Origin: Oscillospiraceae bacterium
Lineage (GTDB): Bacteria; Bacillota; Clostridia; Oscillospirales; Oscillospiraceae
Reading direction: 5' to 3'
DNA: 58,525 bases
Assembly: GCA_017506735.1 (NCBI GenBank)
Contig: JAFVMW010000051.1
Span: 1 to 58,525 of the forward strand
Part shown: positions 1 through 58,525 of the stretch, one piece after another
Layout: the number at the start of each line of letters is the position of its first letter
Numbering within the stretch: the first letter of the stretch is position 1
Program-made: the position numbers and the translations under genes
Notes under the pieces: generated by a model
Database searches by the model: none
What the model was told of the DNA's origin: nothing
What the model saw: the letters and a program-made list of their open reading frames with translations, nothing else

Positions 1-82
1 CAAGCTCTTCTCCCGTGGAGACCTACGGGCGCTGAAATCCGCAGTTCAGGTCTTCTGATGTAGGTACTAAAAAATTATGAAA

Positions 83-117
83 AAACACCCGAAGTCTTGA
101 CCTGACTTTGGGTGTTT
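83..117. terminator. hairpin, possible terminator at window edge
   Basis: A 14-bp stem (83-96 with 104-117, one G/T mismatch, 7-nt loop) lies in the 283 bases before the first gene. An A-rich run precedes it on the plus strand, so the minus-strand transcript would have a clean U-tract. On the plus strand only a short TTT follows. It could end a gene lying left of the window or act in both directions. I see no credible gene in 1-283. Confidence 0.45.
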
Positions 118-223
118 CTGCTGAGTATGATGTTGTTTTCCGGGACTTTCCAGTCGTAAAAGTTCGGATTTCTCCGGGGCCGTTTTGTAGCAAGTGGCAA
201 ACTCCGGAAGTGCGTTTTTCGAC

Positions 224-252
224 TTCCGTTCCCGGATTTGTTGTGGTATAAT
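224..252 (+). promoter_or_regulatory. weak sigma-A type promoter for the MFS-GH2 gene
   Basis: TATAAT at 247-252 lies 32 bases before the start codon of the fusion gene. The best -35 at 17-bp spacing is TTCCGT (224-229), a poor match, so the promoter may need an activator. Confidence 0.45.
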
Positions 253-283
253 GAAACAATCAACACAATGGGAGGGTTTATCC

Positions 284-3235
284 ATGAAAACCAAGCTTTC
301 TCCCCGATTCTGGATTGCGCTGACCCTGTTTTCGCTGGTGGGTCAGGTGGCCTGGGTTGTGGAGAATATGTATTTCAATGTGTTTCTGTACAAAATGTTC
401 CGGGCTTCCGCGGCGGATATCTCCGCCATGGTGGGAGCCTCCAGTGTGGCGGCGGCGGTGACCACCATCGTCATGGGCGCCCTGTCTGACCGGGTGGGCA
501 AGCGGAAGCTGTTCATCTGCGGCGGCTACCTGGTGTGGGGCGTAAGTATTCTGGCCTTCTGCGCCCTGCGGCTGGAGGTCATTGAGGCGGTGTTCCCCAT
601 GACGGCCAATGCCATGGCCCTGGGTGTGAGCCTGGTGATCATCCTCGACTGCGTGATGACCTTCTTCGGCTCCACCGCCAACGACGCTGCCTTCAACGCC
701 TGGCTGACGGACTCCACCGACCCCACCAACCGGGGCAGCGTGGAGGGCATCAATTCCATGATGCCCCTGGTGGCCATTCTGGCGGTGTTCGGCGGCTTTA
801 TGGGCTTTGACCTGAACAAATCCGAAAGCTGGACCTATGTGTTTGCCATCATCGGCGGCGTGGTGATCTGCGTTGGCATCAGCGGCATCTTCCTCATCGA
901 CGAGGCCCCCATCCGGCCCAGCAAGACCGGCTGGCTTGAGAACCTCCGTTACGGCTTCCGCCCCTCTACCATGGGGGAGAATCCGAAGCTGTATGTGATG
1001 CTGGCAGTGTTTGCCCTGTTCAACATCGCCATTCAGATCTATATGCCCTATCTGATCCTCTACTACGAGGTGTCCCTGGGCATGGCGAATTATGTGCTGA
1101 TCATGGCCCCGGCCATTATCCTGGCTTCTGTGGTCACGGCCTTCTGGGGCAAGACCTATGACAGCAAGGGCTTCCGGTTCGCTGCGGTGTGGGCGCTGGT
1201 GTGGCTGAACGCCGGATTCCTGGTGCTGTATTTCACCCGGAGCACCCTGCCGGTGTTTGTGGGCAGTCTGCTGATGATGTCCGGCTACCTGTCGGGCATG
1301 GCGGTGTTCGGGGCCTGCGTCCGGGATTTCACACCGGCAGGCAAGTCCGGTCAGTTCCAGGGCCTGCGGATTGTGGCACAGGTGCTGATTCCTGGTGTCA
1401 TCGGCCCTGCCATCGGTGCCTATGTGCTGAGAGGGGCGGAACAGATTGTGAACTCCGACGGCACCACCAGCTTTGTACCCAATGCCAACATCTTCTCCGC
1501 CGCGCTGACGGTGGGCGTGGTGGTATTGGCGCTGGTGTGCCTGATCAACGGCAAGCGTCCCCCCAGAACCGTGGAGCTGGAAACCCCCTGGGAAGCCCAG
1601 CCCGAGATCCCCTGGAATGAGTACCCCCGGCCCCAGCTGGTCCGGGACAGCTTCCTGTGTCTGAACGGCAAATGGGAGCTTCGGAAGAACGGGGATTCCC
1701 TTGGCGAGATTCTGGTGCCCTATCCTCCGGAAAGCCGGCTGTCCGGCATTCATCAGACCTTCCGCAAGGGGGACGTGCTGGACTACGAGCGCAGCTTTAC
1801 TTTGCCCGAGGGCTTCCGGAAGGATCGGGTGATCCTCCATTTCGGCGCGGTGGATCAGATCTGCACCGTGTATGTGAATGACACCCAGGTGGGCCGTCAC
1901 GAGGGCGGCTACCTGAGCTTCTCCTTTGACATCACCGACGCGCTGACTGAGGGAGAGAATAAGCTGTGGGTGGAGGTCATTGACGACCTTGACCACGATC
2001 TGCCCTGGGGCAAGCAGTGCCGTGACCGGGGCGGTATGTGGTACACGCCCGTGTCCGGCATCTGGCAGACCGTGTGGCTGGAATCCGTGCCGGAAAACTA
2101 CATCCGGAGCGTGAGAATCACCGCCAACATGGAAGAGGCGGTCATCGAGATCGAGGGCGGCACCGACGAGATGTATGTGAACTGCGACGGCAAGCGCTAC
2201 GCCGTGTCCGGCGGCAGGGTGGTGATCCGTCCGGAGAAGCCCCGGCTGTGGAGTCCGGAAACGCCCAATCTCTATCCCTTCACCCTGACGGCAGGACAGG
2301 ACGAAATCAAGAGCTACTTTGCCCTGAGGGCCATCTCCACCGGCGTGGCGGAGGACAAGCCCCGGATTCTGCTGAACGGCAAGCCCTATTTCTTCCACGG
2401 CCTGCTGGACCAGGGCTATTACCCCGACGGCATCTATCTGCCCGGCTCCCCCGAGGGCTTTACCTGGGATGTAACCACCATGAAGGATCTGGGCTTCAAT
2501 ATGCTCCGCAAGCACATCAAGGTGGAGCCGGAGCGGTTTTACTATGACTGCGACCGGCTGGGTATGATCGTGTTCCAGGATCTGGTGAATACCGGCGACT
2601 ATTATTACCTCCGGGACACCGCCCTGCCTACCATCGGCTTCCGGAAGAATACCTACCATCCCAAGTGCAGTGAACGCCGGGAGAAATTCTTCATCGCCCA
2701 CGGCGAGGCGGAGGTGCGCCATCTGCACAACCATCCCTGTGTCCTTTTGTACACCCTGTTCAATGAAGGCTGGGGCCAGCATGATACCCAGGCGCTTTAT
2801 GAGCATTTTAAGTCCTTCGCCCCCGACCGGATCTGGAACGCGGCTTCGGGCTGGTTCAAGAATTCTGACTCGGATCTCCAGAGCGAGCATATCTACTTCG
2901 GCAGTCTGGAGATGAAGCCCCTGGGCGAAAAGCCTTTGACGCTGACGGAATTTGGCGGCTACTCCTGGCCTGTGGCCGGACACCGGTTCAACCTGGACGA
3001 GGAGTACGGCTATCAGAAGTACACCAATTCTGACGACCTGCAGAAGGCCCTGTCCAGGCTCTACCGGGAGGACATCCTGCCCCAGGTGAAGGAGAAGGGC
3101 CTGTGTCTGACGGTGCTGACCCAGGTCAGTGACGTGGAGGACGAGACGAACGGCCTTGTGACCTATGACCGGAAGCTCGTCAAGGTCAACCGGGAGGAAA
3201 TGCGTGCCATCGCCGCGGAACTTAAACAAATCTGA
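284..3235 (+). CDS. MFS sugar/glycoside transporter fused to a GH2 glycosidase
   Basis: A single 983-residue protein. Residues about 10-425 are a 12-helix major facilitator transporter (cytoplasmic-loop motif SDRVGKRK). Residues about 440-983 are a family 2 glycoside hydrolase: jelly-roll domain beginning near YPRPQLVRDS, an Ig-like domain, then a TIM barrel from about residue 690. The acid/base Glu is E828 in NEGWGQ and the nucleophile is E889 in TEFGGY, so the enzyme looks active. With an even helix number the hydrolase would face the cytoplasm and could cleave a beta-glycoside or glucuronide as it enters. The start at 284 has GGAGGG seven bases upstream; an in-frame extension to 194 has no ribosome site. 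GH2 enzymes and MFS carriers are normally separate genes. The substrate is not readable from sequence. No frameshift or stop interrupts the junction. Confidence 0.9.
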   Translation: MKTKLSPRFWIALTLFSLVGQVAWVVENMYFNVFLYKMFRASAADISAMVGASSVAAAVTTIVMGALSDRVGKRKLFICGGYLVWGVSILAFCALRLEVIEAVFPMTANAMALGVSLVIILDCVMTFFGSTANDAAFNAWLTDSTDPTNRGSVEGINSMMPLVAILAVFGGFMGFDLNKSESWTYVFAIIGGVVICVGISGIFLIDEAPIRPSKTGWLENLRYGFRPSTMGENPKLYVMLAVFALFNIAIQIYMPYLILYYEVSLGMANYVLIMAPAIILASVVTAFWGKTYDSKGFRFAAVWALVWLNAGFLVLYFTRSTLPVFVGSLLMMSGYLSGMAVFGACVRDFTPAGKSGQFQGLRIVAQVLIPGVIGPAIGAYVLRGAEQIVNSDGTTSFVPNANIFSAALTVGVVVLALVCLINGKRPPRTVELETPWEAQPEIPWNEYPRPQLVRDSFLCLNGKWELRKNGDSLGEILVPYPPESRLSGIHQTFRKGDVLDYERSFTLPEGFRKDRVILHFGAVDQICTVYVNDTQVGRHEGGYLSFSFDITDALTEGENKLWVEVIDDLDHDLPWGKQCRDRGGMWYTPVSGIWQTVWLESVPENYIRSVRITANMEEAVIEIEGGTDEMYVNCDGKRYAVSGGRVVIRPEKPRLWSPETPNLYPFTLTAGQDEIKSYFALRAISTGVAEDKPRILLNGKPYFFHGLLDQGYYPDGIYLPGSPEGFTWDVTTMKDLGFNMLRKHIKVEPERFYYDCDRLGMIVFQDLVNTGDYYYLRDTALPTIGFRKNTYHPKCSERREKFFIAHGEAEVRHLHNHPCVLLYTLFNEGWGQHDTQALYEHFKSFAPDRIWNAASGWFKNSDSDLQSEHIYFGSLEMKPLGEKPLTLTEFGGYSWPVAGHRFNLDEEYGYQKYTNSDDLQKALSRLYREDILPQVKEKGLCLTVLTQVSDVEDETNGLVTYDRKLVKVNREEMRAIAAELKQI

Positions 3236-3247
3236 AGAATTCGCCCG

Positions 3248-3276
3248 TTGCGGAACAGGGAAAGCTGTGGTATAAT
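3248..3276 (+). promoter_or_regulatory. sigma-A promoter upstream of the small exporter gene
   Basis: TTGCGG (3248-3253), 17-bp spacer, TATAAT (3271-3276). It would give a leader of about 75 nt before the start at 3360. Confidence 0.7.
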
Positions 3277-3359
3277 ACAAAAAGTTGCAGTTTACAGAGG
3301 TGTTTCGACGATACCTAAAACTCCAATTTCCAAATCTCTCTCCCAAAGGTGTATTGTAA

Positions 3360-3833
3360 ATGCTGAAAAAGCTTCTGTTTGTTTTCTTTGTTTCCATGGT
3401 TCCTCTGATTGAGCTTCGGGGCGGCGTGCCCATTGCCATGGGTATGGGCATCCACTGGCTGCCGTCCATTGTGGTCTGTGCCATCGGCAATATGCTGCCG
3501 GTGCCCATCATCTATCTGTTTGCCCGAAAGGTGCTGCTGTGGGGGGCGGACAAGCCCGTCATCGGAAAATTCTTCACCTTCTGCATCGAAAAGGGAGAGT
3601 CCGGCGGACGGAAGCTCCGCAAGAAGGCAGGCCGTGGCGGTCTGTTCATTGCACTGCTGCTGTTTGTGGGCATCCCCCTGCCGGGCACCGGAGCCTGGAC
3701 CGGCACTCTGGCTGCCAGCTTCCTGGATATGGGCTTCAAATCCACTACCGCCGCCGTTTCCCTGGGCGTGGTTATGGCGGGTGTGATCATGGCTGTCACC
3801 AGCTCCGGCGTGCTTGCCGTGCTGGGGTTTTAA
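3360..3833 (+). CDS. small multi-drug export family membrane protein
   Basis: A 157-residue integral membrane protein with about four hydrophobic segments. The patterns ELRGGVPIAMG near the N-terminus and PLPGTGAWTG in the second half are typical of the COG2426/Sm_multidrug_ex (PF06695) family. The family name is historical: export of drugs is not well demonstrated for most members, so the substrate is unknown. AAAGGTG precedes the start. It has its own promoter and is followed 18 bases later by the HIT gene, so the two are probably co-transcribed. Confidence 0.8.
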   Translation: MLKKLLFVFFVSMVPLIELRGGVPIAMGMGIHWLPSIVVCAIGNMLPVPIIYLFARKVLLWGADKPVIGKFFTFCIEKGESGGRKLRKKAGRGGLFIALLLFVGIPLPGTGAWTGTLAASFLDMGFKSTTAAVSLGVVMAGVIMAVTSSGVLAVLGF

Positions 3834-3851
3834 TGAAAGGAGAAATACATT

Positions 3852-4193
3852 ATGTCCAACTGTCTGTTCTGCCGCATCGTCAGCGGTGAAATTCCCTCCA
3901 CCAAGGTCTATGAGGACGAAATCTGCCTGGCCTTCCGGGACATCGCGCCCATGGCTCCCACCCATGTGCTGGTGATTCCCAAGGAGCATATCTCCGGCGT
4001 ATCCGCAGTCACAGCTGAAAATGCCGCCATCGCCGGCCACTGCATCGCCGTCTGTGCCAAGGTGGCAGAGCTTGAGGGCCTGGAAAATGGCTTCCGTGTG
4101 GTGTCCAACTGCGGCGACGATGCCGGTCAGACCGTTCCCCACCTCCACTTCCACGTGCTGGGCGGACGGAAGCTGAGCCTGGAAATGGCTTGA
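3852..4193 (+). CDS. hinT: HIT family purine nucleoside phosphoramidase-like hydrolase
   Basis: A 113-residue histidine-triad protein with the N-terminal CLFCRIVSGEIPS signature and the catalytic triad HLHFHVLGG at the C-terminus. HinT-type enzymes hydrolyse AMP-lysine and other purine nucleotide phosphoramidates in the cytoplasm. The length is normal for the family, and the Cys-x2-Cys near the start resembles the zinc-binding subset. AAAGGAG lies upstream. Its stop codon overlaps the -35 box of the next transcription unit. Confidence 0.9.
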   Translation: MSNCLFCRIVSGEIPSTKVYEDEICLAFRDIAPMAPTHVLVIPKEHISGVSAVTAENAAIAGHCIAVCAKVAELEGLENGFRVVSNCGDDAGQTVPHLHFHVLGGRKLSLEMA

Positions 4194-4217
4194 CAAATCC
4201 CGGAATCGGGCTATAAT
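4190..4217 (+). promoter_or_regulatory. strong sigma-A promoter of the thiT unit
   Basis: Consensus TTGACA (4190-4195), 16-bp spacer and TATAAT (4212-4217), placed just ahead of the TPP riboswitch. The -35 overlaps the stop codon of the HIT gene. Confidence 0.85.
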
Positions 4218-4236
4218 AGAAACAGATCGCAGAATA

Positions 4237-4333
4237 ATCTCCTCTTCGGGGAGTCGGATGCATCCGACTGAGAGGGCGCTTGGTAGCGTCGACCCGCGAA
4301 CCTGATACGGATCATGCCGTCGTAGGGAAAGAT
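4237..4333 (+). promoter_or_regulatory. TPP (THI-box) riboswitch
   Basis: The conserved THI-box blocks are present in order: GGGG before a short stem-loop (TCGG/CCGA), CTGAGA at 4268-4273, GAACCTGAT at 4298-4306, then ATGCCGTCGTAGGGAA. A weak closing helix pairs ATCT (4237-4240) with AGAT (4330-4333). TPP binding should favour the terminator immediately downstream and shut off the thiamine transporter. Confidence 0.95.
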
Positions 4334-4350
4334 GCTGATATGGTGCTAGT

Positions 4351-4404
4351 GTAGTATCGCATTGTACTCGTGATAGACGGGATTACAATGCGGTACTATT
4401 TTTT
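4351..4404 (+). terminator. riboswitch-controlled intrinsic terminator
   Basis: A stem of about 16 bp (4351-4366 with 4384-4399, one G/T pair) is followed directly by a T-run. It sits 18 bases after the TPP aptamer and before thiT, the normal position of an expression platform. Confidence 0.9.
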
Positions 4405-4480
4405 ATGGGACGCGGTTTTCTGAGGCCGGACACAGGGCCCGTGGAAGGTTGGGGAAACGCCCGTCCCGGAAGGAAAAATC

Positions 4481-5050
4481 ATGTCAGTGAACAAAAATCA
4501 TATGAAAACCCGGGCGCTCACCGAAGGCGCCATGCTTGTGGCTGCGGCTCAGATTCTGAGCTATGTAAAGCTCTACGAATTCCCCCACGGCGGTTCTGTC
4601 ACACCGGCCATGTTTCCCATTCTGCTGTTTGCCCTACGCTGGGGCCTGGGCAGGGGACTGCTTGCAGGCTTTGTGTTCGGCCTTTTGCAGCTGATTTTCG
4701 ACGGAGCCTATGCCTGGGGCTGGCAGAGCATGGTGCTGGACTATCTGCTTGCCTTCACCCCTTTGGGACTGGCAGGACTGTTCAAGGGGAAGGCCTGGGG
4801 CATTTTCCCCGGTACGGTGCTGGGCTGCGGCGCAAGATTTCTGGTGCATTACCTCAGCGGCGTGACCATCTACCGGATCAATATGCCCACGGAAATCCCT
4901 GGCTTCGGCGTTTTTGATGATGCGGCAGTTTATTCTCTGGTGTACAATGGCAGCTATATGCTGCCCTGCGCTCTGATCTCCCTGGCCATCGGAGCGGCAC
5001 TGTATGTGCCCATGAAGCGGTACTTTGAGGGCCGGGATCTGCTGGCCTGA
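4481..5050 (+). CDS. thiT: ECF transporter S component for thiamine, ThiT
   Basis: A 189-residue membrane protein with about six helices and the ThiT family pattern: a Lys/Tyr-rich SYVKLYEFPHGGS region, then a DGAYAWGWQSMVLDY stretch lining the thiamine pocket. ThiT captures thiamine and works with the shared EcfT/EcfA1/EcfA2 module encoded elsewhere. GGAAGG lies seven bases before the start at 4481. Control by the TPP riboswitch and terminator upstream supports the assignment independently. Confidence 0.93.
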   Translation: MSVNKNHMKTRALTEGAMLVAAAQILSYVKLYEFPHGGSVTPAMFPILLFALRWGLGRGLLAGFVFGLLQLIFDGAYAWGWQSMVLDYLLAFTPLGLAGLFKGKAWGIFPGTVLGCGARFLVHYLSGVTIYRINMPTEIPGFGVFDDAAVYSLVYNGSYMLPCALISLAIGAALYVPMKRYFEGRDLLA

Positions 5051-5062
5051 GCATACTTTTTT

Positions 5063-5090
5063 CGCCCCCGTCCGAAACCGGACGGGGGCG
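5063..5090. terminator. strong hairpin between convergent genes
   Basis: A perfect 12-bp GC-rich stem (5063-5074 with 5079-5090, loop AAAC) lies between the ends of thiT and the convergent SLH gene. A run of T precedes it on the plus strand and no U-tract follows in either direction, so it may act as a 3'-end stabiliser or a weak terminator. Confidence 0.55.
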
Positions 5091-5107
5091 ATTATGCTTG
5101 TATGAAA

Positions 5108-6790
5108 TTACTGCTTCTCCAGCGTCCGGAACAGGAAGGTGACAACCTGAGCCCGGGTGCAGGGATTGGAAGGGGCGAAGGTGGTGGCGGAGGTGCCGGC
5201 GGTGATCTCATTCTCCACGGCCCAGAGGACGGGGATGTAGTAGTAGATGTCCTGGACAACGTCGGTGAAGGGGTTCTCCGTCTTTTCGGGAGCAGGCTCG
5301 CCCATGGTTCTCCACAGGAAGGTCACAACCTGGTCACGGGTACAGGGACGGCTGGGGCTGAACTGGTTGTTGCCGGTGCCGGCGGTGATGTTCTTTTCCA
5401 CCGCCCACAGGACAGCCTTGTAGAAATAATCGCTCTGGGCAACATCGGTGAAGGGATTCTCGGTGGATTCCGGCTCCGGCTCACCCATGGCGCGCCACAG
5501 GAAGGTGACAACCTGGGCCCGGTTGCAGGTCACATTGGGGGAGAAGATGCCTTCGCCGGTGCCGACGGTGATGTTGTTCTCCACAGCCCACAGGACGGGG
5601 CCGGTGTACCACTGGTCGTCGGGAACATCGGTGAAGGGATTCTCCACAGGCTCGGAGGGTTCAGTGGGTTCGGAAGGCTCGGTTTCCTCAGGCTCGGAGG
5701 GTTCGGTAGGCTGGGAAGGCTCGGTTCCCTCGGGCTCGGAGGGTTCGGTGGGCTGGGAAGGCTCGGTTTCCTCGGGCTCGGAGGGTTCGGTGGGCTGGGA
5801 AGGCTCGGTTTCCTCGGGCTCAGAGGGTTCGGTGGGTTCGGAAGGCTCGGTTCCCTCGGGCTCGGAGGGTTCGGTGGGCTGGGAAGGCTCGGTTTCCTCA
5901 GGCTCGGAAGGCTCAGTGGGCTCCTCCTGGGGGAACTGGTCAATGACTGCCTGGAACACCTGGGCCATCACTTCGTGGCCTGCGGCATTGGGATGGAAGT
6001 CCAGATCCATGGGAACCATGGTGGCGTTGCACAGGTTCTCACTGCTTGCCTGGAAGGCGGAGAACACATCGGGCACCAGATAGCTGCCGCCCTCGGCGTT
6101 GGCCAGGATGGCATTGTTCAGCACCCGGGCGGCGGCGTCCATACTGGTGTTCACCAGGGTGTACAGGCCGGTGAAGAACCGGTAGGGGTTATACTGGGTG
6201 GGCAGCAGCACAGGAACCTGGGGATTGATGGCCCGGATGTAGTCCATCACCAGGTTCAGATTGGTGATGAATGTGTCTACCTCTGCCAGAAAATCCGCTC
6301 TCTGGGCGAAGGGGGGATTGGCCGGGGTGCCGTCACCCTGCATCACATCCATGGTGACAATCAGCAGGGGAATGTACCGGGGATCGGCGGAGTTTGCCAT
6401 GATGACCACCACGTCATCGGGGACAATGGCAGGGGAATACATGGCGTTGTAGGCGGCGGTGACCACCTCATACAGCAGATCCAGCAGGTCATTGCCGCCG
6501 CAGGTGATGGTGATCAGATCGGCACGGGCAATCTCGCTGTCCAGGGCGCCGGTGGAAAGCGTATCGTACAGCACATCGGCGGTCAGACCGTTGACACCCT
6601 GGTTGTTCAGGGTATAATCATTGGTCTGGGCCAGAAGCTGGGGAAAGGCGCTCTGCCCCTCTTCCAGACGGGTGCCTGCGGTGATGCTGTCACCCAGGGC
6701 AAGGTAGGTCTTTTCCTCCACGGCCAGAATGCCGGGAATGGTTCCCAGAATCAGGCAGAAGCAAAGGATCAGACTGATGATTTTTTTCAT
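5108..6790 (-). CDS. secreted SGNH/GDSL hydrolase with repeat linker and three SLH domains
   Basis: A 560-residue surface enzyme. It has a signal peptide (residues 1-23), then an SGNH hydrolase domain (about 27-290) with block I GDSITAG (nucleophile S35), GGND as the oxyanion block and DFHP as the catalytic Asp/His block. A Pro/Glu/Thr/Ser linker of six 14-residue repeats follows (about 288-380), then three SLH domains (NPFTDV...VVTFLWR pattern, about 383-560). SLH repeats bind pyruvylated secondary cell-wall polymer, so the esterase should be displayed on the cell wall. Likely substrates are lipid or acyl esters or acetylated glycans. AGGAGGA precedes the start. It is monocistronic, with a promoter at 6824-6852. 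Confidence 0.92.
   Translation of the reverse strand: MKKIISLILCFCLILGTIPGILAVEEKTYLALGDSITAGTRLEEGQSAFPQLLAQTNDYTLNNQGVNGLTADVLYDTLSTGALDSEIARADLITITCGGNDLLDLLYEVVTAAYNAMYSPAIVPDDVVVIMANSADPRYIPLLIVTMDVMQGDGTPANPPFAQRADFLAEVDTFITNLNLVMDYIRAINPQVPVLLPTQYNPYRFFTGLYTLVNTSMDAAARVLNNAILANAEGGSYLVPDVFSAFQASSENLCNATMVPMDLDFHPNAAGHEVMAQVFQAVIDQFPQEEPTEPSEPEETEPSQPTEPSEPEGTEPSEPTEPSEPEETEPSQPTEPSEPEETEPSQPTEPSEPEGTEPSQPTEPSEPEETEPSEPTEPSEPVENPFTDVPDDQWYTGPVLWAVENNITVGTGEGIFSPNVTCNRAQVVTFLWRAMGEPEPESTENPFTDVAQSDYFYKAVLWAVEKNITAGTGNNQFSPSRPCTRDQVVTFLWRTMGEPAPEKTENPFTDVVQDIYYYIPVLWAVENEITAGTSATTFAPSNPCTRAQVVTFLFRTLEKQ
5649..5927 (-). repeat. 42-bp in-frame tandem repeats encoding PTEPSEPEETEPSQ units
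   Basis: Six full and one partial 42-bp units encode 14-residue steps differing at only two positions (E/G and Q/E). The array is the linker between hydrolase and SLH domains. All units keep the frame, so copy-number change would only alter linker length. Confidence 0.9.
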
Positions 6791-6823
6791 AAAACAGTCC
6801 TCCTGTCATTTTCGATACAGTTT

Positions 6824-6852
6824 AATATATCACAATTTCCAGAGAATTACAA
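6824..6852 (-). promoter_or_regulatory. promoter of the SLH-SGNH hydrolase
   Basis: On the minus strand TTGTAA (6852-6847), 17-bp spacer, TATATT (6829-6824), about 35 bases before the start codon. Confidence 0.65.
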
Positions 6853-6862
6853 TCCAAAGCGG

Positions 6863-6890
6863 AAAAACAGAGTGCGCCGAAGCGCACTCT
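6863..6890 (-). terminator. intrinsic terminator of the YcxB-like operon
   Basis: A 9-bp stem with a tetraloop (6869-6877 with 6882-6890) is followed on the minus strand by a U-run (A-run at 6863-6867). It ends the two-gene minus operon that starts at 8352. Confidence 0.85.
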
Positions 6891-6904
6891 TGGGATTGGA
6901 TCGC

Positions 6905-7417
6905 TCAGTTGCCTCTGCCTGCGAAGATCCGCCGGAGGAGCTGTTCTTCGGTTTCGCCGGAGAAGCCGTCCCGGGCAAGCAGGATGCCCATTTTGTTCTC
7001 ACACAGCAGAATCACCAGATGCCTGGAATACTTGACGGACAGAATCTGATCGTAGGGGATTTCCTTGTTCACACCGGTGCCGGTGATGACCAGGCGGTCT
7101 TCATAGAATCGGGTGAGCCGCTCTGCCCCGGGGCCGTGGGTCATTTCCTGGGACTTCCACATCCGCTTGACCTGGTTTCTGGGCAGCAGCACATTGCTCC
7201 ACAGGATGATCAGCCCGAAGGGAATCAGGTAGGCCACCGTATGGATCAGACCGCCGCCGGACCGGATGGTGTAAGCGGCCACAGCCACCCAGATGGCGAT
7301 CAGCGCCAGGGCGGCTTTCCGGGCACCGGCGCCGTAGCTGTCCCGGGAGATCCGGAGCATACCCTCCGTAAACAGAGGCTTGGTGATGACAAGCCTGTTT
7401 TCTGCCAGATGATCCAT
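6905..7417 (-). CDS. YcxB-like membrane protein of unknown role
   Basis: A 170-residue protein with a short N-terminal polar region, two hydrophobic helices (about residues 35-80), then a soluble half. That half contains RFYEDRLVITGTGVNKEIPYDQILSV, the pattern of the YcxB/PH-like family (PF14317). The start at 7417 lies five bases after the stop of the nucleotidyltransferase gene, so translation is probably coupled. The function of YcxB proteins is unknown, and nothing here points to a link with sugar nucleotides beyond co-transcription. Confidence 0.7.
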   Translation of the reverse strand: MDHLAENRLVITKPLFTEGMLRISRDSYGAGARKAALALIAIWVAVAAYTIRSGGGLIHTVAYLIPFGLIILWSNVLLPRNQVKRMWKSQEMTHGPGAERLTRFYEDRLVITGTGVNKEIPYDQILSVKYSRHLVILLCENKMGILLARDGFSGETEEQLLRRIFAGRGN

Positions 7418-7422
7418 GGGAA

Positions 7423-8352
7423 TCACTTCTCCCACAGGCCGTTGGGGTAGAAGCCTGCGTCGGTCTTTTCCTTCAGTGCGGCCATAACCACGGGCTTGTC
7501 GGCGGCATAGGTCACGCCGTACCACTTGTCGGGAGAGTGGAGAACCTGGACGGTGGCCTTGCCCTCTTCGATCAGCTCGGACACGGAGGAGGGCAGGAAG
7601 AACTCGGCCTTGCCGGGGTTCTTGCCCAGAACCTTATCCAGGAACGCGGGGAAACGGGCTTCGATCTCACCCAGGAAGCTGGGGGTGAAGCCCCACAGAT
7701 TCATGGAAACGATGGTGTCCGCTGCCACCTGGGTCCAGCTGGCGCCGTCATCCTCGGTATAGTGGATGCCGCCGTCATACTTTTCGATCCGGGTCCGCTC
7801 GGTGACGGAGGTCAGGAGGCCCTGCTCGTCGCTGACGCAGATGCCCCGGGCCACATGGCCGTTGTCGGTGACGGTGTTGCCCAGCTCGTAGCCCACCATG
7901 CAGTAGCGGTACTTGTCATCGTCAGCATGGGTGGACAGGTAATCGTAGATGACCTTGAAGGCATCCCGGCCGTAGTAGTCGTCGGCGTTGATGACGGCAA
8001 AGGGGGCGCCGTCGATGGCCTCAGCCGCGCAGAGGACGGCGTGGCAGGTACCCCAGGGCTTCACACGGCCCTCGGGAACGGCATAGCCCTCGGGCAGCTT
8101 GTCCAGCTCCTGGTAGGCGTAGCGGATCTCCATGGGGCTGTTCTGCAGACGGGAATCCACAAGGCGCATGAAGTCCTCCCGGATGGCTTCCTTGATGATG
8201 ATGACGGTGGTTTCAAAGCCTGCCTGATAGGCATCATAGATGGAGTAGTCCAGAATGGCCTCACCGTGGCTGCCCACGGGGTCGATCTGCTTCAGTCCGC
8301 CGTAGCGGCTGCCCATACCTGCGGCCATGACAACGAGAATCGGTTTTTTCAT
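7423..8352 (-). CDS. sugar-phosphate nucleotidyltransferase family protein
   Basis: A 309-residue cytoplasmic protein with an N-terminal nucleotide-binding loop, AAGMGSRYGGLKQIDPVG, and an INADDYYGRDAF metal/sugar site typical of NTP_transferase (GT-A fold) enzymes. Residues about 5-250 form the catalytic domain; there is no left-handed beta-helix tail. The family transfers a nucleotide to a hexose-1-phosphate, but these diverged KQIDPVG-type members are not assigned to a substrate, so GalU/RmlA should not be assumed. GGAG lies upstream of the start at 8352. Confidence 0.82.
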   Translation of the reverse strand: MKKPILVVMAAGMGSRYGGLKQIDPVGSHGEAILDYSIYDAYQAGFETTVIIIKEAIREDFMRLVDSRLQNSPMEIRYAYQELDKLPEGYAVPEGRVKPWGTCHAVLCAAEAIDGAPFAVINADDYYGRDAFKVIYDYLSTHADDDKYRYCMVGYELGNTVTDNGHVARGICVSDEQGLLTSVTERTRIEKYDGGIHYTEDDGASWTQVAADTIVSMNLWGFTPSFLGEIEARFPAFLDKVLGKNPGKAEFFLPSSVSELIEEGKATVQVLHSPDKWYGVTYAADKPVVMAALKEKTDAGFYPNGLWEK

Positions 8353-8432
8353 GGAGAATCGCTCCTTTATCACAGTAATTTTGAAAAATTGATTTGTAGT
8401 GGAAAAACACACAGAAGGTGTCTTATAATTGG

Positions 8433-8460
8433 ATTATATCACGGTTTTCCGGAATTTCAA
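8433..8460 (-). promoter_or_regulatory. promoter of the nucleotidyltransferase operon
   Basis: Minus-strand TTGAAA (8460-8455), 16-bp spacer, TATAAT (8438-8433). It lies in the 348-base divergent gap 8353-8700, which otherwise shows no gene or strong structure. Confidence 0.75.
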
Positions 8461-8635
8461 AGGCGGATTGTGCAAAGAGGAAGAATTCTCCGTTTGCAAC
8501 AAAAGGGGCTTTTCACCGGGGGCAAAAACAATGATTTCGGTATCCAAACTGGTGAAAAATACCATCTCCGGGGGCCTGTTTTGGAAAAATGCACAAAAAA
8601 CCGGAATGGGGAAAGGGGCGAAACGGAAAAGCTCC

Positions 8636-8664
8636 TTGCGCCGGGGAAAGGTGTGTGGTATAGT
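8636..8664 (+). promoter_or_regulatory. promoter of the YesL-family gene
   Basis: TTGCGC (8636-8641), 17-bp spacer, TATAGT (8659-8664), 36 bases before the start codon. Confidence 0.7.
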
Positions 8665-8700
8665 AACCGGGAAGTGTGCGTAACCAAGGAGGAAACTGTT

Positions 8701-9327
8701 ATGGAAAACTATTTTGATCCGGATTCCTGGATCATGGTAAAGGTGTCGGAATTCGGCGACCTGATCATTGCCAATGTGCTGTGGCTACTCACATCCCTGC
8801 CCATCATTACTCTGGGTGCGTCTACCGCAGCGCTGTACAGCGTGGTCCGCACCCCCGGCGAGCGCCGGTATTCCGCCTCTGTGCTGAAAAACTATTTCCG
8901 GGCCTTCCGGAAGAATTTCAAACAGGGGACCGTTACCTTCCTGCTGCTGCTCCTGCCCGGGGCCCTGGCGGCGGTGAACCTGTTCCTGCTGCTGGCAGGA
9001 ATGCTGGATGACGGCATGATCCGCTATGTGATCTGCGCCATTCCGGTGGTGCTGTTTCTGTTCCTGTGGAGCTATGTGTTTCCGCTGATGGCCCGGTTTG
9101 AAAATACGGTGAAGAAGACGCTGGTCAATGCGGTGCTGCTGTCGGTGGCCCATCTGCCCACCACCGTTCTGGTGACGCTCATCAATCTGATCCCCCTGGG
9201 GGTGCTGCTGTTTTTTACCGACTGGTTCTTTGGCTATGTGATATTGTGGATTCTGTTCGGCTTTGCCGCCATCGCAAAGGTCAATACCCTTCTGCTGGAA
9301 CGGGTATTCCGGCGGTATGAAAACTGA
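8701..9327 (+). CDS. YesL family (DUF624) membrane protein
   Basis: A 208-residue protein with about five transmembrane helices. The N-terminal ENYFDPDSWIMVKVSEFGDL and LLTSLPIITLGASTAALY patterns are diagnostic of DUF624/YesL. These proteins are often encoded beside carbohydrate ABC importers and glycan hydrolases, but no activity is known. AAGGAGG lies upstream of the start at 8701. It stands alone between its own promoter and a terminator. Its proximity to the catabolic block is suggestive only. Confidence 0.88.
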   Translation: MENYFDPDSWIMVKVSEFGDLIIANVLWLLTSLPIITLGASTAALYSVVRTPGERRYSASVLKNYFRAFRKNFKQGTVTFLLLLLPGALAAVNLFLLLAGMLDDGMIRYVICAIPVVLFLFLWSYVFPLMARFENTVKKTLVNAVLLSVAHLPTTVLVTLINLIPLGVLLFFTDWFFGYVILWILFGFAAIAKVNTLLLERVFRRYEN

Positions 9328-9335
9328 AAAATGAT

Positions 9336-9374
9336 CCGGGTCTGACCGTGCAAAGGGTCAGACCCGGTTTTTTA
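9336..9374. terminator. terminator between convergent YesL and lacI genes
   Basis: A 12-bp stem (9336-9347 with 9356-9367) is followed on the plus strand by a T-run that overlaps the last codons of the LacI gene. It terminates the plus-strand gene and may also serve the minus strand. Confidence 0.85.
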
Positions 9375-10448
9375 CTTTTTGACAGGGCCGGTGGAGCCCC
9401 GGGTGATCAGCCGGGGGGAGTACTCGATCTTTTTCACCAGCATATGCATGGATGCGTCCTCGGGCATGATCCGGGCGGGAGAGTCCGGGTTGATCAGCAT
9501 ATCCACCGCAGCGTGGCACAGAAGCCGCAGATGATGCTCAATGGTGGTCAGGCCGGGGCTGCAGATCCGGGAGAGAAAAATATTGTCGAAGCTGCATACG
9601 GAAACATCCTCAGGCACCCGAACCCCTGCTTCGGAAAGGACGGTCAGAATGCCCAGAGCGGTCATGTCGTTGACTGCGATCAGCGCAGTGGCCTGGTAGG
9701 AGCCGGACAGGAACTGCTTTGCCAGCATCCGGCCGATGGTATATTCATAAGAGCCGTTGCTCTGCCGCAGATCCTGCTCCTGAAGGTCGGAAATCAGAAG
9801 CTCCAGATTATCTTCGATGAGGTGGACGGCCATCTGCCGGCGGATGCCCTCCAGCCGCTGGGAACGGGCCATGGTGAGCCGGTTCAGGGGCGTGGAGAGA
9901 AAGGCGATGTGCCGGTGGCCCAGCTGATACAGGTGGTCGGTCAGCAGGGCGCCTGCGTCAATGTTGTTCAGACCCACGGAGCAGACCGCCAGATTCTCCT
10001 GCTTCTCACCGATGATCACCGTGGGGACGGTGGCGCTGATCTGCTCCACCAGCTCCGGGATACTGGGCAGGAAGGCGTAGACGATGCCTGCCACCCGCTC
10101 GTTGACATGATGCTCCAGATAGTACCGCTCCATCTCCACGCTTCGGAAGGTGTTGCAGAGCATGACGTAGCAGCCTCTGGTCTGGGCGTACTCCTCGATG
10201 TGCTGGACAAGCTCAGGGTAGTAGGGATTCTCCATGGTGGGGGTGAACACCAGAAGCATGGAGGGGATGACCTTTTCCCGTTTTTTCCGCTGGGGCAGGA
10301 CATAGCCCAGTTCCTTGGCCACGGCATGGACCCGATCTTTGGTTTCCTGACTGAAGGAGATCTTTTCGTTGCCGTTGAGGATCAGGGAAACGGCAGCCTG
10401 AGATACGCCGGCGGCGCGGGCAACGTCGCTGGAAGTCACTTTTTTCAT
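9372..10448 (-). CDS. LacI family transcriptional regulator
   Basis: A 358-residue regulator. Residues 1-50 form the LacI helix-turn-helix (VTSSDVARAAGVSQAAVSLILNG recognisable in two parts) with the hinge helix. Residues about 60-345 are a periplasmic-binding-protein-like sensor domain with the NPYYPELVQHIE pattern. It is transcribed divergently from the PfkB/HpcH/dehydrogenase operon across a 219-bp gap and most likely represses that operon, and perhaps the larger catabolic block. The effector is probably a sugar or sugar acid from the pathway. GGAGG precedes the start. Confidence 0.93.
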   Translation of the reverse strand: MKKVTSSDVARAAGVSQAAVSLILNGNEKISFSQETKDRVHAVAKELGYVLPQRKKREKVIPSMLLVFTPTMENPYYPELVQHIEEYAQTRGCYVMLCNTFRSVEMERYYLEHHVNERVAGIVYAFLPSIPELVEQISATVPTVIIGEKQENLAVCSVGLNNIDAGALLTDHLYQLGHRHIAFLSTPLNRLTMARSQRLEGIRRQMAVHLIEDNLELLISDLQEQDLRQSNGSYEYTIGRMLAKQFLSGSYQATALIAVNDMTALGILTVLSEAGVRVPEDVSVCSFDNIFLSRICSPGLTTIEHHLRLLCHAAVDMLINPDSPARIMPEDASMHMLVKKIEYSPRLITRGSTGPVKK

Positions 10449-10499
10449 GAACCGAAATCCTCCCTGGAATTGATTTTGGTGTAGCTAATATATATTTAT

Positions 10500-10529
10500 A
10501 TTATAATGCACGCAATGGGGATTTGTCAA
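10500..10529 (-). promoter_or_regulatory. promoter of the LacI regulator
   Basis: Minus-strand TTGACA (10529-10524) and TATAAT (10505-10500) with an 18-bp spacer, about 50 bases before the start codon. Confidence 0.8.
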
Positions 10530-10581
10530 ATAATACTAATATCTATATGCTTTTTTTTGCAGGTTTTCGAAGGGGAAAACC

Positions 10582-10610
10582 TTGACAGTGTGTTTTTTCT
10601 CCGATATACT
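10582..10610 (+). promoter_or_regulatory. promoter of the PfkB-HpcH-dehydrogenase operon
   Basis: TTGACA (10582-10587), 17-bp spacer, TATACT (10605-10610). A near-consensus promoter opposite the regulator gene suggests a unit that is strong when de-repressed. Confidence 0.88.
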
Positions 10611-10667
10611 AAGACCAGAAAGCAATGAAGAAACTGTGAAATATTAGTGATAAAGTGTGGTTATAAA

Positions 10668-11687
10668 ATGATAAATTCCGTACAGAATGAAGCCCTGCAG
10701 TCTGGGACCGGGAAGTCTGCGCGGCTGCTTGCATTGGGCGAACTGCTCATTGATATGATCCCGGGCAGCGAGGGTATGCTGATCCGTCAGGCAGGCCCTG
10801 TGATCAAGACCGCCAGTGGCTCCGCCGGTATCGTGGCCTGTGCCATGGCCATGCTGGGCGGCAACGGCGGCTTCATCGGCCGCATCGGCCGGGACAGCCT
10901 CAGCGTCCTGGCGCGGGATACGCTGCAGGAATACGGCGTGGATATGTCCCATGTGGCGGTATCCGACGAAGGCCAGCTGGGCCTTGCATTCCTGGAATAT
11001 ACGGACAGCGGCCGGAACTACCAGTACTACCGTACCAACTCTGTGGGCAGCCTGCTGAGCCCGGAGGAGCTGGATGAAGCCTACATCGCCAGTGCCTTCG
11101 CGGTCCACTATCCCGGTATGCTGCTGGAGCTGACCCCACAGATGCGCCAGTCCTGCCTCCGCATGGTGGAGATTGCCCACCGGAACGGCGTGCTTGTGTC
11201 CTTTGACCCGAACATCCGCAGAGAGATCGCCGCCAATGCCGAAGCCCGTGCCCGGCTGTGCGATGCCATGTCCACCGCCGATATCGTAGCCCCCACACTG
11301 GAGGAGGGCCGGATGATCACCGGCAAGGAATCCATAGCAGATGTACTCCGTGCCATCCACGCCATGGGCCCGAAGATCGTTGCCCTGACTCGGGACAAGG
11401 ACGGCGCTGTGATCAGCGACGGCACCCAGGTGGCTGTGGCCCACGGCATCAGCATTCAGGCCGTCGATCCCACCGGCGCAGGTGACAGCTTTGCCGCTGC
11501 GCTGTGCGTCGGCGTTCAGGAAAAGATGCCCATTGACCGGCTGGCCTGCTTCTGCAACTGCACCGGCAGCTTTGTCTGCACCAAAAAGGGCGCCGTCGGC
11601 ATGGCCCTGCCCACCCGAGCAGAGGTGGAGGAAATGATGGCCTCCGGCGTCTGCACCGTGGAACTGACCACCCTGGAAGAAATGTAA
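10668..11687 (+). CDS. PfkB family carbohydrate kinase (KDG-kinase-like)
   Basis: A 339-residue cytoplasmic ribokinase-family enzyme. The N-terminal LGELLIDMIPG and GSAGIVACAMAMLGG segments bind sugar. The C-terminal DPTGAGDSFAAA holds the anion hole and catalytic Asp. It phosphorylates a sugar, keto-sugar acid or nucleoside; the adjacent 2-keto-acid aldolase favours a 2-keto-3-deoxy acid, but fructose-type substrates remain possible. The ATG at 10668 is preferred although its ribosome site is weak; a GTG at 10647 is an alternative. Confidence 0.87.
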   Translation: MINSVQNEALQSGTGKSARLLALGELLIDMIPGSEGMLIRQAGPVIKTASGSAGIVACAMAMLGGNGGFIGRIGRDSLSVLARDTLQEYGVDMSHVAVSDEGQLGLAFLEYTDSGRNYQYYRTNSVGSLLSPEELDEAYIASAFAVHYPGMLLELTPQMRQSCLRMVEIAHRNGVLVSFDPNIRREIAANAEARARLCDAMSTADIVAPTLEEGRMITGKESIADVLRAIHAMGPKIVALTRDKDGAVISDGTQVAVAHGISIQAVDPTGAGDSFAAALCVGVQEKMPIDRLACFCNCTGSFVCTKKGAVGMALPTRAEVEEMMASGVCTVELTTLEEM

Positions 11688-11697
11688 TCCATCACCG

Positions 11698-11722
11698 GAA
11701 AGGGGCTCGCTGAGTCCCTTTC
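11698..11722 (+). other. intercistronic hairpin without U-tract
   Basis: A 7-bp stem (GAAAGGG with CCCTTTC) extended by an inner CTC/GAG pair lies between the kinase and aldolase genes. No T-run follows, so mRNA processing or stability is more likely than termination. Confidence 0.55.
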
Positions 11723-11750
11723 TGCTGTGAATCAAGAAAGGAAACTGATT

Positions 11751-12506
11751 ATGTCTAATCTGAAAGAACGTCTGAGAAACGGCGAACAGGTTCTGGGCAC
11801 CATGGTGACCACCTTCGCCTCCCCCGATATCGCCAAGATCATCCAGGCCTGCGGCTTCGATTTTATGATCGTGGACTGCGAGCATGGCTCCTTCACCACC
11901 CGTGAGGTCGCCAACATCATCGCCGTTGCCCGGGGCATCGGAATGCCCACGCTGGTCCGCATTCCCGAGATGCGCCGTGAGCACGCCCTGAAGTTCATGG
12001 AGATGGGTGCCAGCGGTCTGCTGCTGCCCAACACCGAGTCTGCCGAGCAGGCCAAGATGCTGGTGGACTGCACCAAGTACGCCCCTCTGGGCCACCGGGG
12101 TGTTTCCCTGTCCCGTCCCCACACCGATTTCGCCAAGGTCAGCGGCGCTACCTATATGCCCAAGGCCAATGACGAGACCATTCTGATGTGCCAGATCGAG
12201 TCCCGGAAGGGCGTTGAGAACGTTGAGGAGATCATCGCTGTGGAGGGCATCGACGTTGCCTTCATCGGCCCCAACGACATGACCCAGGACTATGGCATTC
12301 TGGGCCAGTTTGAGCATCCCGAGATCGTTGCCGCCTTCGAGCGGATTATTGCCGCCGCACAGGCCAACGGCAAGTGGGCCGGCGCGCACTTCGGCGGTGC
12401 CGCACCTCTGAAGCCCTGGCTGAAAAAGGGTATGCAGATCAATATGTGGAACAGCGACAACGGCCTGCTGGCTCTGGGCGCTGCCGCCATCACCGAGCTG
12501 CGCTGA
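11751..12506 (+). CDS. HpcH/HpaI family class II 2-keto acid aldolase
   Basis: A 251-residue TIM-barrel enzyme of the HpcH/HpaI family: catalytic His region DCEHGSF, substrate Arg in TLVRIPE, metal Glu in QIESRKGVENVEEI and metal Asp in GPNDM. The family cleaves 2-keto-3-deoxy acids to pyruvate and an aldehyde, for example 2-keto-3-deoxyglucarate to pyruvate plus tartronate semialdehyde. The dehydrogenase that follows 14 bases later would suit reduction of such a three-carbon product. AAAGGAAA lies upstream of the ATG at 11751; an in-frame start at 11727 is less likely. Confidence 0.92.
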   Translation: MSNLKERLRNGEQVLGTMVTTFASPDIAKIIQACGFDFMIVDCEHGSFTTREVANIIAVARGIGMPTLVRIPEMRREHALKFMEMGASGLLLPNTESAEQAKMLVDCTKYAPLGHRGVSLSRPHTDFAKVSGATYMPKANDETILMCQIESRKGVENVEEIIAVEGIDVAFIGPNDMTQDYGILGQFEHPEIVAAFERIIAAAQANGKWAGAHFGGAAPLKPWLKKGMQINMWNSDNGLLALGAAAITELR

Positions 12507-12520
12507 AAGGAGATCAAACC

Positions 12521-13477
12521 ATGAAAATCGTTGTTCTGGACGGATATACCGAAAATCCCGGCGATCTGAGCTGGGAGGAGCTGGGCAAGCTGGGTGAGCT
12601 GACCGTGTACGACCGGACTGCCGAGGATCAGATCCTCAGCCGGATCGGTGACGCTGAGATCGTCATCACCAACAAGACCCCTCTGACCCGTGCCACCATG
12701 GACGCCTGCCCCAATATGCGCTACATCGCCGTTCTGGCCACCGGCTACAACGTGGTTGACGTTGCCGCTGCAAAGGAGAAGGGCATCCCCGTTTCCAATG
12801 TTCCCACCTACGGCACCGCTTCCGTGGGTCAGTTCGCCATTGCCATGCTGCTGGAGATCTGCCACCATGTGGCCCACCACAGCCAGACCGTCTTCGAGGG
12901 TAAGTGGAATTCCTGCGCTGACTGGTGCTACTGGGATTACCCCCTGATCGAGCTGGACGGCAAGACCATGGGCATCATCGGCTTCGGCCGAATTGGCCAG
13001 ACTACCGGCAAGATCGCCAAGGCCATGGGCATGGAGATCCTGGCTTACGATGCCTTCCCCTCTGAGTCCGGCAAGGCCATTGCCGAGTATGTGGATCTGG
13101 ACACCCTGCTGGGCAAGTCCGATGTGGTTGCCCTCCACTGCCCCCTGTTCCCCGAGACCCAGGGCATCATCAACAAGGACACCATCGCCAAGATGAAGGA
13201 CGGCGTGATCCTGCTGAACAACTCCCGGGGCCCCCTGATCGTGGAGCAGGACGTGGCCGACGCTCTGAACAGCGGCAAGATCTACGCCGCAGGTCTGGAC
13301 GTTGTTTCCACCGAGCCCATCAAGAATGACAACCCCCTGCTGAAGGCAAAGAACTGCTTCATCACCCCTCACATCTCCTGGGCACCCAAGGAGAGCCGCC
13401 AGCGGATCATGGACTGCACCGTGTCCAACGTGGCAGCCTTCCAGTCCGGCGCACCTGTGAATGTGGTCAACAAGTAA
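12521..13477 (+). CDS. D-2-hydroxyacid dehydrogenase (hydroxypyruvate reductase-like)
   Basis: A 318-residue NAD(P)-dependent enzyme of the D-isomer 2-hydroxyacid dehydrogenase family. It carries the Rossmann motif GIIGFGRIGQ (about residues 150-159), an NNSRG segment with the catalytic Arg, a downstream Glu in DVVSTEPI and the catalytic His in TPHISW. Hydroxypyruvate reductase/glycerate dehydrogenase enzymes have this layout. With the aldolase upstream it would convert a keto acid to D-glycerate, which the glycerate kinase at 39381-40622 could use. AAAGGAG precedes the ATG. Confidence 0.92.
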   Translation: MKIVVLDGYTENPGDLSWEELGKLGELTVYDRTAEDQILSRIGDAEIVITNKTPLTRATMDACPNMRYIAVLATGYNVVDVAAAKEKGIPVSNVPTYGTASVGQFAIAMLLEICHHVAHHSQTVFEGKWNSCADWCYWDYPLIELDGKTMGIIGFGRIGQTTGKIAKAMGMEILAYDAFPSESGKAIAEYVDLDTLLGKSDVVALHCPLFPETQGIINKDTIAKMKDGVILLNNSRGPLIVEQDVADALNSGKIYAAGLDVVSTEPIKNDNPLLKAKNCFITPHISWAPKESRQRIMDCTVSNVAAFQSGAPVNVVNK

Positions 13478-13484
13478 ATCCGTA

Positions 13485-13522
13485 TCCCCCTGCCGGGTGC
13501 TTCCCCGGCAGGGGGATTTTTT
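13485..13522 (+). terminator. intrinsic terminator of the PfkB-HpcH-dehydrogenase operon
   Basis: A perfect 13-bp GC-rich stem (13485-13497 with 13504-13516) is followed by six T. Confidence 0.95.
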
Positions 13523-13526
13523 GCGG

Positions 13527-13560
13527 AAAAAGCCTCCCGCGGAGAGCCGCGGGAGGCTTT
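13527..13560 (-). terminator. intrinsic terminator of the six-gene minus-strand operon
   Basis: A perfect 14-bp stem (13529-13542 with 13547-13560, loop AGAG) is followed on the minus strand by a U-run from the A-run at 13527-13531. It is placed just after the stop at 13571. Confidence 0.95.
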
Positions 13561-13570
13561 GCGTATGGAA

Positions 13571-14698
13571 TTACAGCTCCACGATCCTGCGCTGGGTGTG
13601 GGACTCCAGGGCGGCGGTGAGCAGACGGTGGCTCAGCTTGGCCTCATCGGGACGGAAGCAGCCGAAGGCGCAGGGCAGACCTCTCAGCTCGCTGACGAAG
13701 GCGGCGAACATCTGCAGCAGGGAGTCGGAGAAGCCGAACTCGAAAATGGAACCGGTGATCACGGGGAACTGGGTTCTCTGGCCGATGACCAGACGGGCCC
13801 AGGCCTGCTCCCGGCCAACGGCCTGGGTGTAGCGGATGGCGTTGGGATCGTCGGAGGTGAATTTGGCGCTCATGTTCAGGCCGTAGATCTCGTATTCCAC
13901 GGTATTGGTGCAGCCGGGGGCCATGCGCTTCATTTCCAGCTGCATGGGGAACACATCGCCGGCGGCGTTGGTGGTGCCGCACATGACCATGGCGTTGTCC
14001 CAGGTCTCGCAGGGAACCATGTTGCCATCCTGGTCGGGGCGCTCTTTGGCGATGTTTGCCAGATAAGCACTGACGGTCTTGGGCACAAAGCCCAGACGGA
14101 AGGGCAGATGCTGGGTGTGGATGCCCAGGTCGCCCATGCAGCCGTACTCGCCGTTGGCGGCCTTCATGCGCTTCCAGTTGATGGGCTTTTTCAGATCCAT
14201 GTCGGAGGAGTGCTTGATGGTGAACTTGGCCTCGATGATCTGGCCGAACTTGCCCTCCTCATACCACTTGACCATCTGCTGGACGGCGGGGTAGAAGGGG
14301 AATTCGCTGGCGCAGCGGACGAAGACATTGGGATTCTCCGCCATGGCGGCTTCAATCTGCTCCATGGCAGCCAGATCCATGCCGAAGGGCTTCTCGCCGA
14401 TCAGATGCTTGCCGGAGCGGATTACGTCGCAGTAGACCTTGGCGTGAAGATGATGGGGAACGGCGCAGTAGACCGCCTCGATCTCGGGGTTGCGAAGCAT
14501 TTCCTGGTAGTCGTGGTAGAAATACTTGGTGTCGGGAACCTGACGGAACCAGTTCAGGTTGTCATCGTTCAGGTCGCAGGCAGCCAGGATCACGGGGCGG
14601 GGCAGGTCGCCCAGCAGGTGGAGCCAGCGCATGGAAACACTGGCAAACTCTCGGCCCATGAGGCCGCAGCCGATGACGGCGAAATTCACATTCTTCAT
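13571..14698 (-). CDS. Gfo/Idh/MocA family oxidoreductase (first copy)
   Basis: A 375-residue NAD(P)-dependent sugar or cyclitol dehydrogenase. It has an N-terminal Rossmann domain (VIGCGLMGREFA, residues about 7-18), the conserved GEKPFGMD Lys/Pro segment near residue 100 and a C-terminal alpha/beta domain with GDLGIHTQHLPF carrying the catalytic His. Family members oxidise a ring hydroxyl to a ketone or the reverse. It is the last gene of the minus operon, 12 bases after the class III aminotransferase, so oxidation of a hydroxyl (or reduction of a keto group) may be paired with transamination. Confidence 0.9.
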   Translation of the reverse strand: MKNVNFAVIGCGLMGREFASVSMRWLHLLGDLPRPVILAACDLNDDNLNWFRQVPDTKYFYHDYQEMLRNPEIEAVYCAVPHHLHAKVYCDVIRSGKHLIGEKPFGMDLAAMEQIEAAMAENPNVFVRCASEFPFYPAVQQMVKWYEEGKFGQIIEAKFTIKHSSDMDLKKPINWKRMKAANGEYGCMGDLGIHTQHLPFRLGFVPKTVSAYLANIAKERPDQDGNMVPCETWDNAMVMCGTTNAAGDVFPMQLEMKRMAPGCTNTVEYEIYGLNMSAKFTSDDPNAIRYTQAVGREQAWARLVIGQRTQFPVITGSIFEFGFSDSLLQMFAAFVSELRGLPCAFGCFRPDEAKLSHRLLTAALESHTQRRIVEL

Positions 14699-14710
14699 AG
14701 CGGACGCTCC

Positions 14711-16255
14711 TTACTTGGCGGCAGTCTTGTTGAGGGCCAGGGCGAACAGCTTCAGCAGCTTGTCAGCCATGGTGGGGGTGGTGATCAGGGGCAGCTTGGT
14801 CAGCGCCACGGGGGGACAGTTGGGCTTGTAGGTCTGGGCACTGACATCCACGCACAGTTCCTTGTTCATGATGCCAGTGAACTTGACCGCATCCTCCACG
14901 GTGGCGAAGCAGATGGCGGTCATGTGGGCGTCGCCCTCCACGCCGATGCAGATCTCGGGATAATTCTTTGCCAGGGCAACGGTCTGATCGTGGTAGTACT
15001 TGCCGGATTCGGAGATGAAGGCTTCGTTGGCATTCAGGAACTCCATGGTGATCAGGTATGCCAGGCTTGCCAGCTCCTCCTGGCCGTTGGTGACCAGGGC
15101 GCCGAACTGGCTCAGGCTGTCGAAGGCGCCGCTGACCAGGATCTTGCTGGCAGGATACTCGCCGCCGGGGAAGCCCTTGCCCACGGAAACGAAATCGGGG
15201 CGGATGCCGTACTTCTTGAACAGGAAGCAGCCGTCATACCAGGCGCAGCTCTGGATCTCGTCGCAGAGGACGGGGGTATCGGTTTCCCGGCAGATGCGGT
15301 AGACCTCCTGCAGGTACTCCTCGGACAGGCGGATGCCGCCGTAGTTCATCAGGATGATCTCATGGCAGAAGCCTGCGGTCTTGTACTTGCCGGTATTGTA
15401 CTGCTGGGCAATTCTGCGGAAGCCTTCGGCATCGTTGATGGGCACGGAGACCACCTTGTAGATCTCACTGCCCTCGCAGGCGGCGTAGAAGCCGGGCCAC
15501 AGGCCACGGAGGGTCTGGGCCAGAACGGTGGTGCCGTGGTAGTTGCCGGTGATGCCGCCGGCGTTGTCGGCCATGATCAGGAACACGGGGGTGCGGCCCT
15601 CGTAGGGAGCCTTTGCGCCGTCCAGGCTGTAGAACCGGGACAGCATCATCTTCAGAGCGGCCTCGCAGGCCAGGGAGCCGGTTTCCAGATTGATGACGGA
15701 GGTCAGCACGCCGGGCTCCTTCTTTGCGATGATCTCATCCAGCCGGGGATCGGCGGGATCCATGGAGTTGACGCAGGCGATGAGCTTGCGCTCCAGGGTA
15801 CGGGTGATGAAACCGCGGGTGTTGTTGTGGGTGGCGTTCAGGATGCCCAGGGCCCGGGCGTTGTCGATGAGTCGGTAGCCGGGGAACTGGTGGCCCAGGG
15901 GGATCTGATAATGCTCGCTCTTGCCGGCGAAGTAGAGCTTGCCGCCCTCGCCAAGGCGGAACACGCCCTGGCCGCCCAGGGGAGCCATGTCGCTGTGCTG
16001 GGCTGCGCCGTAAGCGCCGGTGGGTGCGCCGGTCTCGGTGTTTTCAAAGGCAGGGATCAGGGACTGGCCCACCAGATCCATCAGCTCTTCCTGCCGCTGG
16101 GCAAAGGACTGGGGATAGAACTCCACCTTTTCGCTGGCGATGGCATAGAGCTCGTCGTAGGATCTGCCGCTGAGCAGGCTCTTGGCCCGGCACACGGAGG
16201 CAATGTAGCTTTCGCCCAGAAGGTCGATGAGGGAACGGGAAATGTTCTGAATCAT
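14711..16255 (-). CDS. class III PLP-dependent aminotransferase family protein
   Basis: A 514-residue PLP enzyme. The large domain contains NLETGSLACEAALKM (the usual cofactor phosphate site), VLCDEIQSCAWYDGCFLF with the PLP-ring Asp, and SVGKGFPGGEYPAS with the Schiff-base Lys K360. Compared with ornithine or GABA aminotransferases (about 400-450 residues) it has a long N-terminal region of about 90 residues. Class III enzymes move amino groups from omega-amino acids, amino sugars or amino cyclitols. Its operon with a sugar isomerase, kinase and aldolase suggests a carbohydrate amine rather than an amino acid substrate. That is inference. Confidence 0.85.
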   Translation of the reverse strand: MIQNISRSLIDLLGESYIASVCRAKSLLSGRSYDELYAIASEKVEFYPQSFAQRQEELMDLVGQSLIPAFENTETGAPTGAYGAAQHSDMAPLGGQGVFRLGEGGKLYFAGKSEHYQIPLGHQFPGYRLIDNARALGILNATHNNTRGFITRTLERKLIACVNSMDPADPRLDEIIAKKEPGVLTSVINLETGSLACEAALKMMLSRFYSLDGAKAPYEGRTPVFLIMADNAGGITGNYHGTTVLAQTLRGLWPGFYAACEGSEIYKVVSVPINDAEGFRRIAQQYNTGKYKTAGFCHEIILMNYGGIRLSEEYLQEVYRICRETDTPVLCDEIQSCAWYDGCFLFKKYGIRPDFVSVGKGFPGGEYPASKILVSGAFDSLSQFGALVTNGQEELASLAYLITMEFLNANEAFISESGKYYHDQTVALAKNYPEICIGVEGDAHMTAICFATVEDAVKFTGIMNKELCVDVSAQTYKPNCPPVALTKLPLITTPTMADKLLKLFALALNKTAAK

Positions 16256-16272
16256 ATCTGTTTCTCCTTATA

Positions 16273-17670
16273 TCAGACGGATACAAACTCAATGCCGATG
16301 AGACGGCACAGAAGACGGACACGGTCGGAGCAGTCACCCAGCACCACAGTCTCGTGGTGGGTGCCACCCTGCTCCAGCCAGGACTTGACGCACTGGCGGA
16401 CGCCGGAATCGGGACGGAAGAACATATAGGGCATATCACACTTGCGCAGATCGCACTTGTCCAGAATCTGGCCTTTGGAGAACACCAGACGGAAATGGTC
16501 GCCGCCGGTGTGTACCAGGCTCATGACGCAGGCAGGGCCGGGCTCGGGGGCGAAAATGGGGGTGGGAGGATTGGACAGGCCGCCCTCGTTGAACACCCGG
16601 TCCATCAGGAATGGCTTCCGGTCCTTGCGGGCGGTGGCGTAGTTGCCCTCGCCGGCGTGGCACAGAAGGATGGCCTCCCGCTTCAGGTCCATCATGTACA
16701 TTTCGCTGAAGTTTGCCTCACCCCAGAGCTGCACCATGGCAGCCATCAGCATGGCGGTGGTGGCGTCGCCCTCGGCGGCGTAGCCGTAGCCGTCGGCCAT
16801 CAGACTGGAAGCGGCCAGCAGCGGCAGCTGGGTGTAGCGGCCGTCGGCGCCGAACTCATCAAAGTGGATGGTGTAGCCGGAGTAGCCGTTTGCTTCCAGA
16901 TAGCGCCTGATGCCGATGTACATCCGGACGGCCTCGGCGTGGCGTTCATCGGGCATCTGGGGATCCACATCAAAGATCTCCCGTTCCGCAGCTACACGCT
17001 GTGCCACCTCTTCGGGGGTGACGGTGTCGCAGAATTTGGTGACGGTGCCGATGGAGTCGTAAACGAACTCGGGGCCGATCTTCTTGTAGACCGCCATGTC
17101 GTCGGTGATCACGTCGCCCATGCCGGGGAGCTTTCCGATGATGCCGATCTTCATCTTTTGCAGGGCCCGGACGGTCTTGGCGGCGGCGCCGAAGTCGGAG
17201 ACGAACTTGCTCAGCTCGCCGCCGAAGCGGCTGCCGGCAAAGAAGGCGCAGGGGATGCCGGCCCGGAGCAGGGCGTTGGCGTTGTCCTGGGAGCCGTGGA
17301 TGCCCTGATTGACGGTGAGCTCCAGCTCCTCAAAGTCGTCGCCAACAGTCTCGTCAGGCTGGACCAGAGCCAGGGCCAGGGGCAGATGGTTGCGCTGCAT
17401 GGCCCGGATCAGATACTGGCCGGGGGAGTAGCTGCACAGCAGAATCAGAATGCCGTCCAGATCGGCGGCGTTGTAGGCGGCGGTGAGTTTCTCAATGTCC
17501 GACCGGTTCAGGGCGATCTTGGGGAAGGTGAAGTCAGCGGTGTCCTGCAGGGAGGCCAGAACCTCCTGGACATAAGCAGTCTGCTGGGCGGTGATGCCGG
17601 GGAACAGGGGCTCGTAGGCTTCCAGCATCAGTGCCAGAACGCCCAGCCGGGGCTTGCGGTTCATTTCCAT
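16273..17670 (-). CDS. L-arabinose/L-fucose isomerase-family protein
   Basis: A 465-residue sugar isomerase of the AraA/FucI fold. Metal-site patterns are present: Glu in HFDEFGADGR, Glu in AAEGDATTAML, His in LCHAGEGNYA and a C-terminal His in GGTHHETV. These enzymes interconvert aldoses and ketoses with Mn2+. Residues around the pocket differ enough from classical AraA that the sugar cannot be named. It lies between a class III aminotransferase and an FGGY kinase, with spacings of 17 bases on both sides, and would feed the kinase a ketose. Confidence 0.85.
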   Translation of the reverse strand: MEMNRKPRLGVLALMLEAYEPLFPGITAQQTAYVQEVLASLQDTADFTFPKIALNRSDIEKLTAAYNAADLDGILILLCSYSPGQYLIRAMQRNHLPLALALVQPDETVGDDFEELELTVNQGIHGSQDNANALLRAGIPCAFFAGSRFGGELSKFVSDFGAAAKTVRALQKMKIGIIGKLPGMGDVITDDMAVYKKIGPEFVYDSIGTVTKFCDTVTPEEVAQRVAAEREIFDVDPQMPDERHAEAVRMYIGIRRYLEANGYSGYTIHFDEFGADGRYTQLPLLAASSLMADGYGYAAEGDATTAMLMAAMVQLWGEANFSEMYMMDLKREAILLCHAGEGNYATARKDRKPFLMDRVFNEGGLSNPPTPIFAPEPGPACVMSLVHTGGDHFRLVFSKGQILDKCDLRKCDMPYMFFRPDSGVRQCVKSWLEQGGTHHETVVLGDCSDRVRLLCRLIGIEFVSV

Positions 17671-17687
17671 AGGATATTCCTCCTTGA

Positions 17688-19172
17688 TCAGAACAGAGGC
17701 TTTACAGCGGTGTAGAGGTTCTTATACAGACGGTAGGCCTTGTCGCAGGCTTCTGCGTTGGCTTTGCTGGGGATATAGATGCCGCCGGCTTCGGTCTGGG
17801 GACGGGTGCCGGGCTCCAGCAGGCCGGTGCCCCAGGCAGCCAGCAGTGCTGCGCCCATGGCGGTGGCTTCGCTGCATCCGGCGGCCCGGAAGGTGCGGTG
17901 GCAGATATCGGCCTTCATCTGCAGCCACAGGGGACTGCGAGAACCGCCGCCCAGGGAGTAGATCCGGTCAACGGGGCAGTTCAGGTCTTCCAGCATTTCG
18001 AAGAAGTCCCGGACCAGGAAGCAGATGGACTCCATGACGGCCCGGCCGAAGTGGGCCCGGGTGGTGCCCAGACCGGCACCGAAGAAGCAGGCCTTGGCCT
18101 CGGGGCAGCTGTCGGGATCCACGGAGCCGGACAGGAAGGGCAGGAACACAAGCCCCTCGCAGCCGCAGGGAACGGCTTCCACCTCTGCGTCCAGAGCGGC
18201 GAAGCCGGCACGGCCTCCGGGCAGATCCTTGCAGAACTCGTTGCGGAACCACTGAAGGGCCATGCCGCCGGTGTTGCCGATGGGCAGGTAGATGAACTTG
18301 CCGGGCAGGGCGTGGCGGTAGACGGTCACATGGTGGCCCTCGGCGAAGGTGGGCTTGGCGGTGGCGGCGGCCAGCACCAGGGCTGCGCCGGTGGTCTCGG
18401 TGACGGTGCCGGGCTCGGTGCAGCCGCCTGCCAGGGCGGCGGCGGTCTGATCCATGGCACCGGTGGTGACGGGGATGCCGGGCTCCAGGCCCAGTGCTGC
18501 GGCGGTGGCATCGGTCAGGGGGCCGACGAAGGCACCGCACTCCATCAGCTCGGGGAGCTTCGCAGGATCGATGCCTGCCAGGGCCAGGCCCTCTTCCCAG
18601 TAGCCGTCGGTGTTCAGGTCGAACCAGCCGGTGGAGGTGGCCAGGGCCTTTTCACAGACCATCCGGCCGGTGAGCCACCAGAGCAGGTAGTCCTCCAGCA
18701 GCAGGAACTTGTGGGTCTTTTCATAGAGGTCGGGATGCTTCAGACGGAACCAGACCAGCTTTGCCAGGGGCAGGGCACCGGAGATCTCCGGCAGACCGGT
18801 GGTGCGGTAGAAATCCATCTCATGGATGAGTGCCCGCAGGGCAGCGGCTTCTTCTTCGGCCCGGCTGTCCAGCCACACCAGGAACCGGTGCAGGGCGTTG
18901 CCCTCCCGGTCCACGGGCACCAGCGTCTCACCCTGGGTGGTGACGCTGATGGCGGCAACCTGACAGCCCTGGGCGCGGCTCAGTGCGTCACGCATACCGT
19001 CCCGGGCAGCCCGGAGATATTCCTCCGCCCGGGCCTCCACCAGAGGGCCTTCGGCGAAGAGCTCGTACTCCTGGACGCTCCAGGAGATCATTTCCATTTT
19101 TGGGGTGAACAGGCACACCTTCACAGAGGTGGTGCCCATATCGAAAACGGCGATGCAGTTCTTGTTTGTCAT
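17688..19172 (-). CDS. FGGY family carbohydrate kinase (xylulokinase-like)
   Basis: A 494-residue kinase with the two-domain FGGY/actin fold. It has the N-terminal phosphate loop FDMGTTSVKVCLF, the catalytic-Asp region GAMDQTAAALAGG near residue 240 and the C-terminal ATP motif SLGGGSRSPLWLQMKAD. It phosphorylates a ketose such as xylulose, fuculose, ribulose or a deoxy-hexulose. It sits six bases upstream of nothing but the aldolase stop, so the pair aldolase-kinase is tightly coupled. An isomerase follows it, giving the classical isomerase-kinase-aldolase triad. Confidence 0.92.
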   Translation of the reverse strand: MTNKNCIAVFDMGTTSVKVCLFTPKMEMISWSVQEYELFAEGPLVEARAEEYLRAARDGMRDALSRAQGCQVAAISVTTQGETLVPVDREGNALHRFLVWLDSRAEEEAAALRALIHEMDFYRTTGLPEISGALPLAKLVWFRLKHPDLYEKTHKFLLLEDYLLWWLTGRMVCEKALATSTGWFDLNTDGYWEEGLALAGIDPAKLPELMECGAFVGPLTDATAAALGLEPGIPVTTGAMDQTAAALAGGCTEPGTVTETTGAALVLAAATAKPTFAEGHHVTVYRHALPGKFIYLPIGNTGGMALQWFRNEFCKDLPGGRAGFAALDAEVEAVPCGCEGLVFLPFLSGSVDPDSCPEAKACFFGAGLGTTRAHFGRAVMESICFLVRDFFEMLEDLNCPVDRIYSLGGGSRSPLWLQMKADICHRTFRAAGCSEATAMGAALLAAWGTGLLEPGTRPQTEAGGIYIPSKANAEACDKAYRLYKNLYTAVKPLF

Positions 19173-19178
19173 GGCTGC

Positions 19179-20018
19179 TTATGCCTTTCCGTCGCTGCCG
19201 AAGACCTTGATGTGATGCATGGTCTCCCGCTTCACGGCCTCGGCCACGATGGGCATCAGCTCGAAGGCACCGGTCTTGTCGGTGAAGGCGGCCTGGGCGG
19301 CACGGGCGGCGGTCAGATTGTTGTGGGTGAAGATGTTGATCTTGGAGATGCCGCCGGCAACACAGGCGCGGAAATCGTCGTCGGACAGGCCACTGCCGCC
19401 GTGGAGCACCAGGGGGACCCGGCAGGCACCGGCGATGGAGCGCAGGCAGTCCAGATTCAGCACGGGCTTCTCCTTGTAAACGCCATGGGCGGTGCCGATG
19501 GCAACGGCCAGCGCGTCGCAGCCGCTTTCCTCGGCGAACTGCAGTGCGTCCTCGGGCTGGGTGTAGATGCTCTGGTTGATGGCTTCCTCGGCGGAGCCGT
19601 TGGAGCCCACATGGCCGATCTCGGCCTCCAGGGAGCAGCCTGCGGCGTGGGCCTTCTTCACCATCTGGCGGGTGCGGCTGACGTTCTCTTCGAAGGACAG
19701 CATACTGCAGTCATACATGACGGAAGTGTAGCCCAGGCGGATGGCTTCCTCCACCAGATCGGGGTTGAAGCCGTGGTCAAAGTGCAGGCATACGGGAACT
19801 TTGGCCCGCTTTGCCATGCCCAGCATCATATCGGCGTACTCAGCCAGGGTGGCGCCGGGCAGCAGGCTCTCGCCGGGGCCGATGATCACGGGGGAATTCA
19901 GCTCCTCTGCGGCGGCGATGATGCCCTTGGTCATTTCCAGGGTGACGCAGTTGAACAGACCGACGGCATAGTGCTTTTCCCGGGTGTCGGCCAGAATGGT
20001 TTCCAGATTGACTAACAT
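19179..20018 (-). CDS. class II (zinc) ketose-bisphosphate aldolase
   Basis: A 279-residue enzyme of the FbaA/GatY/KbaY family. Zinc ligands are visible in LHFDHG (His), EAEIGHVG (Glu) and LVLHGGSGL (His), and the phosphate-binding SKINIFT segment follows. It cleaves a ketose-1-phosphate or 1,6-bisphosphate to dihydroxyacetone phosphate and an aldehyde. Being next to an FGGY kinase and an isomerase, it probably acts on the kinase product rather than in glycolysis. The start at 20018 is preceded by AGGAGGAT. Confidence 0.92.
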   Translation of the reverse strand: MLVNLETILADTREKHYAVGLFNCVTLEMTKGIIAAAEELNSPVIIGPGESLLPGATLAEYADMMLGMAKRAKVPVCLHFDHGFNPDLVEEAIRLGYTSVMYDCSMLSFEENVSRTRQMVKKAHAAGCSLEAEIGHVGSNGSAEEAINQSIYTQPEDALQFAEESGCDALAVAIGTAHGVYKEKPVLNLDCLRSIAGACRVPLVLHGGSGLSDDDFRACVAGGISKINIFTHNNLTAARAAQAAFTDKTGAFELMPIVAEAVKRETMHHIKVFGSDGKA

Positions 20019-20051
20019 AATGATGATCCTCCTTTTTATTATGAAAACGTA

Positions 20052-21194
20052 TCAGTATTCAATGGGAACGAAGCGGCCTTCCAGGTCGGACTGCTTGGCA
20101 GCCAGACAGGCGGCGGCACTTGCCAGGCCTGCTCCCAGATGGGACTGGGCAGGTTTGCCCTCCAGCACATCCAGGAAGTCCAGGGCCAGCCGCTCGTCGC
20201 CGCCGAAGTGGGCACCGGCAGGGAAGGTGAATTTGTGGTTGACGGTCTGGGGGGACAGGTAGTCATCGAACCGGATCTCGGCGGTGTAGAAGTCGAATTC
20301 GGCGCTGCCCTTGGTGCCGATGAGACGGCAGCCCCGGCGGCCGGCACTCTTTTTGACCACGAAGTTCTGGTTGTAGCTGATGAGCATACCGCTTTCGGTG
20401 GTGTAGATGACGCTGGCGCCGTCCTCGTTGCCGGTGTCCACGGCGAAGCAGCAGGCATCGCCGGTCACGTCCTCCTTCAGCAGGTTCTTTACCACGAAGC
20501 TGCTTTCGGTGCAGGTCCGGTATTCGGGACAGTCGGGGCAGTGCAGACCTGCGGGACGGTCGCCCTTGAAGTGGAGCTTTGCGGTTTTGGCGCAGACGGA
20601 TACGGGAAGCTCACCGGTGAGGAAATTGATGTAGTCGATGTCGTGGGTGGATTTCTGCAGGAACAGGCCGCCGGTCTCGCTGGGATCCCGGTACCAGCTG
20701 TGGTAGTACACGCTGCCGTAGGGCACATTGTTGATGGCCTGCACCATGGTCAGCTTGCCCAGCACGCCGCTGTCCACGATCCGCTTCATCTCCAGCACGA
20801 TGGAGGAAAGCCGCAGGGGGAAGGAGACTACGCACTTGTGTTCCTTGCCCTGAGCGGCGGCCCGGAGCGTGGTATACTGCTCCCGGGTGATGCTGACGGG
20901 CTTCTCCAGGAACAGGGGCAGGCCCATTTCCAGAACCTTGCAGGCATAATGGGTGTGCAGGGAGCAGCGGGTGCCGATGAACACGCCGTCCAGGTCTTCC
21001 CGGGCAAGCATCTGCTCAGCGTCGGTATAATAGTGGGTGTTGGCGAAGTAGGGGTCGTTTGCCAGGCCGGGAGCGATCTGCTCCCACCGGGGATCCGCGA
21101 TGGCGGCAACGGTGATGGGGGCTTCCAGGGTCCGGAAGGCGGTCATCATCGTTTCAGAGCGAAGGCCGTAGCCGATAAAGCCGATGCGTTTCAT
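20052..21194 (-). CDS. Gfo/Idh/MocA family oxidoreductase with a Cys cluster (second copy)
   Basis: A 380-residue NAD(P)-dependent dehydrogenase. It has the N-terminal Rossmann motif (IGFIGYGLRSETM), the LEKPVSITRE Lys/Pro segment near residue 97 and a THDIDY catalytic region near residue 185. An inserted Cys segment, HCPDCPEYRTC (about residues 222-232), resembles the metal- or disulfide-forming insertion found in some sugar dehydrogenases of this family. It is the first gene of the minus operon and only distantly similar to the copy at 13571. GGAGG precedes the start. Confidence 0.9.
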   Translation of the reverse strand: MKRIGFIGYGLRSETMMTAFRTLEAPITVAAIADPRWEQIAPGLANDPYFANTHYYTDAEQMLAREDLDGVFIGTRCSLHTHYACKVLEMGLPLFLEKPVSITREQYTTLRAAAQGKEHKCVVSFPLRLSSIVLEMKRIVDSGVLGKLTMVQAINNVPYGSVYYHSWYRDPSETGGLFLQKSTHDIDYINFLTGELPVSVCAKTAKLHFKGDRPAGLHCPDCPEYRTCTESSFVVKNLLKEDVTGDACCFAVDTGNEDGASVIYTTESGMLISYNQNFVVKKSAGRRGCRLIGTKGSAEFDFYTAEIRFDDYLSPQTVNHKFTFPAGAHFGGDERLALDFLDVLEGKPAQSHLGAGLASAAACLAAKQSDLEGRFVPIEY

Positions 21195-21393
21195 AAGAAT
21201 TGAACCTCCAATATTTATGCCCCGGAAGGGGGGAAATCCAGAAAAAACCAGTCATTGTAACGTTATTTGCGCCGCAGAAGTGGGGTGGGCGGAAAACAGG
21301 GGACTAATAAAAAAGAATATAAGTAATAAAAAACAGAAGTTTATTGTCTAAATTAACTAAAAAACCAGGTTCCAATTTTGCAGGGTCGAATGC

Positions 21394-21422
21394 TTGACAC
21401 CCCTTAGAATTACTGGTATAGT
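21394..21422 (+). promoter_or_regulatory. promoter of the ABC importer operon
   Basis: TTGACA (21394-21399), 17-bp spacer, TATAGT (21417-21422). It lies in the 361-base divergent gap 21195-21555. The left part of this gap is AT-rich and must hold the promoter of the minus operon, which I cannot place with confidence. Confidence 0.85.
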
Positions 21423-21429
21423 CTAATTG

Positions 21430-21555
21430 TACCGCGTGTTTCCAGGATTATTGTGCCAGATACCCCAGTAAAAGTCAAGGGGCTACCGGAAATAATCTGG
21501 AAGAGAGAGGTTCATCAGTGAAAACTGATAAAAGCTAATAAAGGGAGGCTAAACA
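21430..21555 (+). promoter_or_regulatory. structured 5' leader of the ABC importer operon
   Basis: The leader is about 130 nt. It contains a long stem (CCAGGATTATT at 21442-21452 with AATAATCTGG at 21491-21500, one bulge), an inner CCCC/GGGG pair, and a separate 6-bp hairpin closed by a GAAA tetraloop (21514-21529). The leader ends with GGGAGG before the first start codon. It matches no riboswitch class I recognise. Confidence 0.5.
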
Positions 21556-22530
21556 ATGGAAAAGACGGTGGCGGCTCCCCGGTTGCCGGGTAAAAATCGT
21601 TCGCCGGTAAGCAGATTTCTTGCTTACGTGAAAAAGTACTGGTTCCTGTATCTGCTGATTCTGCCTGGTTTTGCGTGTATGGCTGTGTTCAACTACGCTC
21701 CCATGTACGGTATTCAGCTGGCATTCAAGGAATATTCCCCCCGCGCAGGTATCTGGGGCAGTGAATGGATCGGTCTGGAGAACTTCTACCGGATGTTCAG
21801 AGATCCCAATTTCATCCGGGCATTCCGCAATACCATCCTGATCAACCTGTACAGCCTGGCATTCGGCTTTACCTTCAATGTGTTCCTGGCTCTGATGATC
21901 AACGAGCTGAAGCTGCGCAAGGTCAAGCCCATCATCCAGACCTGTGTGTATCTGCCCTACTTCCTGTCCTGGGTCATCTTCGCCGGTCTGGTACAGGTGT
22001 TCCTGGAGTACCCCTCCACCGCTGACGTGGGCGGCGTGGTCAACCAGGTCATCCAGGGTCTGGGCGGTGCGCCCATCGACTTCCTGAAAGAGCCCAAGCT
22101 CTTCCGGACCATCCTGGTGGTGACCAACATCATCAAGAGCGCCGGTTACTCCACCATCGTTTATCTGGCTTCCCTGTCCGGCATTGATCCTGCCCTGTAC
22201 GAGTCTGCTCAGATTGACGGCGCAAACCGCGGCCAGATGCTGTGGAATATCACCATCCCCCGCATTCTGCCCAGCATTATGATCACCTTCATCCTGCAGG
22301 TGGCCAGCCTGTTCAGCTCCAACTTCGACCAGGTCTACAACCTGTACAACAACTACGTTATCTCCACTGGTGACGTGCTGTCCACCTACATCTACCGGAT
22401 CTCTCTGGGCGGCGGCACCGACTTCGAACTGTCCACTGCCATGAACCTGATCCTGAATGTGATGGGTCTGGTGGTCGTTCTGGTCACCAACAAGTATGTG
22501 GAGAAGCTGGACGTTCAGGGTATTTTCTAA
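21556..22530 (+). CDS. carbohydrate ABC transporter permease (LplB/YteP type)
   Basis: A 324-residue inner-membrane permease of the CUT1 family with six transmembrane helices. The N-terminal FLYLLILPGFACMAVFNYAP and the coupling EAA-type loop (ESAQIDGANRGQMLW near residue 215) are typical of LplB/YteP-like proteins that import oligosaccharides. It pairs with the permease at 22549 and the lipoprotein at 23548. No ATPase is encoded in the window, so a shared MsmK-type ATPase elsewhere is expected. Confidence 0.93.
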   Translation: MEKTVAAPRLPGKNRSPVSRFLAYVKKYWFLYLLILPGFACMAVFNYAPMYGIQLAFKEYSPRAGIWGSEWIGLENFYRMFRDPNFIRAFRNTILINLYSLAFGFTFNVFLALMINELKLRKVKPIIQTCVYLPYFLSWVIFAGLVQVFLEYPSTADVGGVVNQVIQGLGGAPIDFLKEPKLFRTILVVTNIIKSAGYSTIVYLASLSGIDPALYESAQIDGANRGQMLWNITIPRILPSIMITFILQVASLFSSNFDQVYNLYNNYVISTGDVLSTYIYRISLGGGTDFELSTAMNLILNVMGLVVVLVTNKYVEKLDVQGIF

Positions 22531-22548
22531 AGAAAGGAGAACCGCGAA

Positions 22549-23475
22549 ATGAGTTCCAATTCCATCAAGCCCCCCCGCCGCACCATGCTGCAGCGCTTCG
22601 GTTTCAACTTCTATGACGTTTTTGTGCTTCTGTTTTGCGCCTCCTTTGCACTGCTGTGCGTCTACCCCATGTGGTACGTCGCTGTGGCTTCCGTCACCCC
22701 CTACGGTGAGTTCATCAAGGGCGGCCTGATGCTGTGGCCCAGAGGCGGCGTGGACCTGCAGTACTACCAGGCCATCTTCGGCACCAAGTCCTTCATCAAC
22801 AGTATGTGGATCTCCGTGTCCAAGACGGTCATCGCAACTGTCCTCAGCGTCATCGTCACCTCTACCATGGCTTACGGCGTGTCCAAGAGCCACATCAAGG
22901 GCATGAAGTTCATCAACGCTCTGGTGGTGTTCAACCTGTTCTTCTCCGGCGGTCTGATCCCCCAGTATATGCTCTACAAGGATCTGAACCTGCTGAGAAA
23001 CTACTGGGTCATGGTCATCCCCGGCGCACTGAATATCACCTACTTCATCATCATGCGCAACTACTACTCCTTCTCCGTGCCCCATGCGCTGGAGGAGGCT
23101 GCCCAGATCGACGGCTGCACCGAAGTGGGCGTGTTCTTCCGGATCGTTACCCCCATCTCCAAGAGCATGCTGGCTGCCATCTCCCTGTTCATCGCCGTCA
23201 TCAACTGGAATGACTACTACAACTACATGATGTTCATCTCCAACAAGACCGAACTGCAGCCTTACGCCTGGGTGCTGCACCGGATGCTGACCGACCAGAC
23301 CATGATGAACCAGGTCCGAAACGGCGCCGTCAGCATGGGCATCGCAACGCCCCCTCCCCCCATGGCACTGCGTATGGCCTGCATCATCTGCGCCATGCTC
23401 CCCATCATGTGCGTGTACCCCTTCCTGCAGAAGCACTTCACCAAGGGCATTACCCTGGGTGCTGTCAAGGAGTAA
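22549..23475 (+). CDS. carbohydrate ABC transporter permease (LplC/YtcP type)
   Basis: A 308-residue permease, the second half of the CUT1 heterodimer. It has six helices, the VASVTPYGEFIKGG pattern after the first helix, an EAAQIDGCTEVGVFF coupling loop near residue 183 and a C-terminal KGITLGAVKE ending that is standard for LplC/YtcP proteins. AAAGGAGA precedes the start, 18 bases after the first permease. Confidence 0.93.
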   Translation: MSSNSIKPPRRTMLQRFGFNFYDVFVLLFCASFALLCVYPMWYVAVASVTPYGEFIKGGLMLWPRGGVDLQYYQAIFGTKSFINSMWISVSKTVIATVLSVIVTSTMAYGVSKSHIKGMKFINALVVFNLFFSGGLIPQYMLYKDLNLLRNYWVMVIPGALNITYFIIMRNYYSFSVPHALEEAAQIDGCTEVGVFFRIVTPISKSMLAAISLFIAVINWNDYYNYMMFISNKTELQPYAWVLHRMLTDQTMMNQVRNGAVSMGIATPPPPMALRMACIICAMLPIMCVYPFLQKHFTKGITLGAVKE

Positions 23476-23547
23476 CACCTGTCCGTTGTTAATACCGAAA
23501 ACGGTATGAACATAAAAACGAAGAAACAATCTTAAGGAGGAAAAAAC

Positions 23548-25287
23548 ATGAAGAAGACCCTGTCTCTGCTGCTGGCAGTCATCATGCTGATGTCTGTTCT
23601 GGCAGGCTGCGGCGAGAAGAACCCTGAGACCACTGCTCCCAAGGGCGATGCCCCCGCTAACAACCCTGTTGAGACCACCCCTGCTGAGATCACCAACGCT
23701 GACCGTGAGAACGTCACCATCCGTTTCGCACAGTTCGGCAACTCCGTTGACGATGTCGACGGCATGGCCAACGATCCCATCAAGCAGGCCATCGAGGCTG
23801 CTGTCAATGTGACCCTGGAGTACGACACCGGCGTTGACGGTTTCGACGACCGTATGCAGACCGAGCTGTTCACCGGCGGCGCTGCAGAGCTGTTCCCCAC
23901 CTGGGGCGAGACCGACAAGATCGCAAAGTGGGCAGAGGAAGACCTGGTTTACAACATTGCTGAGATCATCAATGCTGAGCCCGAGCGTTACCCCTACCTG
24001 TACGCTATGATCAACACCGAGGAGTACAAGGCTTACAACGCTCTGTACACCGGCGATCCCGAGGCTGCTTACGCCATCTACTCCGTGGCAGCATTCGCTG
24101 ATCCTTCCTTCAACGGCGCTCCCATCTACAACACCGCCATCCTGAACGAGATCAACGGCGGCAAGGTTCCCGCAACTGTCGAAGAGTTCATCAACTTCGT
24201 CAACAACTGCGGCGCCAACGGCTATGTCGGCTGGTGGCCCCGTAACAACAAGCTGACCAACTGGGGTGTCATCGACGCTATGATGGCCCGTCCCCAGGGC
24301 ACCAGCATCATCGCTCCCAGCGGCGACGCATGGGCAGGCTTCGTTTCCAACGGCAAGATCGGTACTGCTGACGAGTACTGGACCCTGGCTACCACCTCCG
24401 ATGCTTCCAAGGAAGTCATCAAGCAGCTGGCTGCTATGTACAAGTCCGGCGGTCTGGACTCCGGTCTGGGCGTCAAGGGCGACTTCGACGATGCATACTC
24501 CGACTTCGCAGCCGGCAAGCTGGCTTCCTATGACAACGGCTTCGGCTTCCCCCTGCAGTTCTCCTCCTTCCTGGCTAACCCCTGGAAGTCCGCTCATCCC
24601 GAGGGCACCATCGCTGACCTGACTCAAGGCGTTGCTCTGACTCACAACGGCAGCTACGGCTCCACCTACACCACCGGTACCTGGATCGGCGCTCACTACT
24701 TCATCCCCACTTCCTGCGAGTACCCCGAGCGCGTTCTGGACCTGGTTGAGTTCCTGGCAAGCGCTGAGGGTCAGGACCTGATGCACAACACCGTGAACTA
24801 CGAGTTCAACGCTGAGGCTGGCTCCGACTACTGGAACGGCATCAACATCGCTTACGGCTATCAGGACGGCCGCTGCAAGTACGTCTGGTTCTCCTACCTG
24901 TTCTCCGGCACCGAGTACCAGGTCGACTTCACCAACAACGACTGGTGGACCGCAGTTTCCAAGCCCATCGACAACTCCAACAACTGGGCTACCGAAGAGA
25001 ACGCTGCTGCTTACGACTACGCTGCAAGCGTCATCGACACCTTCGTTGACGAGGTTGTCTACTACCTGCCCGCATACTATAACATGATCTCCCTGCCCGG
25101 CGAGGCTGCTGAGATCCGTACCAAGATGGCTGATATCACCAACCAGTACCTGACCCAGATGATCGGCGGTCAGCTGGACATCGAGGCTGCATGGCCCAAC
25201 TACGTTGCTGAGTACGAGGCTGCCGGCGCTGCTGAGCTGGAGCAGATGGTCAACGAAGCCATCGCTGCTGCCCGCGAGAACGGCTAA
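23548..25287 (+). CDS. extracellular solute-binding lipoprotein of the ABC importer
   Basis: A 579-residue lipoprotein: signal peptide with lipobox LAGC (Cys21), a Thr/Pro-rich spacer to about residue 50, then a large family 1-type binding domain rich in Trp/Tyr, as in LplA/YtcQ proteins that bind oligosaccharides. It is much longer than maltose-binding proteins, which suits a bulky ligand. AAGGAGG lies upstream. Codons are strikingly biased (GCT, GTT, AAC, GAC, CTG), as expected for a highly expressed receptor. A strong hairpin follows the gene. Confidence 0.93.
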   Translation: MKKTLSLLLAVIMLMSVLAGCGEKNPETTAPKGDAPANNPVETTPAEITNADRENVTIRFAQFGNSVDDVDGMANDPIKQAIEAAVNVTLEYDTGVDGFDDRMQTELFTGGAAELFPTWGETDKIAKWAEEDLVYNIAEIINAEPERYPYLYAMINTEEYKAYNALYTGDPEAAYAIYSVAAFADPSFNGAPIYNTAILNEINGGKVPATVEEFINFVNNCGANGYVGWWPRNNKLTNWGVIDAMMARPQGTSIIAPSGDAWAGFVSNGKIGTADEYWTLATTSDASKEVIKQLAAMYKSGGLDSGLGVKGDFDDAYSDFAAGKLASYDNGFGFPLQFSSFLANPWKSAHPEGTIADLTQGVALTHNGSYGSTYTTGTWIGAHYFIPTSCEYPERVLDLVEFLASAEGQDLMHNTVNYEFNAEAGSDYWNGINIAYGYQDGRCKYVWFSYLFSGTEYQVDFTNNDWWTAVSKPIDNSNNWATEENAAAYDYAASVIDTFVDEVVYYLPAYYNMISLPGEAAEIRTKMADITNQYLTQMIGGQLDIEAAWPNYVAEYEAAGAAELEQMVNEAIAAARENG

Positions 25288-25319
25288 TACGCTGCCATCG
25301 GCACTGATTTCTGAGTAAC

Positions 25320-25363
25320 TTTTCTCCCTCCGCGCCCCTTCGGGGGCGCGGAATTGGGGAAAA
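25320..25363 (+). terminator. double-stem hairpin after the solute-binding gene
   Basis: An inner 10-bp stem with a UUCG tetraloop (25329-25338 with 25343-25352) and an outer stem (TTTTC/GAAAA arms, 25320 to 25363) form a stable structure without a U-tract. It may protect the upstream mRNA 3' end or partly terminate, lowering expression of the downstream genes. The 224-base gap 25288-25511 shows no gene. Confidence 0.6.
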
Positions 25364-25511
25364 CCTACCGACTCCTGACACCTTCGGTCACTGTATTCGC
25401 CCATCCACTCCCACAGTCCCATCAATTCGTAAATCCCGGAGCGGCCCAGGCCGCCGCCGAGACCATATAAAAGAAAAACAACATATTTGTCTGAAACAGG
25501 AGGATATTCTT

Positions 25512-26774
25512 ATGTCCAAAGTCGCAAAGCTGTCCGATCCCTCCGGCCGCGGTAAGGTCGCAGGCTATGACGTAACCTTCCCCACCATGCAGCACCGCTA
25601 CACCCAGGAAGAAATCGACGCTGTCGTTAAGGTCATGACCCCCAACGATGACGGCGAGATGCCCGGCCAGACCCAGGGCAAGTACCTGGAGCAGTTTGAG
25701 AAGGACTTTGCTGCATTCGTCGGCTCCAAGTACGCTTTCGGTGTGAACAACTGCACCAACGCACTGAAGCTGGCTGCCATCTTCTGCCACATCAAGCCCG
25801 GCGACGAGGTCATCATCCCCGGCTATACCTACTGCGCTTCCGCCATCCCCTTCGGCGATCTGGGCGCAAAGATCGTCTGGGCTGATATCAACCCCTACAC
25901 CTGGACCATCGATCCCGATGACTTTGAGCGTAAGATCACTCCCAAGACCAAGGCTGTTGTCTGTGTCCACCTGCTGGGCATCCCCTGCGACATGAAGAAG
26001 ATCATGCCCATCGCCCGCAAGCACGGCCTGTACGTCGTTGAGGACTGCGCCCAGGCTATGGACTGCACCATCGACGGCCAGCACGTGGGTACCTTCGGTG
26101 ACTTCGGCTGCTTCAGCTTCCACTCCGCCAAGACCATGACCACCCTGGGTGAGGGCGGTATGTTCATCTGCCAGGATGACCAGATCGCACACAACGTCCC
26201 CGGCATCCGTCACAACGGCCTGTGTGCATACCAGGGCGAGCGTGAGCGCTACTGGGTCCCCGCAATGAGTTGCGTCGACGAGTTCCTGGAGGACCGCTGG
26301 CCCCAGAACTTCTGCCTGGGCGAGGCACAGTGCGCACTGGGCTCCGTGCAGCTGAAGAGCGTCTACTCCAACAACGAGATCCTGCGCGCGCAGGATGCCC
26401 GCATCCGCGCCGCTCTGGCTGATCTGCCCGAGATCTCCTTCCCCGGCATCGTGGAAGGCGGCCGCTATGTCGTCCATCAGTACGTCATGCACTATGACGG
26501 CAGCGCCTACGGCAAGAACCGCAACGACCTGCTGGATCTGCTGACCGGCAAGTACCGCGTCCGTGCCATCGTGCAGTACTACCCCCTGTACCGCTTCCCC
26601 CTGTTCCAGAAGAAGGGCATGGGCGCTTACGACTGCCCCGTCCTGGACAAGTGGTGGGATGACTCCTTCTCCTTCCCCTGGTGGTGCGGCGTTGACGATC
26701 CCGAGGGCACCAACGAGAAGATCGACCTGATGTGCGAGCGCCTGAGAGCTGCCGTTCTGGAGCTCCGCGGCTAA
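25512..26774 (+). CDS. DegT/DnrJ/EryC1/StrS family PLP aminotransferase
   Basis: A 420-residue PLP enzyme of the sugar aminotransferase family: PLP phosphate site GVNNCTNALKLA, EDCAQAMDC with the ring-nitrogen acidic residue, and the Schiff-base Lys K207 in FHSAKTMTTLGEGG. These enzymes usually aminate keto-sugars or keto-cyclitols in antibiotic or cell-wall sugar biosynthesis. No other biosynthetic sugar genes are nearby, and the neighbours are importer, aldolase and hydrolases, so here it may run in the deaminating direction. AGGAGGA lies upstream of the start. Codon use resembles the preceding lipoprotein gene. Confidence 0.92.
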   Translation: MSKVAKLSDPSGRGKVAGYDVTFPTMQHRYTQEEIDAVVKVMTPNDDGEMPGQTQGKYLEQFEKDFAAFVGSKYAFGVNNCTNALKLAAIFCHIKPGDEVIIPGYTYCASAIPFGDLGAKIVWADINPYTWTIDPDDFERKITPKTKAVVCVHLLGIPCDMKKIMPIARKHGLYVVEDCAQAMDCTIDGQHVGTFGDFGCFSFHSAKTMTTLGEGGMFICQDDQIAHNVPGIRHNGLCAYQGERERYWVPAMSCVDEFLEDRWPQNFCLGEAQCALGSVQLKSVYSNNEILRAQDARIRAALADLPEISFPGIVEGGRYVVHQYVMHYDGSAYGKNRNDLLDLLTGKYRVRAIVQYYPLYRFPLFQKKGMGAYDCPVLDKWWDDSFSFPWWCGVDDPEGTNEKIDLMCERLRAAVLELRG

Positions 26775-26808
26775 GATTCCATCGGATCCCCTGATATAAC
26801 ACAATAAC

Positions 26809-26871
26809 GGCCGGGAAGATGCGGCCCGATGTCTTTCCAGAAGGACGCAGATCGGTTCGCTCTTTCCGGCC
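26809..26871 (+). other. long-range stem between DegT and DapA-family genes
   Basis: An 11-bp stem with one G/T pair (26809-26819 with 26861-26871) encloses about 40 bases with a smaller GTC/GAC hairpin. A short pyrimidine run follows. It may be a partial terminator or a leader element of the next gene; no promoter with both boxes is visible in this 151-base gap. Confidence 0.4.
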
Positions 26872-26925
26872 CTTTCTGTAAAAAACGCTGGCGACAGCCT
26901 GTTTGACAAGAGAGGATAATCTGTC

Positions 26926-27828
26926 ATGTTTGATAAGAAACTGTTTGAGGGCATCGTTGCCCCTATGGTCAACCCCTGCTTCGAGGACGACAGCCTGGAT
27001 ATGGAAGGCGTCAAGAAGAATCTGGACCGGCTGCTGGCAACTGACGTGGCCGGTCTGTACATCAACGGCGGCACCGGCGACGCTGCCAATCTGACCCAGC
27101 AGGAGCGTCTGGACATCGCCGCATACCTGGTGCCCCGTCTGCTGGAGAAGGGCAAGCTGGCCGTGGTCCATGTGGGCCAGACCAGCCAGCGCCAGGCTGT
27201 GGAACTGGCAAAGCAGGCTGTGGCACTGGGTGCCCAGGCCGTTGCCAGCATCCCCCCCAAGAAGCCCTGGCCCCAGATCGTGGAGTATTACAAGGCCCTG
27301 TGCGCAACCGGCGCCAATGTGATCGTTTACTACATTCCCGGCGTTACCGGCATGACTGCCTCCATGGCAGAGCTGCGGATGATGCTGGACATCCCCGGCG
27401 TCATCGGCATCAAGATGAGCGACTACAACATCTTCCTGATGCGTTCCGTGCTGACCGAGTACCCCGACAAGGTGGTCTACACTGGTCTGGATGAGATGCT
27501 GATCCCCGGCCTGTTCTACGGCGCCGACGGTTCCATCGGCACCTGGGGTAACCTTTTGCCCAATATGTACACCAAGGCCTTCGCCAAGGTCAAGGCCGGC
27601 CAGGTGGATGATCTGAAGCCTCTGATGGAGGAGTTCACCGCATTTCTGGCCATCGGCTGGAACTACGGCATCATCGACACCTTCGAGGAGCTGATGCGGG
27701 CAAAGGGCTATGCAGACCGCTGCTTCCGCCGTCCCACCTCCTGGAATCCCGGCAAGGTCCCCCAGGAAGTTCTGGATGACCTGCTGGCAAGAATGGACAA
27801 GATCAACGCCATGGCTGCCGCCCTGTGA
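26926..27828 (+). CDS. DapA/NanA family (class I) 2-keto acid aldolase
   Basis: A 300-residue TIM-barrel aldolase of the dihydrodipicolinate synthase / N-acetylneuraminate lyase family. The Schiff-base Lys is K163 (GIKMSD) and the catalytic Tyr is Y135 (VIVYYIPGVTG); the 28-residue spacing matches DapA and NanA. The phosphate/carboxylate loop reads GGTGDA rather than the usual GGTGE. Since dapA context genes are absent, a catabolic role releasing pyruvate from a 2-keto-3-deoxy acid or sialic-type acid is likely. It is followed 17 bases later by an aldo/keto reductase that could reduce the aldehyde product. Confidence 0.9.
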   Translation: MFDKKLFEGIVAPMVNPCFEDDSLDMEGVKKNLDRLLATDVAGLYINGGTGDAANLTQQERLDIAAYLVPRLLEKGKLAVVHVGQTSQRQAVELAKQAVALGAQAVASIPPKKPWPQIVEYYKALCATGANVIVYYIPGVTGMTASMAELRMMLDIPGVIGIKMSDYNIFLMRSVLTEYPDKVVYTGLDEMLIPGLFYGADGSIGTWGNLLPNMYTKAFAKVKAGQVDDLKPLMEEFTAFLAIGWNYGIIDTFEELMRAKGYADRCFRRPTSWNPGKVPQEVLDDLLARMDKINAMAAAL

Positions 27829-27845
27829 GCGAAAGGAGAAACACC

Positions 27846-28760
27846 ATGAAGTATTCCCTGATTCCCGGCACCGAGATGTCCGTCAGCAAGATCTGCCTGG
27901 GCACCATGACCTTCGGCAGCCCCGTTGCTGAGGCGGATGCCATCCGTCTGGTCCGCTACGCCATGGACGAGCACGGCATCAATTTTGTGGATACCGCCAA
28001 TATGTACGAGGGCTACAACCGCTATGCCGGTTCCTCCGGCGGCGTGGCCGAGGAGATCCTGGGCAAGGCTGTGGAAGGCCGCCGCCAGGACTTCATCCTG
28101 GCCACCAAGGTGGGCATGAAGGTGGGCAACAATCCCGAAGATGAGGATACCAGCCCCGAGGCCATCCGCATCCAGCTCCGCCGGAGCCTGAAGCGGATGA
28201 ACACCGACTACATCGATATTTACTACCTGCACCGCTACGATCCCCACACCGATCCCCATGACATCGCCCGTGCCATCGGCGACGAGCTGAAGGCCGGCAC
28301 CGTCCGTTCCTGGGGCGTCAGCAACTACACCGCCGACCAGTTCAAGGCCCTCATCGCCGCTGTCCGGGAGGAAAACATCAAGATGCCCTCCATGTGCCAG
28401 CCCTCTCTGAGCCTGCTGAACACCGGCGCCCTGACCGATATGCTGCCCCTGTGCGCACAGGAAGGCATTGGCGTGATCCCTTACCAGATCCTCCAGGGCG
28501 GTATGCTCACCGGCAAGTACCGCCGGGGCCAGGCTGCGCCTGCAGGCTCCCGTCTGGCAGAGAAGCCCGAGTGGATGAAGCCCTTCACCGACGAAGTCTA
28601 CGACGTCATCGAGCATAGCGCTCAGATGGCCCAGGAGCGGGGCATCTCCATGACCCAGTACGCCATCCAGTGGGCACTGGAGCAGCCTGCCGTTGTTTCC
28701 ACCCTGGTGGGTGTGAAGCGGGAGGCCCAGATCGACGAGGCTGCTGCCGCACTGAAGTAA
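27846..28760 (+). CDS. aldo/keto reductase
   Basis: A 304-residue (beta/alpha)8 NADPH-dependent reductase. The family tetrad is recognisable: Asp in FVDTANMYEG with Tyr four residues later, Lys in ILATKVGM and His in YLHRYDPHT. The C-terminal cofactor motif is TLVGVKREAQIDE. Such enzymes reduce sugar aldehydes or ketosugars in the cytoplasm. The ATG at 27846 has AAAGGAGA upstream; it lies 17 bases after the aldolase. Confidence 0.93.
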   Translation: MKYSLIPGTEMSVSKICLGTMTFGSPVAEADAIRLVRYAMDEHGINFVDTANMYEGYNRYAGSSGGVAEEILGKAVEGRRQDFILATKVGMKVGNNPEDEDTSPEAIRIQLRRSLKRMNTDYIDIYYLHRYDPHTDPHDIARAIGDELKAGTVRSWGVSNYTADQFKALIAAVREENIKMPSMCQPSLSLLNTGALTDMLPLCAQEGIGVIPYQILQGGMLTGKYRRGQAAPAGSRLAEKPEWMKPFTDEVYDVIEHSAQMAQERGISMTQYAIQWALEQPAVVSTLVGVKREAQIDEAAAALK

Positions 28761-28771
28761 ACATCCTGCAA

Positions 28772-28793
28772 TGGGGCAGGCTGGCCTGCCCCA
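28772..28793 (+). other. intercistronic hairpin without U-tract
   Basis: TGGGGCAGGC pairs with GCCTGCCCCA in the 48-base spacer between the reductase and the first sialidase-fold gene. No T-run follows; it probably segments or stabilises the mRNA. Confidence 0.55.
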
Positions 28794-28808
28794 ATAGGAG
28801 AACGAACT

Positions 28809-30623
28809 ATGGCTTATTGTTCCAACGATACTGTGACCTGGAGCGGCTCTTTTGAGCAGCATACGGTCTATTCTCCCCAGGTCCACCCCGGCTTTGTGGC
28901 CTGGGTTTCCGCCTTTTCCTATGGTGACGGCTCTGTGGGTCTGTCCTTTGACGAACGGATCCGGGCCCATAACCCGGATTTTGTGAATCCCAAGCTGGAA
29001 TACGCCCATGCGGCCGGCGTCCCTGTTTCCTACTGCTCTGTGGAGGCAGGCAGTGCCGATCAGCAGTCCTTCCGGGTGTATCTGCGCTCTCGGGACGGCA
29101 TCCACTTTGAAGAGACCGGACGCTGCCCCAGAAGCCAGGGCTCCTTCTGCAATTTCGGCTTCCCCGACGGACGGATCATCGGCCTGGATGTGCCCCGGAT
29201 GAACGAGGCCCACACCGGCTGGGCCAACTGCATTATGGTTCGGGAAAGTACCGACGGCGGCAAGACCTGGCGTCTGGTGAAAAAGCTGCTGGAGGGCACC
29301 GCGCCCTATATCTGGCGGACCAGGACCCTGTCCGACGGCACGGGCATTCTTATCGCCAGCTTCTTCGGCACCCCCTGGGGCCAGGGCAGGGACCGGGCCA
29401 CCCGGACCACCAGCCTGCCCGACGAAAACGGTCACACCAAGATCCAGACCTTCTTCATGACTACCACCGACGGCATCCACTACTCCGGCCCCCATTACAT
29501 CATGCCGGGGCTGGGTACCCATGAGTATGACGTGGTGGAAACGGAACCGGGCACCCTGCTGTTCATCGGCGGCGATGTCCAGGGCAGCCCCTGCGGCTAC
29601 CAGGAGGTGCGGCGCTGCGGTGACGGCTGGATCAACGGCACCGTGTTCCCCATCCACTCCGGCGCGCCGGAGGATGTGATCAAAAATCCCCAGGGCGGCT
29701 ATGTACCTGAAACCGTTGTCTATGACCGCCGCTACAACTGTCTGCTGGGCTACCGGCGGAACAAGTGCTTCTCCCTGTCCAACGACAAGGGCGCCAACTG
29801 GGTGCAGGCAGTCATGGACCGTCCATATACCCACCTGTACCAGCCTCAGATCATGGTGCTGCCCGACGGACGGACTGCCATGTACGGTCACTGCGGCGGC
29901 GGCGACAGCGCCTTCGGTGAAAATGATATGGCCATCGGTGCCATCATTCTGGATCCGGTCTGCGCAAAGGAACTGCCCGGCCCCACCCGTCTGGTGATGG
30001 ACCGGATGATGAGTGAGGACGGCTCCCATTACATCAACGGCTATTGGGCAAAGGTCCTGTCCGGTGATGTGCCTGTTGCGGGGGCGGAGGTGGAATTCCG
30101 GTTCCAGCGCTTCTGGACACCGGAGGGCAGTGTGAACACTGACCCCATCGAAGACGCGCCCATCCGGCTGTCCGGCATCACCGACGAAAACGGTATGGTA
30201 TCGGTTCGTGCCGCCATGTTTGACGGCATTGCCGACATTCACGATGCCTATCTGGTCAACGCCGTGTGCCTGGCCAGCGATACCGTCCGGGGCTGCAGCG
30301 GCCCCACCATGAGTGTCATGAATCTGACACCCTACCGGCACTGCCGCTTCCCCCGGGATGCCCACATGGCAGGGGGCAGCCTGTATCTGGCGCCCCGGTT
30401 TCTGGAGGATTTCCCGGGTGTTCTGGATACGCTGCAGAAGGCCGTGGGCGATGACCGCCGGCTGCCGGAAGGTCTGCTGCCCCGGGAAGCGGAGCAGCGG
30501 CTGCTGGAAAGCGGAGTGCTGACCCGGGACGAAGAAGGCAGACTCTGCTGGATCCACAATGTCCACAGTCCCCGTCCGCTGGACGCCGTGAAGCCCATGC
30601 TCACCGGCGACTGGTATGAATAA
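28809..30623 (+). CDS. cytoplasmic sialidase-superfamily (BNR/Asp-box) protein, unknown substrate
   Basis: A 604-residue protein with no signal peptide or membrane segment. Residues about 20-400 look like a six-bladed propeller with at least one clear Asp box (ESTDGGKTW, about residue 150). Residues about 405-490 form an Ig-like or carboxypeptidase-regulatory-like domain (SGDVPVAGAEVEFRF, GITDENGMVSVRA). The C-terminal 110 residues are unassigned. The RIP/arginine-triad motif of true sialidases is not seen. It is probably a glycoside-active enzyme, hydrolase or lyase, on an imported oligosaccharide. GGAG lies upstream of the start. Confidence 0.7.
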   Translation: MAYCSNDTVTWSGSFEQHTVYSPQVHPGFVAWVSAFSYGDGSVGLSFDERIRAHNPDFVNPKLEYAHAAGVPVSYCSVEAGSADQQSFRVYLRSRDGIHFEETGRCPRSQGSFCNFGFPDGRIIGLDVPRMNEAHTGWANCIMVRESTDGGKTWRLVKKLLEGTAPYIWRTRTLSDGTGILIASFFGTPWGQGRDRATRTTSLPDENGHTKIQTFFMTTTDGIHYSGPHYIMPGLGTHEYDVVETEPGTLLFIGGDVQGSPCGYQEVRRCGDGWINGTVFPIHSGAPEDVIKNPQGGYVPETVVYDRRYNCLLGYRRNKCFSLSNDKGANWVQAVMDRPYTHLYQPQIMVLPDGRTAMYGHCGGGDSAFGENDMAIGAIILDPVCAKELPGPTRLVMDRMMSEDGSHYINGYWAKVLSGDVPVAGAEVEFRFQRFWTPEGSVNTDPIEDAPIRLSGITDENGMVSVRAAMFDGIADIHDAYLVNAVCLASDTVRGCSGPTMSVMNLTPYRHCRFPRDAHMAGGSLYLAPRFLEDFPGVLDTLQKAVGDDRRLPEGLLPREAEQRLLESGVLTRDEEGRLCWIHNVHSPRPLDAVKPMLTGDWYE

Positions 30624-30631
30624 CAAACCTT

Positions 30632-30659
30632 CCGGGGCAGGGGAGTGCCTCTGCCCCGG
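30632..30659 (+). other. intercistronic hairpin without U-tract
   Basis: CCGGGGCAG pairs with CTGCCCCGG, with three further inner pairs, between the first sialidase-fold gene and the esterase gene. No U-tract follows. Confidence 0.55.
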
Positions 30660-30694
30660 TTCACACATTCCACTTCTCTCAGGAGGATGAATCT

Positions 30695-32107
30695 ATGAAA
30701 TTCGGCGTAACCATTTCCTCCGGCGCTTCTCCCTGGCAGATCTTCCAGCAGGGAGCCGACGGCACTGCTTCCATTACCCTGAAGGGCGAGTATCACCTGA
30801 TCCGCCTGACCCAGGAGATCCCCCTTCAGTTCAACCCCGTTCCCTACGCCCCTGCCACCGTCAAGGCACGGGTGGCCCTGGAGACCACCGGCGAGAATGT
30901 GATCCCCTGGACCAAGGCCCGTATCCTGGACGAGTCCCATTGGGAGATCTGCTTCCCCAAGGTGCCCGCAGGCGGCCTGTACCGGATCGAGACCACCATG
31001 GAGTACGAGGGCTGGGACGGCCTGTCCTGCTCCCGGGGCGACATGATCCACAACATCGGCGTGGGTGACGTGTTTGTCATCGCCGGTCAGAGCAACGCCG
31101 CAGGCCGTGCCAAGAATCCCGTGGCGGACGATCCCGAGCTGGGTGTCCATGTGCTGCGCACCAGCGCCATCTGGGATCTGGCCACCCATCCTCTGGGTGA
31201 GACCACCGGCGCGGTTCATGTGGGCCATTACGAAAACCACAATCCCGGCCACTGCCCCTGGCTCCACTTCGCCAAGCGGCTGAAGAAGGAACTGGGCTAT
31301 CCCATCGGTCTGGTGCCCGCTGCCTACGGCGGTTCCCCCCTGCGCTGGTGGAATCCCGACGAGAACGGCGCCCTGCTGACCAATATGCTGGAAATGCTGG
31401 GCGATTACGACATCCATCCCAAGGCAGTGCTCTGGTATCAGGGCGAGGCCGAGGGCTATGAGGACAGCGCGGAAACCTATTTCGACCGGTTCTCCGCTAC
31501 GGTGGATCACACCCGCCGGCTCCTGGGCCAGCCCGATCTGCCCTTCATCACCGTGCAGCTGAACCGCTGCGTCATGGAGGCCACCGAGCATCTGGACCGC
31601 CAGTGGGGCATCGTCCGGGAAGCCCAGCGTCAGGCCTGGCACAAGCTGCACAACATCACCGTGGTGCCTGCCAACGATCTGGCCCTGTACGACTTCATCC
31701 ACAACTCTTCTCAGGGCAACCTGGTGGTGGGCGAGCGCTGCGCCCTGGCTGCGCTGGATGTGTGCTACGGCAGAGCCACCGACTGGATGGCTCCCGAGCC
31801 CGAGACCGTCCGCTTCACTGCTCCCGATACTGTGGAGCTGAAGTTCTCACGGATCCGCAACTGGGTCAACCCCTTCGATGTGCCTGCGGCACTGCTGCCC
31901 TTTGACGCCGAGGACGATCAGGGTCTGGTGCATCCGGTGAGCTATGTCACCGGCGGCGACAGCCTGACCTTCACCTTCCCCCGTGCCCTGGGCGAGAATG
32001 CCCGGCTCCACGGCGGCTGGCGGATGAATCCCGGCTTCCAGATGCCTTGCGACTGCATGAGAATCTCCATGCTGTCGTTCTACGATGTACCCATTACCAA
32101 AGACTGA
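30695..32107 (+). CDS. sialate O-acetylesterase-like SGNH carbohydrate esterase
   Basis: A 470-residue protein of the SASA family (PF03629). The nucleophile is S133 in IAGQSNAAG, the oxyanion segment is LWYQGEAE, and the catalytic Asp/His pair is D333/H336 in ALYDFIHNSSQGN. The N-terminal 110 residues and the C-terminal 100 are beta-rich, as in related enzymes. SASA enzymes remove O-acetyl groups from sialic acids or plant and host glycans. There is no signal peptide, so deacetylation would take place in the cytoplasm after import. AGGAGGA lies upstream of the start. Confidence 0.88.
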   Translation: MKFGVTISSGASPWQIFQQGADGTASITLKGEYHLIRLTQEIPLQFNPVPYAPATVKARVALETTGENVIPWTKARILDESHWEICFPKVPAGGLYRIETTMEYEGWDGLSCSRGDMIHNIGVGDVFVIAGQSNAAGRAKNPVADDPELGVHVLRTSAIWDLATHPLGETTGAVHVGHYENHNPGHCPWLHFAKRLKKELGYPIGLVPAAYGGSPLRWWNPDENGALLTNMLEMLGDYDIHPKAVLWYQGEAEGYEDSAETYFDRFSATVDHTRRLLGQPDLPFITVQLNRCVMEATEHLDRQWGIVREAQRQAWHKLHNITVVPANDLALYDFIHNSSQGNLVVGERCALAALDVCYGRATDWMAPEPETVRFTAPDTVELKFSRIRNWVNPFDVPAALLPFDAEDDQGLVHPVSYVTGGDSLTFTFPRALGENARLHGGWRMNPGFQMPCDCMRISMLSFYDVPITKD

Positions 32108-32126
32108 TCAGAAAGAGAGATCTGCC

Positions 32127-34160
32127 ATGAGAAACGATCCCTTTCAGTATATTTTCCGGTTCTGCTGTGATCCGGATTTCAACGACCGGCAGGAAATCGA
32201 CGCCCTGATGGACTATGTGGATGACGCACTGGTGGACGATGTTGCCATTTTCGCCAATGTGGAGGAAATCAACACCGGCCACATGAGCTTTCAGGAGCAG
32301 GATCGCTACATTGCTCTGATGAAGGAGGTCCGTGACCTGCTGAAGGAAAAGGGCGTGACCATTTCCGTGAACCAGTGGCACAGCGTCATGCACGCGGATC
32401 TGGGCAAATCCTTCCGGCCCGACCAGCCCTTCCGTCCCATGGTGGACATCGAGGGCAACGCCGCATCCCTGAGCGTCTGCCCCCTGTGCGAACACTGGCA
32501 GGCCTACATCGGCAGGCTCTATGCCCGGTATGCGGAGCTGGAGCCCTCCATCCTCTGGGTGGAGGACGATTTCCGGCTCCACAACCACGATCCTCTGGTC
32601 TGGGGCGGCTGCTTCTGCCCCGAACATATGAAGCGATACAGCGCCCTGGCCGGCAAGGAGCTGACCCGGGAGGAATTCCTGGCAGGTGTCCTGCAGCCCG
32701 GCGAGCCCCATCCCTACCGGAAGATCTGGCTGGATGTGGCAAGAGAAACCATGCTCAGCGCCGCCCGTGCCATCAGCACCGCCGTCCGGGAAGTGACCAA
32801 AGAATCCCGGGTGGGTCTGATGAGCTCCGTGCCCTTCGTCCACGCTGCCGAAGGCCGTGACTGGCACGCCATTCTGAACACTCTGGCCGGCGGCCAGACT
32901 CCCGTGAACCGGATCCATCTGCCTGGCTACCAGGAGAGTGCCCCCAGCCACTATCTGCGCAATCTGAATATGGTCTCCATGCTCAACCGGGCCATGATCC
33001 CGGAACACACCCAGGTGTATCCCGAGCTGGAGAATTTCCCCTACTCCCTCTTCTCCAAATCCCGTCGGTTCACCCGGTTCCAGCTGGTCAGCGGTCTGCC
33101 CCTGAATCTGGCAGGCATCACCATTGACCTGTACGACCTGAACGGCAACGGCATCATCTGGGAGGAGGGCTATCAGGATATGCTCCGGGAGGTCAAGCCC
33201 TATCTGAATACCCTGACCGCCTCCGGCGTGTTCCGGGGCAAGCGGGAGGGCGTGAAGGTGCTTTACTCCCAGCGCTCTTCCTACACCCTGCACACCGCCG
33301 CCGGAAAGCAGATGGAGGAGCTGTATCCCCATGACTGCTTCTGGGCAGGTCTGCTTCCTGCCATGGGTGTGCCCTATGCCTATACCGATTCTGCTGACCA
33401 CAAGGGTGAGATTCTGGCCGCTTCCGGTCAGGTGCTGCGGAATTTCTCCGCCGAAGAACTGACGGCCCTGTTTGAGAACAACTTCGTCCTCCTCAACGGT
33501 GACGCGGCATATACCCTCTTTGACATGGGTCTGGGCCATCTGGCCGGTATTGCCGATGCCAAATGGGTGAAGCAGAATGACGGCACCTACGCCTTCGAGC
33601 AGGTGACCAACGGAAAGATCTACCGGGGCCGGGAAAAGGCCCGGGCCTCCGCCATCATCTCCGCCTCCGATGCACTGAACGTTACCTACCGGGAAGATGC
33701 CCGGGTGGAGGAATACACCGCTCTGTTTGACTCCTTCCGCAGACCCAGACTCTCCTGCGAGACGGTGGTCAACGGCCGTGTGATGATCTTCCCCTTCGGC
33801 GGATTTGACTACCCCCTGTCCATCCCCCCCATGTTCTGGAACGGCCTGCGGCAGGAGCTGCTGCAGCAGATCCTGTGTAAGGCCGGTGCATCCTTCCCCA
33901 TGGTGAAGAATATGCCGTATCTGGAGCCCCACTACCTTATCAAGGACGGGGAGGAATATCTGTATCTGGTCAACGGCAGCACCGACGAGGCTGTGAACCC
34001 GGAGCTGCTGCACACCCGGCTGGATGCCCGGACTGAAATTCAGCTGTCTACCGAACAGGGCAATGCGTCTGTGATCCAGACCCCTGCCACCGAAAACGGC
34101 AATGTGCTGCAGATGAAGATCCCCAGCATGGAAGCCCTGCTGATGAAACTGAAGAAATAA
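32127..34160 (+). CDS. GH42-like clan A glycoside hydrolase-related protein
   Basis: A 677-residue protein with no signal peptide. Residues about 1-360 look like a TIM barrel with ILWVEDDFRLHNHDP and GCFCPEHMKRY, the latter resembling the Cys motif after strand 4 in GH42 beta-galactosidases. Residues about 370-560 resemble the amidotransferase-like middle domain of that family (VKVLYSQRSS). A short beta domain (LEPHYLIKDGEEYLYLVNGS) ends the protein. The usual NE pair of clan A enzymes is not obvious; E/D residues in WVEDD may serve. A hydrolase role is likely, but the substrate is unknown. It is one of four uninterrupted degradative genes. Confidence 0.6.
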   Translation: MRNDPFQYIFRFCCDPDFNDRQEIDALMDYVDDALVDDVAIFANVEEINTGHMSFQEQDRYIALMKEVRDLLKEKGVTISVNQWHSVMHADLGKSFRPDQPFRPMVDIEGNAASLSVCPLCEHWQAYIGRLYARYAELEPSILWVEDDFRLHNHDPLVWGGCFCPEHMKRYSALAGKELTREEFLAGVLQPGEPHPYRKIWLDVARETMLSAARAISTAVREVTKESRVGLMSSVPFVHAAEGRDWHAILNTLAGGQTPVNRIHLPGYQESAPSHYLRNLNMVSMLNRAMIPEHTQVYPELENFPYSLFSKSRRFTRFQLVSGLPLNLAGITIDLYDLNGNGIIWEEGYQDMLREVKPYLNTLTASGVFRGKREGVKVLYSQRSSYTLHTAAGKQMEELYPHDCFWAGLLPAMGVPYAYTDSADHKGEILAASGQVLRNFSAEELTALFENNFVLLNGDAAYTLFDMGLGHLAGIADAKWVKQNDGTYAFEQVTNGKIYRGREKARASAIISASDALNVTYREDARVEEYTALFDSFRRPRLSCETVVNGRVMIFPFGGFDYPLSIPPMFWNGLRQELLQQILCKAGASFPMVKNMPYLEPHYLIKDGEEYLYLVNGSTDEAVNPELLHTRLDARTEIQLSTEQGNASVIQTPATENGNVLQMKIPSMEALLMKLKK

Positions 34161-34172
34161 AGGAGAAACACT

Positions 34173-35246
34173 ATGCAAGCCAAGATTCTGGAAAGCAAAT
34201 GGCTCCTCGAGTGGTTCGATGAGCGGATGTGCTATCATATGCCCAGCCTGACCAAGGCCGCCAACGGCAACCTGCTGGCAGTCTGGAACGGCGGTTTCCT
34301 CCAGTGGAACGGCGACCCCATGGGCCGGGATGCCCAGGACTGGGTGTCTGTGCTGGAGCCCGGCGCGGAGCAGTGGTCCAACCCCGAGGCTGTGGGCTGC
34401 GACATCCGCTATGCCTGCCATGACCCCATCTTTGTGAAGAACAAGGCAGGCGAGATCATTCTGATCTATGCCAAGTTCCTGGACACCGTTTGCAACTACT
34501 CCACCTGGTGCAACGGCGCCGATGAGCTGTGGACCCGCAAGACCACCGACGGCGGCCGCACCTGGCTGCCTGCCGCTCCCACCAGGCTGAAGACTGCCGA
34601 TGGCTTCGCCCCCATCAAGACCGGCCACCCCTCCAACGACGGCGTGGTGCTGGAAGACGGCACCATCGTCTTTGCCGCCACCTCCACCGAGAAGGCTGAC
34701 TACTATTTCGGTGCCATCCGGATCTACTTCTCCCACGATGACGGCGAGACCTGGGAGGAGGGCCCCCTGCTGATCGCTCCCGACGGCAACAAGGTGCGTG
34801 AGCCTGCACTGGTGCTTCGTCCCGACGGCACTCTGCGGATCTTCAGCCGCACCTGCCACAAGGATAGCAACTGGGGCGCCGGCAAGATCCCTGCGCTGGT
34901 ATCCTACACCGCTGAGAGCAAGGACGGCGGCAAGACCTGGACCGAGCCCGTTCCCACCACCATCTCCAACAACGATTCCAAGATCGACGTGATCAACTGG
35001 GACGACCAGACCCTGATCATGGCCTACAACGATACCCCCTACTGCGACTGGCATGAGCGCAGCCCCCTGTCGCTGGCCTGGTCCAGGGATGAGGGCAAGA
35101 CCTGGCACAAGCTGATCGACCTGACCACTGAGCAGGGCAATATGTGCCAGCCTGCCATGTGCAAGGGTGAGGACGGCAAGCTGAATATCGTCTTTATGCA
35201 CCGCCACAATGCCATCCGGCATCTGGTGGTGGAGATCACCGAATAA
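34173..35246 (+). CDS. cytoplasmic sialidase-family (BNR_2) protein lacking the RIP arginine
   Basis: A 357-residue propeller with four Asp boxes: TTDGGRTW, SHDDGETW, SKDGGKTW and SRDEGKTW. That is the complete length for a bare sialidase-fold domain. At the position of the FRIP/YRIP motif it reads CYHMPSL, so the first arginine of the sialidase triad is replaced. It is therefore probably not an exo-sialidase but a related hydrolase or lyase on another acidic or neutral sugar. There is no signal peptide. The start lies 12 bases after the GH42-like gene, with AAAGGAG upstream. Confidence 0.78.
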   Translation: MQAKILESKWLLEWFDERMCYHMPSLTKAANGNLLAVWNGGFLQWNGDPMGRDAQDWVSVLEPGAEQWSNPEAVGCDIRYACHDPIFVKNKAGEIILIYAKFLDTVCNYSTWCNGADELWTRKTTDGGRTWLPAAPTRLKTADGFAPIKTGHPSNDGVVLEDGTIVFAATSTEKADYYFGAIRIYFSHDDGETWEEGPLLIAPDGNKVREPALVLRPDGTLRIFSRTCHKDSNWGAGKIPALVSYTAESKDGGKTWTEPVPTTISNNDSKIDVINWDDQTLIMAYNDTPYCDWHERSPLSLAWSRDEGKTWHKLIDLTTEQGNMCQPAMCKGEDGKLNIVFMHRHNAIRHLVVEITE

Positions 35247-35258
35247 TACCGCTGCCTC

Positions 35259-35289
35259 GGCACCGGGGCTATGCCCCGGTGCCACATTT
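35259..35289 (+). terminator. hairpin with short T-run after the BNR gene
   Basis: A perfect 10-bp stem (35259-35268 with 35274-35283) is followed by ACATTTT. It could be a partial terminator between the hydrolase genes and the exporter pair. No new promoter with both boxes is seen before 35311. Confidence 0.55.
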
Positions 35290-35310
35290 TGTGGAAGAAA
35301 GAGAACTGAT

Positions 35311-36105
35311 ATGCTGACAGAAACAACTGTGCTGGAAAGTCAGGAATATCTGGCGGAAGAAGAGGCACTGCTGCAGTGCATTCTGGATATGGGCGAGCTG
35401 CTGCTGACCAGCGGCGCAGAGGTCATGCGTGTGGAGGACACCATCTCCCGGCTGTGCCGGGTCTATGGCTTCGCCCGGTGGGATGTGTTCACCATCACCT
35501 CCAGCATCGTGCTGACCGTTCGGACCCCCGGCGGACGGACGGTGACCCAGACCCGGCGGATCCTGTCCCGGGATACGGACCTGGGCCGTGTGGAGAAGGT
35601 CAATGCCCTGTCCCGGCGGCTGTGCCAGTGTCCTGCGGGGCTGGAAGAATTCCGGCAGGCGGTGGACGAGATCCGTGCGGCCGGCACCTACCCTGTGTGG
35701 GTTCAGCGGCTGATGTATATGATGATCTCCGGGGCCTTTTCCGTATTTTTCGGAGGGACGCCGGCGGACGGCGTGGCTTCCTGTATTTCCGGTCTTGTGC
35801 TGTTTGAGGCCCTGCGGTGGATCACACCCCTGCGGCTCAACGGCACCATTCAGTGTATGGCGGCCTCCTTTCTGACGGGCTTCGCCGCGGTGCTCCTCTG
35901 CCAGATCGGCCTGGGCCAGAACCCGGACAAGATCATCATCGGCAACATCATGCTTCTGATCCCGGGCATCGCCTTTACCTCCGCCCTCCGGGATATCATC
36001 AACGGCGACACCCTGTCCGGCCTGCTGGGCCTGTGCGAGGCGATCCTCCGGGCACTGGCGGTGGCCATTGGCTTTGCGGCAATGCTGCTGTGGACGGGAG
36101 GCTGA
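35311..36105 (+). CDS. threonine/serine exporter family protein, ThrE N-terminal half
   Basis: A 264-residue membrane protein matching the ThrE domain (PF06738). The soluble N-terminus carries LLTSGAEVMRVEDTISRL, and about five helices follow from residue 130, with IPGIAFTSALRDIINGD between helices. In split systems this half pairs with a small ThrE_2 protein, encoded here four bases later. It would export small hydroxy amino acids or related compounds. Its position inside a glycan-degradation operon is unusual. The start at 35311 follows AGAAAGAGA. Confidence 0.9.
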   Translation: MLTETTVLESQEYLAEEEALLQCILDMGELLLTSGAEVMRVEDTISRLCRVYGFARWDVFTITSSIVLTVRTPGGRTVTQTRRILSRDTDLGRVEKVNALSRRLCQCPAGLEEFRQAVDEIRAAGTYPVWVQRLMYMMISGAFSVFFGGTPADGVASCISGLVLFEALRWITPLRLNGTIQCMAASFLTGFAAVLLCQIGLGQNPDKIIIGNIMLLIPGIAFTSALRDIINGDTLSGLLGLCEAILRALAVAIGFAAMLLWTGG

Positions 36106-36109
36106 GAAA

Positions 36110-36577
36110 ATGGAAAAATACCTGATGCAAATGGTCATGGGCTGCATCGGCGCTCTGGGCTTTGCGGTATTGTTCAACGTCCGGGGCAGAAAACTCATCG
36201 CCATTACAGCGGCCAGTGCCCTGTCCTGGTGGGGCTATGCCGGCTGTATGCTCTCGGGCGGCGGTGTGTTCTGGGGCCTGTTCTGGGGTACTGCCGTGGC
36301 GGCGGTACTCAGCGAGGTGCTGGCCCGTCTGCTGAAGGCTCCGGTGCTGATGCTGCTGGTGCCCATTCTGATCCCTTTGATCCCCGGCGGCGATCTGTAC
36401 CACATGATGGCCTGCCTGGTCCGGGGGATGGACGATTCCTTTGTGCTTTACGCCCGGCTGGTGCTGACCGAGGCTGGCTCTATTGCCCTGGGCATCATCA
36501 GCGCGTCCACGGTCATGCGCATTTACTTTGGCCTGGGCCTGCGAATCAAAGAAAAATGGGAAAGGAGATCCCAATGA
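36110..36577 (+). CDS. ThrE_2 family exporter subunit (C-terminal half)
   Basis: A 155-residue membrane protein with about five helices and the VPILIPLIPGGDLYHMM segment typical of PF12821 (ThrE_2/DUF3815). It completes the split exporter with the upstream gene, whose stop it follows by four bases. Its own stop overlaps the next start in an ATGA junction, coupling it to the GH123-like gene. Confidence 0.88.
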   Translation: MEKYLMQMVMGCIGALGFAVLFNVRGRKLIAITAASALSWWGYAGCMLSGGGVFWGLFWGTAVAAVLSEVLARLLKAPVLMLLVPILIPLIPGGDLYHMMACLVRGMDDSFVLYARLVLTEAGSIALGIISASTVMRIYFGLGLRIKEKWERRSQ

Positions 36578-38286
36578 TCCGATATGATTTTTTTCTGACC
36601 TCTGCGCTGGAAAAGGTGTTCCCCAGCGTCCGTCCTGCTGTAATGGCGGAGGATACTGTCCTGTCTGCCTGGCGGGGCACCAAGGCCACGGTGCAGCTGG
36701 TGTACACAGCCCACGGCGGTCGGCCCGATATGACCATGCAGCGCTATCAGCTCCGGGTTTCCGGCGCTCCCGGCCCTGTCCGGCTCCGGGAAGTGGGCCT
36801 GATGAGCGCGGGTCTGGCCTGCTATGAAGACAACGATGAATACTACATTTCCAAGGATCCGGGCCTGTTCCCGGATCTGCTGACGGATGTGGACGGTATG
36901 AATCTGCTGCCTCTGCCCCGGCAGTACCGGAGCCTGTGGCTGACCTTCCGGATCCCGGAGGATGCCGCACCCGGGGAATATCCCGTGACGCTCCATGTGA
37001 CCCCCTGGTGCAATATGCCCCATCCCAACGGCACCGTGTTCAACGATCCCGAGGCGGAGGACCAGATATTTGATCTGACGTTCACCCTCCGGGTGGGTGC
37101 CGCGGAACTGGCACCCCGGAAGCTGCTGGCTACCCAGTGGTTCCACACCGACTGTCTGAGCCAGTACTACGGCGTGGAGGTGTTCAGCGAGGAACACTGG
37201 CGTATTACGGAGAATTTCATCCGTTCCGCCGCCGGTCACGGTCTGAATATGCTGATGACTCCCGTGTTCACGCCTCCGCTGGACACTCCTGTGGGCCGGG
37301 AACGTCCCACGGTGCAGCTGGTGGATATGGCACTGGACAAGGGAAAATGGAGCTTCGGCTTTGAAAAGTTGGAGCGGTGGGTGAAGCTGCTGCGCAAGTA
37401 TGGCATTGACCATGTGGAGATCCCCCACCTGTTCACCCAGTGGGGCGCCACCGCCACCCCCAAGATCGTTGTCTCCGTGGACGGCAGGGAAGAAAAGGTG
37501 TTCGGCTGGCACGTCAGTGCCGGAAGCCGGGAATACCGGGATTTCCTCTGGGCCTTCCTGCCTGCGCTGCGGCAGAAGCTGGAGGAACTGGGCTTTGACA
37601 ATGACCATGTGTGGTATCACATCTCCGATGAGCCCTCTCCCGAGCATATGGAGGCCTTCCTCACTGCCTTGAAGCAGACCGAGAGCCTACTGGACGACTG
37701 CCATGTGTTTGACGCACTGACCAATTTTGATTTTTACCGCAAGGGTCTGGTCAAGACTCCCGTGGTGTCCAATGACTACATCCAGCCCTTCTTTGACGCA
37801 AATGTGCCGGATCTGTGGGTATATTACTGCTGTGTCCAGGGCAATCTGGTGCCCAACCGGTTCTTTGCCATGGAAAGTGCCCGGAATCGGATCATGGGCG
37901 TGCTGATGTACCTGTACAACGTCCAGGGCTTCCTCCACTGGGGCTTCAATTTCTACAATGCCAAGTATTCTCTCAATACCATCGATCCCTACCGCACCGC
38001 CGACGGCGATTGCGGCTATCCTGCCGGCGATCCCTTCCTGGTCTATCCCGGCCCCGACGGGGAGCCTGTGGACTCCATCCGGGGCGAGGTGCAGGATGAC
38101 GCATTCCTGGATCAGCAGGCCCTGCAGACCCTGGAGATTCTGGCAGGACGGGACTATGTTACCGGTCTGATCCGGGAACTGGCAGGCATGGAGGAGATCA
38201 CCTTCAAGTCCTATCCCCGGAGCCCCCGGTTCCTGCTGGAGCTGCGGGAGCGTGTGGCGTCGGAACTGGACAAGCGGGCGGAGTGA
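36574..38286 (+). CDS. DUF4091 / GH123-like glycoside hydrolase
   Basis: A 570-residue cytoplasmic protein. The N-terminal 170 residues are beta-sandwich-like. The TIM-barrel half carries WYHISDEPSPEH with the adjacent D352-E353 pair expected of GH123 beta-N-acetylgalactosaminidases, which use substrate-assisted catalysis through the N-acetyl group. The region around FLHWGFNFYN is also typical of DUF4091 proteins. This suggests an N-acetylated hexosamine in the substrate, which fits the aminotransferases in the same block. No signal peptide. AAAGGAG lies upstream; the start overlaps the ThrE_2 stop by four bases. Confidence 0.82.
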   Translation: MIRYDFFLTSALEKVFPSVRPAVMAEDTVLSAWRGTKATVQLVYTAHGGRPDMTMQRYQLRVSGAPGPVRLREVGLMSAGLACYEDNDEYYISKDPGLFPDLLTDVDGMNLLPLPRQYRSLWLTFRIPEDAAPGEYPVTLHVTPWCNMPHPNGTVFNDPEAEDQIFDLTFTLRVGAAELAPRKLLATQWFHTDCLSQYYGVEVFSEEHWRITENFIRSAAGHGLNMLMTPVFTPPLDTPVGRERPTVQLVDMALDKGKWSFGFEKLERWVKLLRKYGIDHVEIPHLFTQWGATATPKIVVSVDGREEKVFGWHVSAGSREYRDFLWAFLPALRQKLEELGFDNDHVWYHISDEPSPEHMEAFLTALKQTESLLDDCHVFDALTNFDFYRKGLVKTPVVSNDYIQPFFDANVPDLWVYYCCVQGNLVPNRFFAMESARNRIMGVLMYLYNVQGFLHWGFNFYNAKYSLNTIDPYRTADGDCGYPAGDPFLVYPGPDGEPVDSIRGEVQDDAFLDQQALQTLEILAGRDYVTGLIRELAGMEEITFKSYPRSPRFLLELRERVASELDKRAE

Positions 38287-38292
38287 CAGGCT

Positions 38293-39333
38293 ATGGGCTA
38301 CGAATTTGATCAGAAGTATTTTCTGGACTGTCTCCGGGAGCTGCTGGATACCCCCAGTCCCGTGGGCTATGACCGGGCCATGAACCCGGTGCTGGAGCGG
38401 TATGCCGCACAGTTCGGCCAGAGTGTGTGGTATGACAACAAGGGCACTGCCTACATCACTCTGGAGGGCCATGACAATTCCAAAACCGTCATGGTCAGCA
38501 CCCATCTGGACACGCTGGGCCTGGTGGTGCGCCGCATCGAGCCCGATGGCACCCTCCGGGTGCGGAACATGGGCGCGCTGAATTTCCACAGCGCCGAGGG
38601 CGAAACGGTGACCGTATTTACCCGGGACGGCAGAAGCTGGACGGGCCTGCTGACGGTCAGTGCCCACTCCATCCATGTGTTCGACGACTGCCGGGATATG
38701 CCCCGGGACGAGCATACCATGATCGTTCTGCTGGATGAAAAGGTGTCCTGCAAGGAGGATGTCTCCCGGCTTGGCATCCGAAACGGCGATCTGATCGCCA
38801 TTGAGCCCCGGTTTGAGGTGACGCCCTCCGGCTTTGTCAAGAGCCGCTTCCTGGATGACAAGGCGGCGGTGGCCTGCGTCTTCACCATGCTGAAATACAT
38901 GACAGAACGGGGACTGAAGCCCAGGTACCGGACGGTCATCGGCTTTACCTACATGGAAGAGGTCATGCTGGGCGGCAACTATATGCCCCCGGAGGTCTGC
39001 GAAGCGGTGGCACTGGACATCGGTTGCATTGGCCCGGATCAGGATGGCACGGAATACGGTGTCAGCATCTGCGCCTATGACAACAACGGCCCCTACAACT
39101 GGGAACTGACCACCCGTCTGGTGAATCTGGCGGAGAAGCTGGGCTGCGACTATGCGGTGGATACCTTCCGCCACTACGGCAGCGACTGCTCCGCCGCCAT
39201 CAAGGGCGGCTGCAATGTGAAGGTGGGCGTCTTTGGTATGGCGGTCACCTGCAGCCACGGCAGAGAGCGCACCCATCTGGACGGACTGAGAAATACCTAT
39301 GAGCTCCTGACGGGCTACGTTCTGGGAGCATGA
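38293..39333 (+). CDS. M42 family metallo-aminopeptidase
   Basis: A 346-residue cytosolic peptidase with the di-metal site of clan MH: His in STHLDTLG, bridging Asp in SRFLDDKAAV, catalytic and metal Glu in TYMEEVMLGG, Asp in ALDIGCIGPD and His in SHGRERTHLDG. M42 enzymes (PepA/FrvX/YsdC type) form large tetrahedral assemblies that trim peptides, and some are linked to sugar operons. It follows the GH123-like gene by six bases. A glycopeptide substrate for the operon would be consistent with this gene, but this is speculative. Confidence 0.9.
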   Translation: MGYEFDQKYFLDCLRELLDTPSPVGYDRAMNPVLERYAAQFGQSVWYDNKGTAYITLEGHDNSKTVMVSTHLDTLGLVVRRIEPDGTLRVRNMGALNFHSAEGETVTVFTRDGRSWTGLLTVSAHSIHVFDDCRDMPRDEHTMIVLLDEKVSCKEDVSRLGIRNGDLIAIEPRFEVTPSGFVKSRFLDDKAAVACVFTMLKYMTERGLKPRYRTVIGFTYMEEVMLGGNYMPPEVCEAVALDIGCIGPDQDGTEYGVSICAYDNNGPYNWELTTRLVNLAEKLGCDYAVDTFRHYGSDCSAAIKGGCNVKVGVFGMAVTCSHGRERTHLDGLRNTYELLTGYVLGA

Positions 39334-39338
39334 CAAAC

Positions 39339-39365
39339 CCCCCTGTGCAGTTTTTGCACAGGGGG
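39339..39365. terminator. hairpin between convergent M42 and glycerate kinase genes
   Basis: A perfect 11-bp stem (39339-39349 with 39355-39365) with T-rich loop lies in the 47-base convergent gap. Neither strand has a clear U-tract after the stem, so it is a probable but imperfect terminator. Confidence 0.6.
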
Positions 39366-39380
39366 TAAATTGCGCTTTGC

Positions 39381-40622
39381 TCAGGTTTCCGGATTCACAA
39401 GGCCGATGGCCACGTCGTTGACATTGGTGCCGGTGGGGCCGGTGATCACCAGATTGCCGATGGCCTTCAGGGCATGGTAGGAATCGTTGTTGGCAAGCAT
39501 GGCCCGGTAGTCAACGCCGGCCCGGGCAAGGTCTGCCAGGGTGTCGCTGTCCACATAGCCGCCGGCGGCGTCTGTGGGGCCGTCAGTGCCGTCAGAGCCC
39601 ACGCTGATCAGGGCGGTACCGGAGATGCCTGCAAGCCGTTCCGCAGCGGACAGGGCCAGCTCCTGGTTTCTGCCGCCCAGTCCGGTGCCCTTCAGGTGGA
39701 CAACGGTCTCGCCTCCTGCCAGAAAGGCCAGCTTCCGCCGTTCCGCGGCGGCCTCGGCCACTTTGCCGGCAAGCATTCTGCCTGCATCGGAGGCCTCGCA
39801 GTCCAGCCGGTCAGTGAGGAACACGGGCTCATAGCCCAGTGCCCGGGCCTCCCGTTCCGCCGCCAAGCACAGCTCCCGGACGGAGCCGATGACCTGAGTG
39901 TGGACGTTGGGAACCTCCTTGGGCGTTTCCACAGCCAGAAGTTCCTTTACCTGGGGATCCCGGTCAACGCCGTATTTTGCCGCAATGGCCTGGGCCTGGT
40001 CTGCGGTGACAGGATCCGCCGCGGCCGGGCCGGAGGCAATCATATCCACCGGGTCGCCCAGAATGTCGGACAGGATGATGGATTCCACCCGGGCAGGCTG
40101 GCACCACAGGGCGAACCGTCCGCCCTTCACCGCAGACAGCCGCTTGCGCAGGGAATTGATCTGAACAATGTCTGCGCCGCCGGCGAGCATGGTTCGGGTG
40201 ATGGCTTCCAGACGCTCCGGTGCCACCAGGGGTTTTTCAAACAGGGCACTGCCGCCGCCGGACAGGAGGAACAGTACGGTATCCTCGGGATCCAGATGCT
40301 CGGTCATATCCAGCACCGCCTGGGTGCCCCGGTAGCTGTTTTCATCGGGGACAGGATGACCGGCTTCGAAACATTCGATGGAGGGCAGGGGGCCCATCAC
40401 ATGGTCATATTTTGTGACCACGATGCCCCGGGTCAGAGAGACGGGCAGGGCGTTCACAGCCGCGGCGGCCATCTGCCAGGCGGCCTTGCCTGCGGCAACC
40501 AGATAGACCCGGCCGGTGAGGGTGACGTTGCCCAGGGCCCGGCGGACGGCTTCATCGGGACAGACAGCCCGTATGGCACCTCTGGCGATCTGCTCTGCAT
40601 GATCGCGAAGGGTTTGATTCAT
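39381..40622 (-). CDS. glycerate 2-kinase, MOFRL family
   Basis: A 413-residue kinase of the type 2 glycerate kinase (GckA/TtuD) family. It has the N-terminal YLVAAGKAAWQMA loop, LLSGGGSALFEKP, the ILSDILGDPVDMIASGP block, and a C-terminal MOFRL domain with LAFLAGGETVVHLKGTGLGGRNQELAL and VGSDGTDGPTDAAGG. It makes 2-phosphoglycerate from D-glycerate for lower glycolysis. It would use the product of the D-2-hydroxyacid dehydrogenase at 12521. It has its own promoter (40665-40693) and GGAGG ribosome site. Confidence 0.93.
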   Translation of the reverse strand: MNQTLRDHAEQIARGAIRAVCPDEAVRRALGNVTLTGRVYLVAAGKAAWQMAAAAVNALPVSLTRGIVVTKYDHVMGPLPSIECFEAGHPVPDENSYRGTQAVLDMTEHLDPEDTVLFLLSGGGSALFEKPLVAPERLEAITRTMLAGGADIVQINSLRKRLSAVKGGRFALWCQPARVESIILSDILGDPVDMIASGPAAADPVTADQAQAIAAKYGVDRDPQVKELLAVETPKEVPNVHTQVIGSVRELCLAAEREARALGYEPVFLTDRLDCEASDAGRMLAGKVAEAAAERRKLAFLAGGETVVHLKGTGLGGRNQELALSAAERLAGISGTALISVGSDGTDGPTDAAGGYVDSDTLADLARAGVDYRAMLANNDSYHALKAIGNLVITGPTGTNVNDVAIGLVNPET

Positions 40623-40664
40623 GGGGAATACCTCCTTGGAAGAAGTATGGAATTTTCTTCCTTT

Positions 40665-40693
40665 ATTATAGTGGATTCCCGGGAGAAAAGCAA
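40665..40693 (-). promoter_or_regulatory. promoter of the glycerate kinase gene
   Basis: Minus-strand TTGCTT (40693-40688), 17-bp spacer, TATAAT (40670-40665), about 43 bases before the start. Confidence 0.75.
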
Positions 40694-40729
40694 CGGAAAA
40701 CTCCGGGATTGGAGCGGTTTTGTATCAGG

Positions 40730-40759
40730 AAAGCAGATGCCCGGATGAGTATCCGCTTT
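40730..40759 (-). terminator. diverged copy of the tRNA terminator hairpin
   Basis: An 11-bp stem (arms beginning AAAGCAGAT and ending ATCCGCTTT) resembles the hairpin at 40865-40894 in both arms. Wobble positions pair only in the minus-strand transcript. Confidence 0.5.
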
Positions 40760-40802
40760 GGAATCTGCAAAAACTCCGAATGCGCAGAATATATGCCAAA
40801 TC

Positions 40803-40842
40803 AAAAATGCTGCAGCCGGGGTGTCGAGGATACACCCCTGCA
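40803..40842 (-). terminator. second terminator downstream of tRNA-Arg
   Basis: GGGGTGT (40818-40824) pairs with ACACCCC (40832-40838), extended by TGCA/TGCA. The minus-strand transcript then carries a U-run from the A-run at 40803-40807. Confidence 0.65.
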
Positions 40843-40861
40843 ACCCGTGCTTCAGAAAAAC

Positions 40862-40894
40862 AAAAAAGCAGACACCCAAATGGGTATCTGCTTT
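40862..40894 (-). terminator. intrinsic terminator of tRNA-Arg
   Basis: A 13-bp stem (40865-40877 with 40882-40894) has one position that pairs as G-U only on the minus strand. It is followed there by a U-run and lies two bases after the tRNA CCA end. Confidence 0.9.
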
Positions 40895-40895
40895 C

Positions 40896-40972
40896 TGGTA
40901 CGCCGAAAGGGACTCGAACCCCCGACCTACTGATTCGTAGTCAGTCACTCTATCCAACTGAGCTATCGGCGC
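40896..40972 (-). tRNA. tRNA-Arg (anticodon ACG)
   Basis: A 77-nt cloverleaf. The acceptor stem is GCGCCGA/TCGGCGT, the D-arm AGCTC...GAG and the T-arm GGGGG TTCGAGT CCC-type. The anticodon loop CTACGAA between ACTGA and TCAGT gives anticodon ACG, which is normally edited to ICG and reads CGU/CGC/CGA. The CCA end is encoded (40896-40899 on the minus strand). The first acceptor pair is G-U. Confidence 0.97.
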
Positions 40973-40996
40973 ATACGCACTCTCAAGTGCCTGCAT

Positions 40997-41025
40997 ATAA
41001 TAACATAGCATTTTGAAAAATGCAA
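40997..41025 (-). promoter_or_regulatory. promoter of tRNA-Arg
   Basis: Minus-strand TTGCAT (41025-41020), 17-bp spacer, TATTAT (41002-40997), 25 bases before the tRNA 5' end. Confidence 0.8.
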
Positions 41026-41101
41026 GTACTTTTTTCAAAAAAATCAAAAAATTTTTCGGGTTCGAAATTGGCTGTTCGGATTCGGGGATTTTGGGGGAAA
41101 C

Positions 41102-41130
41102 TTGACAGAAAACCTGGGAAATGGTATAAA
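41102..41130 (+). promoter_or_regulatory. promoter of mutY-hisJ
   Basis: Consensus TTGACA (41102-41107), 17-bp spacer, TATAAA (41125-41130), 28 bases before the start. Confidence 0.85.
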
Positions 41131-41157
41131 AGAAGCTGCGAAATGGGAGGTGGGACT

Positions 41158-42201
41158 ATGGGAGAGAATCAACTGGCTGCCCTGCCGGGGCTGCTGCTGG
41201 GCTGGTATGAGGCAAATCGCCGGGATCTGCCCTGGCGGTCTGACCGGGAGCCCTATCATATCTGGGTGTCGGAGATCATGCTTCAGCAGACCCGTGTGGA
41301 GGCGGTGAAGGGCTACTATACCCGGTTTCTGGAAAAGCTGCCGGATATCCAGGCCCTTGCGCAATGCGACGATGACACCCTCCACAAGCTCTGGGAGGGG
41401 CTGGGGTATTACAGCCGGGTGCGGAATCTGAAAAAGGCGGCCCGGGTCATTCTGGAAAAGCACGAAGGACGCTTCCCGGAGGACTATCAGGCGATCCTTG
41501 CCCTGCCGGGCATCGGGGAATATACCGCCGGGGCCATCAGCTCCATCGCCTTCGGTCAGCGCCGGGCGGCGGTGGACGGGAATGTGCTTCGGGTCATGGC
41601 CCGGCTCCGGGGAGATGATACCCCTGTCGATCTGCCGGAATGCAAAAGCCGGGTCCGGCAGGCCCTGGAGGAGATTTATCCGGAGGAAGCCGGGGCCTTC
41701 ACCCAGGCTCTGATGGAGCTGGGGGCCACCGTATGCCTGCCCAACGGAGAGCCGAAATGCGGCCAATGTCCCTGCGCTGCCATCTGCCTGGGCAGGGAGC
41801 GGTGGCGGGAGCTGCCGGTGAAGCTGCCGAAAAAGGCGAAAAAGGAGCAGGAGCGGACGGTTTTCGTTCTCAGCCAAGGTGGGAGATACGCCATCGAAAG
41901 GCGGCCCGGCAAGGGCCTGCTGGCAGGTCTGTGGCAGTTTCCCAATGTGGAAGGAACGCTGGAGGCAGAGCAGGTGCTTGCCTGGGCGGAGCAGGCAGGG
42001 CTGGCTCCCCGGGAGCTGGAACGGAAGGTGGATCGGAGCCATATTTTTACCCACATCAAATGGGTCATGCGAGGCTGGTATCTGGAGGTGGACAACCCCA
42101 TTCCGGCGTATACCTGGATGACCCCGGAGGAAATCGAAGTACAGGCGGCGCTGCCCACGGCGTTCCGCCAGTTTTGGGAGGAGATCAGAGAAAATGTTTG
42201 A
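41158..42201 (+). CDS. mutY: A/G-specific adenine DNA glycosylase MutY
   Basis: A 347-residue base-excision repair enzyme that removes adenine opposite 8-oxoguanine. It has a helix-hairpin-helix with LPGIGEYTAGAI, catalytic Glu in MLQQTRVEAV, catalytic Asp in AVDGNVLRVMARL and the 4Fe-4S cluster cysteines in CLPNGEPKCGQCPCAAIC. The C-terminal Nudix-like 8-oxoG recognition domain is complete (to about 340). The first cluster spacing is Cys-x7-Cys rather than the x6 of E. coli. The start at 41158 has GGGAGG seven bases upstream; the ATG at 41143 is less suited. It overlaps hisJ by eight bases. Confidence 0.95.
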   Translation: MGENQLAALPGLLLGWYEANRRDLPWRSDREPYHIWVSEIMLQQTRVEAVKGYYTRFLEKLPDIQALAQCDDDTLHKLWEGLGYYSRVRNLKKAARVILEKHEGRFPEDYQAILALPGIGEYTAGAISSIAFGQRRAAVDGNVLRVMARLRGDDTPVDLPECKSRVRQALEEIYPEEAGAFTQALMELGATVCLPNGEPKCGQCPCAAICLGRERWRELPVKLPKKAKKEQERTVFVLSQGGRYAIERRPGKGLLAGLWQFPNVEGTLEAEQVLAWAEQAGLAPRELERKVDRSHIFTHIKWVMRGWYLEVDNPIPAYTWMTPEEIEVQAALPTAFRQFWEEIRENV

Positions 42202-42967
42202 CTATCATATGCATTCCCGTGTGTCCTTTGACGGAAAATCCACGGGACTGGAAATGGCAATGGCGGCCAGGGAACGGGGGCTGAAGGAGATCTGCTTCAC
42301 CGATCACATTGACTATACCCCGGCCATGGACATGGTGCTGGATTTTGATGTGTACGCCCGGGAGTATGACGGTCTGGAGGTGCCCGGTCTGAAGATCCGC
42401 CGGGGTGTGGAATACGGTCTGGAGCCGGACAACACCGAGCAGATGAAGCTGGATCTGGCGAAGCGGAACTTTGATTTCGTGCTGGGCTCTGTCCATCTGG
42501 TGGAGGGCGTGGATGTGTATATGGCCCCCTACTGGGAGGGCAAAACCGTGGAGCAGGCGGAGCGTGAATACCTGGAGGAGATCCTCCGGGCGGTGACGGT
42601 TCACCGGGATTATGATGTGCTGGGCCATCTGACCTACATTGCCAAGGCCCGGGCCCATCCCACCCACGAGCTGGTGCGGTATGAGGAGCACCGGGAGCTG
42701 ATCGATGAGATTCTGAAGTGCCTTGTCCGCCACGACAAGGGCATGGAGGTGAACACCAGCGGCATTGACCGCTGCGGCGGCAGTCTGCCCACCATGGACA
42801 TTTTCCGCCGGTTCCATGAGCTGGGGGGCAGGATTGTGACCATCGGCTCCGATGCCCACGACGCAGGCCGGGTGGGCCAGTACGCCCGGGAGATGGAACA
42901 GGCGCTGAAGGATATTTTCGGCTATGTCTGCACCTTTGAAAACCGACAGCCTATTTTCCATAAATAA
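42194..42967 (+). CDS. hisJ: PHP-family histidinol-phosphatase
   Basis: A 257-residue phosphatase of the PHP superfamily with metal ligands in YHMHSR, FTDHID, GVEYG, GSVHLV, GHLTYI and GSDAHD. It matches HisJ/HisK proteins that dephosphorylate histidinol phosphate in histidine synthesis, although other PHP phosphoesterases look similar. No other his genes are nearby. It overlaps mutY by eight bases (42194-42201) and is translated from that transcript. Confidence 0.85.
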   Translation: MFDYHMHSRVSFDGKSTGLEMAMAARERGLKEICFTDHIDYTPAMDMVLDFDVYAREYDGLEVPGLKIRRGVEYGLEPDNTEQMKLDLAKRNFDFVLGSVHLVEGVDVYMAPYWEGKTVEQAEREYLEEILRAVTVHRDYDVLGHLTYIAKARAHPTHELVRYEEHRELIDEILKCLVRHDKGMEVNTSGIDRCGGSLPTMDIFRRFHELGGRIVTIGSDAHDAGRVGQYAREMEQALKDIFGYVCTFENRQPIFHK

Positions 42968-42984
42968 CGATTCCTATACAGACG

Positions 42985-43023
42985 CACGCCGGTGATCTTT
43001 TGGAGATCACCGGCGTGGTTTTT
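42985..43023 (+). terminator. intrinsic terminator of mutY-hisJ
   Basis: A perfect 14-bp stem (42985-42998 with 43004-43017) with a 5-nt loop is followed by TTTTT overlapping the end of the convergent thioesterase gene. Confidence 0.92.
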
Positions 43024-43516
43024 ATTCATTGGACAGACCGTCCAGGTTGGCCTTATGGCGCGCAAGGCGGATCCGGCGGCGCTCTTCGCCGTGGGACCAG
43101 GCAAGCTCTTCGTCGTCAGTTTGCAGCAACAGGCCGGGGACCTTGACGGGCTTGTCATTTTCGTCCAGGGCCACCATCATAAAGTGGGCGTTGTTGATGC
43201 GGTGCCGCTCGCCTCTGGGGTTTTCCACGTAGGTGTCCACGCAGACCTCCATGGAGGAGGAGCCCACCCAGGTCATTTTGCCCTTGATGACCACCAGGTC
43301 ATTCTGATAGGCGCCGTGGAGGAAGGTCAGGTTGTCCACGGAGGCGGTGGTGACGTTGCTCATGGAGTGGCGCTTTGCCACGATGCCGGCCACCTCGTCG
43401 ATCCACTGCATCAGAATGCCGCCGAAGAGGCGGTTGGCGCCGTTGAGGTGGTTGGGCCGGATGATGTGGACGGTTTCCACCCGGGAATCGTCCACGGTTT
43501 TCATAGGTCTGGTCAT
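43022..43516 (-). CDS. acyl-CoA thioesterase, YciA/YkhA hotdog family
   Basis: A 164-residue hotdog-fold enzyme. The pattern HLNGANRLFGGILMQWIDEVAGIVAKRH contains the catalytic Asp of this family, and VDNLTFLHGAYQNDLV and the following strands complete the fold. It hydrolyses acyl-CoA to free acid and CoA in the cytoplasm. Its own promoter is at 43553-43581, and AAAGGAG lies before the start. Confidence 0.9.
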   Translation of the reverse strand: MTRPMKTVDDSRVETVHIIRPNHLNGANRLFGGILMQWIDEVAGIVAKRHSMSNVTTASVDNLTFLHGAYQNDLVVIKGKMTWVGSSSMEVCVDTYVENPRGERHRINNAHFMMVALDENDKPVKVPGLLLQTDDEELAWSHGEERRRIRLARHKANLDGLSNE

Positions 43517-43552
43517 TGTGCGCTCCTTTCAAATGGGAAAGATTCTGAAGTC

Positions 43553-43581
43553 AGTATACCATTCAGAGCGGAATTTTTCAA
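43553..43581 (-). promoter_or_regulatory. promoter of the thioesterase gene
   Basis: Minus-strand TTGAAA (43581-43576), 17-bp spacer, TATACT (43558-43553). Confidence 0.78.
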
Positions 43582-43632
43582 TATCCGGATCCGTTCGGAT
43601 GACCCGGCTGTCTGGAATTGCAGCGGACTTTG

Positions 43633-43661
43633 TTGACAGGGTGGGGAGGCAATGATAAACT
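43633..43661 (+). promoter_or_regulatory. promoter of the zinc-ribbon protein gene
   Basis: TTGACA (43633-43638), 17-bp spacer, TAAACT (43656-43661), about 50 bases before the start. Confidence 0.65.
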
Positions 43662-43713
43662 TGTCATGGAAAAAGAGTTTTTTCCAGGGTTCGGAATAAG
43701 GAGGATATCATCC

Positions 43714-44586
43714 ATGACCAGTTACTACCAGACCAGAAGGACGCAGAACCTGCTGGGCGGACACATTTGCTCCAGGTGCAGGAGCATCATTATCACGGAA
43801 TTTATCGTTGTTTCCATTGCCAATTCCCGGTGGTCCCAGAAAAAAGCTCAGGAAGGGGCTGAGGAAGCTGCCCAGAAGGCACTGGAAGTCCTTGCAGCCT
43901 GCCAGGAAAAACCCTTTCTGGTGACCTATGAATATGAGGACCGTACCTACAGCCTGATCAGCGGATTCTATCTGGAAGGCCTGAACAACACCTGCCCCTA
44001 TTGCGGAAACCGTGAGCGGTGGCAAAATGAGGCTTCCTTCTCGGCGGCCTGCAAAAAAGATCCCCAGACCGGCGTTTATGTGGTTTCGGACGTGCCCCAG
44101 GAGAGCCGTCTGATGGTGTTTGATTCGAACCTGAAGATGAAATCTTGGCAGAGCTGGGTGCTGTCTGCCTATCAGGGGATGTATCAGCAGTATTGGGCAG
44201 GCTATCCCAATGAGGCCGTGCAGATCCGTGAATACATCCAGTGGCATAACCAGCAGATCAGCGCACTGGAATATCAGAAGGAAAACTGCCATGAAACCTC
44301 CCGGTGGCTTTACAGTCAGCTGGTGAGCAAAGGGGAGGAACTGAAGGGATATTCCCTTTTCTCCGGGGACCGGAAGCGCTGCAAGGCAGAGTACAGGGAT
44401 CTGGAAAAGCAGTATGAAACGCAAAAAGCTCAGGAGGCTGCACAGGAAAAAGAACTGCTGGAGCAGCTCAGAAACCTGGACAGCCAGCGCCGGGCTGCAA
44501 AAATTGACAACCCCGGTGTTATGGGAGAAACGGAAACCGTTTCCCATAAAACTGCGCCGAACTGTATGGCGGTTCGCTGCAGCTGA
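43714..44586 (+). CDS. uncharacterised zinc-ribbon and coiled-coil protein
   Basis: I do not recognise this 290-residue protein. Two Cys pairs, CSRC (about residue 18) and CPYC (about residue 93), could form one zinc ribbon. Residues about 37-55 (KKAQEGAEEAAQKALE) and 175-275 are charged and helical, rich in Glu, Gln and Lys, likely coiled coil. There are two aromatic segments between (QQYWAGYPNEAV). No signal peptide is present, and the moderately hydrophobic IIITEFIVVSIAN near residue 25 is too short for a sure membrane helix. AAGGAGG lies upstream, and it has its own promoter and terminator. Confidence 0.6.
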   Translation: MTSYYQTRRTQNLLGGHICSRCRSIIITEFIVVSIANSRWSQKKAQEGAEEAAQKALEVLAACQEKPFLVTYEYEDRTYSLISGFYLEGLNNTCPYCGNRERWQNEASFSAACKKDPQTGVYVVSDVPQESRLMVFDSNLKMKSWQSWVLSAYQGMYQQYWAGYPNEAVQIREYIQWHNQQISALEYQKENCHETSRWLYSQLVSKGEELKGYSLFSGDRKRCKAEYRDLEKQYETQKAQEAAQEKELLEQLRNLDSQRRAAKIDNPGVMGETETVSHKTAPNCMAVRCS

Positions 44587-44608
44587 CCGGGCTTCCTTCC
44601 TTCATCCA

Positions 44609-44642
44609 TACCCGGGACAGTGCCACTGTTCCGGGTATTTTT
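44609..44642 (+). terminator. terminator of the zinc-ribbon protein gene
   Basis: A 13-bp stem with one G/T pair (44609-44621 with 44625-44637) is followed by TTTTT. Confidence 0.9.
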
Positions 44643-44647
44643 GCGTG

Positions 44648-44680
44648 AAAAACACGGCCGCGGGAGGAACCGTGGCCGTG
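44648..44680 (-). terminator. terminator of the LRR-SLH gene
   Basis: An 11-bp stem with one G/T pair (44653-44663 with 44670-44680) is followed on the minus strand by a U-run (A-run 44648-44652). Confidence 0.9.
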
Positions 44681-44687
44681 ATTGCGG

Positions 44688-47600
44688 TTATTTGTTGGCA
44701 AATGCCCGATAGAGGAAGGTGACTACCTGGGCCCGGGTGCAGGGGAGATTGGGGGAGAACCGGCCTTCGCCGGTGCCGGAGGTGATGCCGTTTTCCACGG
44801 CCCAGAGCACCGGGGTGTGGAAATAGTCGGATTCTCTCACGTCAGTGAAGGGATTGTCCCTGGCTTCCGACTCCGGCTGGCCCAGGGTTCTCCACAGGAA
44901 GGTGACTACCTGGCCCCGGGTGCAGGGGGCGTTGGGGGAGAACCTGCCGCCGCCTGTTCCGGAGGTGATGCCCTGTTCCACCGCCCAGAGGACGGCGTTG
45001 CAGAAGTAATCCGTTTCCGTCACATCGGAGAAGGGATTGTTCCGGGCTTCCGGCTCCGGCTGGCCCATGGCACGCCAGAGGAAGGTGACCACCTGGCCCC
45101 GGGTGCAGGAGGCGTTGGGAGAGAATCGGCCGCCGCCTGTTCCGGAGGTGATGCCCTCGTCCACCGCCCAGAGGACGGGGGTGAAGAAGTAGTCCCCTTC
45201 CGTCACATCGGAGAAGGGATTCTCCCGGACTTCGCCGCACCGGGTGCAGGTCAGACCGTCCCAAAGATGTCCGTCGGCGCAGGGGTCCGGCTCCGGGGTC
45301 ATGCGGACGGTTTCCGGGGCGCTCAGATCGATGGAGCAGAACAGGGGCAGGCATTCCCCAGGGTTCCAGCTCCGGGTGACATACCACAACACCTGTCCTC
45401 CGGTGACGATGGGAACGCAGTCGGAAAGGGGGGCGTCCGCTTCGTAGATGGGGCTGGTGATCCGGCCCAGGCCGTCCAGGAAAACATAGCGAAGGGTTTC
45501 CTGGCTGTAATCGGGGCTGGCTTCCGTCCACAGAAGCAGGAAGCTGTCGTCATGGATGGGAACCAGATGGGGGGTGGATACCTGGAGCGCCGCGTCAGAG
45601 GGGTGGTCGGTGATCCACAGAAGATCGGTGGTTCCTTCCCCGATGGTGTCCGGGGAGGTGACGGCCAGGAAGATGTTTCTGGTGCCTGTGCCTTTTCCAA
45701 GGGGACTCTGATCGGCGGAATTGCCGGCGGTGAGCAGGGCCTGGCCGGACAGGCAGAAGCCTCCCAGGGAGGCACCGGTGATGTTATCGCCTGTCTGGCC
45801 GTAGAATTCCAGAAGGTTCTGGGCGGCGCAGGAGCTGACGAACCGCTCCTGTCCGGCAGGCAGGGAGAATTCCAGAAGCACCGCCGCCCGGGGATAGCCA
45901 TCGCCGTGGTTCAGGGTCAGAATTTTCCCCTCCCGGATGAGAAGGAACTGATTGAAGGAGTGGGAAACATAGCCGGTGGCGTTGTTGGCCACCTGGGTGA
46001 GCTGGTCGGTGATGCGCATTTCGGGGATGAAAATGCTGAGCATCAGATTGGCCTGGTGGTTCACATTGCCAAAGCTCTGATACATCCGGTGGGCGGTGTG
46101 GATATAGAGCATGTCAGCGTACTGCACCATCCGCAGGGAACCGGAGGCGAAGGGCTCGGCGGTGTTGGCGCCATACAGGCTGGCAGACTCCTGCCGGAGC
46201 CAGTCAAAGCTGTAGCGCACCACCCGGATGACTTCTGTGGAATCTGTTTCCTGGGGATTTTCCTGGCCAAAGACCAGAAAATAGTGCTCCTCGCCCTGGT
46301 AAAAGCCGCCGAACAGGGGCAGCTCCATGGGCAGATTCCGCCGGGAAAGGAAGGTGAAATCTTCGTCATACACTTCCAGGGTCAGGGTGCCGTCACTGTA
46401 TTCAAGTCTCTGGAAGGTGCCGTTGGGGCCGGGAATCAGATAGGAGTGAATCAATTTGCCGGCAACGATGCAGTTCTGACCGTCACGGTTTCTGGAAGCC
46501 ATAGGCTCCTGGATGACGGAGGGAACGGGAATGGATTCTGTATGGGCGCAGAGGGCGCAGATCCTGTCCCAGCGGCCTTCGGTGCGGGCGGTGGGCTCCA
46601 GGGCGGTGAACCAGGGGCCGAAGCTGTGGCCGGAGGGGGGAAGGATCATCTCCACCTGCAGGCCGCAGTGGGAGCAGGTGATGGTGGAAAGACCGCTTTG
46701 GGTGCAGTCGGGGGCCAGAACGGTGGAGCTGTAGTCGCAGGGAATCTGGTGGTACGCTGCCCAGTCCGGGCTGTCCCACCCGGTGCCTGCCGGGCGGCAG
46801 AGGGTGATTTGCTCCGGACTGGCGAAGGGGGTGCCGTCGGTTTCCGGGGCATCGCCCAGGGCGTGAACCAGGGCCAGGGCATCGCTGCCGAAGGCGGATT
46901 CCCCCAGGTAGGTGATGCTTGCAGGCAATACCACCGCTGTCAGCGCGGTATCATCAAAGGCCCAGCCTCCGATGCTGGAAAGACCGGCATTCATCAGCAG
47001 ATCCGAAAGGGACTGGCAGCGGTAAAAGGCGTATTCCTCCAATTCCGTCAGCTGCTGGGGCAGCTTCACATGGTTCAGGGACAGGCACCCGGCGAAGGTG
47101 TGTTTTTCAATGGCGGTGACGGTGTCCGGCAGGTCTATGGTTTGCAGGTTTTCACAGCCGTAAAACACCATGCTGCGGATTCGGGTGAAGCCCTGGGGAA
47201 GGGCAAACCGGGTCAGACCGGTGCAGTCCCGGAAGGCCAGCTGGTCAATGGACTGGATGCTGTCCGGCAGAGTCACATCGGTGAGTCCGGCGCAGCCCTC
47301 AAAGGCGCTGCGGCCGATGGTCCCGGTGCCTTCCGGGATGGTGTATGTTCCGGCCCGGCCTGTGGGGTAACGCACCAGGGTGGACAGATCCTTGCTGTAG
47401 ATCACGCCGTCCACGGACTGGAAAAGCGTGTTGGTATCATGGACAAAGATGCTCTGCAGGGAGGTGCAGTGAACCAGACTGCCTGGCTCCCAGTCCCTGC
47501 TGTCGCATAGGGTCAGTTCTTCCAGCGTGGTGCAGCCGGAGAAAGCGGCCTGGGTGAAGCCATAGACATCCTCGGGGAGTACCAGAGTCCGGATACCGTT

Positions 47601-48182
47601 GGGGCAAAGCTCCAGAAACCGCAGGCCGCCGATCTGATGATACAGAAGGCCGTCCTGGACAGCATAGCTGGGATTCCCCTCTGCCAGGGTAATCTGGCGC
47701 AGGCTGGTCATCTGCCAGAAGGCGTGGGAATCAAGCTCTGTCAGGGTGGAGGGCAGATGGATGGACTCCAGGGGACAGTCCTCAAAGGCCTGGTAGTCGA
47801 TGGAGGTCACGCCCTCGGGGACGATGATCCGGGTCAGGGAATCACAGCCCCGGACGCTCATTTCGCCGATCCGGGTCAGGGTGTCCGGCAGGAGAAGCTC
47901 CTGAACCTGGTCAAGATAAGCCAGGGTGAATTTGCCCAGGGCGGTGATGCCGGGCTCCACCACAACCCGGGTGATCCGGTCGCTGTAGTCTCTCCAGGGG
48001 CGGACATTGTCGGGGATGGGGCCGGTGCCGGAAATGGTCAGGGTGCCGTCATCGGAAATGGCCCAGGCAAGATCCCCCTGGGTACCGCTTTCCAGGATCT
48101 CCGATCCAAAAGCCGGAAGCGCCAGCAGGGCTGTCAGCAGCAAGGGCAGCACAAACCGGGCAAGCAGTCTGACAGATTTCAT
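44688..48182 (-). CDS. secreted BspA-type leucine-rich repeat protein with three SLH domains
   Basis: A 1164-residue surface protein. It has a signal peptide (residues 1-25), then BspA/LRR_5 repeats (about 40-460) with the recurring pattern of LPDTLTRIGEMSVRGCDSL. A Cys-pair segment with CTQSG and CSHCG follows (about 500-575), then a long beta-rich region (about 585-960) that may be a propeller. A second CxxC (CTRCG, near 975) and three SLH domains (NPFSDV...VVTFLWR) end the protein. The SLH repeats closely match those of the SGNH hydrolase at 5108, so both use the same wall anchor. BspA-type LRRs bind host or bacterial partners in several gut species; that role is inferred. It is monocistronic. 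Confidence 0.92.
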   Translation of the reverse strand: MKSVRLLARFVLPLLLTALLALPAFGSEILESGTQGDLAWAISDDGTLTISGTGPIPDNVRPWRDYSDRITRVVVEPGITALGKFTLAYLDQVQELLLPDTLTRIGEMSVRGCDSLTRIIVPEGVTSIDYQAFEDCPLESIHLPSTLTELDSHAFWQMTSLRQITLAEGNPSYAVQDGLLYHQIGGLRFLELCPNGIRTLVLPEDVYGFTQAAFSGCTTLEELTLCDSRDWEPGSLVHCTSLQSIFVHDTNTLFQSVDGVIYSKDLSTLVRYPTGRAGTYTIPEGTGTIGRSAFEGCAGLTDVTLPDSIQSIDQLAFRDCTGLTRFALPQGFTRIRSMVFYGCENLQTIDLPDTVTAIEKHTFAGCLSLNHVKLPQQLTELEEYAFYRCQSLSDLLMNAGLSSIGGWAFDDTALTAVVLPASITYLGESAFGSDALALVHALGDAPETDGTPFASPEQITLCRPAGTGWDSPDWAAYHQIPCDYSSTVLAPDCTQSGLSTITCSHCGLQVEMILPPSGHSFGPWFTALEPTARTEGRWDRICALCAHTESIPVPSVIQEPMASRNRDGQNCIVAGKLIHSYLIPGPNGTFQRLEYSDGTLTLEVYDEDFTFLSRRNLPMELPLFGGFYQGEEHYFLVFGQENPQETDSTEVIRVVRYSFDWLRQESASLYGANTAEPFASGSLRMVQYADMLYIHTAHRMYQSFGNVNHQANLMLSIFIPEMRITDQLTQVANNATGYVSHSFNQFLLIREGKILTLNHGDGYPRAAVLLEFSLPAGQERFVSSCAAQNLLEFYGQTGDNITGASLGGFCLSGQALLTAGNSADQSPLGKGTGTRNIFLAVTSPDTIGEGTTDLLWITDHPSDAALQVSTPHLVPIHDDSFLLLWTEASPDYSQETLRYVFLDGLGRITSPIYEADAPLSDCVPIVTGGQVLWYVTRSWNPGECLPLFCSIDLSAPETVRMTPEPDPCADGHLWDGLTCTRCGEVRENPFSDVTEGDYFFTPVLWAVDEGITSGTGGGRFSPNASCTRGQVVTFLWRAMGQPEPEARNNPFSDVTETDYFCNAVLWAVEQGITSGTGGGRFSPNAPCTRGQVVTFLWRTLGQPESEARDNPFTDVRESDYFHTPVLWAVENGITSGTGEGRFSPNLPCTRAQVVTFLYRAFANK

Positions 48183-48213
48183 ACAGAATCCCTCATTTCG
48201 TTCGTTTGCTTCG

Positions 48214-48219
48214 ATTATA
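48214..48219 (-). promoter_or_regulatory. -10 box upstream of the LRR-SLH gene
   Basis: TATAAT on the minus strand, 31 bases before the start codon. No good -35 is visible at 16-18 bp. Confidence 0.5.
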
Positions 48220-48243
48220 GCACAATCATGAAGAAAAGGGAAG

Positions 48244-48288
48244 AAAAAGCCCCCGTCCGACCGGCGTTTCTCCAATCGGACGGGGGCT
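48244..48288 (-). terminator. intrinsic terminator of spo0A
   Basis: A perfect 13-bp stem (48248-48260 with 48276-48288) with a 15-nt loop is followed by a U-run on the minus strand. Confidence 0.92.
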
Positions 48289-48300
48289 GTGTCAGGCTGT

Positions 48301-49080
48301 TCAGAAATTGGCAACCTCGCTGGATTTCAACTGAAGCTGCAATTTGTCAGCGATCAGGGCGATGAATTCGGAATTCGTGGGTTTTCCTTTGGTGTTGGAA
48401 ACTGTGTACCCAAAGAACCGTTGCAGGGTATCCAAATCCCCTCTGTCCCAGGCCACTTCGATGGCGTGGCGAATGGCACGCTCCACCCGGCTGGGGGTGG
48501 TCTGGAATGTTTTCGCTACCTGGGGGTACAATACCTTGGTGATGGCGTTGATCACGTCCATATCGTTGACGGCGATGATGATGGCTTCCCGTAAATACTG
48601 GTAACCCTTGATGTGGGCCGGGACGCCGATTTCGTGGATGATGCCGGTGACCAGGGACTCGATGCTCTGGGGACGGTCCCGGCGCAGGGCGGGGCGGTTC
48701 TGGCTTTCTCCGCAGCGCAGCTCCTCCACCCGGTCAATCAGGGATGTCATATCGCAGGGCTTCAAAATCAGATAGGCAACTCCCAGACCGGCGGCCGCGG
48801 AAGCGACGTAATCCGTGACAAAGCCGGATGTAGCGATGACCGCCGGGCGGCGGTCCCAGGAGGCCAGGGATTTGAGAATGCTCAGGCCATCCTTTTTGGA
48901 CAGCATCAGATCCAGAATCAGGATATCCGGCTTTCGCTCCTCCAGAAGGCGCAGGGCTTGTTCTCCGTCGCAGGCCGTGCCGCAGATCATAAAACGGTCA
49001 GACCGCTGAAGCTCCCGGCTCAGGGCGGCGCAGAACTCTTCGGAGCTGTCCGCGATCAGTACGCTTGTACGTTTGTCCAT
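48301..49080 (-). CDS. spo0A: sporulation master response regulator Spo0A
   Basis: A 259-residue regulator. Residues 1-125 are a receiver domain with the phospho-acceptor D57 (LILDLML), D11, the Ser/Thr of ATSGF and Lys of LILKPCD. The second acidic residue normally next to D11 is Ser here (IADSSEEF). Residues about 145-255 are the Spo0A DNA-binding domain, with [16 protein letters not shown] and the near-invariant [21 protein letters not shown] recognition region. Phosphorylated Spo0A binds 0A boxes to start sporulation. Its presence argues for a spore former, or a lineage that kept the regulator. Stand-alone gene with promoter at 49154-49182. Confidence 0.96.
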
Positions 49081-49153
49081 GCTTTTCCTCTCCTTGTGTT
49101 TTCAGAATGCTCATTGGGCGCTGATTTCGCCCGGTGTCGTGCGGGACACATAA

Positions 49154-49182
49154 ATCATAGCATGGAGCGTCGTGTTTTGCAA
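49154..49182 (-). promoter_or_regulatory. promoter of spo0A
   Basis: Minus-strand TTGCAA (49182-49177), 17-bp spacer, TATGAT (49159-49154), about 75 bases before the start. The leader holds a small GGGCG/CGCCC hairpin. I see no convincing 0A box (TGTCGAA) here. Confidence 0.72.
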
Positions 49183-49304
49183 GGAAAAATCGAAACAATC
49201 GCTCGACGATAGCTGGGCATTTGCGGCATAGAAACGGATAATTTGCAACATTTGGTGACGAAAAAAGGGAGCGGTGGGGAAGGGGTGGGAAAACCTGGAG
49301 TCTC

Positions 49305-49333
49305 TTGACGGAATACGAATGTTCCTGTAGAAT
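49305..49333 (+). promoter_or_regulatory. promoter of the oligoendopeptidase F gene
   Basis: TTGACG (49305-49310), 17-bp spacer, TAGAAT (49328-49333), 35 bases before the start. Confidence 0.75.
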
Positions 49334-49367
49334 AGACTCATGATTTTTCCGGAAAGGATTTGAAAAA

Positions 49368-51131
49368 ATGAACGAAGTATGGAATCTTGACCCCATTTAC
49401 CAGGGGTTTTCTGATCCTGCCTTTGATGCGGATCTGGAGCAGATGAAGGGCCAGGTGGCCGCTTACGCCGACCTTGCAGCCAGCCTGGAGCAGATGGACC
49501 CGGTCGACGGTTTGCGACGGTGCATCGCCTTTGAGGAGGCCATTGCGGCCCTGGGCAGCAAGCTGGGGCTGTACGCGTCTCTGCGGCAGGCTGCCAACAC
49601 CCGGGACGGCGAGGCCGGTTCCAGGATGGGTCAGGTTATGGCCGTTTTCAGCGGCACCGCGGCCCCTGAGGCCGCCTTCCGGGCCTGGGCCAGCGCCCTG
49701 CCCAATCTGATGGAGCTGGTCCGGGGGGATGAGAGTCTCCGGGATTACGAATTCCTGTTTGAGCACATCCGGGAATCCGCTTCCCACCTGCTGCCCGGCC
49801 GGGGCGAGGAGATCGCCGCCCGGATGAGCCTGTCCGGCGGCAATGCCTGGAGCGAGCTGCAGCAGTATCTGACCTCCACCGTCCCTGTGACCTTCCGGGG
49901 GGAAACCACCAATCTCTCCGCCATCCGGAATATGGCCTATGATTCCGATCCCCAGGTCCGGAAGGATGCCTACGAGGCAGAGCTGGCCTGCTATGAGCGG
50001 ATTCGGGACAGCGTGGCCTTCGCTCTGAATTCCATCAAGCTGGAGACCATTACCGACTGCCAGCTCCGGGGCTACGAAAGTCCCCTGGACCGGACCCTGA
50101 AGCAGTCCTTCATGAAGCGGGAAACCCTGGATGCCATGATGGGGGCCATTGAGGAGTATCTGCCCAAGTTCTGGCAGTATCTGAAGGCCAAGGCCAAAGC
50201 CTTCGGCTATGAAAAGGGTCTGCCCTGGTATGATCTGTTCGCGCCCATGGGGGATGTGAATGCCCATTTCACCCCGGAGGAAGCACGGAATTATCTGGTG
50301 GAGCGGTTTGACCGCTTCGACTGGGAGCTGGCCCAGATGGTGGCCCGGGCCTTTGATGAGGCCTGGATCGACTTCTATCCCCGGGACGGCAAGTCCGGCG
50401 GCGCCTTCTGCGCCGAGGTGGACTGCCTGGGAGAGAGCCGTATTCTGACCAATTTTGACGGAATGTTCGGCGACGTGGTGACTCTGGCCCATGAGCTGGG
50501 CCATGCCTTCCACAACCAGTGCGTCTTTGGCCACCGGCCTCTGAACAAGGATTACTCCATGCCTGTGGCGGAGACGGCTTCCACCTTCAACGAGTGTGTG
50601 GTCATGGCCGACGCCATCCTGAATGCGGACAATGACGACGAGCGGCTGGTCCTGATCGAGAGCCAGCTCCAGGACACCACCCAGATCATCTGCGACATTT
50701 ATTCCCGCTACCGCTTTGAAACCATGGTCTTTGAGAACCGGGAGCAGCAGTTCATGCACGCGGATACCCTCTGCCAGATGATGCTCGATGCCCAGAAACA
50801 TGCCTACGGTGACGGGCTGGATCATGATTTCCTGCATCCTTATATGTGGGTCTGCAAGAGCCATTACTACGGCCCCACCTTCTACAACTTCCCCTATGCC
50901 TTCGGCGGTTTGTTCGCCCGGGGTCTGTACGCCCGGTATCTGGAGGAGGGCGGTGACTTTGTGCCCAAGTACAAGGCACTGCTGGAGATGACCCCTGTGG
51001 CCATGGCGGAGGATGTGGCGAAGGTGGCGGACATCGATCTGACGGACCGGGAGTTCTGGCGCTCCGCACTGCAGATTGTGGCGGAGCAGATCGACCTTTT
51101 CTGCGGCATTCTGGAGGGAAAAACCGTTTAA
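49368..51131 (+). CDS. pepF: oligoendopeptidase F, M3 family
   Basis: A 587-residue cytoplasmic zinc peptidase. The thermolysin-type motif is H375-E376 in LAHELGHAFHN with the third ligand Glu in the following ETASTFNECVV helix. The N-terminal helical domain begins WNLDPIY, usual for M3B enzymes. It degrades peptides of roughly 5-20 residues. Length is normal. GGAAAGGA precedes the start. Confidence 0.94.
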   Translation: MNEVWNLDPIYQGFSDPAFDADLEQMKGQVAAYADLAASLEQMDPVDGLRRCIAFEEAIAALGSKLGLYASLRQAANTRDGEAGSRMGQVMAVFSGTAAPEAAFRAWASALPNLMELVRGDESLRDYEFLFEHIRESASHLLPGRGEEIAARMSLSGGNAWSELQQYLTSTVPVTFRGETTNLSAIRNMAYDSDPQVRKDAYEAELACYERIRDSVAFALNSIKLETITDCQLRGYESPLDRTLKQSFMKRETLDAMMGAIEEYLPKFWQYLKAKAKAFGYEKGLPWYDLFAPMGDVNAHFTPEEARNYLVERFDRFDWELAQMVARAFDEAWIDFYPRDGKSGGAFCAEVDCLGESRILTNFDGMFGDVVTLAHELGHAFHNQCVFGHRPLNKDYSMPVAETASTFNECVVMADAILNADNDDERLVLIESQLQDTTQIICDIYSRYRFETMVFENREQQFMHADTLCQMMLDAQKHAYGDGLDHDFLHPYMWVCKSHYYGPTFYNFPYAFGGLFARGLYARYLEEGGDFVPKYKALLEMTPVAMAEDVAKVADIDLTDREFWRSALQIVAEQIDLFCGILEGKTV

Positions 51132-51135
51132 GACA

Positions 51136-51163
51136 TTGACTTTTGCAAGTTCGGTGCTATAAT
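51136..51163 (+). promoter_or_regulatory. promoter of the M18 aminopeptidase gene
   Basis: TTGACT (51136-51141), 16-bp spacer, TATAAT (51158-51163), immediately after the pepF stop. Confidence 0.82.
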
Positions 51164-51228
51164 ATTGCAGAATGTTTGATTAGAAAGGCCGTGCCTTGCC
51201 CTTTGAGGACGGTGAAGAGGAACCCCTG

Positions 51229-52512
51229 ATGAAAAAAGAGATTCGTGAGCTGATGGATTTTCTGGACGCTTCCAAGAGCGTCTACCATGCCATTGACCAG
51301 CTGTGCCAGCTGCTGGACCGCAATGGCTACACCCATCTGGACAGCGGTGACGACTGGGATCTGGTGCCCGGCGGAAAATACTATGTGACCCGCTGCGCTG
51401 CTTCCGTCATTGCTTTCCGGATCCCCGAGGGCAAGCCCAAGGGATTTATGATGTCCGCCAGCCACTCTGACCGGCCTACCTTCAAAATCAAGGAAAACGG
51501 CGAGCTGGAGAACAAGTATATCCGTCTGGCCACCGAGCGGTACGGCGGAATGATCATGTCCACCTGGATGGACCGGCCCCTGAGCGTGGCCGGACGGCTG
51601 ATGGTGCAGACCCCCGACGGCGTGAAGATGAAGCTGGTGGACATTGACCAGGATCTGATGATCATGCCCAATGTGGCCATCCACATGAACCGCACCGTCA
51701 ATGACAACTACAAGTGGAATCCTGCCACCGATACCATCCCCATGCTGGGAGACCTGGATGTGAAGGGCGCTTTCGCGAAGATCCTGGAGGATATGGGCGG
51801 CGGCAAGGTCATGGGTCACGACCTGTTCCTGTACCTGCGGCAGAAGGCTACGGTGTGGGGCATCGAGCAGGAATTCATGTCTGCCCAGGCGCTGGATGAC
51901 CTGCAGTGCACCTGGGGCTGTGTTCAGGGCTTCCTGAAGGCCCGTCCCTCTGAGTCCATCCCCGTGTTCTGCAGCTTTGACTCGGAGGAGGTAGGCTCCC
52001 GGTCTGTATCCGGTGCCGATTCCACCTTCCTCAGCGGCGTGCTGCTGCGGATCGCCAAGGGCGTGGGCATCGATGTGGCAAGACTGCTGAGCAACTCTTT
52101 CATGATGTCCGCGGACAATGCCCATGCGGTCCATCCCAACCATCCGGAGCTGGCAGATCCCAAGAATGCTCCCGTGGTCAACGGCGGCGTTGTGGTGAAG
52201 TTCAACGCCAACCAGAAGTACACCACCGATTCCGTTTCCGCGGCGGTGGCCCGGACCATCTGCGAGCGTGCCGGGGTTCCCACCCAGACCTACTACAACC
52301 GGCCCGACATTGCCGGCGGCTCCACTCTGGGCTATGTGTCCATGACCCATGTATCCGTCCCCACGGCGGACATCGGTCTGGCCCAGTTCGCCATGCACTC
52401 CTGCTACGAAACCGCAGGCGTGTACGACAGCGAATACATCATCAAGGCCATGACCGAGTATTTCTCCACCAGCCTGACCGTCACCGCAGACGGCGAGTTT
52501 ATTCTGAAATAA
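51229..52512 (+). CDS. M18 family aminopeptidase
   Basis: A 427-residue cytosolic metallo-aminopeptidase of the aspartyl/M18 type (ApeB-like). Metal and catalytic residues are visible in SASHSDRP (His), MDRPLSVAG (Asp in place of the usual bridging segment), CSFDSEEVGS (Glu pair), MSADNAHAVHPN (Asp) and YVSMTHVSVPTADIG (His). M18 enzymes remove acidic or neutral N-terminal residues. The ATG at 51229 with GAAGAGG upstream fits the family start; a TTG at 51196 with AAAGG upstream is an alternative. Confidence 0.92.
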   Translation: MKKEIRELMDFLDASKSVYHAIDQLCQLLDRNGYTHLDSGDDWDLVPGGKYYVTRCAASVIAFRIPEGKPKGFMMSASHSDRPTFKIKENGELENKYIRLATERYGGMIMSTWMDRPLSVAGRLMVQTPDGVKMKLVDIDQDLMIMPNVAIHMNRTVNDNYKWNPATDTIPMLGDLDVKGAFAKILEDMGGGKVMGHDLFLYLRQKATVWGIEQEFMSAQALDDLQCTWGCVQGFLKARPSESIPVFCSFDSEEVGSRSVSGADSTFLSGVLLRIAKGVGIDVARLLSNSFMMSADNAHAVHPNHPELADPKNAPVVNGGVVVKFNANQKYTTDSVSAAVARTICERAGVPTQTYYNRPDIAGGSTLGYVSMTHVSVPTADIGLAQFAMHSCYETAGVYDSEYIIKAMTEYFSTSLTVTADGEFILK

Positions 52513-52520
52513 CGCACGAA

Positions 52521-52552
52521 GGGCGCACCCGCGAGGGTGCGCCCGGTTTTTT
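52521..52552 (+). terminator. terminator of the M18 aminopeptidase gene
   Basis: A perfect 10-bp stem (52521-52530 with 52535-52544, loop GCGA) is followed by six T. Confidence 0.95.
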
Positions 52553-52568
52553 GTATTGGGAGCAGAAT

Positions 52569-53051
52569 TCAGAAGCAGGCTTCGAGGATTTTTGCGATGG
52601 CTTCCAGGCCGGCCTGGTCCTCTCTGTCGAACCGCCCCACGCTGGGGCTGTCGATGTCCAGAACCGCCACTACCTGTCCGTTTTTCCGGAGGGGGATGAC
52701 GATTTCTGAGTTGGAGGCGGAGTCGCAGGCGATGTGGCCGGGGAACTGGTGGACATCATACACAAGCTGGGTTTCGTTTTTCGCCAGGGCGGTGCCGCAG
52801 ACACCACGGCCGCTGGGAATCTCGATGCAGGCGGACTTGCCCTGGAAGGGGCCCAGCACCAGGCGGCCCTCCTCCACCAGGTAGAAGCCCACCCAGTTGA
52901 TGTCCTGCATGGCCTCATTAAGGACGGCGGAGGCGTTGGCCAGATTGGCGATGAGATGGGGCACGCCGTCGGTCAGCGCGGCGATCTGGGCGGCGGCCAG
53001 GGAATAGAGGGCGGATTTCTCCGCCGGGTAATTGACGGGTATGTGGGACAT
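52569..53051 (-). CDS. msrC: free methionine-(R)-sulfoxide reductase, GAF domain
   Basis: A 160-residue single GAF domain. The three redox cysteines are C75, C85 and C109 (SACIEIP, GVCGTAL, HIACDSAS). Their 10- and 24-residue spacings match those of E. coli MsrC (C84, C94, C118). It reduces free methionine-R-sulfoxide using thioredoxin, protecting the cell from oxidised methionine. It follows the beta-CASP gene on the minus strand by 55 bases and may share its transcript. Confidence 0.94.
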   Translation of the reverse strand: MSHIPVNYPAEKSALYSLAAAQIAALTDGVPHLIANLANASAVLNEAMQDINWVGFYLVEEGRLVLGPFQGKSACIEIPSGRGVCGTALAKNETQLVYDVHQFPGHIACDSASNSEIVIPLRKNGQVVAVLDIDSPSVGRFDREDQAGLEAIAKILEACF

Positions 53052-53106
53052 GGGAAGGCTCCTTTGATAATGATGAATGGAGGTATTCGCTTCGCAAATG
53101 ATTTGA

Positions 53107-54717
53107 TTATCGCTTCAGGTATTTGTCGCAGAGGGAGTTGATCTGGTCGGTGAACCGGGCCAGCTCCTTGTTGCTCAGGCCCCGGCTGGCACTGATGACC
53201 TCCAGAAGCCGCTTGCCTGCGGCCAGGAGCCGGTCAAAGGCGGCGTTGGCCCGGCGGCGGCCGTCGGATACCTTGGTGACCTTGCGAACGATGCCCCGGC
53301 CGATGCATTCGCCGGTGGCCAGGTCGTATTCGTCGCCGGAGTAGGGCGCAGCCGCAGGGACACCCAGACGTTCCTCCAGATACTGGGCGAAGAAGTCAGT
53401 GACCATGTCCTGACCGTGGTTGACGAAGATTTTTTCCGGCTTGCCGTCCATGGAACCCAGCCAGGCGGCCATCATTTCCCGGTCGGCGTGACCGCTGATG
53501 CCGGCAAGGGACACGATGTTGGCGTGGACAGCGATGTCCTCGCCGAAGAGCCGGACGGTGTCCGCGCCGTCGATGAGCTTCCGGCCCACGGTGCCCTCGC
53601 TCTGGTAGCCTACGAACAGCACGGTGCTGTCGCCGCGCCACAGATTGTGCTTCAGATGGTGGCGGATTCGGCCGGCTTCGCACATACCGGAGGCGGAGAG
53701 GATGACCTTGGGGGTCTGGTCGAAGTTGATCATCCGGGATTCGTCACTGGTGACGGTGAGCCGGAGATTGGGGAAGGCGATGGGGTTGATGCCCTGCCGA
53801 ACCAGCTCCAGAGATTCCGCGTCATAGAAGGGCAGCAGATTTTCGTCGTCGGAGTAGATCCGGGTGGCCTCCACCGCCAGGGGGGAGTCCACATACACCG
53901 GGAAGTCCGCATGGCCCCGGATCAGGCCGCGCTCCTTGATGGTGCGGATCAGATACAGCATCTCCTGGGTGCGGCCCACGGCGAAGGCAGGAATCACCAG
54001 GTTGCCGCCCCGGTCCAGGGTGTCCTGGATGACCTGGGCCAGCTGGGTCACATAATCAATCCGGGGGCCGTGGGTACGGTCGCCGTAGGTGGATTCTATG
54101 ACCACCCAATCGGCAAGGGGAGGCGTCTGGGGGTCTCGGATCAGGGGCCGGGTATGGTTGCCCAGGTCGCCGGAGAAGAGAATGGAGCGGGTCACATCCC
54201 CTTCGGTCAGGGTAAAATGCAGGCTGGCAGAGCCCAGCAGATGGCCGGCATCGGTGAAGGTCAGCTTTACGCCATCGAAGAGCTCTACGGTATCGCCGTA
54301 GCCGCAGCCGCGGAACTGGCGCAGGGACTGCTCCGCGTCGGCGATGGTGTACATGGGTACGTAGCTGTCGCCGCCGCTGCGCTGGGCCTTCCGGTTGCGC
54401 CATTCGGCTTCGGATTCCTGGATGTGGGCAGAGTCCCGGAGCATGATGGAGCAAAGCCGCCTGGTGGCTTCGGTGGCGTAGATGGGGCCACGGAAGCCCT
54501 GGGCCACCATGGCAGGGATCAGGCCGGAATGGTCGATGTGGGCGTGGGTCAGGCAGATGGCATCAATGTTCATGGCAGAGATGGGCAGGTCGCAGTTTTC
54601 ATAGATGTCCGCCCCCTGCTCCATGCCGCAGTCCACCAGAATGTTTTTGCCGCAGACGGTCAGCAAGGTGCTGGAACCGGTGACCTCATGGGCCGCGCCG
54701 ATGAATGTAATTTTCAT
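53107..54717 (-). CDS. MBL-fold beta-CASP family (RNase J/CPSF-like) hydrolase
   Basis: A 536-residue metallo-beta-lactamase-fold protein with the metal motif LTHAHIDHSG, SGDLGNH and, in the beta-CASP insert, FAVGRTQEMLYLI, SASGMCEAGRIRHHLK and GISGHADREMM. The C-terminal 60 residues are helical and basic. These resemble the YtmP/CPSF-like RNA-processing branch rather than RNase J itself. Substrates are probably RNA 3' ends. It is the first gene of a likely two-gene unit with the methionine sulfoxide reductase. AAAGGAG precedes the start. Confidence 0.9.
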   Translation of the reverse strand: MKITFIGAAHEVTGSSTLLTVCGKNILVDCGMEQGADIYENCDLPISAMNIDAICLTHAHIDHSGLIPAMVAQGFRGPIYATEATRRLCSIMLRDSAHIQESEAEWRNRKAQRSGGDSYVPMYTIADAEQSLRQFRGCGYGDTVELFDGVKLTFTDAGHLLGSASLHFTLTEGDVTRSILFSGDLGNHTRPLIRDPQTPPLADWVVIESTYGDRTHGPRIDYVTQLAQVIQDTLDRGGNLVIPAFAVGRTQEMLYLIRTIKERGLIRGHADFPVYVDSPLAVEATRIYSDDENLLPFYDAESLELVRQGINPIAFPNLRLTVTSDESRMINFDQTPKVILSASGMCEAGRIRHHLKHNLWRGDSTVLFVGYQSEGTVGRKLIDGADTVRLFGEDIAVHANIVSLAGISGHADREMMAAWLGSMDGKPEKIFVNHGQDMVTDFFAQYLEERLGVPAAAPYSGDEYDLATGECIGRGIVRKVTKVSDGRRRANAAFDRLLAAGKRLLEVISASRGLSNKELARFTDQINSLCDKYLKR

Positions 54718-54746
54718 GGAATCACGCTCCTTTCCTGTGTGATATT

Positions 54747-54752
54747 AGTATA
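54747..54752 (-). promoter_or_regulatory. -10 box of the beta-CASP gene
   Basis: TATACT on the minus strand, 29 bases before the start codon. The -35 is weak. Confidence 0.5.
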
Positions 54753-54810
54753 CCATATAAATTGAAAGATGCACAGTAGTTAACGAAAAATTCAGATTCT
54801 TAAGAAATGG

Positions 54811-54847
54811 AAACCCGGCCGCCGGAAATAAACCGGAAGCCGGGTTT
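54811..54847 (-). terminator. terminator-like hairpin after the DUF4173 gene
   Basis: AAACCCGGC pairs with GCCGGGTTT around an inner CCGG/CCGG stem. The minus-strand tail is only moderately U-rich. It lies 29 bases after the DUF4173 stop. Confidence 0.65.
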
Positions 54848-54875
54848 GGGCGGCGACTCGCCGCAAAACTACAAT

Positions 54876-56357
54876 TTACCGGGTTCTCCGCAGGCCTTCT
54901 GCCAGGGAGAAGGCCCGGTGGGTCATATAGTTCCAGCTTCGCAGGTCGGGTCTGGCGATGAAGCGGTGGGCAAGCTCGTCCTTGGCCTGCCGGGCCACCA
55001 GGGGGTCAGGACAGTCCGTCAGACGGGCGATGTGGGGCAGAGCGCTGTCCCCCAGACCGCAGAGGTGGGCCATGTCCACAGACTCCAGAGTGCCGGAAAG
55101 GTAGGCGTTGACATTGTACCGGGCCACGGTGGCATCCACGTCCATCCACAGGATGGCCGCGCCGATGACCAGAGCGATGAGAACCAGGGCCTTCATGTAC
55201 TTCAGCCGGGGCAGGAACAGCCACAGGCAGATGGTCACTGTGGCGATGCCCAGGAAGGCGATCACTGCCATGGTCAGAACCCGCAGCCGGGTCAGACCGT
55301 AGACGCTGATGTAGAGCATCATCTTGGCGCAGGAGGCGCTGACAAAGAACAGGGTTACAAGGCCGATGAACAGGCAGGCGATCTTCGTGGAACGGGGGAC
55401 GGGGCCACGGCAGGATACCAGATAATGAGCCGTGCCGATGATGGTCAGATTGATGGCGCAGAGCCAGGCCATTTCAAAAAAGCCCCGGCGCGCGTATTCG
55501 GCGGTGGAGTAGCCGTCCGGCAGAATGCCCAGAAAACCGCCGGAGAAATAAGCGATCTGGCTGAAGCAGTACACCAGGTACAGGCCGCAGACGGAGAAAA
55601 GCAGGGTGTTCACCGTGAACAGGTGCATTCCCCGGTGGGGCTTCAGGGGCGTGTTTTCCCGGGGGACATGGCGCAGGGCCACCGTCCGGGTGTACAGCAC
55701 CGGGCAGAGAATCAGACCCAGAAAACCGGTATAGATCAGCTCCCCGATGTTGAAATCCGGCAGAAGATCCATCAGACCTTCAAAGGCCGCGTCGGCGAAC
55801 ATCAGCAGGGGGATCAGAATGCCCAGCACCGGTAGGGCGATGGCAAGACCGGCGAGAATCGCACCGGTCCGGCGGCTGGTTTCACTGCCGTTGCGGAAGA
55901 AGGCGGCGATGCCCCGGAAGGCCGGGCCGATCTGTCCCACGCCCAGAACCAAAAGCGCCCGGGGGGCGTCAAACAGGGAGTTGAACTGGCCGGGGTTCCG
56001 GCGGTTCTGGCCTGCGGTCTGGCAGAAGGCCAGATTCACGCCGGTGAGCAGGAACAGAAACAGCACGAATTTAACAAAGCTGTCGGCAGAGTAGCCGAAG
56101 CCGCAGGCGATGATCAGACACAGCAGGAGGATGGCACGGGTGTAGCCATTACCCTCCCTGTGGACGGACAGATACCAGCCCGATGCCAGGATGCTTCCCA
56201 CAGCGGTGAGGGCGAAGCCCAGGGAAAAGCCGCCCATGAGAATGGAATTGGCCATGGCAAGGCCCAGAACCGCCGCCAGACAGCAGAGGATCATCTCCCG
56301 TCTGCCGGTGGGGAAGGGGGCCGGGGAAGGAAAGGGGTTGGTGGTGTAGGGTTCCAT
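54876..56357 (-). CDS. DUF4173/DUF4153 multi-spanning membrane protein
   Basis: A 493-residue membrane protein with about 12 hydrophobic segments, a proline-rich N-terminus and a cytosolic C-terminal tail. The middle contains DLLPDFNIGELIYTGF and the tail YNVNAYLSGTLESVDM, where the RYNVNAYL pattern is typical of DUF4173 proteins. No activity is known. It is the last gene of a three-gene unit with an XRE regulator and a DUF2975 protein. Confidence 0.85.
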   Translation of the reverse strand: MEPYTTNPFPSPAPFPTGRREMILCCLAAVLGLAMANSILMGGFSLGFALTAVGSILASGWYLSVHREGNGYTRAILLLCLIIACGFGYSADSFVKFVLFLFLLTGVNLAFCQTAGQNRRNPGQFNSLFDAPRALLVLGVGQIGPAFRGIAAFFRNGSETSRRTGAILAGLAIALPVLGILIPLLMFADAAFEGLMDLLPDFNIGELIYTGFLGLILCPVLYTRTVALRHVPRENTPLKPHRGMHLFTVNTLLFSVCGLYLVYCFSQIAYFSGGFLGILPDGYSTAEYARRGFFEMAWLCAINLTIIGTAHYLVSCRGPVPRSTKIACLFIGLVTLFFVSASCAKMMLYISVYGLTRLRVLTMAVIAFLGIATVTICLWLFLPRLKYMKALVLIALVIGAAILWMDVDATVARYNVNAYLSGTLESVDMAHLCGLGDSALPHIARLTDCPDPLVARQAKDELAHRFIARPDLRSWNYMTHRAFSLAEGLRRTR

Positions 56358-56384
56358 AGGATGCTCCTTTCTTGCGTGGGAAAC

Positions 56385-56609
56385 TTACCGTTCCCAGGGG
56401 TCGTCGTTTTCCACGTATTCGAACAGGTCTCCGGGCTGGCACTTCAGCTCCCGGCAGATGGCGTCCATGGTGCTCATGCGCACCGCCTTGGCCTTGCCGG
56501 TTTTCAGAATGGACAGGTTGGCAGGGGTCATGCCGATGCGTGCTGCCAGCTCGGCGGAGGACATCTTCCGCTTCAGGAGCATCATGTCCAGGTTGATGAT
56601 GATAGGCAT
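56385..56609 (-). CDS. small XRE/Cro-type DNA-binding protein (YozG-like)
   Basis: A 74-residue single helix-turn-helix domain. MMLLKRKMSSAELAARIGMT is the first two helices, NLSILKTGKAKAVRMSTM the recognition region, and ELKCQPGDLFEYVEN a typical YozG-family C-terminus. It is always found with DUF2975 membrane proteins in many Firmicutes, as here. It probably represses its own operon through the inverted repeat at 57115-57137. Eleven bases separate it from the DUF2975 stop. Confidence 0.92.
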   Translation of the reverse strand: MPIIINLDMMLLKRKMSSAELAARIGMTPANLSILKTGKAKAVRMSTMDAICRELKCQPGDLFEYVENDDPWER

Positions 56610-56620
56610 GGTTCTCCTCC

Positions 56621-57067
56621 TTACACCGTCAGGTCGTTCTCTTCCCGGATGGCGACGGCTGCCTTCATGACCTGGCAGACCACATTGATCATCAGCGTCA
56701 GAAAGCCCATGATCACCACAAGGATCTTCAGGGGAGGATAGAACCAGGAGGGGGCGATGCAGAAAACGGATACCACGCAGCAGCACAGCCGGATGCGGCG
56801 CAGGGCGGTGACGTTTTCGGTGACGAATACTGCACCCCGGTCAATGCGGCGCAGCAGCTCATCCACGCTCCACAGGGCCCACAGGGCGAAGGGGGCGCAG
56901 GCATAAAACCCGGCGAGAATGGCAATGTTGGCATTCTGCACCAGAATCCGGACTGTGTTGAGCCAGCGCACAATGGCAGGCATGATGAACAGTGATGCGA
57001 TGGCCGCCACCATCAGAATCCGGTTTGTCCAGAGCGTAACGGGGATGGCGAGATCCTCTCGTTTCAT
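56621..57067 (-). CDS. DUF2975 membrane protein
   Basis: A 148-residue protein with four predicted transmembrane helices and the VDELLRRIDRGAVFVTENVTALRRI cytoplasmic loop (two parts) diagnostic of DUF2975. Function unknown. It opens the operon with the XRE protein; the gene pair may sense an envelope or metabolic signal, but nothing here says which. AGGAGG precedes the start. Confidence 0.9.
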   Translation of the reverse strand: MKREDLAIPVTLWTNRILMVAAIASLFIMPAIVRWLNTVRILVQNANIAILAGFYACAPFALWALWSVDELLRRIDRGAVFVTENVTALRRIRLCCCVVSVFCIAPSWFYPPLKILVVIMGFLTLMINVVCQVMKAAVAIREENDLTV

Positions 57068-57102
57068 GGGAATAACCTCCTTGATTGTCAGTTGGTGTTA
57101 TC

Positions 57103-57137
57103 ATAATACTTGAATTGTTATCGAATGTCAATAACAA
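57103..57137 (-). promoter_or_regulatory. promoter with overlapping inverted repeat for the DUF2975-XRE operon
   Basis: Minus-strand TTGACA (57131-57126), 17-bp spacer, TATTAT (57108-57103). A perfect 7-bp inverted repeat, TTGTTAT (57115-57121) and ATAACAA (57131-57137), flanks and overlaps the -35 box. That is a likely operator for the XRE protein. Confidence 0.7.
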
Positions 57138-57180
57138 ATTATCAAAATTAAGATATTAAGGGCTTGAACGCACAGAAAAA

Positions 57181-57283
57181 ACACGTCATTGCGGGGGCTG
57201 GAGGCCCGTGGCAATCCCGTGAGATTCCGGAAATCTGAAGGGGATTGCCACGCCAGTGTGCGCACTGGCTCGCAATGACGTGT
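57181..57283. repeat. palindromic intergenic repeat element of 103 bp
   Basis: Ends are a perfect 13-bp inverted repeat (57181-57193 with 57271-57283). Nested inside are GTGGCAATCCC/GGGATTGCCAC (57208-57218 with 57241-57251) and CCAGTG/CACTGG (57253-57268). Elements with these arms (CGTCATTGCG, GTGGCAATC, CCAGTGTGCGCACTGG) resemble dispersed repeats known from gut Clostridia. There is no coding capacity. It may also stop transcription from the AsrC-like gene. Confidence 0.88.
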
Positions 57284-57308
57284 TGATTACGGGTGTATTT
57301 GGTATTTG

Positions 57309-58229
57309 TCAGCCGTTGAGAATCTGGTCTTTGCGGCTGAGAATGTCGCCGTTGAGGATTTCGTCGTTGATCTTTTCGAAGCCGATTCTTGCGATGGTGT
57401 CGGCGAAGCGCTCGCCGGGGAGGCCCTGCTCCTTGTAGCAGAGGATGACCTTTTCCACAGTGTTGAGGACTTCTTCCTCGCTGGTGAACAGCTTGGTCAG
57501 AGGGATGCCCTGGCCCACCTTCTTGCCCCAGCGGCCGCCGATGCAGATCTTCCAGGCCTGCTTGCCTTCTCCGAAGGCATCGAACAGGCACTTGCCGGCG
57601 CAGCGGCCGCAGTTGTTGCAGAGGGTTTCGTCGATGACAATTTTGCCGTCCACAACAGAAGCGGCCTTCATGGGGCAGGAGGCTATGATCTGGCATTTTT
57701 TGCAGCCTTTGCACTTGTCGGGGTCGATTTCCTTGATCCGCTGGCCGATGATGCCCAGGTCGTTCAGGTCGGGCTTGACGCAGTTGTTGGGGCAGCCGCC
57801 GGTGGCGATCTTGAATTTGTGGGGCAGGGCAACGCTGCGGTAGCCCAGGTAGAACCGCTCATGGATTTTCTTCGACAGGCCGAAGGTGTCATACAGGCCA
57901 TACTGGCAGGTGGTGCCCTTGCAGGAGACCACGGGGCGAACCTTGGCACCGGTGCCGCCGGTGGCCAGGTCAGCGGTGGCAAGGAAGGCCTGGAATTCGG
58001 GGATCTTGTCGTAGGGAATGCCGGGCAGCTCCACCGTCATCCGGGAGGTGAAGGATACTTCGCCGCTGCCGAAGCGCTCGGCGGCCTCGGCGATTACGTG
58101 GGCCTGGTGGGCGGTGATTTTGCCGTTGGTGGTGATGATCCGGGCGTTGAAGTTGTCGGTGCCCTTGTTGTTCAGAAAGCCCTGACCTTTGACGCGCTTG
58201 ATGTCATCGGGGTGAATGGTGGTGGACAT
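57309..58229 (-). CDS. AsrC-like siroheme/4Fe-4S sulfite (nitrite) reductase protein
   Basis: A 306-residue protein of the nitrite/sulfite reductase family. An N-terminal ferredoxin-like half-domain (FNARIITTNGKITA) precedes the siroheme-4Fe-4S cysteines in SCKGTTCQYG and GGCPNNCVKPDLNDLG. An inserted 8Fe ferredoxin domain follows (CKGCKKCQIIASCP and CNNCGRCAGKC). The arrangement matches AsrC, the catalytic subunit of anaerobic sulfite reductase, and related single-gene dissimilatory-type proteins. AsrA and AsrB are not in the window, so the true substrate (sulfite, nitrite or another) is open. AAAGGAG precedes the start at 58229. Confidence 0.88.
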   Translation of the reverse strand: MSTTIHPDDIKRVKGQGFLNNKGTDNFNARIITTNGKITAHQAHVIAEAAERFGSGEVSFTSRMTVELPGIPYDKIPEFQAFLATADLATGGTGAKVRPVVSCKGTTCQYGLYDTFGLSKKIHERFYLGYRSVALPHKFKIATGGCPNNCVKPDLNDLGIIGQRIKEIDPDKCKGCKKCQIIASCPMKAASVVDGKIVIDETLCNNCGRCAGKCLFDAFGEGKQAWKICIGGRWGKKVGQGIPLTKLFTSEEEVLNTVEKVILCYKEQGLPGERFADTIARIGFEKINDEILNGDILSRKDQILNG

Positions 58230-58525
58230 GATGCATCGCTCCTTTTTGCTGTGATTGGTGTTATTCTTGACATTGGAGTTTGGCGGCGAGGCGCCGCTGA
58301 CAATTCGTGCGTGAATGCGTCGGTAATTGTAATGCGAGTAAAAACCGCTCGACAACGTCATGGACAGTCAAATTAGAGTTTGTAGGGGTGTTTCGATGAT
58401 ACCGTAGGGGACGGTTTGAATCAATGTGTGATTGCCACCGGCAATCACCAGGATTCTGATTCGCTGCGCGGAGCACCACCTCGACGTCCCGACCCAAAAT
58501 CCGACCTCGATGGGCGGATTTTGGG
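58230..58525. other. gene-free tail with nested inverted repeats
   Basis: No credible gene. Two hairpins are clear: a 9-bp stem at 58428-58436 with 58440-58448, and an 11-bp stem at 58493-58503 with 58515-58525 that touches the window end. A 17-mer at 58387-58403 matches one at 3299-3315 with a single difference. Confidence 0.5.

Follow-up and report, generated by a model that had tools for sequence, protein, structure and literature searches.

Gene content of the locus

Within the window (the whole analysed stretch of 58,525 bases), Pfam and NCBIfam scans recovered, between positions 9372 and 40622, every enzyme class named in a preliminary description of this DNA, and added a 2-hydroxyacid dehydrogenase. 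The genes and control features are as follows; where neither an accession nor another basis is given, enzyme assignments come from these scans.

9372-10448, minus strand: LacI-family regulator (PF00356, PF13377)
10582-10610, plus strand: predicted sigma-70-like promoter before PfkB, TTGACA-17-TATACT (script match)
10641-10653: operator-like dyad at the PfkB start, two mismatches to TTATTASTAATAA
10647-11687, plus strand: PfkB-family sugar kinase (PF00294)
11727-12506, plus strand: HpcH/HpaI-family aldolase (HpcH)
12518-13477, plus strand: D-2-hydroxyacid dehydrogenase, hydroxypyruvate-reductase type
13571-14698, minus strand: Gfo/Idh dehydrogenase GfoA (PF01408)
14711-16255, minus strand: class III aminotransferase AT3 (PF00202)
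16273-17670, minus strand: L-arabinose-isomerase-family ketol isomerase (PF11762, PF24856)
17688-19172, minus strand: FGGY-family ketose kinase (PF00370, PF02782)
19179-20018, minus strand: class II aldolase AldII (PF01116, E 7.4e-87)
20052-21194, minus strand: second Gfo/Idh dehydrogenase GfoB (PF22725, PF01408)
21317-21329: operator-like dyad in the divergent GfoB/PermA control region
21394-21422, plus strand: predicted sigma-70-like promoter before the importer, TTGACA-17-TATAGT (script match)
21556-22530, plus strand: CUT1-type permease A, PermA (PF00528)
22549-23475, plus strand: CUT1-type permease B (PF00528, just below the Pfam cut-off)
23548-25287, plus strand: solute-binding lipoprotein (from its position and a lipobox-like N-terminus read by eye)
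25512-26774, plus strand: DegT-family aminotransferase, module A (PF01041)
26926-27828, plus strand: NanL, sialate-lyase-like pyruvate aldolase of the DHDPS/NAL family, module A (PF00701)
27846-28760, plus strand: aldo/keto reductase, DegT partner, module A (PF00248)
28809-30623, plus strand: BNR-repeat protein BNR1, module A (weak PF13088, below cut-off; alignment)
30695-32107, plus strand: SASA-family carbohydrate esterase (PF03629)
32127-34160, plus strand: conserved protein U691 (open reading frame from 32085, start probably at 32127)
34173-35246, plus strand: BNR2 (BNR_2), sialidase-superfamily propeller (PF13088)
about 35311-36577, plus strand: ThrE/ThrE_2 amino-acid exporter pair (PF06738, PF12821)
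about 36574-38286: GH123 protein
38293-39333: M42 protein
39381-40622, minus strand: glycerate kinase (DUF4147/MOFRL)

Pfam gave no match for the solute-binding protein itself; an orthologue of it matches SBP_bac_1 (PF01547). No ABC ATPase was found among the cluster proteins scanned. PfkB matched no NCBIfam model above cut-off. The true start of the 2-hydroxyacid dehydrogenase lies at about 12518, i.e. M49 of the open reading frame. The ThrE/ThrE_2 pair sits between BNR_2 and GH123, which corrects the preliminary description; the ThrE half was present in 3 of 13 pieces from relatives. No function was assigned to AT3, U691 or BNR2 in the libraries searched, nor was any N-deacetylase assigned in the window.

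A conserved core and a removable module

The preliminary description extended the locus to 40622 and advised a gene-neighbourhood comparison to define its core. This comparison delimited a conserved core at about 9372-35246, and the right-hand end (35246-40622) falls outside it: GH123, M42 and the glycerate kinase were not found in the clusters of relatives, save one 42% relative of GH123. About twenty genes, apparently forming one co-regulated set, are common to other Clostridia.

On top of this core lies a removable module (module A) composed of DegT, NanL, the aldo/keto reductase and BNR1, an arrangement that does not support the single linear route first envisaged. A DegT orthologue was present in 16 of 22 genomes, and the remaining six have core genes but neither DegT nor NanL; the core is therefore independent of both, unless the stretch has been lost from these unfinished genomes. 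A pair of genes encoding a PHP hydrolase and an MFS protein occurred in 4 of the 19 pieces scanned, in three genomes in place of module A and in one beside it. Of 14 module A pieces, 13 have the aldo/keto reductase together with DegT and NanL, and in both loci without NanL nearby it adjoins DegT, so that DegT and the reductase constitute a separable pair.

The known DegT-family enzymes mostly act on nucleotide sugars. The nearest NCBIfam models of the window protein are WecE and PseC, both below cut-off. Its SxK motif (HSAKTMT, read by eye) contains the lysine that marks an aminotransferase as opposed to a dehydratase. NanL forms a clade of its own in the tree, and its best PDB matches are N-acetylneuraminate lyases (NAL). 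It keeps T48, Y137, K165 and the NAL-type D191-E192 pair and differs at S47 (G), Y110 and S208 (T), and thus lacks the full NAL active site.

BNR1 is probably a cytoplasmic glycosidase. The adjoining SASA esterase retains its GQSN motif. U691, which is 54-62% identical in 10 relatives according to the alignments and matched nothing in Pfam or NCBIfam and nothing significantly in the PDB, is perhaps a glycosidase. In BNR2, the arginine of the GH33 RIP/FRIP motif, the first sialidase arginine, is replaced by histidine (Y21, H22, M23 and P24 are invariant in 9 of 9 rows); its best PDB match has YRIP.

Control regions and co-inheritance of the divergent operons

A dyad motif derived from the control regions of relatives was searched for in the entire window. 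Two sites were found, both at control regions, against 0.06 expected, and none of 100 shuffled sequences reached two. The LacI gene adjoins PfkB in many relatives, and 13 of the 16 relative loci tested retain the divergent GfoB/PermA layout.

For the plus-strand gene BNR2, co-occurrence was examined with 22 of the 23 window-type AT3 loci. BNR2 was present at 67-73% identity in 20 of these 22 genomes, in 14 of the 20 on the same contig as AT3. The 57 general-type loci hold distant relatives of this AT3; in the 25 of them that were tested, no match of this level was detected, the single match being at 30%. Across 394 genomes of the order, BNR2 occurred in one, the window's own. The divergent operons are thus co-inherited and share an operator-like site, which supports the proposal of one catabolic locus acting on a decorated, probably aminated oligosaccharide. 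The preliminary description had named independent occurrence of the two operons, with responses to unrelated substrates, as the observation that would speak against it. Such independence fails inside the window-type clade; outside it, minus-type operons do exist on their own, since a broader form of the AT3 module is found where the plus-strand glycan genes are missing.

The minus-strand operon

AT3 often travels with GfoA, the isomerase and the FGGY kinase: within five called genes of AT3, these were encoded in 50, 45 and 55 of 80 loci, respectively, and in 28, 22 and 38 of the 57 general loci. In the latter, AldII was close to AT3 in five loci only, and HpcH or PfkB in one. The general form is frequent in Clostridia and is also found in Lentisphaerota, Spirochaetota and other phyla. 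In Robinsoniella peoriensis, alanine dehydrogenase lies within the AT3-GfoA-AldII run, which suits a catabolic transaminase, although this was seen in only 1 of 80 loci.

Class III aminotransferases usually target terminal or alpha amines. AT3 has its PLP lysine K360 (invariant in 4 of 4 aligned rows) and reached the cut-off of no NCBIfam model among the 25 matches listed. At least 95% of the aligned rows conserve E97, K98, H184, D185, D187 and Y188 in GfoB (14 rows) and E102, K103, D190 and H194 in GfoA (39 rows). GfoA thereby has the EKP lysine (K103) together with D-x3-H (D190, H194), a motif that a passage of PMC7535918 describes for Gfo/Idh dehydrogenases.

The isomerase scores 133 bits against the NCBIfam L-arabinose isomerase equivalog (cut-off 622). 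The metal ligands of this fold, E300, E323, H338 and H438/H439, are conserved in at least 97% of the 41 rows aligned. AldII scores above the NCBIfam cbbA subfamily cut-off and, aligned with KbaY, GatY and FbaA, has the zinc-binding motif blocks HFDHG, GTAHG and LHGGSG. However, the arginine of the DPR motif (FbaA R331), which binds the C6 phosphate, is present in these three enzymes and absent from the window aldolase and 14 of 15 aligned relatives, the fifteenth (L115) having an aberrant end.

Proposed pathway

Based on these observations, we consider it fairly probable that the locus forms a single catabolic regulon under LacI control, directed at an oligosaccharide that carries O-acetyl and amino groups, with deamination followed by a fucose-like ending. 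The importer would take the oligosaccharide in, SASA would remove its acetyl groups, and the cytoplasmic opening of its linkages would fall to U691, BNR2 and, with module A, BNR1. Where module A is present, NanL would cleave a 2-keto-3-deoxy acid sugar, giving pyruvate and an amino-aldose; DegT would turn one C-NH2 into C=O, which the aldo/keto reductase would then convert to C-OH. A second amine would be treated likewise by AT3 and GfoA. Both aminotransferase-reductase pairs might therefore be deaminating units, the substrate positions given for DegT and AT3 being guesses. The deaminated aldose would be isomerised, the FGGY kinase would phosphorylate the product at C1, and aldolase cleavage would then give DHAP and an aldehyde without phosphate, the ending known from fucose catabolism. 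The amino groups would leave as an amino acid, perhaps alanine, exported perhaps by ThrE. PfkB, HpcH and the hydroxyacid dehydrogenase may provide a second ending, for a 2-keto acid from the same oligosaccharide; as these three have no assigned input, the complete route from import to glycolysis suggested in the preliminary description is not demonstrated.

In fucose and rhamnose catabolism, an isomerase, an FGGY kinase and an aldolase yield DHAP and lactaldehyde. The window resembles these pathways in the order of chemistry, the sugar isomerase, the FGGY kinase and an aldolase without a C6-phosphate site, but adds two aminotransferases and two Gfo/Idh enzymes, and its aldolase belongs to the FBA/KbaY family (PF01116) as opposed to the FucA family.

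A more specific reading, which we put forward tentatively as a possible but doubtful one, is that module A and the core serve the catabolism of bacterial diamino nonulosonic acids of the pseudaminic/legionaminic type, taken from the flagella or surface glycans of other bacteria. NanL would release pyruvate and a 2,4-diamino-2,4,6-trideoxyhexose, the two transaminase-reductase pairs would remove both amines, and the 6-deoxyhexose would be burned like fucose; the core alone would handle mono-amino 6-deoxyhexoses. The resemblance of DegT to WecE and PseC recalls the biosynthesis of these sugars (PseC, LegC), although the proposed route would be catabolic, the reverse of that biosynthesis, and would have free sugars as its substrates. 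A passage of PMC13317340 gives the legionaminic precursor as a 2,4-diacetamido-2,4,6-trideoxy sugar. In the literature searched, we found no description of a catabolic pathway for such sugars, nor of a transaminase-first breakdown of an imported amino sugar.

Alternative explanations

An oxidative route is unlikely. In it, GfoA would oxidise a hexosamine at C1 to a lactone and hence a hexosaminate, AT3 would give the 2-ketoaldonate, PfkB would phosphorylate C6, HpcH would cleave the product to glyceraldehyde 3-phosphate and hydroxypyruvate, and the last steps would fall to the hydroxyacid dehydrogenase and a glycerate kinase, leaving isomerase, FGGY kinase and aldolase for another sugar. PfkB, HpcH and the dehydrogenase are indeed contiguous in the window and recur in relatives, HpcH retains the catalytic residues H50, R75, E153 and D179 of its fold (aligned with GarL and RhmA), and general AT3 loci contain an amidohydrolase with a weak fuconolactonase match. 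Nevertheless, general AT3 lies near the FGGY kinase and isomerase far more often than near HpcH or PfkB (counts above), and the window proteins scanned included no recognisable lactonase. Unlike in the GarL and RhmA pathways, no dehydratase was recognised in the cluster, and HpcH is joined with PfkB and a hydroxyacid dehydrogenase.

An octulosonate (Kdo, 8-amino-Kdo) or RG-II-type substrate seems improbable. The lyase would then release a pentose, to be isomerised, phosphorylated and cut into DHAP and glycolaldehyde; isomerase, FGGY kinase and an aldolase without C6-phosphate binding fit a pentose as well as a 6-deoxyhexose. DegT matches the 8-amino-3,8-dideoxy-octulosonate transaminase 5k8b, but some twenty-five other matches are stronger, and this reading gives no reason why genomes that lack the lyase should have a second aminotransferase pair.

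That the locus is an ordinary cluster for host sialic acid (Neu5Ac) or mucin with extra genes is quite improbable. The window shares with nan catabolism a NAL-family lyase with Y137, K165, D191 and E192, a SASA esterase and BNR-fold proteins; sialic acid uptake in Ruminococcus gnavus is also ABC-dependent, according to a passage of PMC7535918. On the other hand, neither NanE nor NanK was found among the cluster proteins scanned, NanL is altered at three sites and stands in a separate clade, DegT and its reductase are there instead, and BNR2 has no RIP arginine. GfoA and GfoB are 20-23% identical to NanY over partial length only. Two module A genomes (G066, G077) have a second lyase with more canonical sites. 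No canonical lyase was found in the genome of the window itself (81% complete), so this point does not extend to it.

Amino-sugar biosynthesis, in which DegT and Gfo/Idh enzymes are usual and to which WecE and PseC as nearest models would point, is very improbable given the LacI regulator, the importer, the hydrolase-like proteins, three aldolases and two conserved kinases; moreover, the cluster proteins scanned include neither a nucleotidyltransferase nor a glycosyltransferase. A chance neighbourhood of two unrelated operons, suggested by the general AT3 loci without plus-strand glycan genes, is hardly credible in view of the co-inheritance, the conserved divergent layout and the shared dyad.

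Biological significance

In the known pathways of amino-sugar catabolism, amine removal is mainly the work of deaminase-isomerases, e.g. NagB. A conserved route combining a transaminase and a dehydrogenase would constitute a second chemistry for amino-sugar deamination. The nonulosonic acid reading, if true, would reveal a way for bacteria to feed on the surface sugars of other bacteria.

Gene content and layout of the cluster

Scans with Pfam and NCBIfam recovered every gene class listed in the preliminary description, which had claimed one catabolic locus for a decorated, possibly aminated oligosaccharide (9372..40622), and two features were added to its list:

about 12518-13477, plus strand: 2-hydroxyacid dehydrogenase
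about 35311-36577: ThrE/ThrE_2 exporter pair

The recognised enzyme families are all known already, and the cluster belongs to the known type of LacI-controlled, ABC-fed sugar-catabolic clusters. No joint use of these families was found in the open-access literature, which leaves subscription journals mostly outside, nor any title on the breakdown of pseudaminic acid, legionaminic acid or 6-deoxyhexosamines. Neither pseudaminic nor legionaminic acid is mentioned in PMC10570557, a survey of how sialic acids are catabolised that dates from 2023. Among the matches listed, no protein scored above the cut-off of an NCBIfam equivalog model for any named sugar pathway; AldII, the class II aldolase, clears that of the broad cbbA subfamily only.

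Intergenic spacing is operon-like in both the minus operon (6-33 bases) and the stretch from the importer to BNR2 (12-224 bases). The GC content of the cluster (0.602 vs 0.578 and 0.59 in the flanks) shows no contrast, and recent horizontal transfer was rejected on base composition. Despite this flat profile, BNR2 (E up to 1e-60) is restricted to one of the 394 genomes of the order, the window's own (2.31 Mb, 81% complete), while relatives of the class III aminotransferase AT3 occur at 52-56% identity in 16 others. The cluster is flanked by genes for a GDSL esterase (5108-6790) and a large BspA-type leucine-rich-repeat protein (44688-48314), both with S-layer domains. A tRNA-Arg gene lies just to its right (40896-40972), and none of the scanned proteins was recognised as an integrase.

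The core module

Four aligned AT3 sequences served as the query for a collection scan, which yielded 228 confirmed relatives. The best 80 loci, whose genes were called with a gene caller trained on homologues, were used and split into 23 window-type (L041-L061, L073, L118) and 57 general loci. Within five called genes of AT3, these best 80 of 228 contained the FGGY kinase in 55, the dehydrogenase GfoA in 50, the AraA-family isomerase in 45 and AldII in 15; the corresponding numbers for the 57 general loci were 38, 28, 22 and 5, with HpcH or PfkB near AT3 in one. Some general-locus kinases and isomerases are just 24-31% identical to those of the window, and the amidohydrolase of general loci has no recognised counterpart there.

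At least 95% of the 39 GfoA rows aligned retain the dehydrogenase triad (K, D, H), and at least 97% of the 41 isomerase rows retain four metal-ligand positions. GfoA and GfoB were considered as NanY-type enzymes and rejected, the relationship being distant. At one locus, in Robinsoniella peoriensis, an alanine dehydrogenase gene lies between GfoA and AldII; we read this single case as a sign that AT3 may hand amino groups to pyruvate, with the alanine being recycled at that locus.

In twelve clostridial loci AT3 directly follows ruvA/ruvB-like genes and is itself followed, in most of them, by FGGY (L078, L081, L082, L084, L091, L092, L094, L096, L101, L102, L107, L109; RuvB confirmed for L082, the other eleven assigned by clustering). 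This is a two-gene form of the module. A NodB-like protein, recognised by eye, is encoded between AT3 and GfoA in L087. AT3 relatives were also found in Ignavibacteriota, Lentisphaerota, Chlorobiota and Bacteroidota (L095, L070, L103, L085), and no kinase or isomerase was recognised within five genes of AT3 in L095 and L070.

Co-inheritance and a shared operator-like dyad

The plus-strand importer, module A or glycan genes adjoin the minus operon in 16 of the 23 window-type loci, one of which (L042) has a single permease only. Two further loci (L058, L059) carry BNR1, and some of the remainder are truncated at contig ends. Of 16 relative loci tested, 13 share the divergent GfoB/PermA layout. 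Window-type loci occur in Gemmiger, Ruthenibacterium, Anaeromassilibacillus, Limiplasma, Christensenella and other Clostridia, and in a quick midpoint-rooted tree a branch with SH-aLRT 100 sets their AT3 sequences (24 rows) apart from the others.

Whole-genome searches, which covered 22 of the 23 window-type genomes (L045 omitted), identified BNR2 at 67-73% identity in 20, the exceptions being G075 and G081; BNR2 and AT3 share a contig in 14. Among the 25 of 57 general-type loci tested, no such match appeared at E up to 1e-20, except one of 30%.

A dyad, TTATTASTAATAA, was derived from the relatives' control regions. With two mismatches allowed it occurs in 11/13 PermA/GfoB and 7/13 LacI/PfkB regions, counts that are not independent, as the motif was drawn from those very regions; in three of the six LacI/PfkB misses, merely 51-72 bases separate the genes. 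The window played no part in building the motif and is thus an independent test. Its 58.5 kb contain the dyad twice, with two mismatches each, at 21317 (GfoB/PermA interval) and at 10641 (overlapping the start of PfkB), against an expectation of 0.06, and none of 100 shuffles had two sites. We infer that the LacI protein binds these operator-like dyads. Canonical LacI-type CG-centred palindromes were absent from the window's two control regions.

Module A and its alternatives

An orthologue of the DegT aminotransferase (61-84% identity) is present in 16 of the 22 window-type genomes; other family members reach at most 46%, save a second copy in G075 (59%). NanL of the window's clade accompanies DegT in 15 of these 16 genomes (exception G080), and the six DegT-free genomes have NanL-like matches of 30% at best. 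As these six genomes are unfinished, some of the absences may be gaps. Anaeromassilibacillus sp. An200 (L046), probably a cultured isolate, has the core but not DegT, and no carrier of module A was recognised as cultured. DegT-bearing rows are scattered in the AT3 clade, with 7 label changes, at least 5 of them forced by supported branches.

The aldo/keto reductase is found in 13/14 module A pieces (exception L073) and BNR1 in 10/14; BNR1 adjoins GfoA in L057-L061. In G281, and at the second copy in G075, DegT relatives (56-58%) adjoin a reductase (50-52%) with no NanL or AT3 nearby, and we therefore treat the pair as one chemical unit. An aminoglycoside 3-N-acetyltransferase-family protein follows DegT, NanL and the reductase in two loci (L157:3614-4516, by PF02522; L159:3629-4531, by eye), hinting at an amino-sugar substrate.

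A PHP/CehA-like hydrolase with an organophosphate-type MFS transporter was found in 4 of 19 pieces scanned, from three genomes without DegT (G062, G063, G064) and one with both (G071). Such a pair replaces or joins the DegT module in L149, L150, L151 and L156, which suggests a phosphate-bearing form of the substrate.

Active sites of the aldolases and glycan enzymes

The zinc and DHAP blocks typical of class II aldolases are conserved in AldII. KbaY, GatY and FbaA also carry a DPR segment whose arginine holds the C6 phosphate; this segment is missing from AldII of the window and of 14 among 15 relatives, the exception, L115, being aberrant at its end. AldII should therefore act on a ketose 1-phosphate that bears no phosphate at C6. 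Such a substrate fits phosphorylation at C1 by the FGGY kinase, followed by cleavage to DHAP and an unphosphorylated aldehyde.

In HpcH all four catalytic residues are conserved. NanL forms a clade of its own; it keeps T48, Y137, K165 and the D191-E192 pair, which the N-acetylneuraminate lyase of E. coli also has and DapA and YagE lack, and is altered at S47, Y110 and S208. G066 and G077, both with module A, encode a further lyase whose sites are closer to the canonical ones, and NanL there is therefore probably not for Neu5Ac. A canonical N-acetylneuraminate lyase was also sought elsewhere in the window's own genome; the second match was DapA-like, so this argument does not reach it.

All 12 extended pieces reaching the glycan genes contain U691 and BNR2, and SASA, which keeps its GQSN motif, was called in 11 of them. 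The BNR2 profile matched 25 PDB sequences, 23 of them labelled sialidase/neuraminidase (best E 1.1e-6); the RIP arginine is replaced by histidine in 9/9 rows. For U691, neither Pfam nor NCBIfam gave a match, and sequence and profile searches of the PDB gave nothing significant. By eye, no signal peptide is present at the N-terminus of BNR1, SASA, U691 or BNR2, which would place their action on imported oligosaccharide in the cytoplasm. Close to the cluster in L162 are a Gfo/Idh protein whose C-terminal domain is of the GH109 type (L162:3578-4828) and a GH123 relative (42%), which perhaps point to N-acetylgalactosamine linkages.

Proposed pathway and candidate substrates

We propose, from the logic of the enzyme families, one regulon in which transaminase and reductase steps would strip amine groups before a fucose-like ending. 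The core would deal with one amine, and module A would contribute the lyase and a second amine-removing pair. This reading is chemically coherent; however, it assigns no gene to N-deacetylation, a step required for acetylated amines, and leaves unexplained PfkB, HpcH and the hydroxyacid dehydrogenase, all three of which recur across the window-type clade. An oxidative hexosaminate route would make better use of these three enzymes, but it is at odds with the neighbours of AT3 elsewhere. Relatives' clusters have no conserved neighbouring gene for the glycerate kinase that would complete a second ending through these enzymes.

For the deamination pathway, diamino nonulosonic acids as substrates would explain in one account the lyase, the two amines, the 6-deoxy ending and the likeness of DegT to PseC. 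Against them stand the missing sialidase arginine of BNR2 and the six genomes that retain the core genes without NanL. Flagellar glycosylation with pseudaminic acid is described as widespread in Clostridium in a 2026 study (PMC13317340), and diamino nonulosonic sugars may therefore be available.
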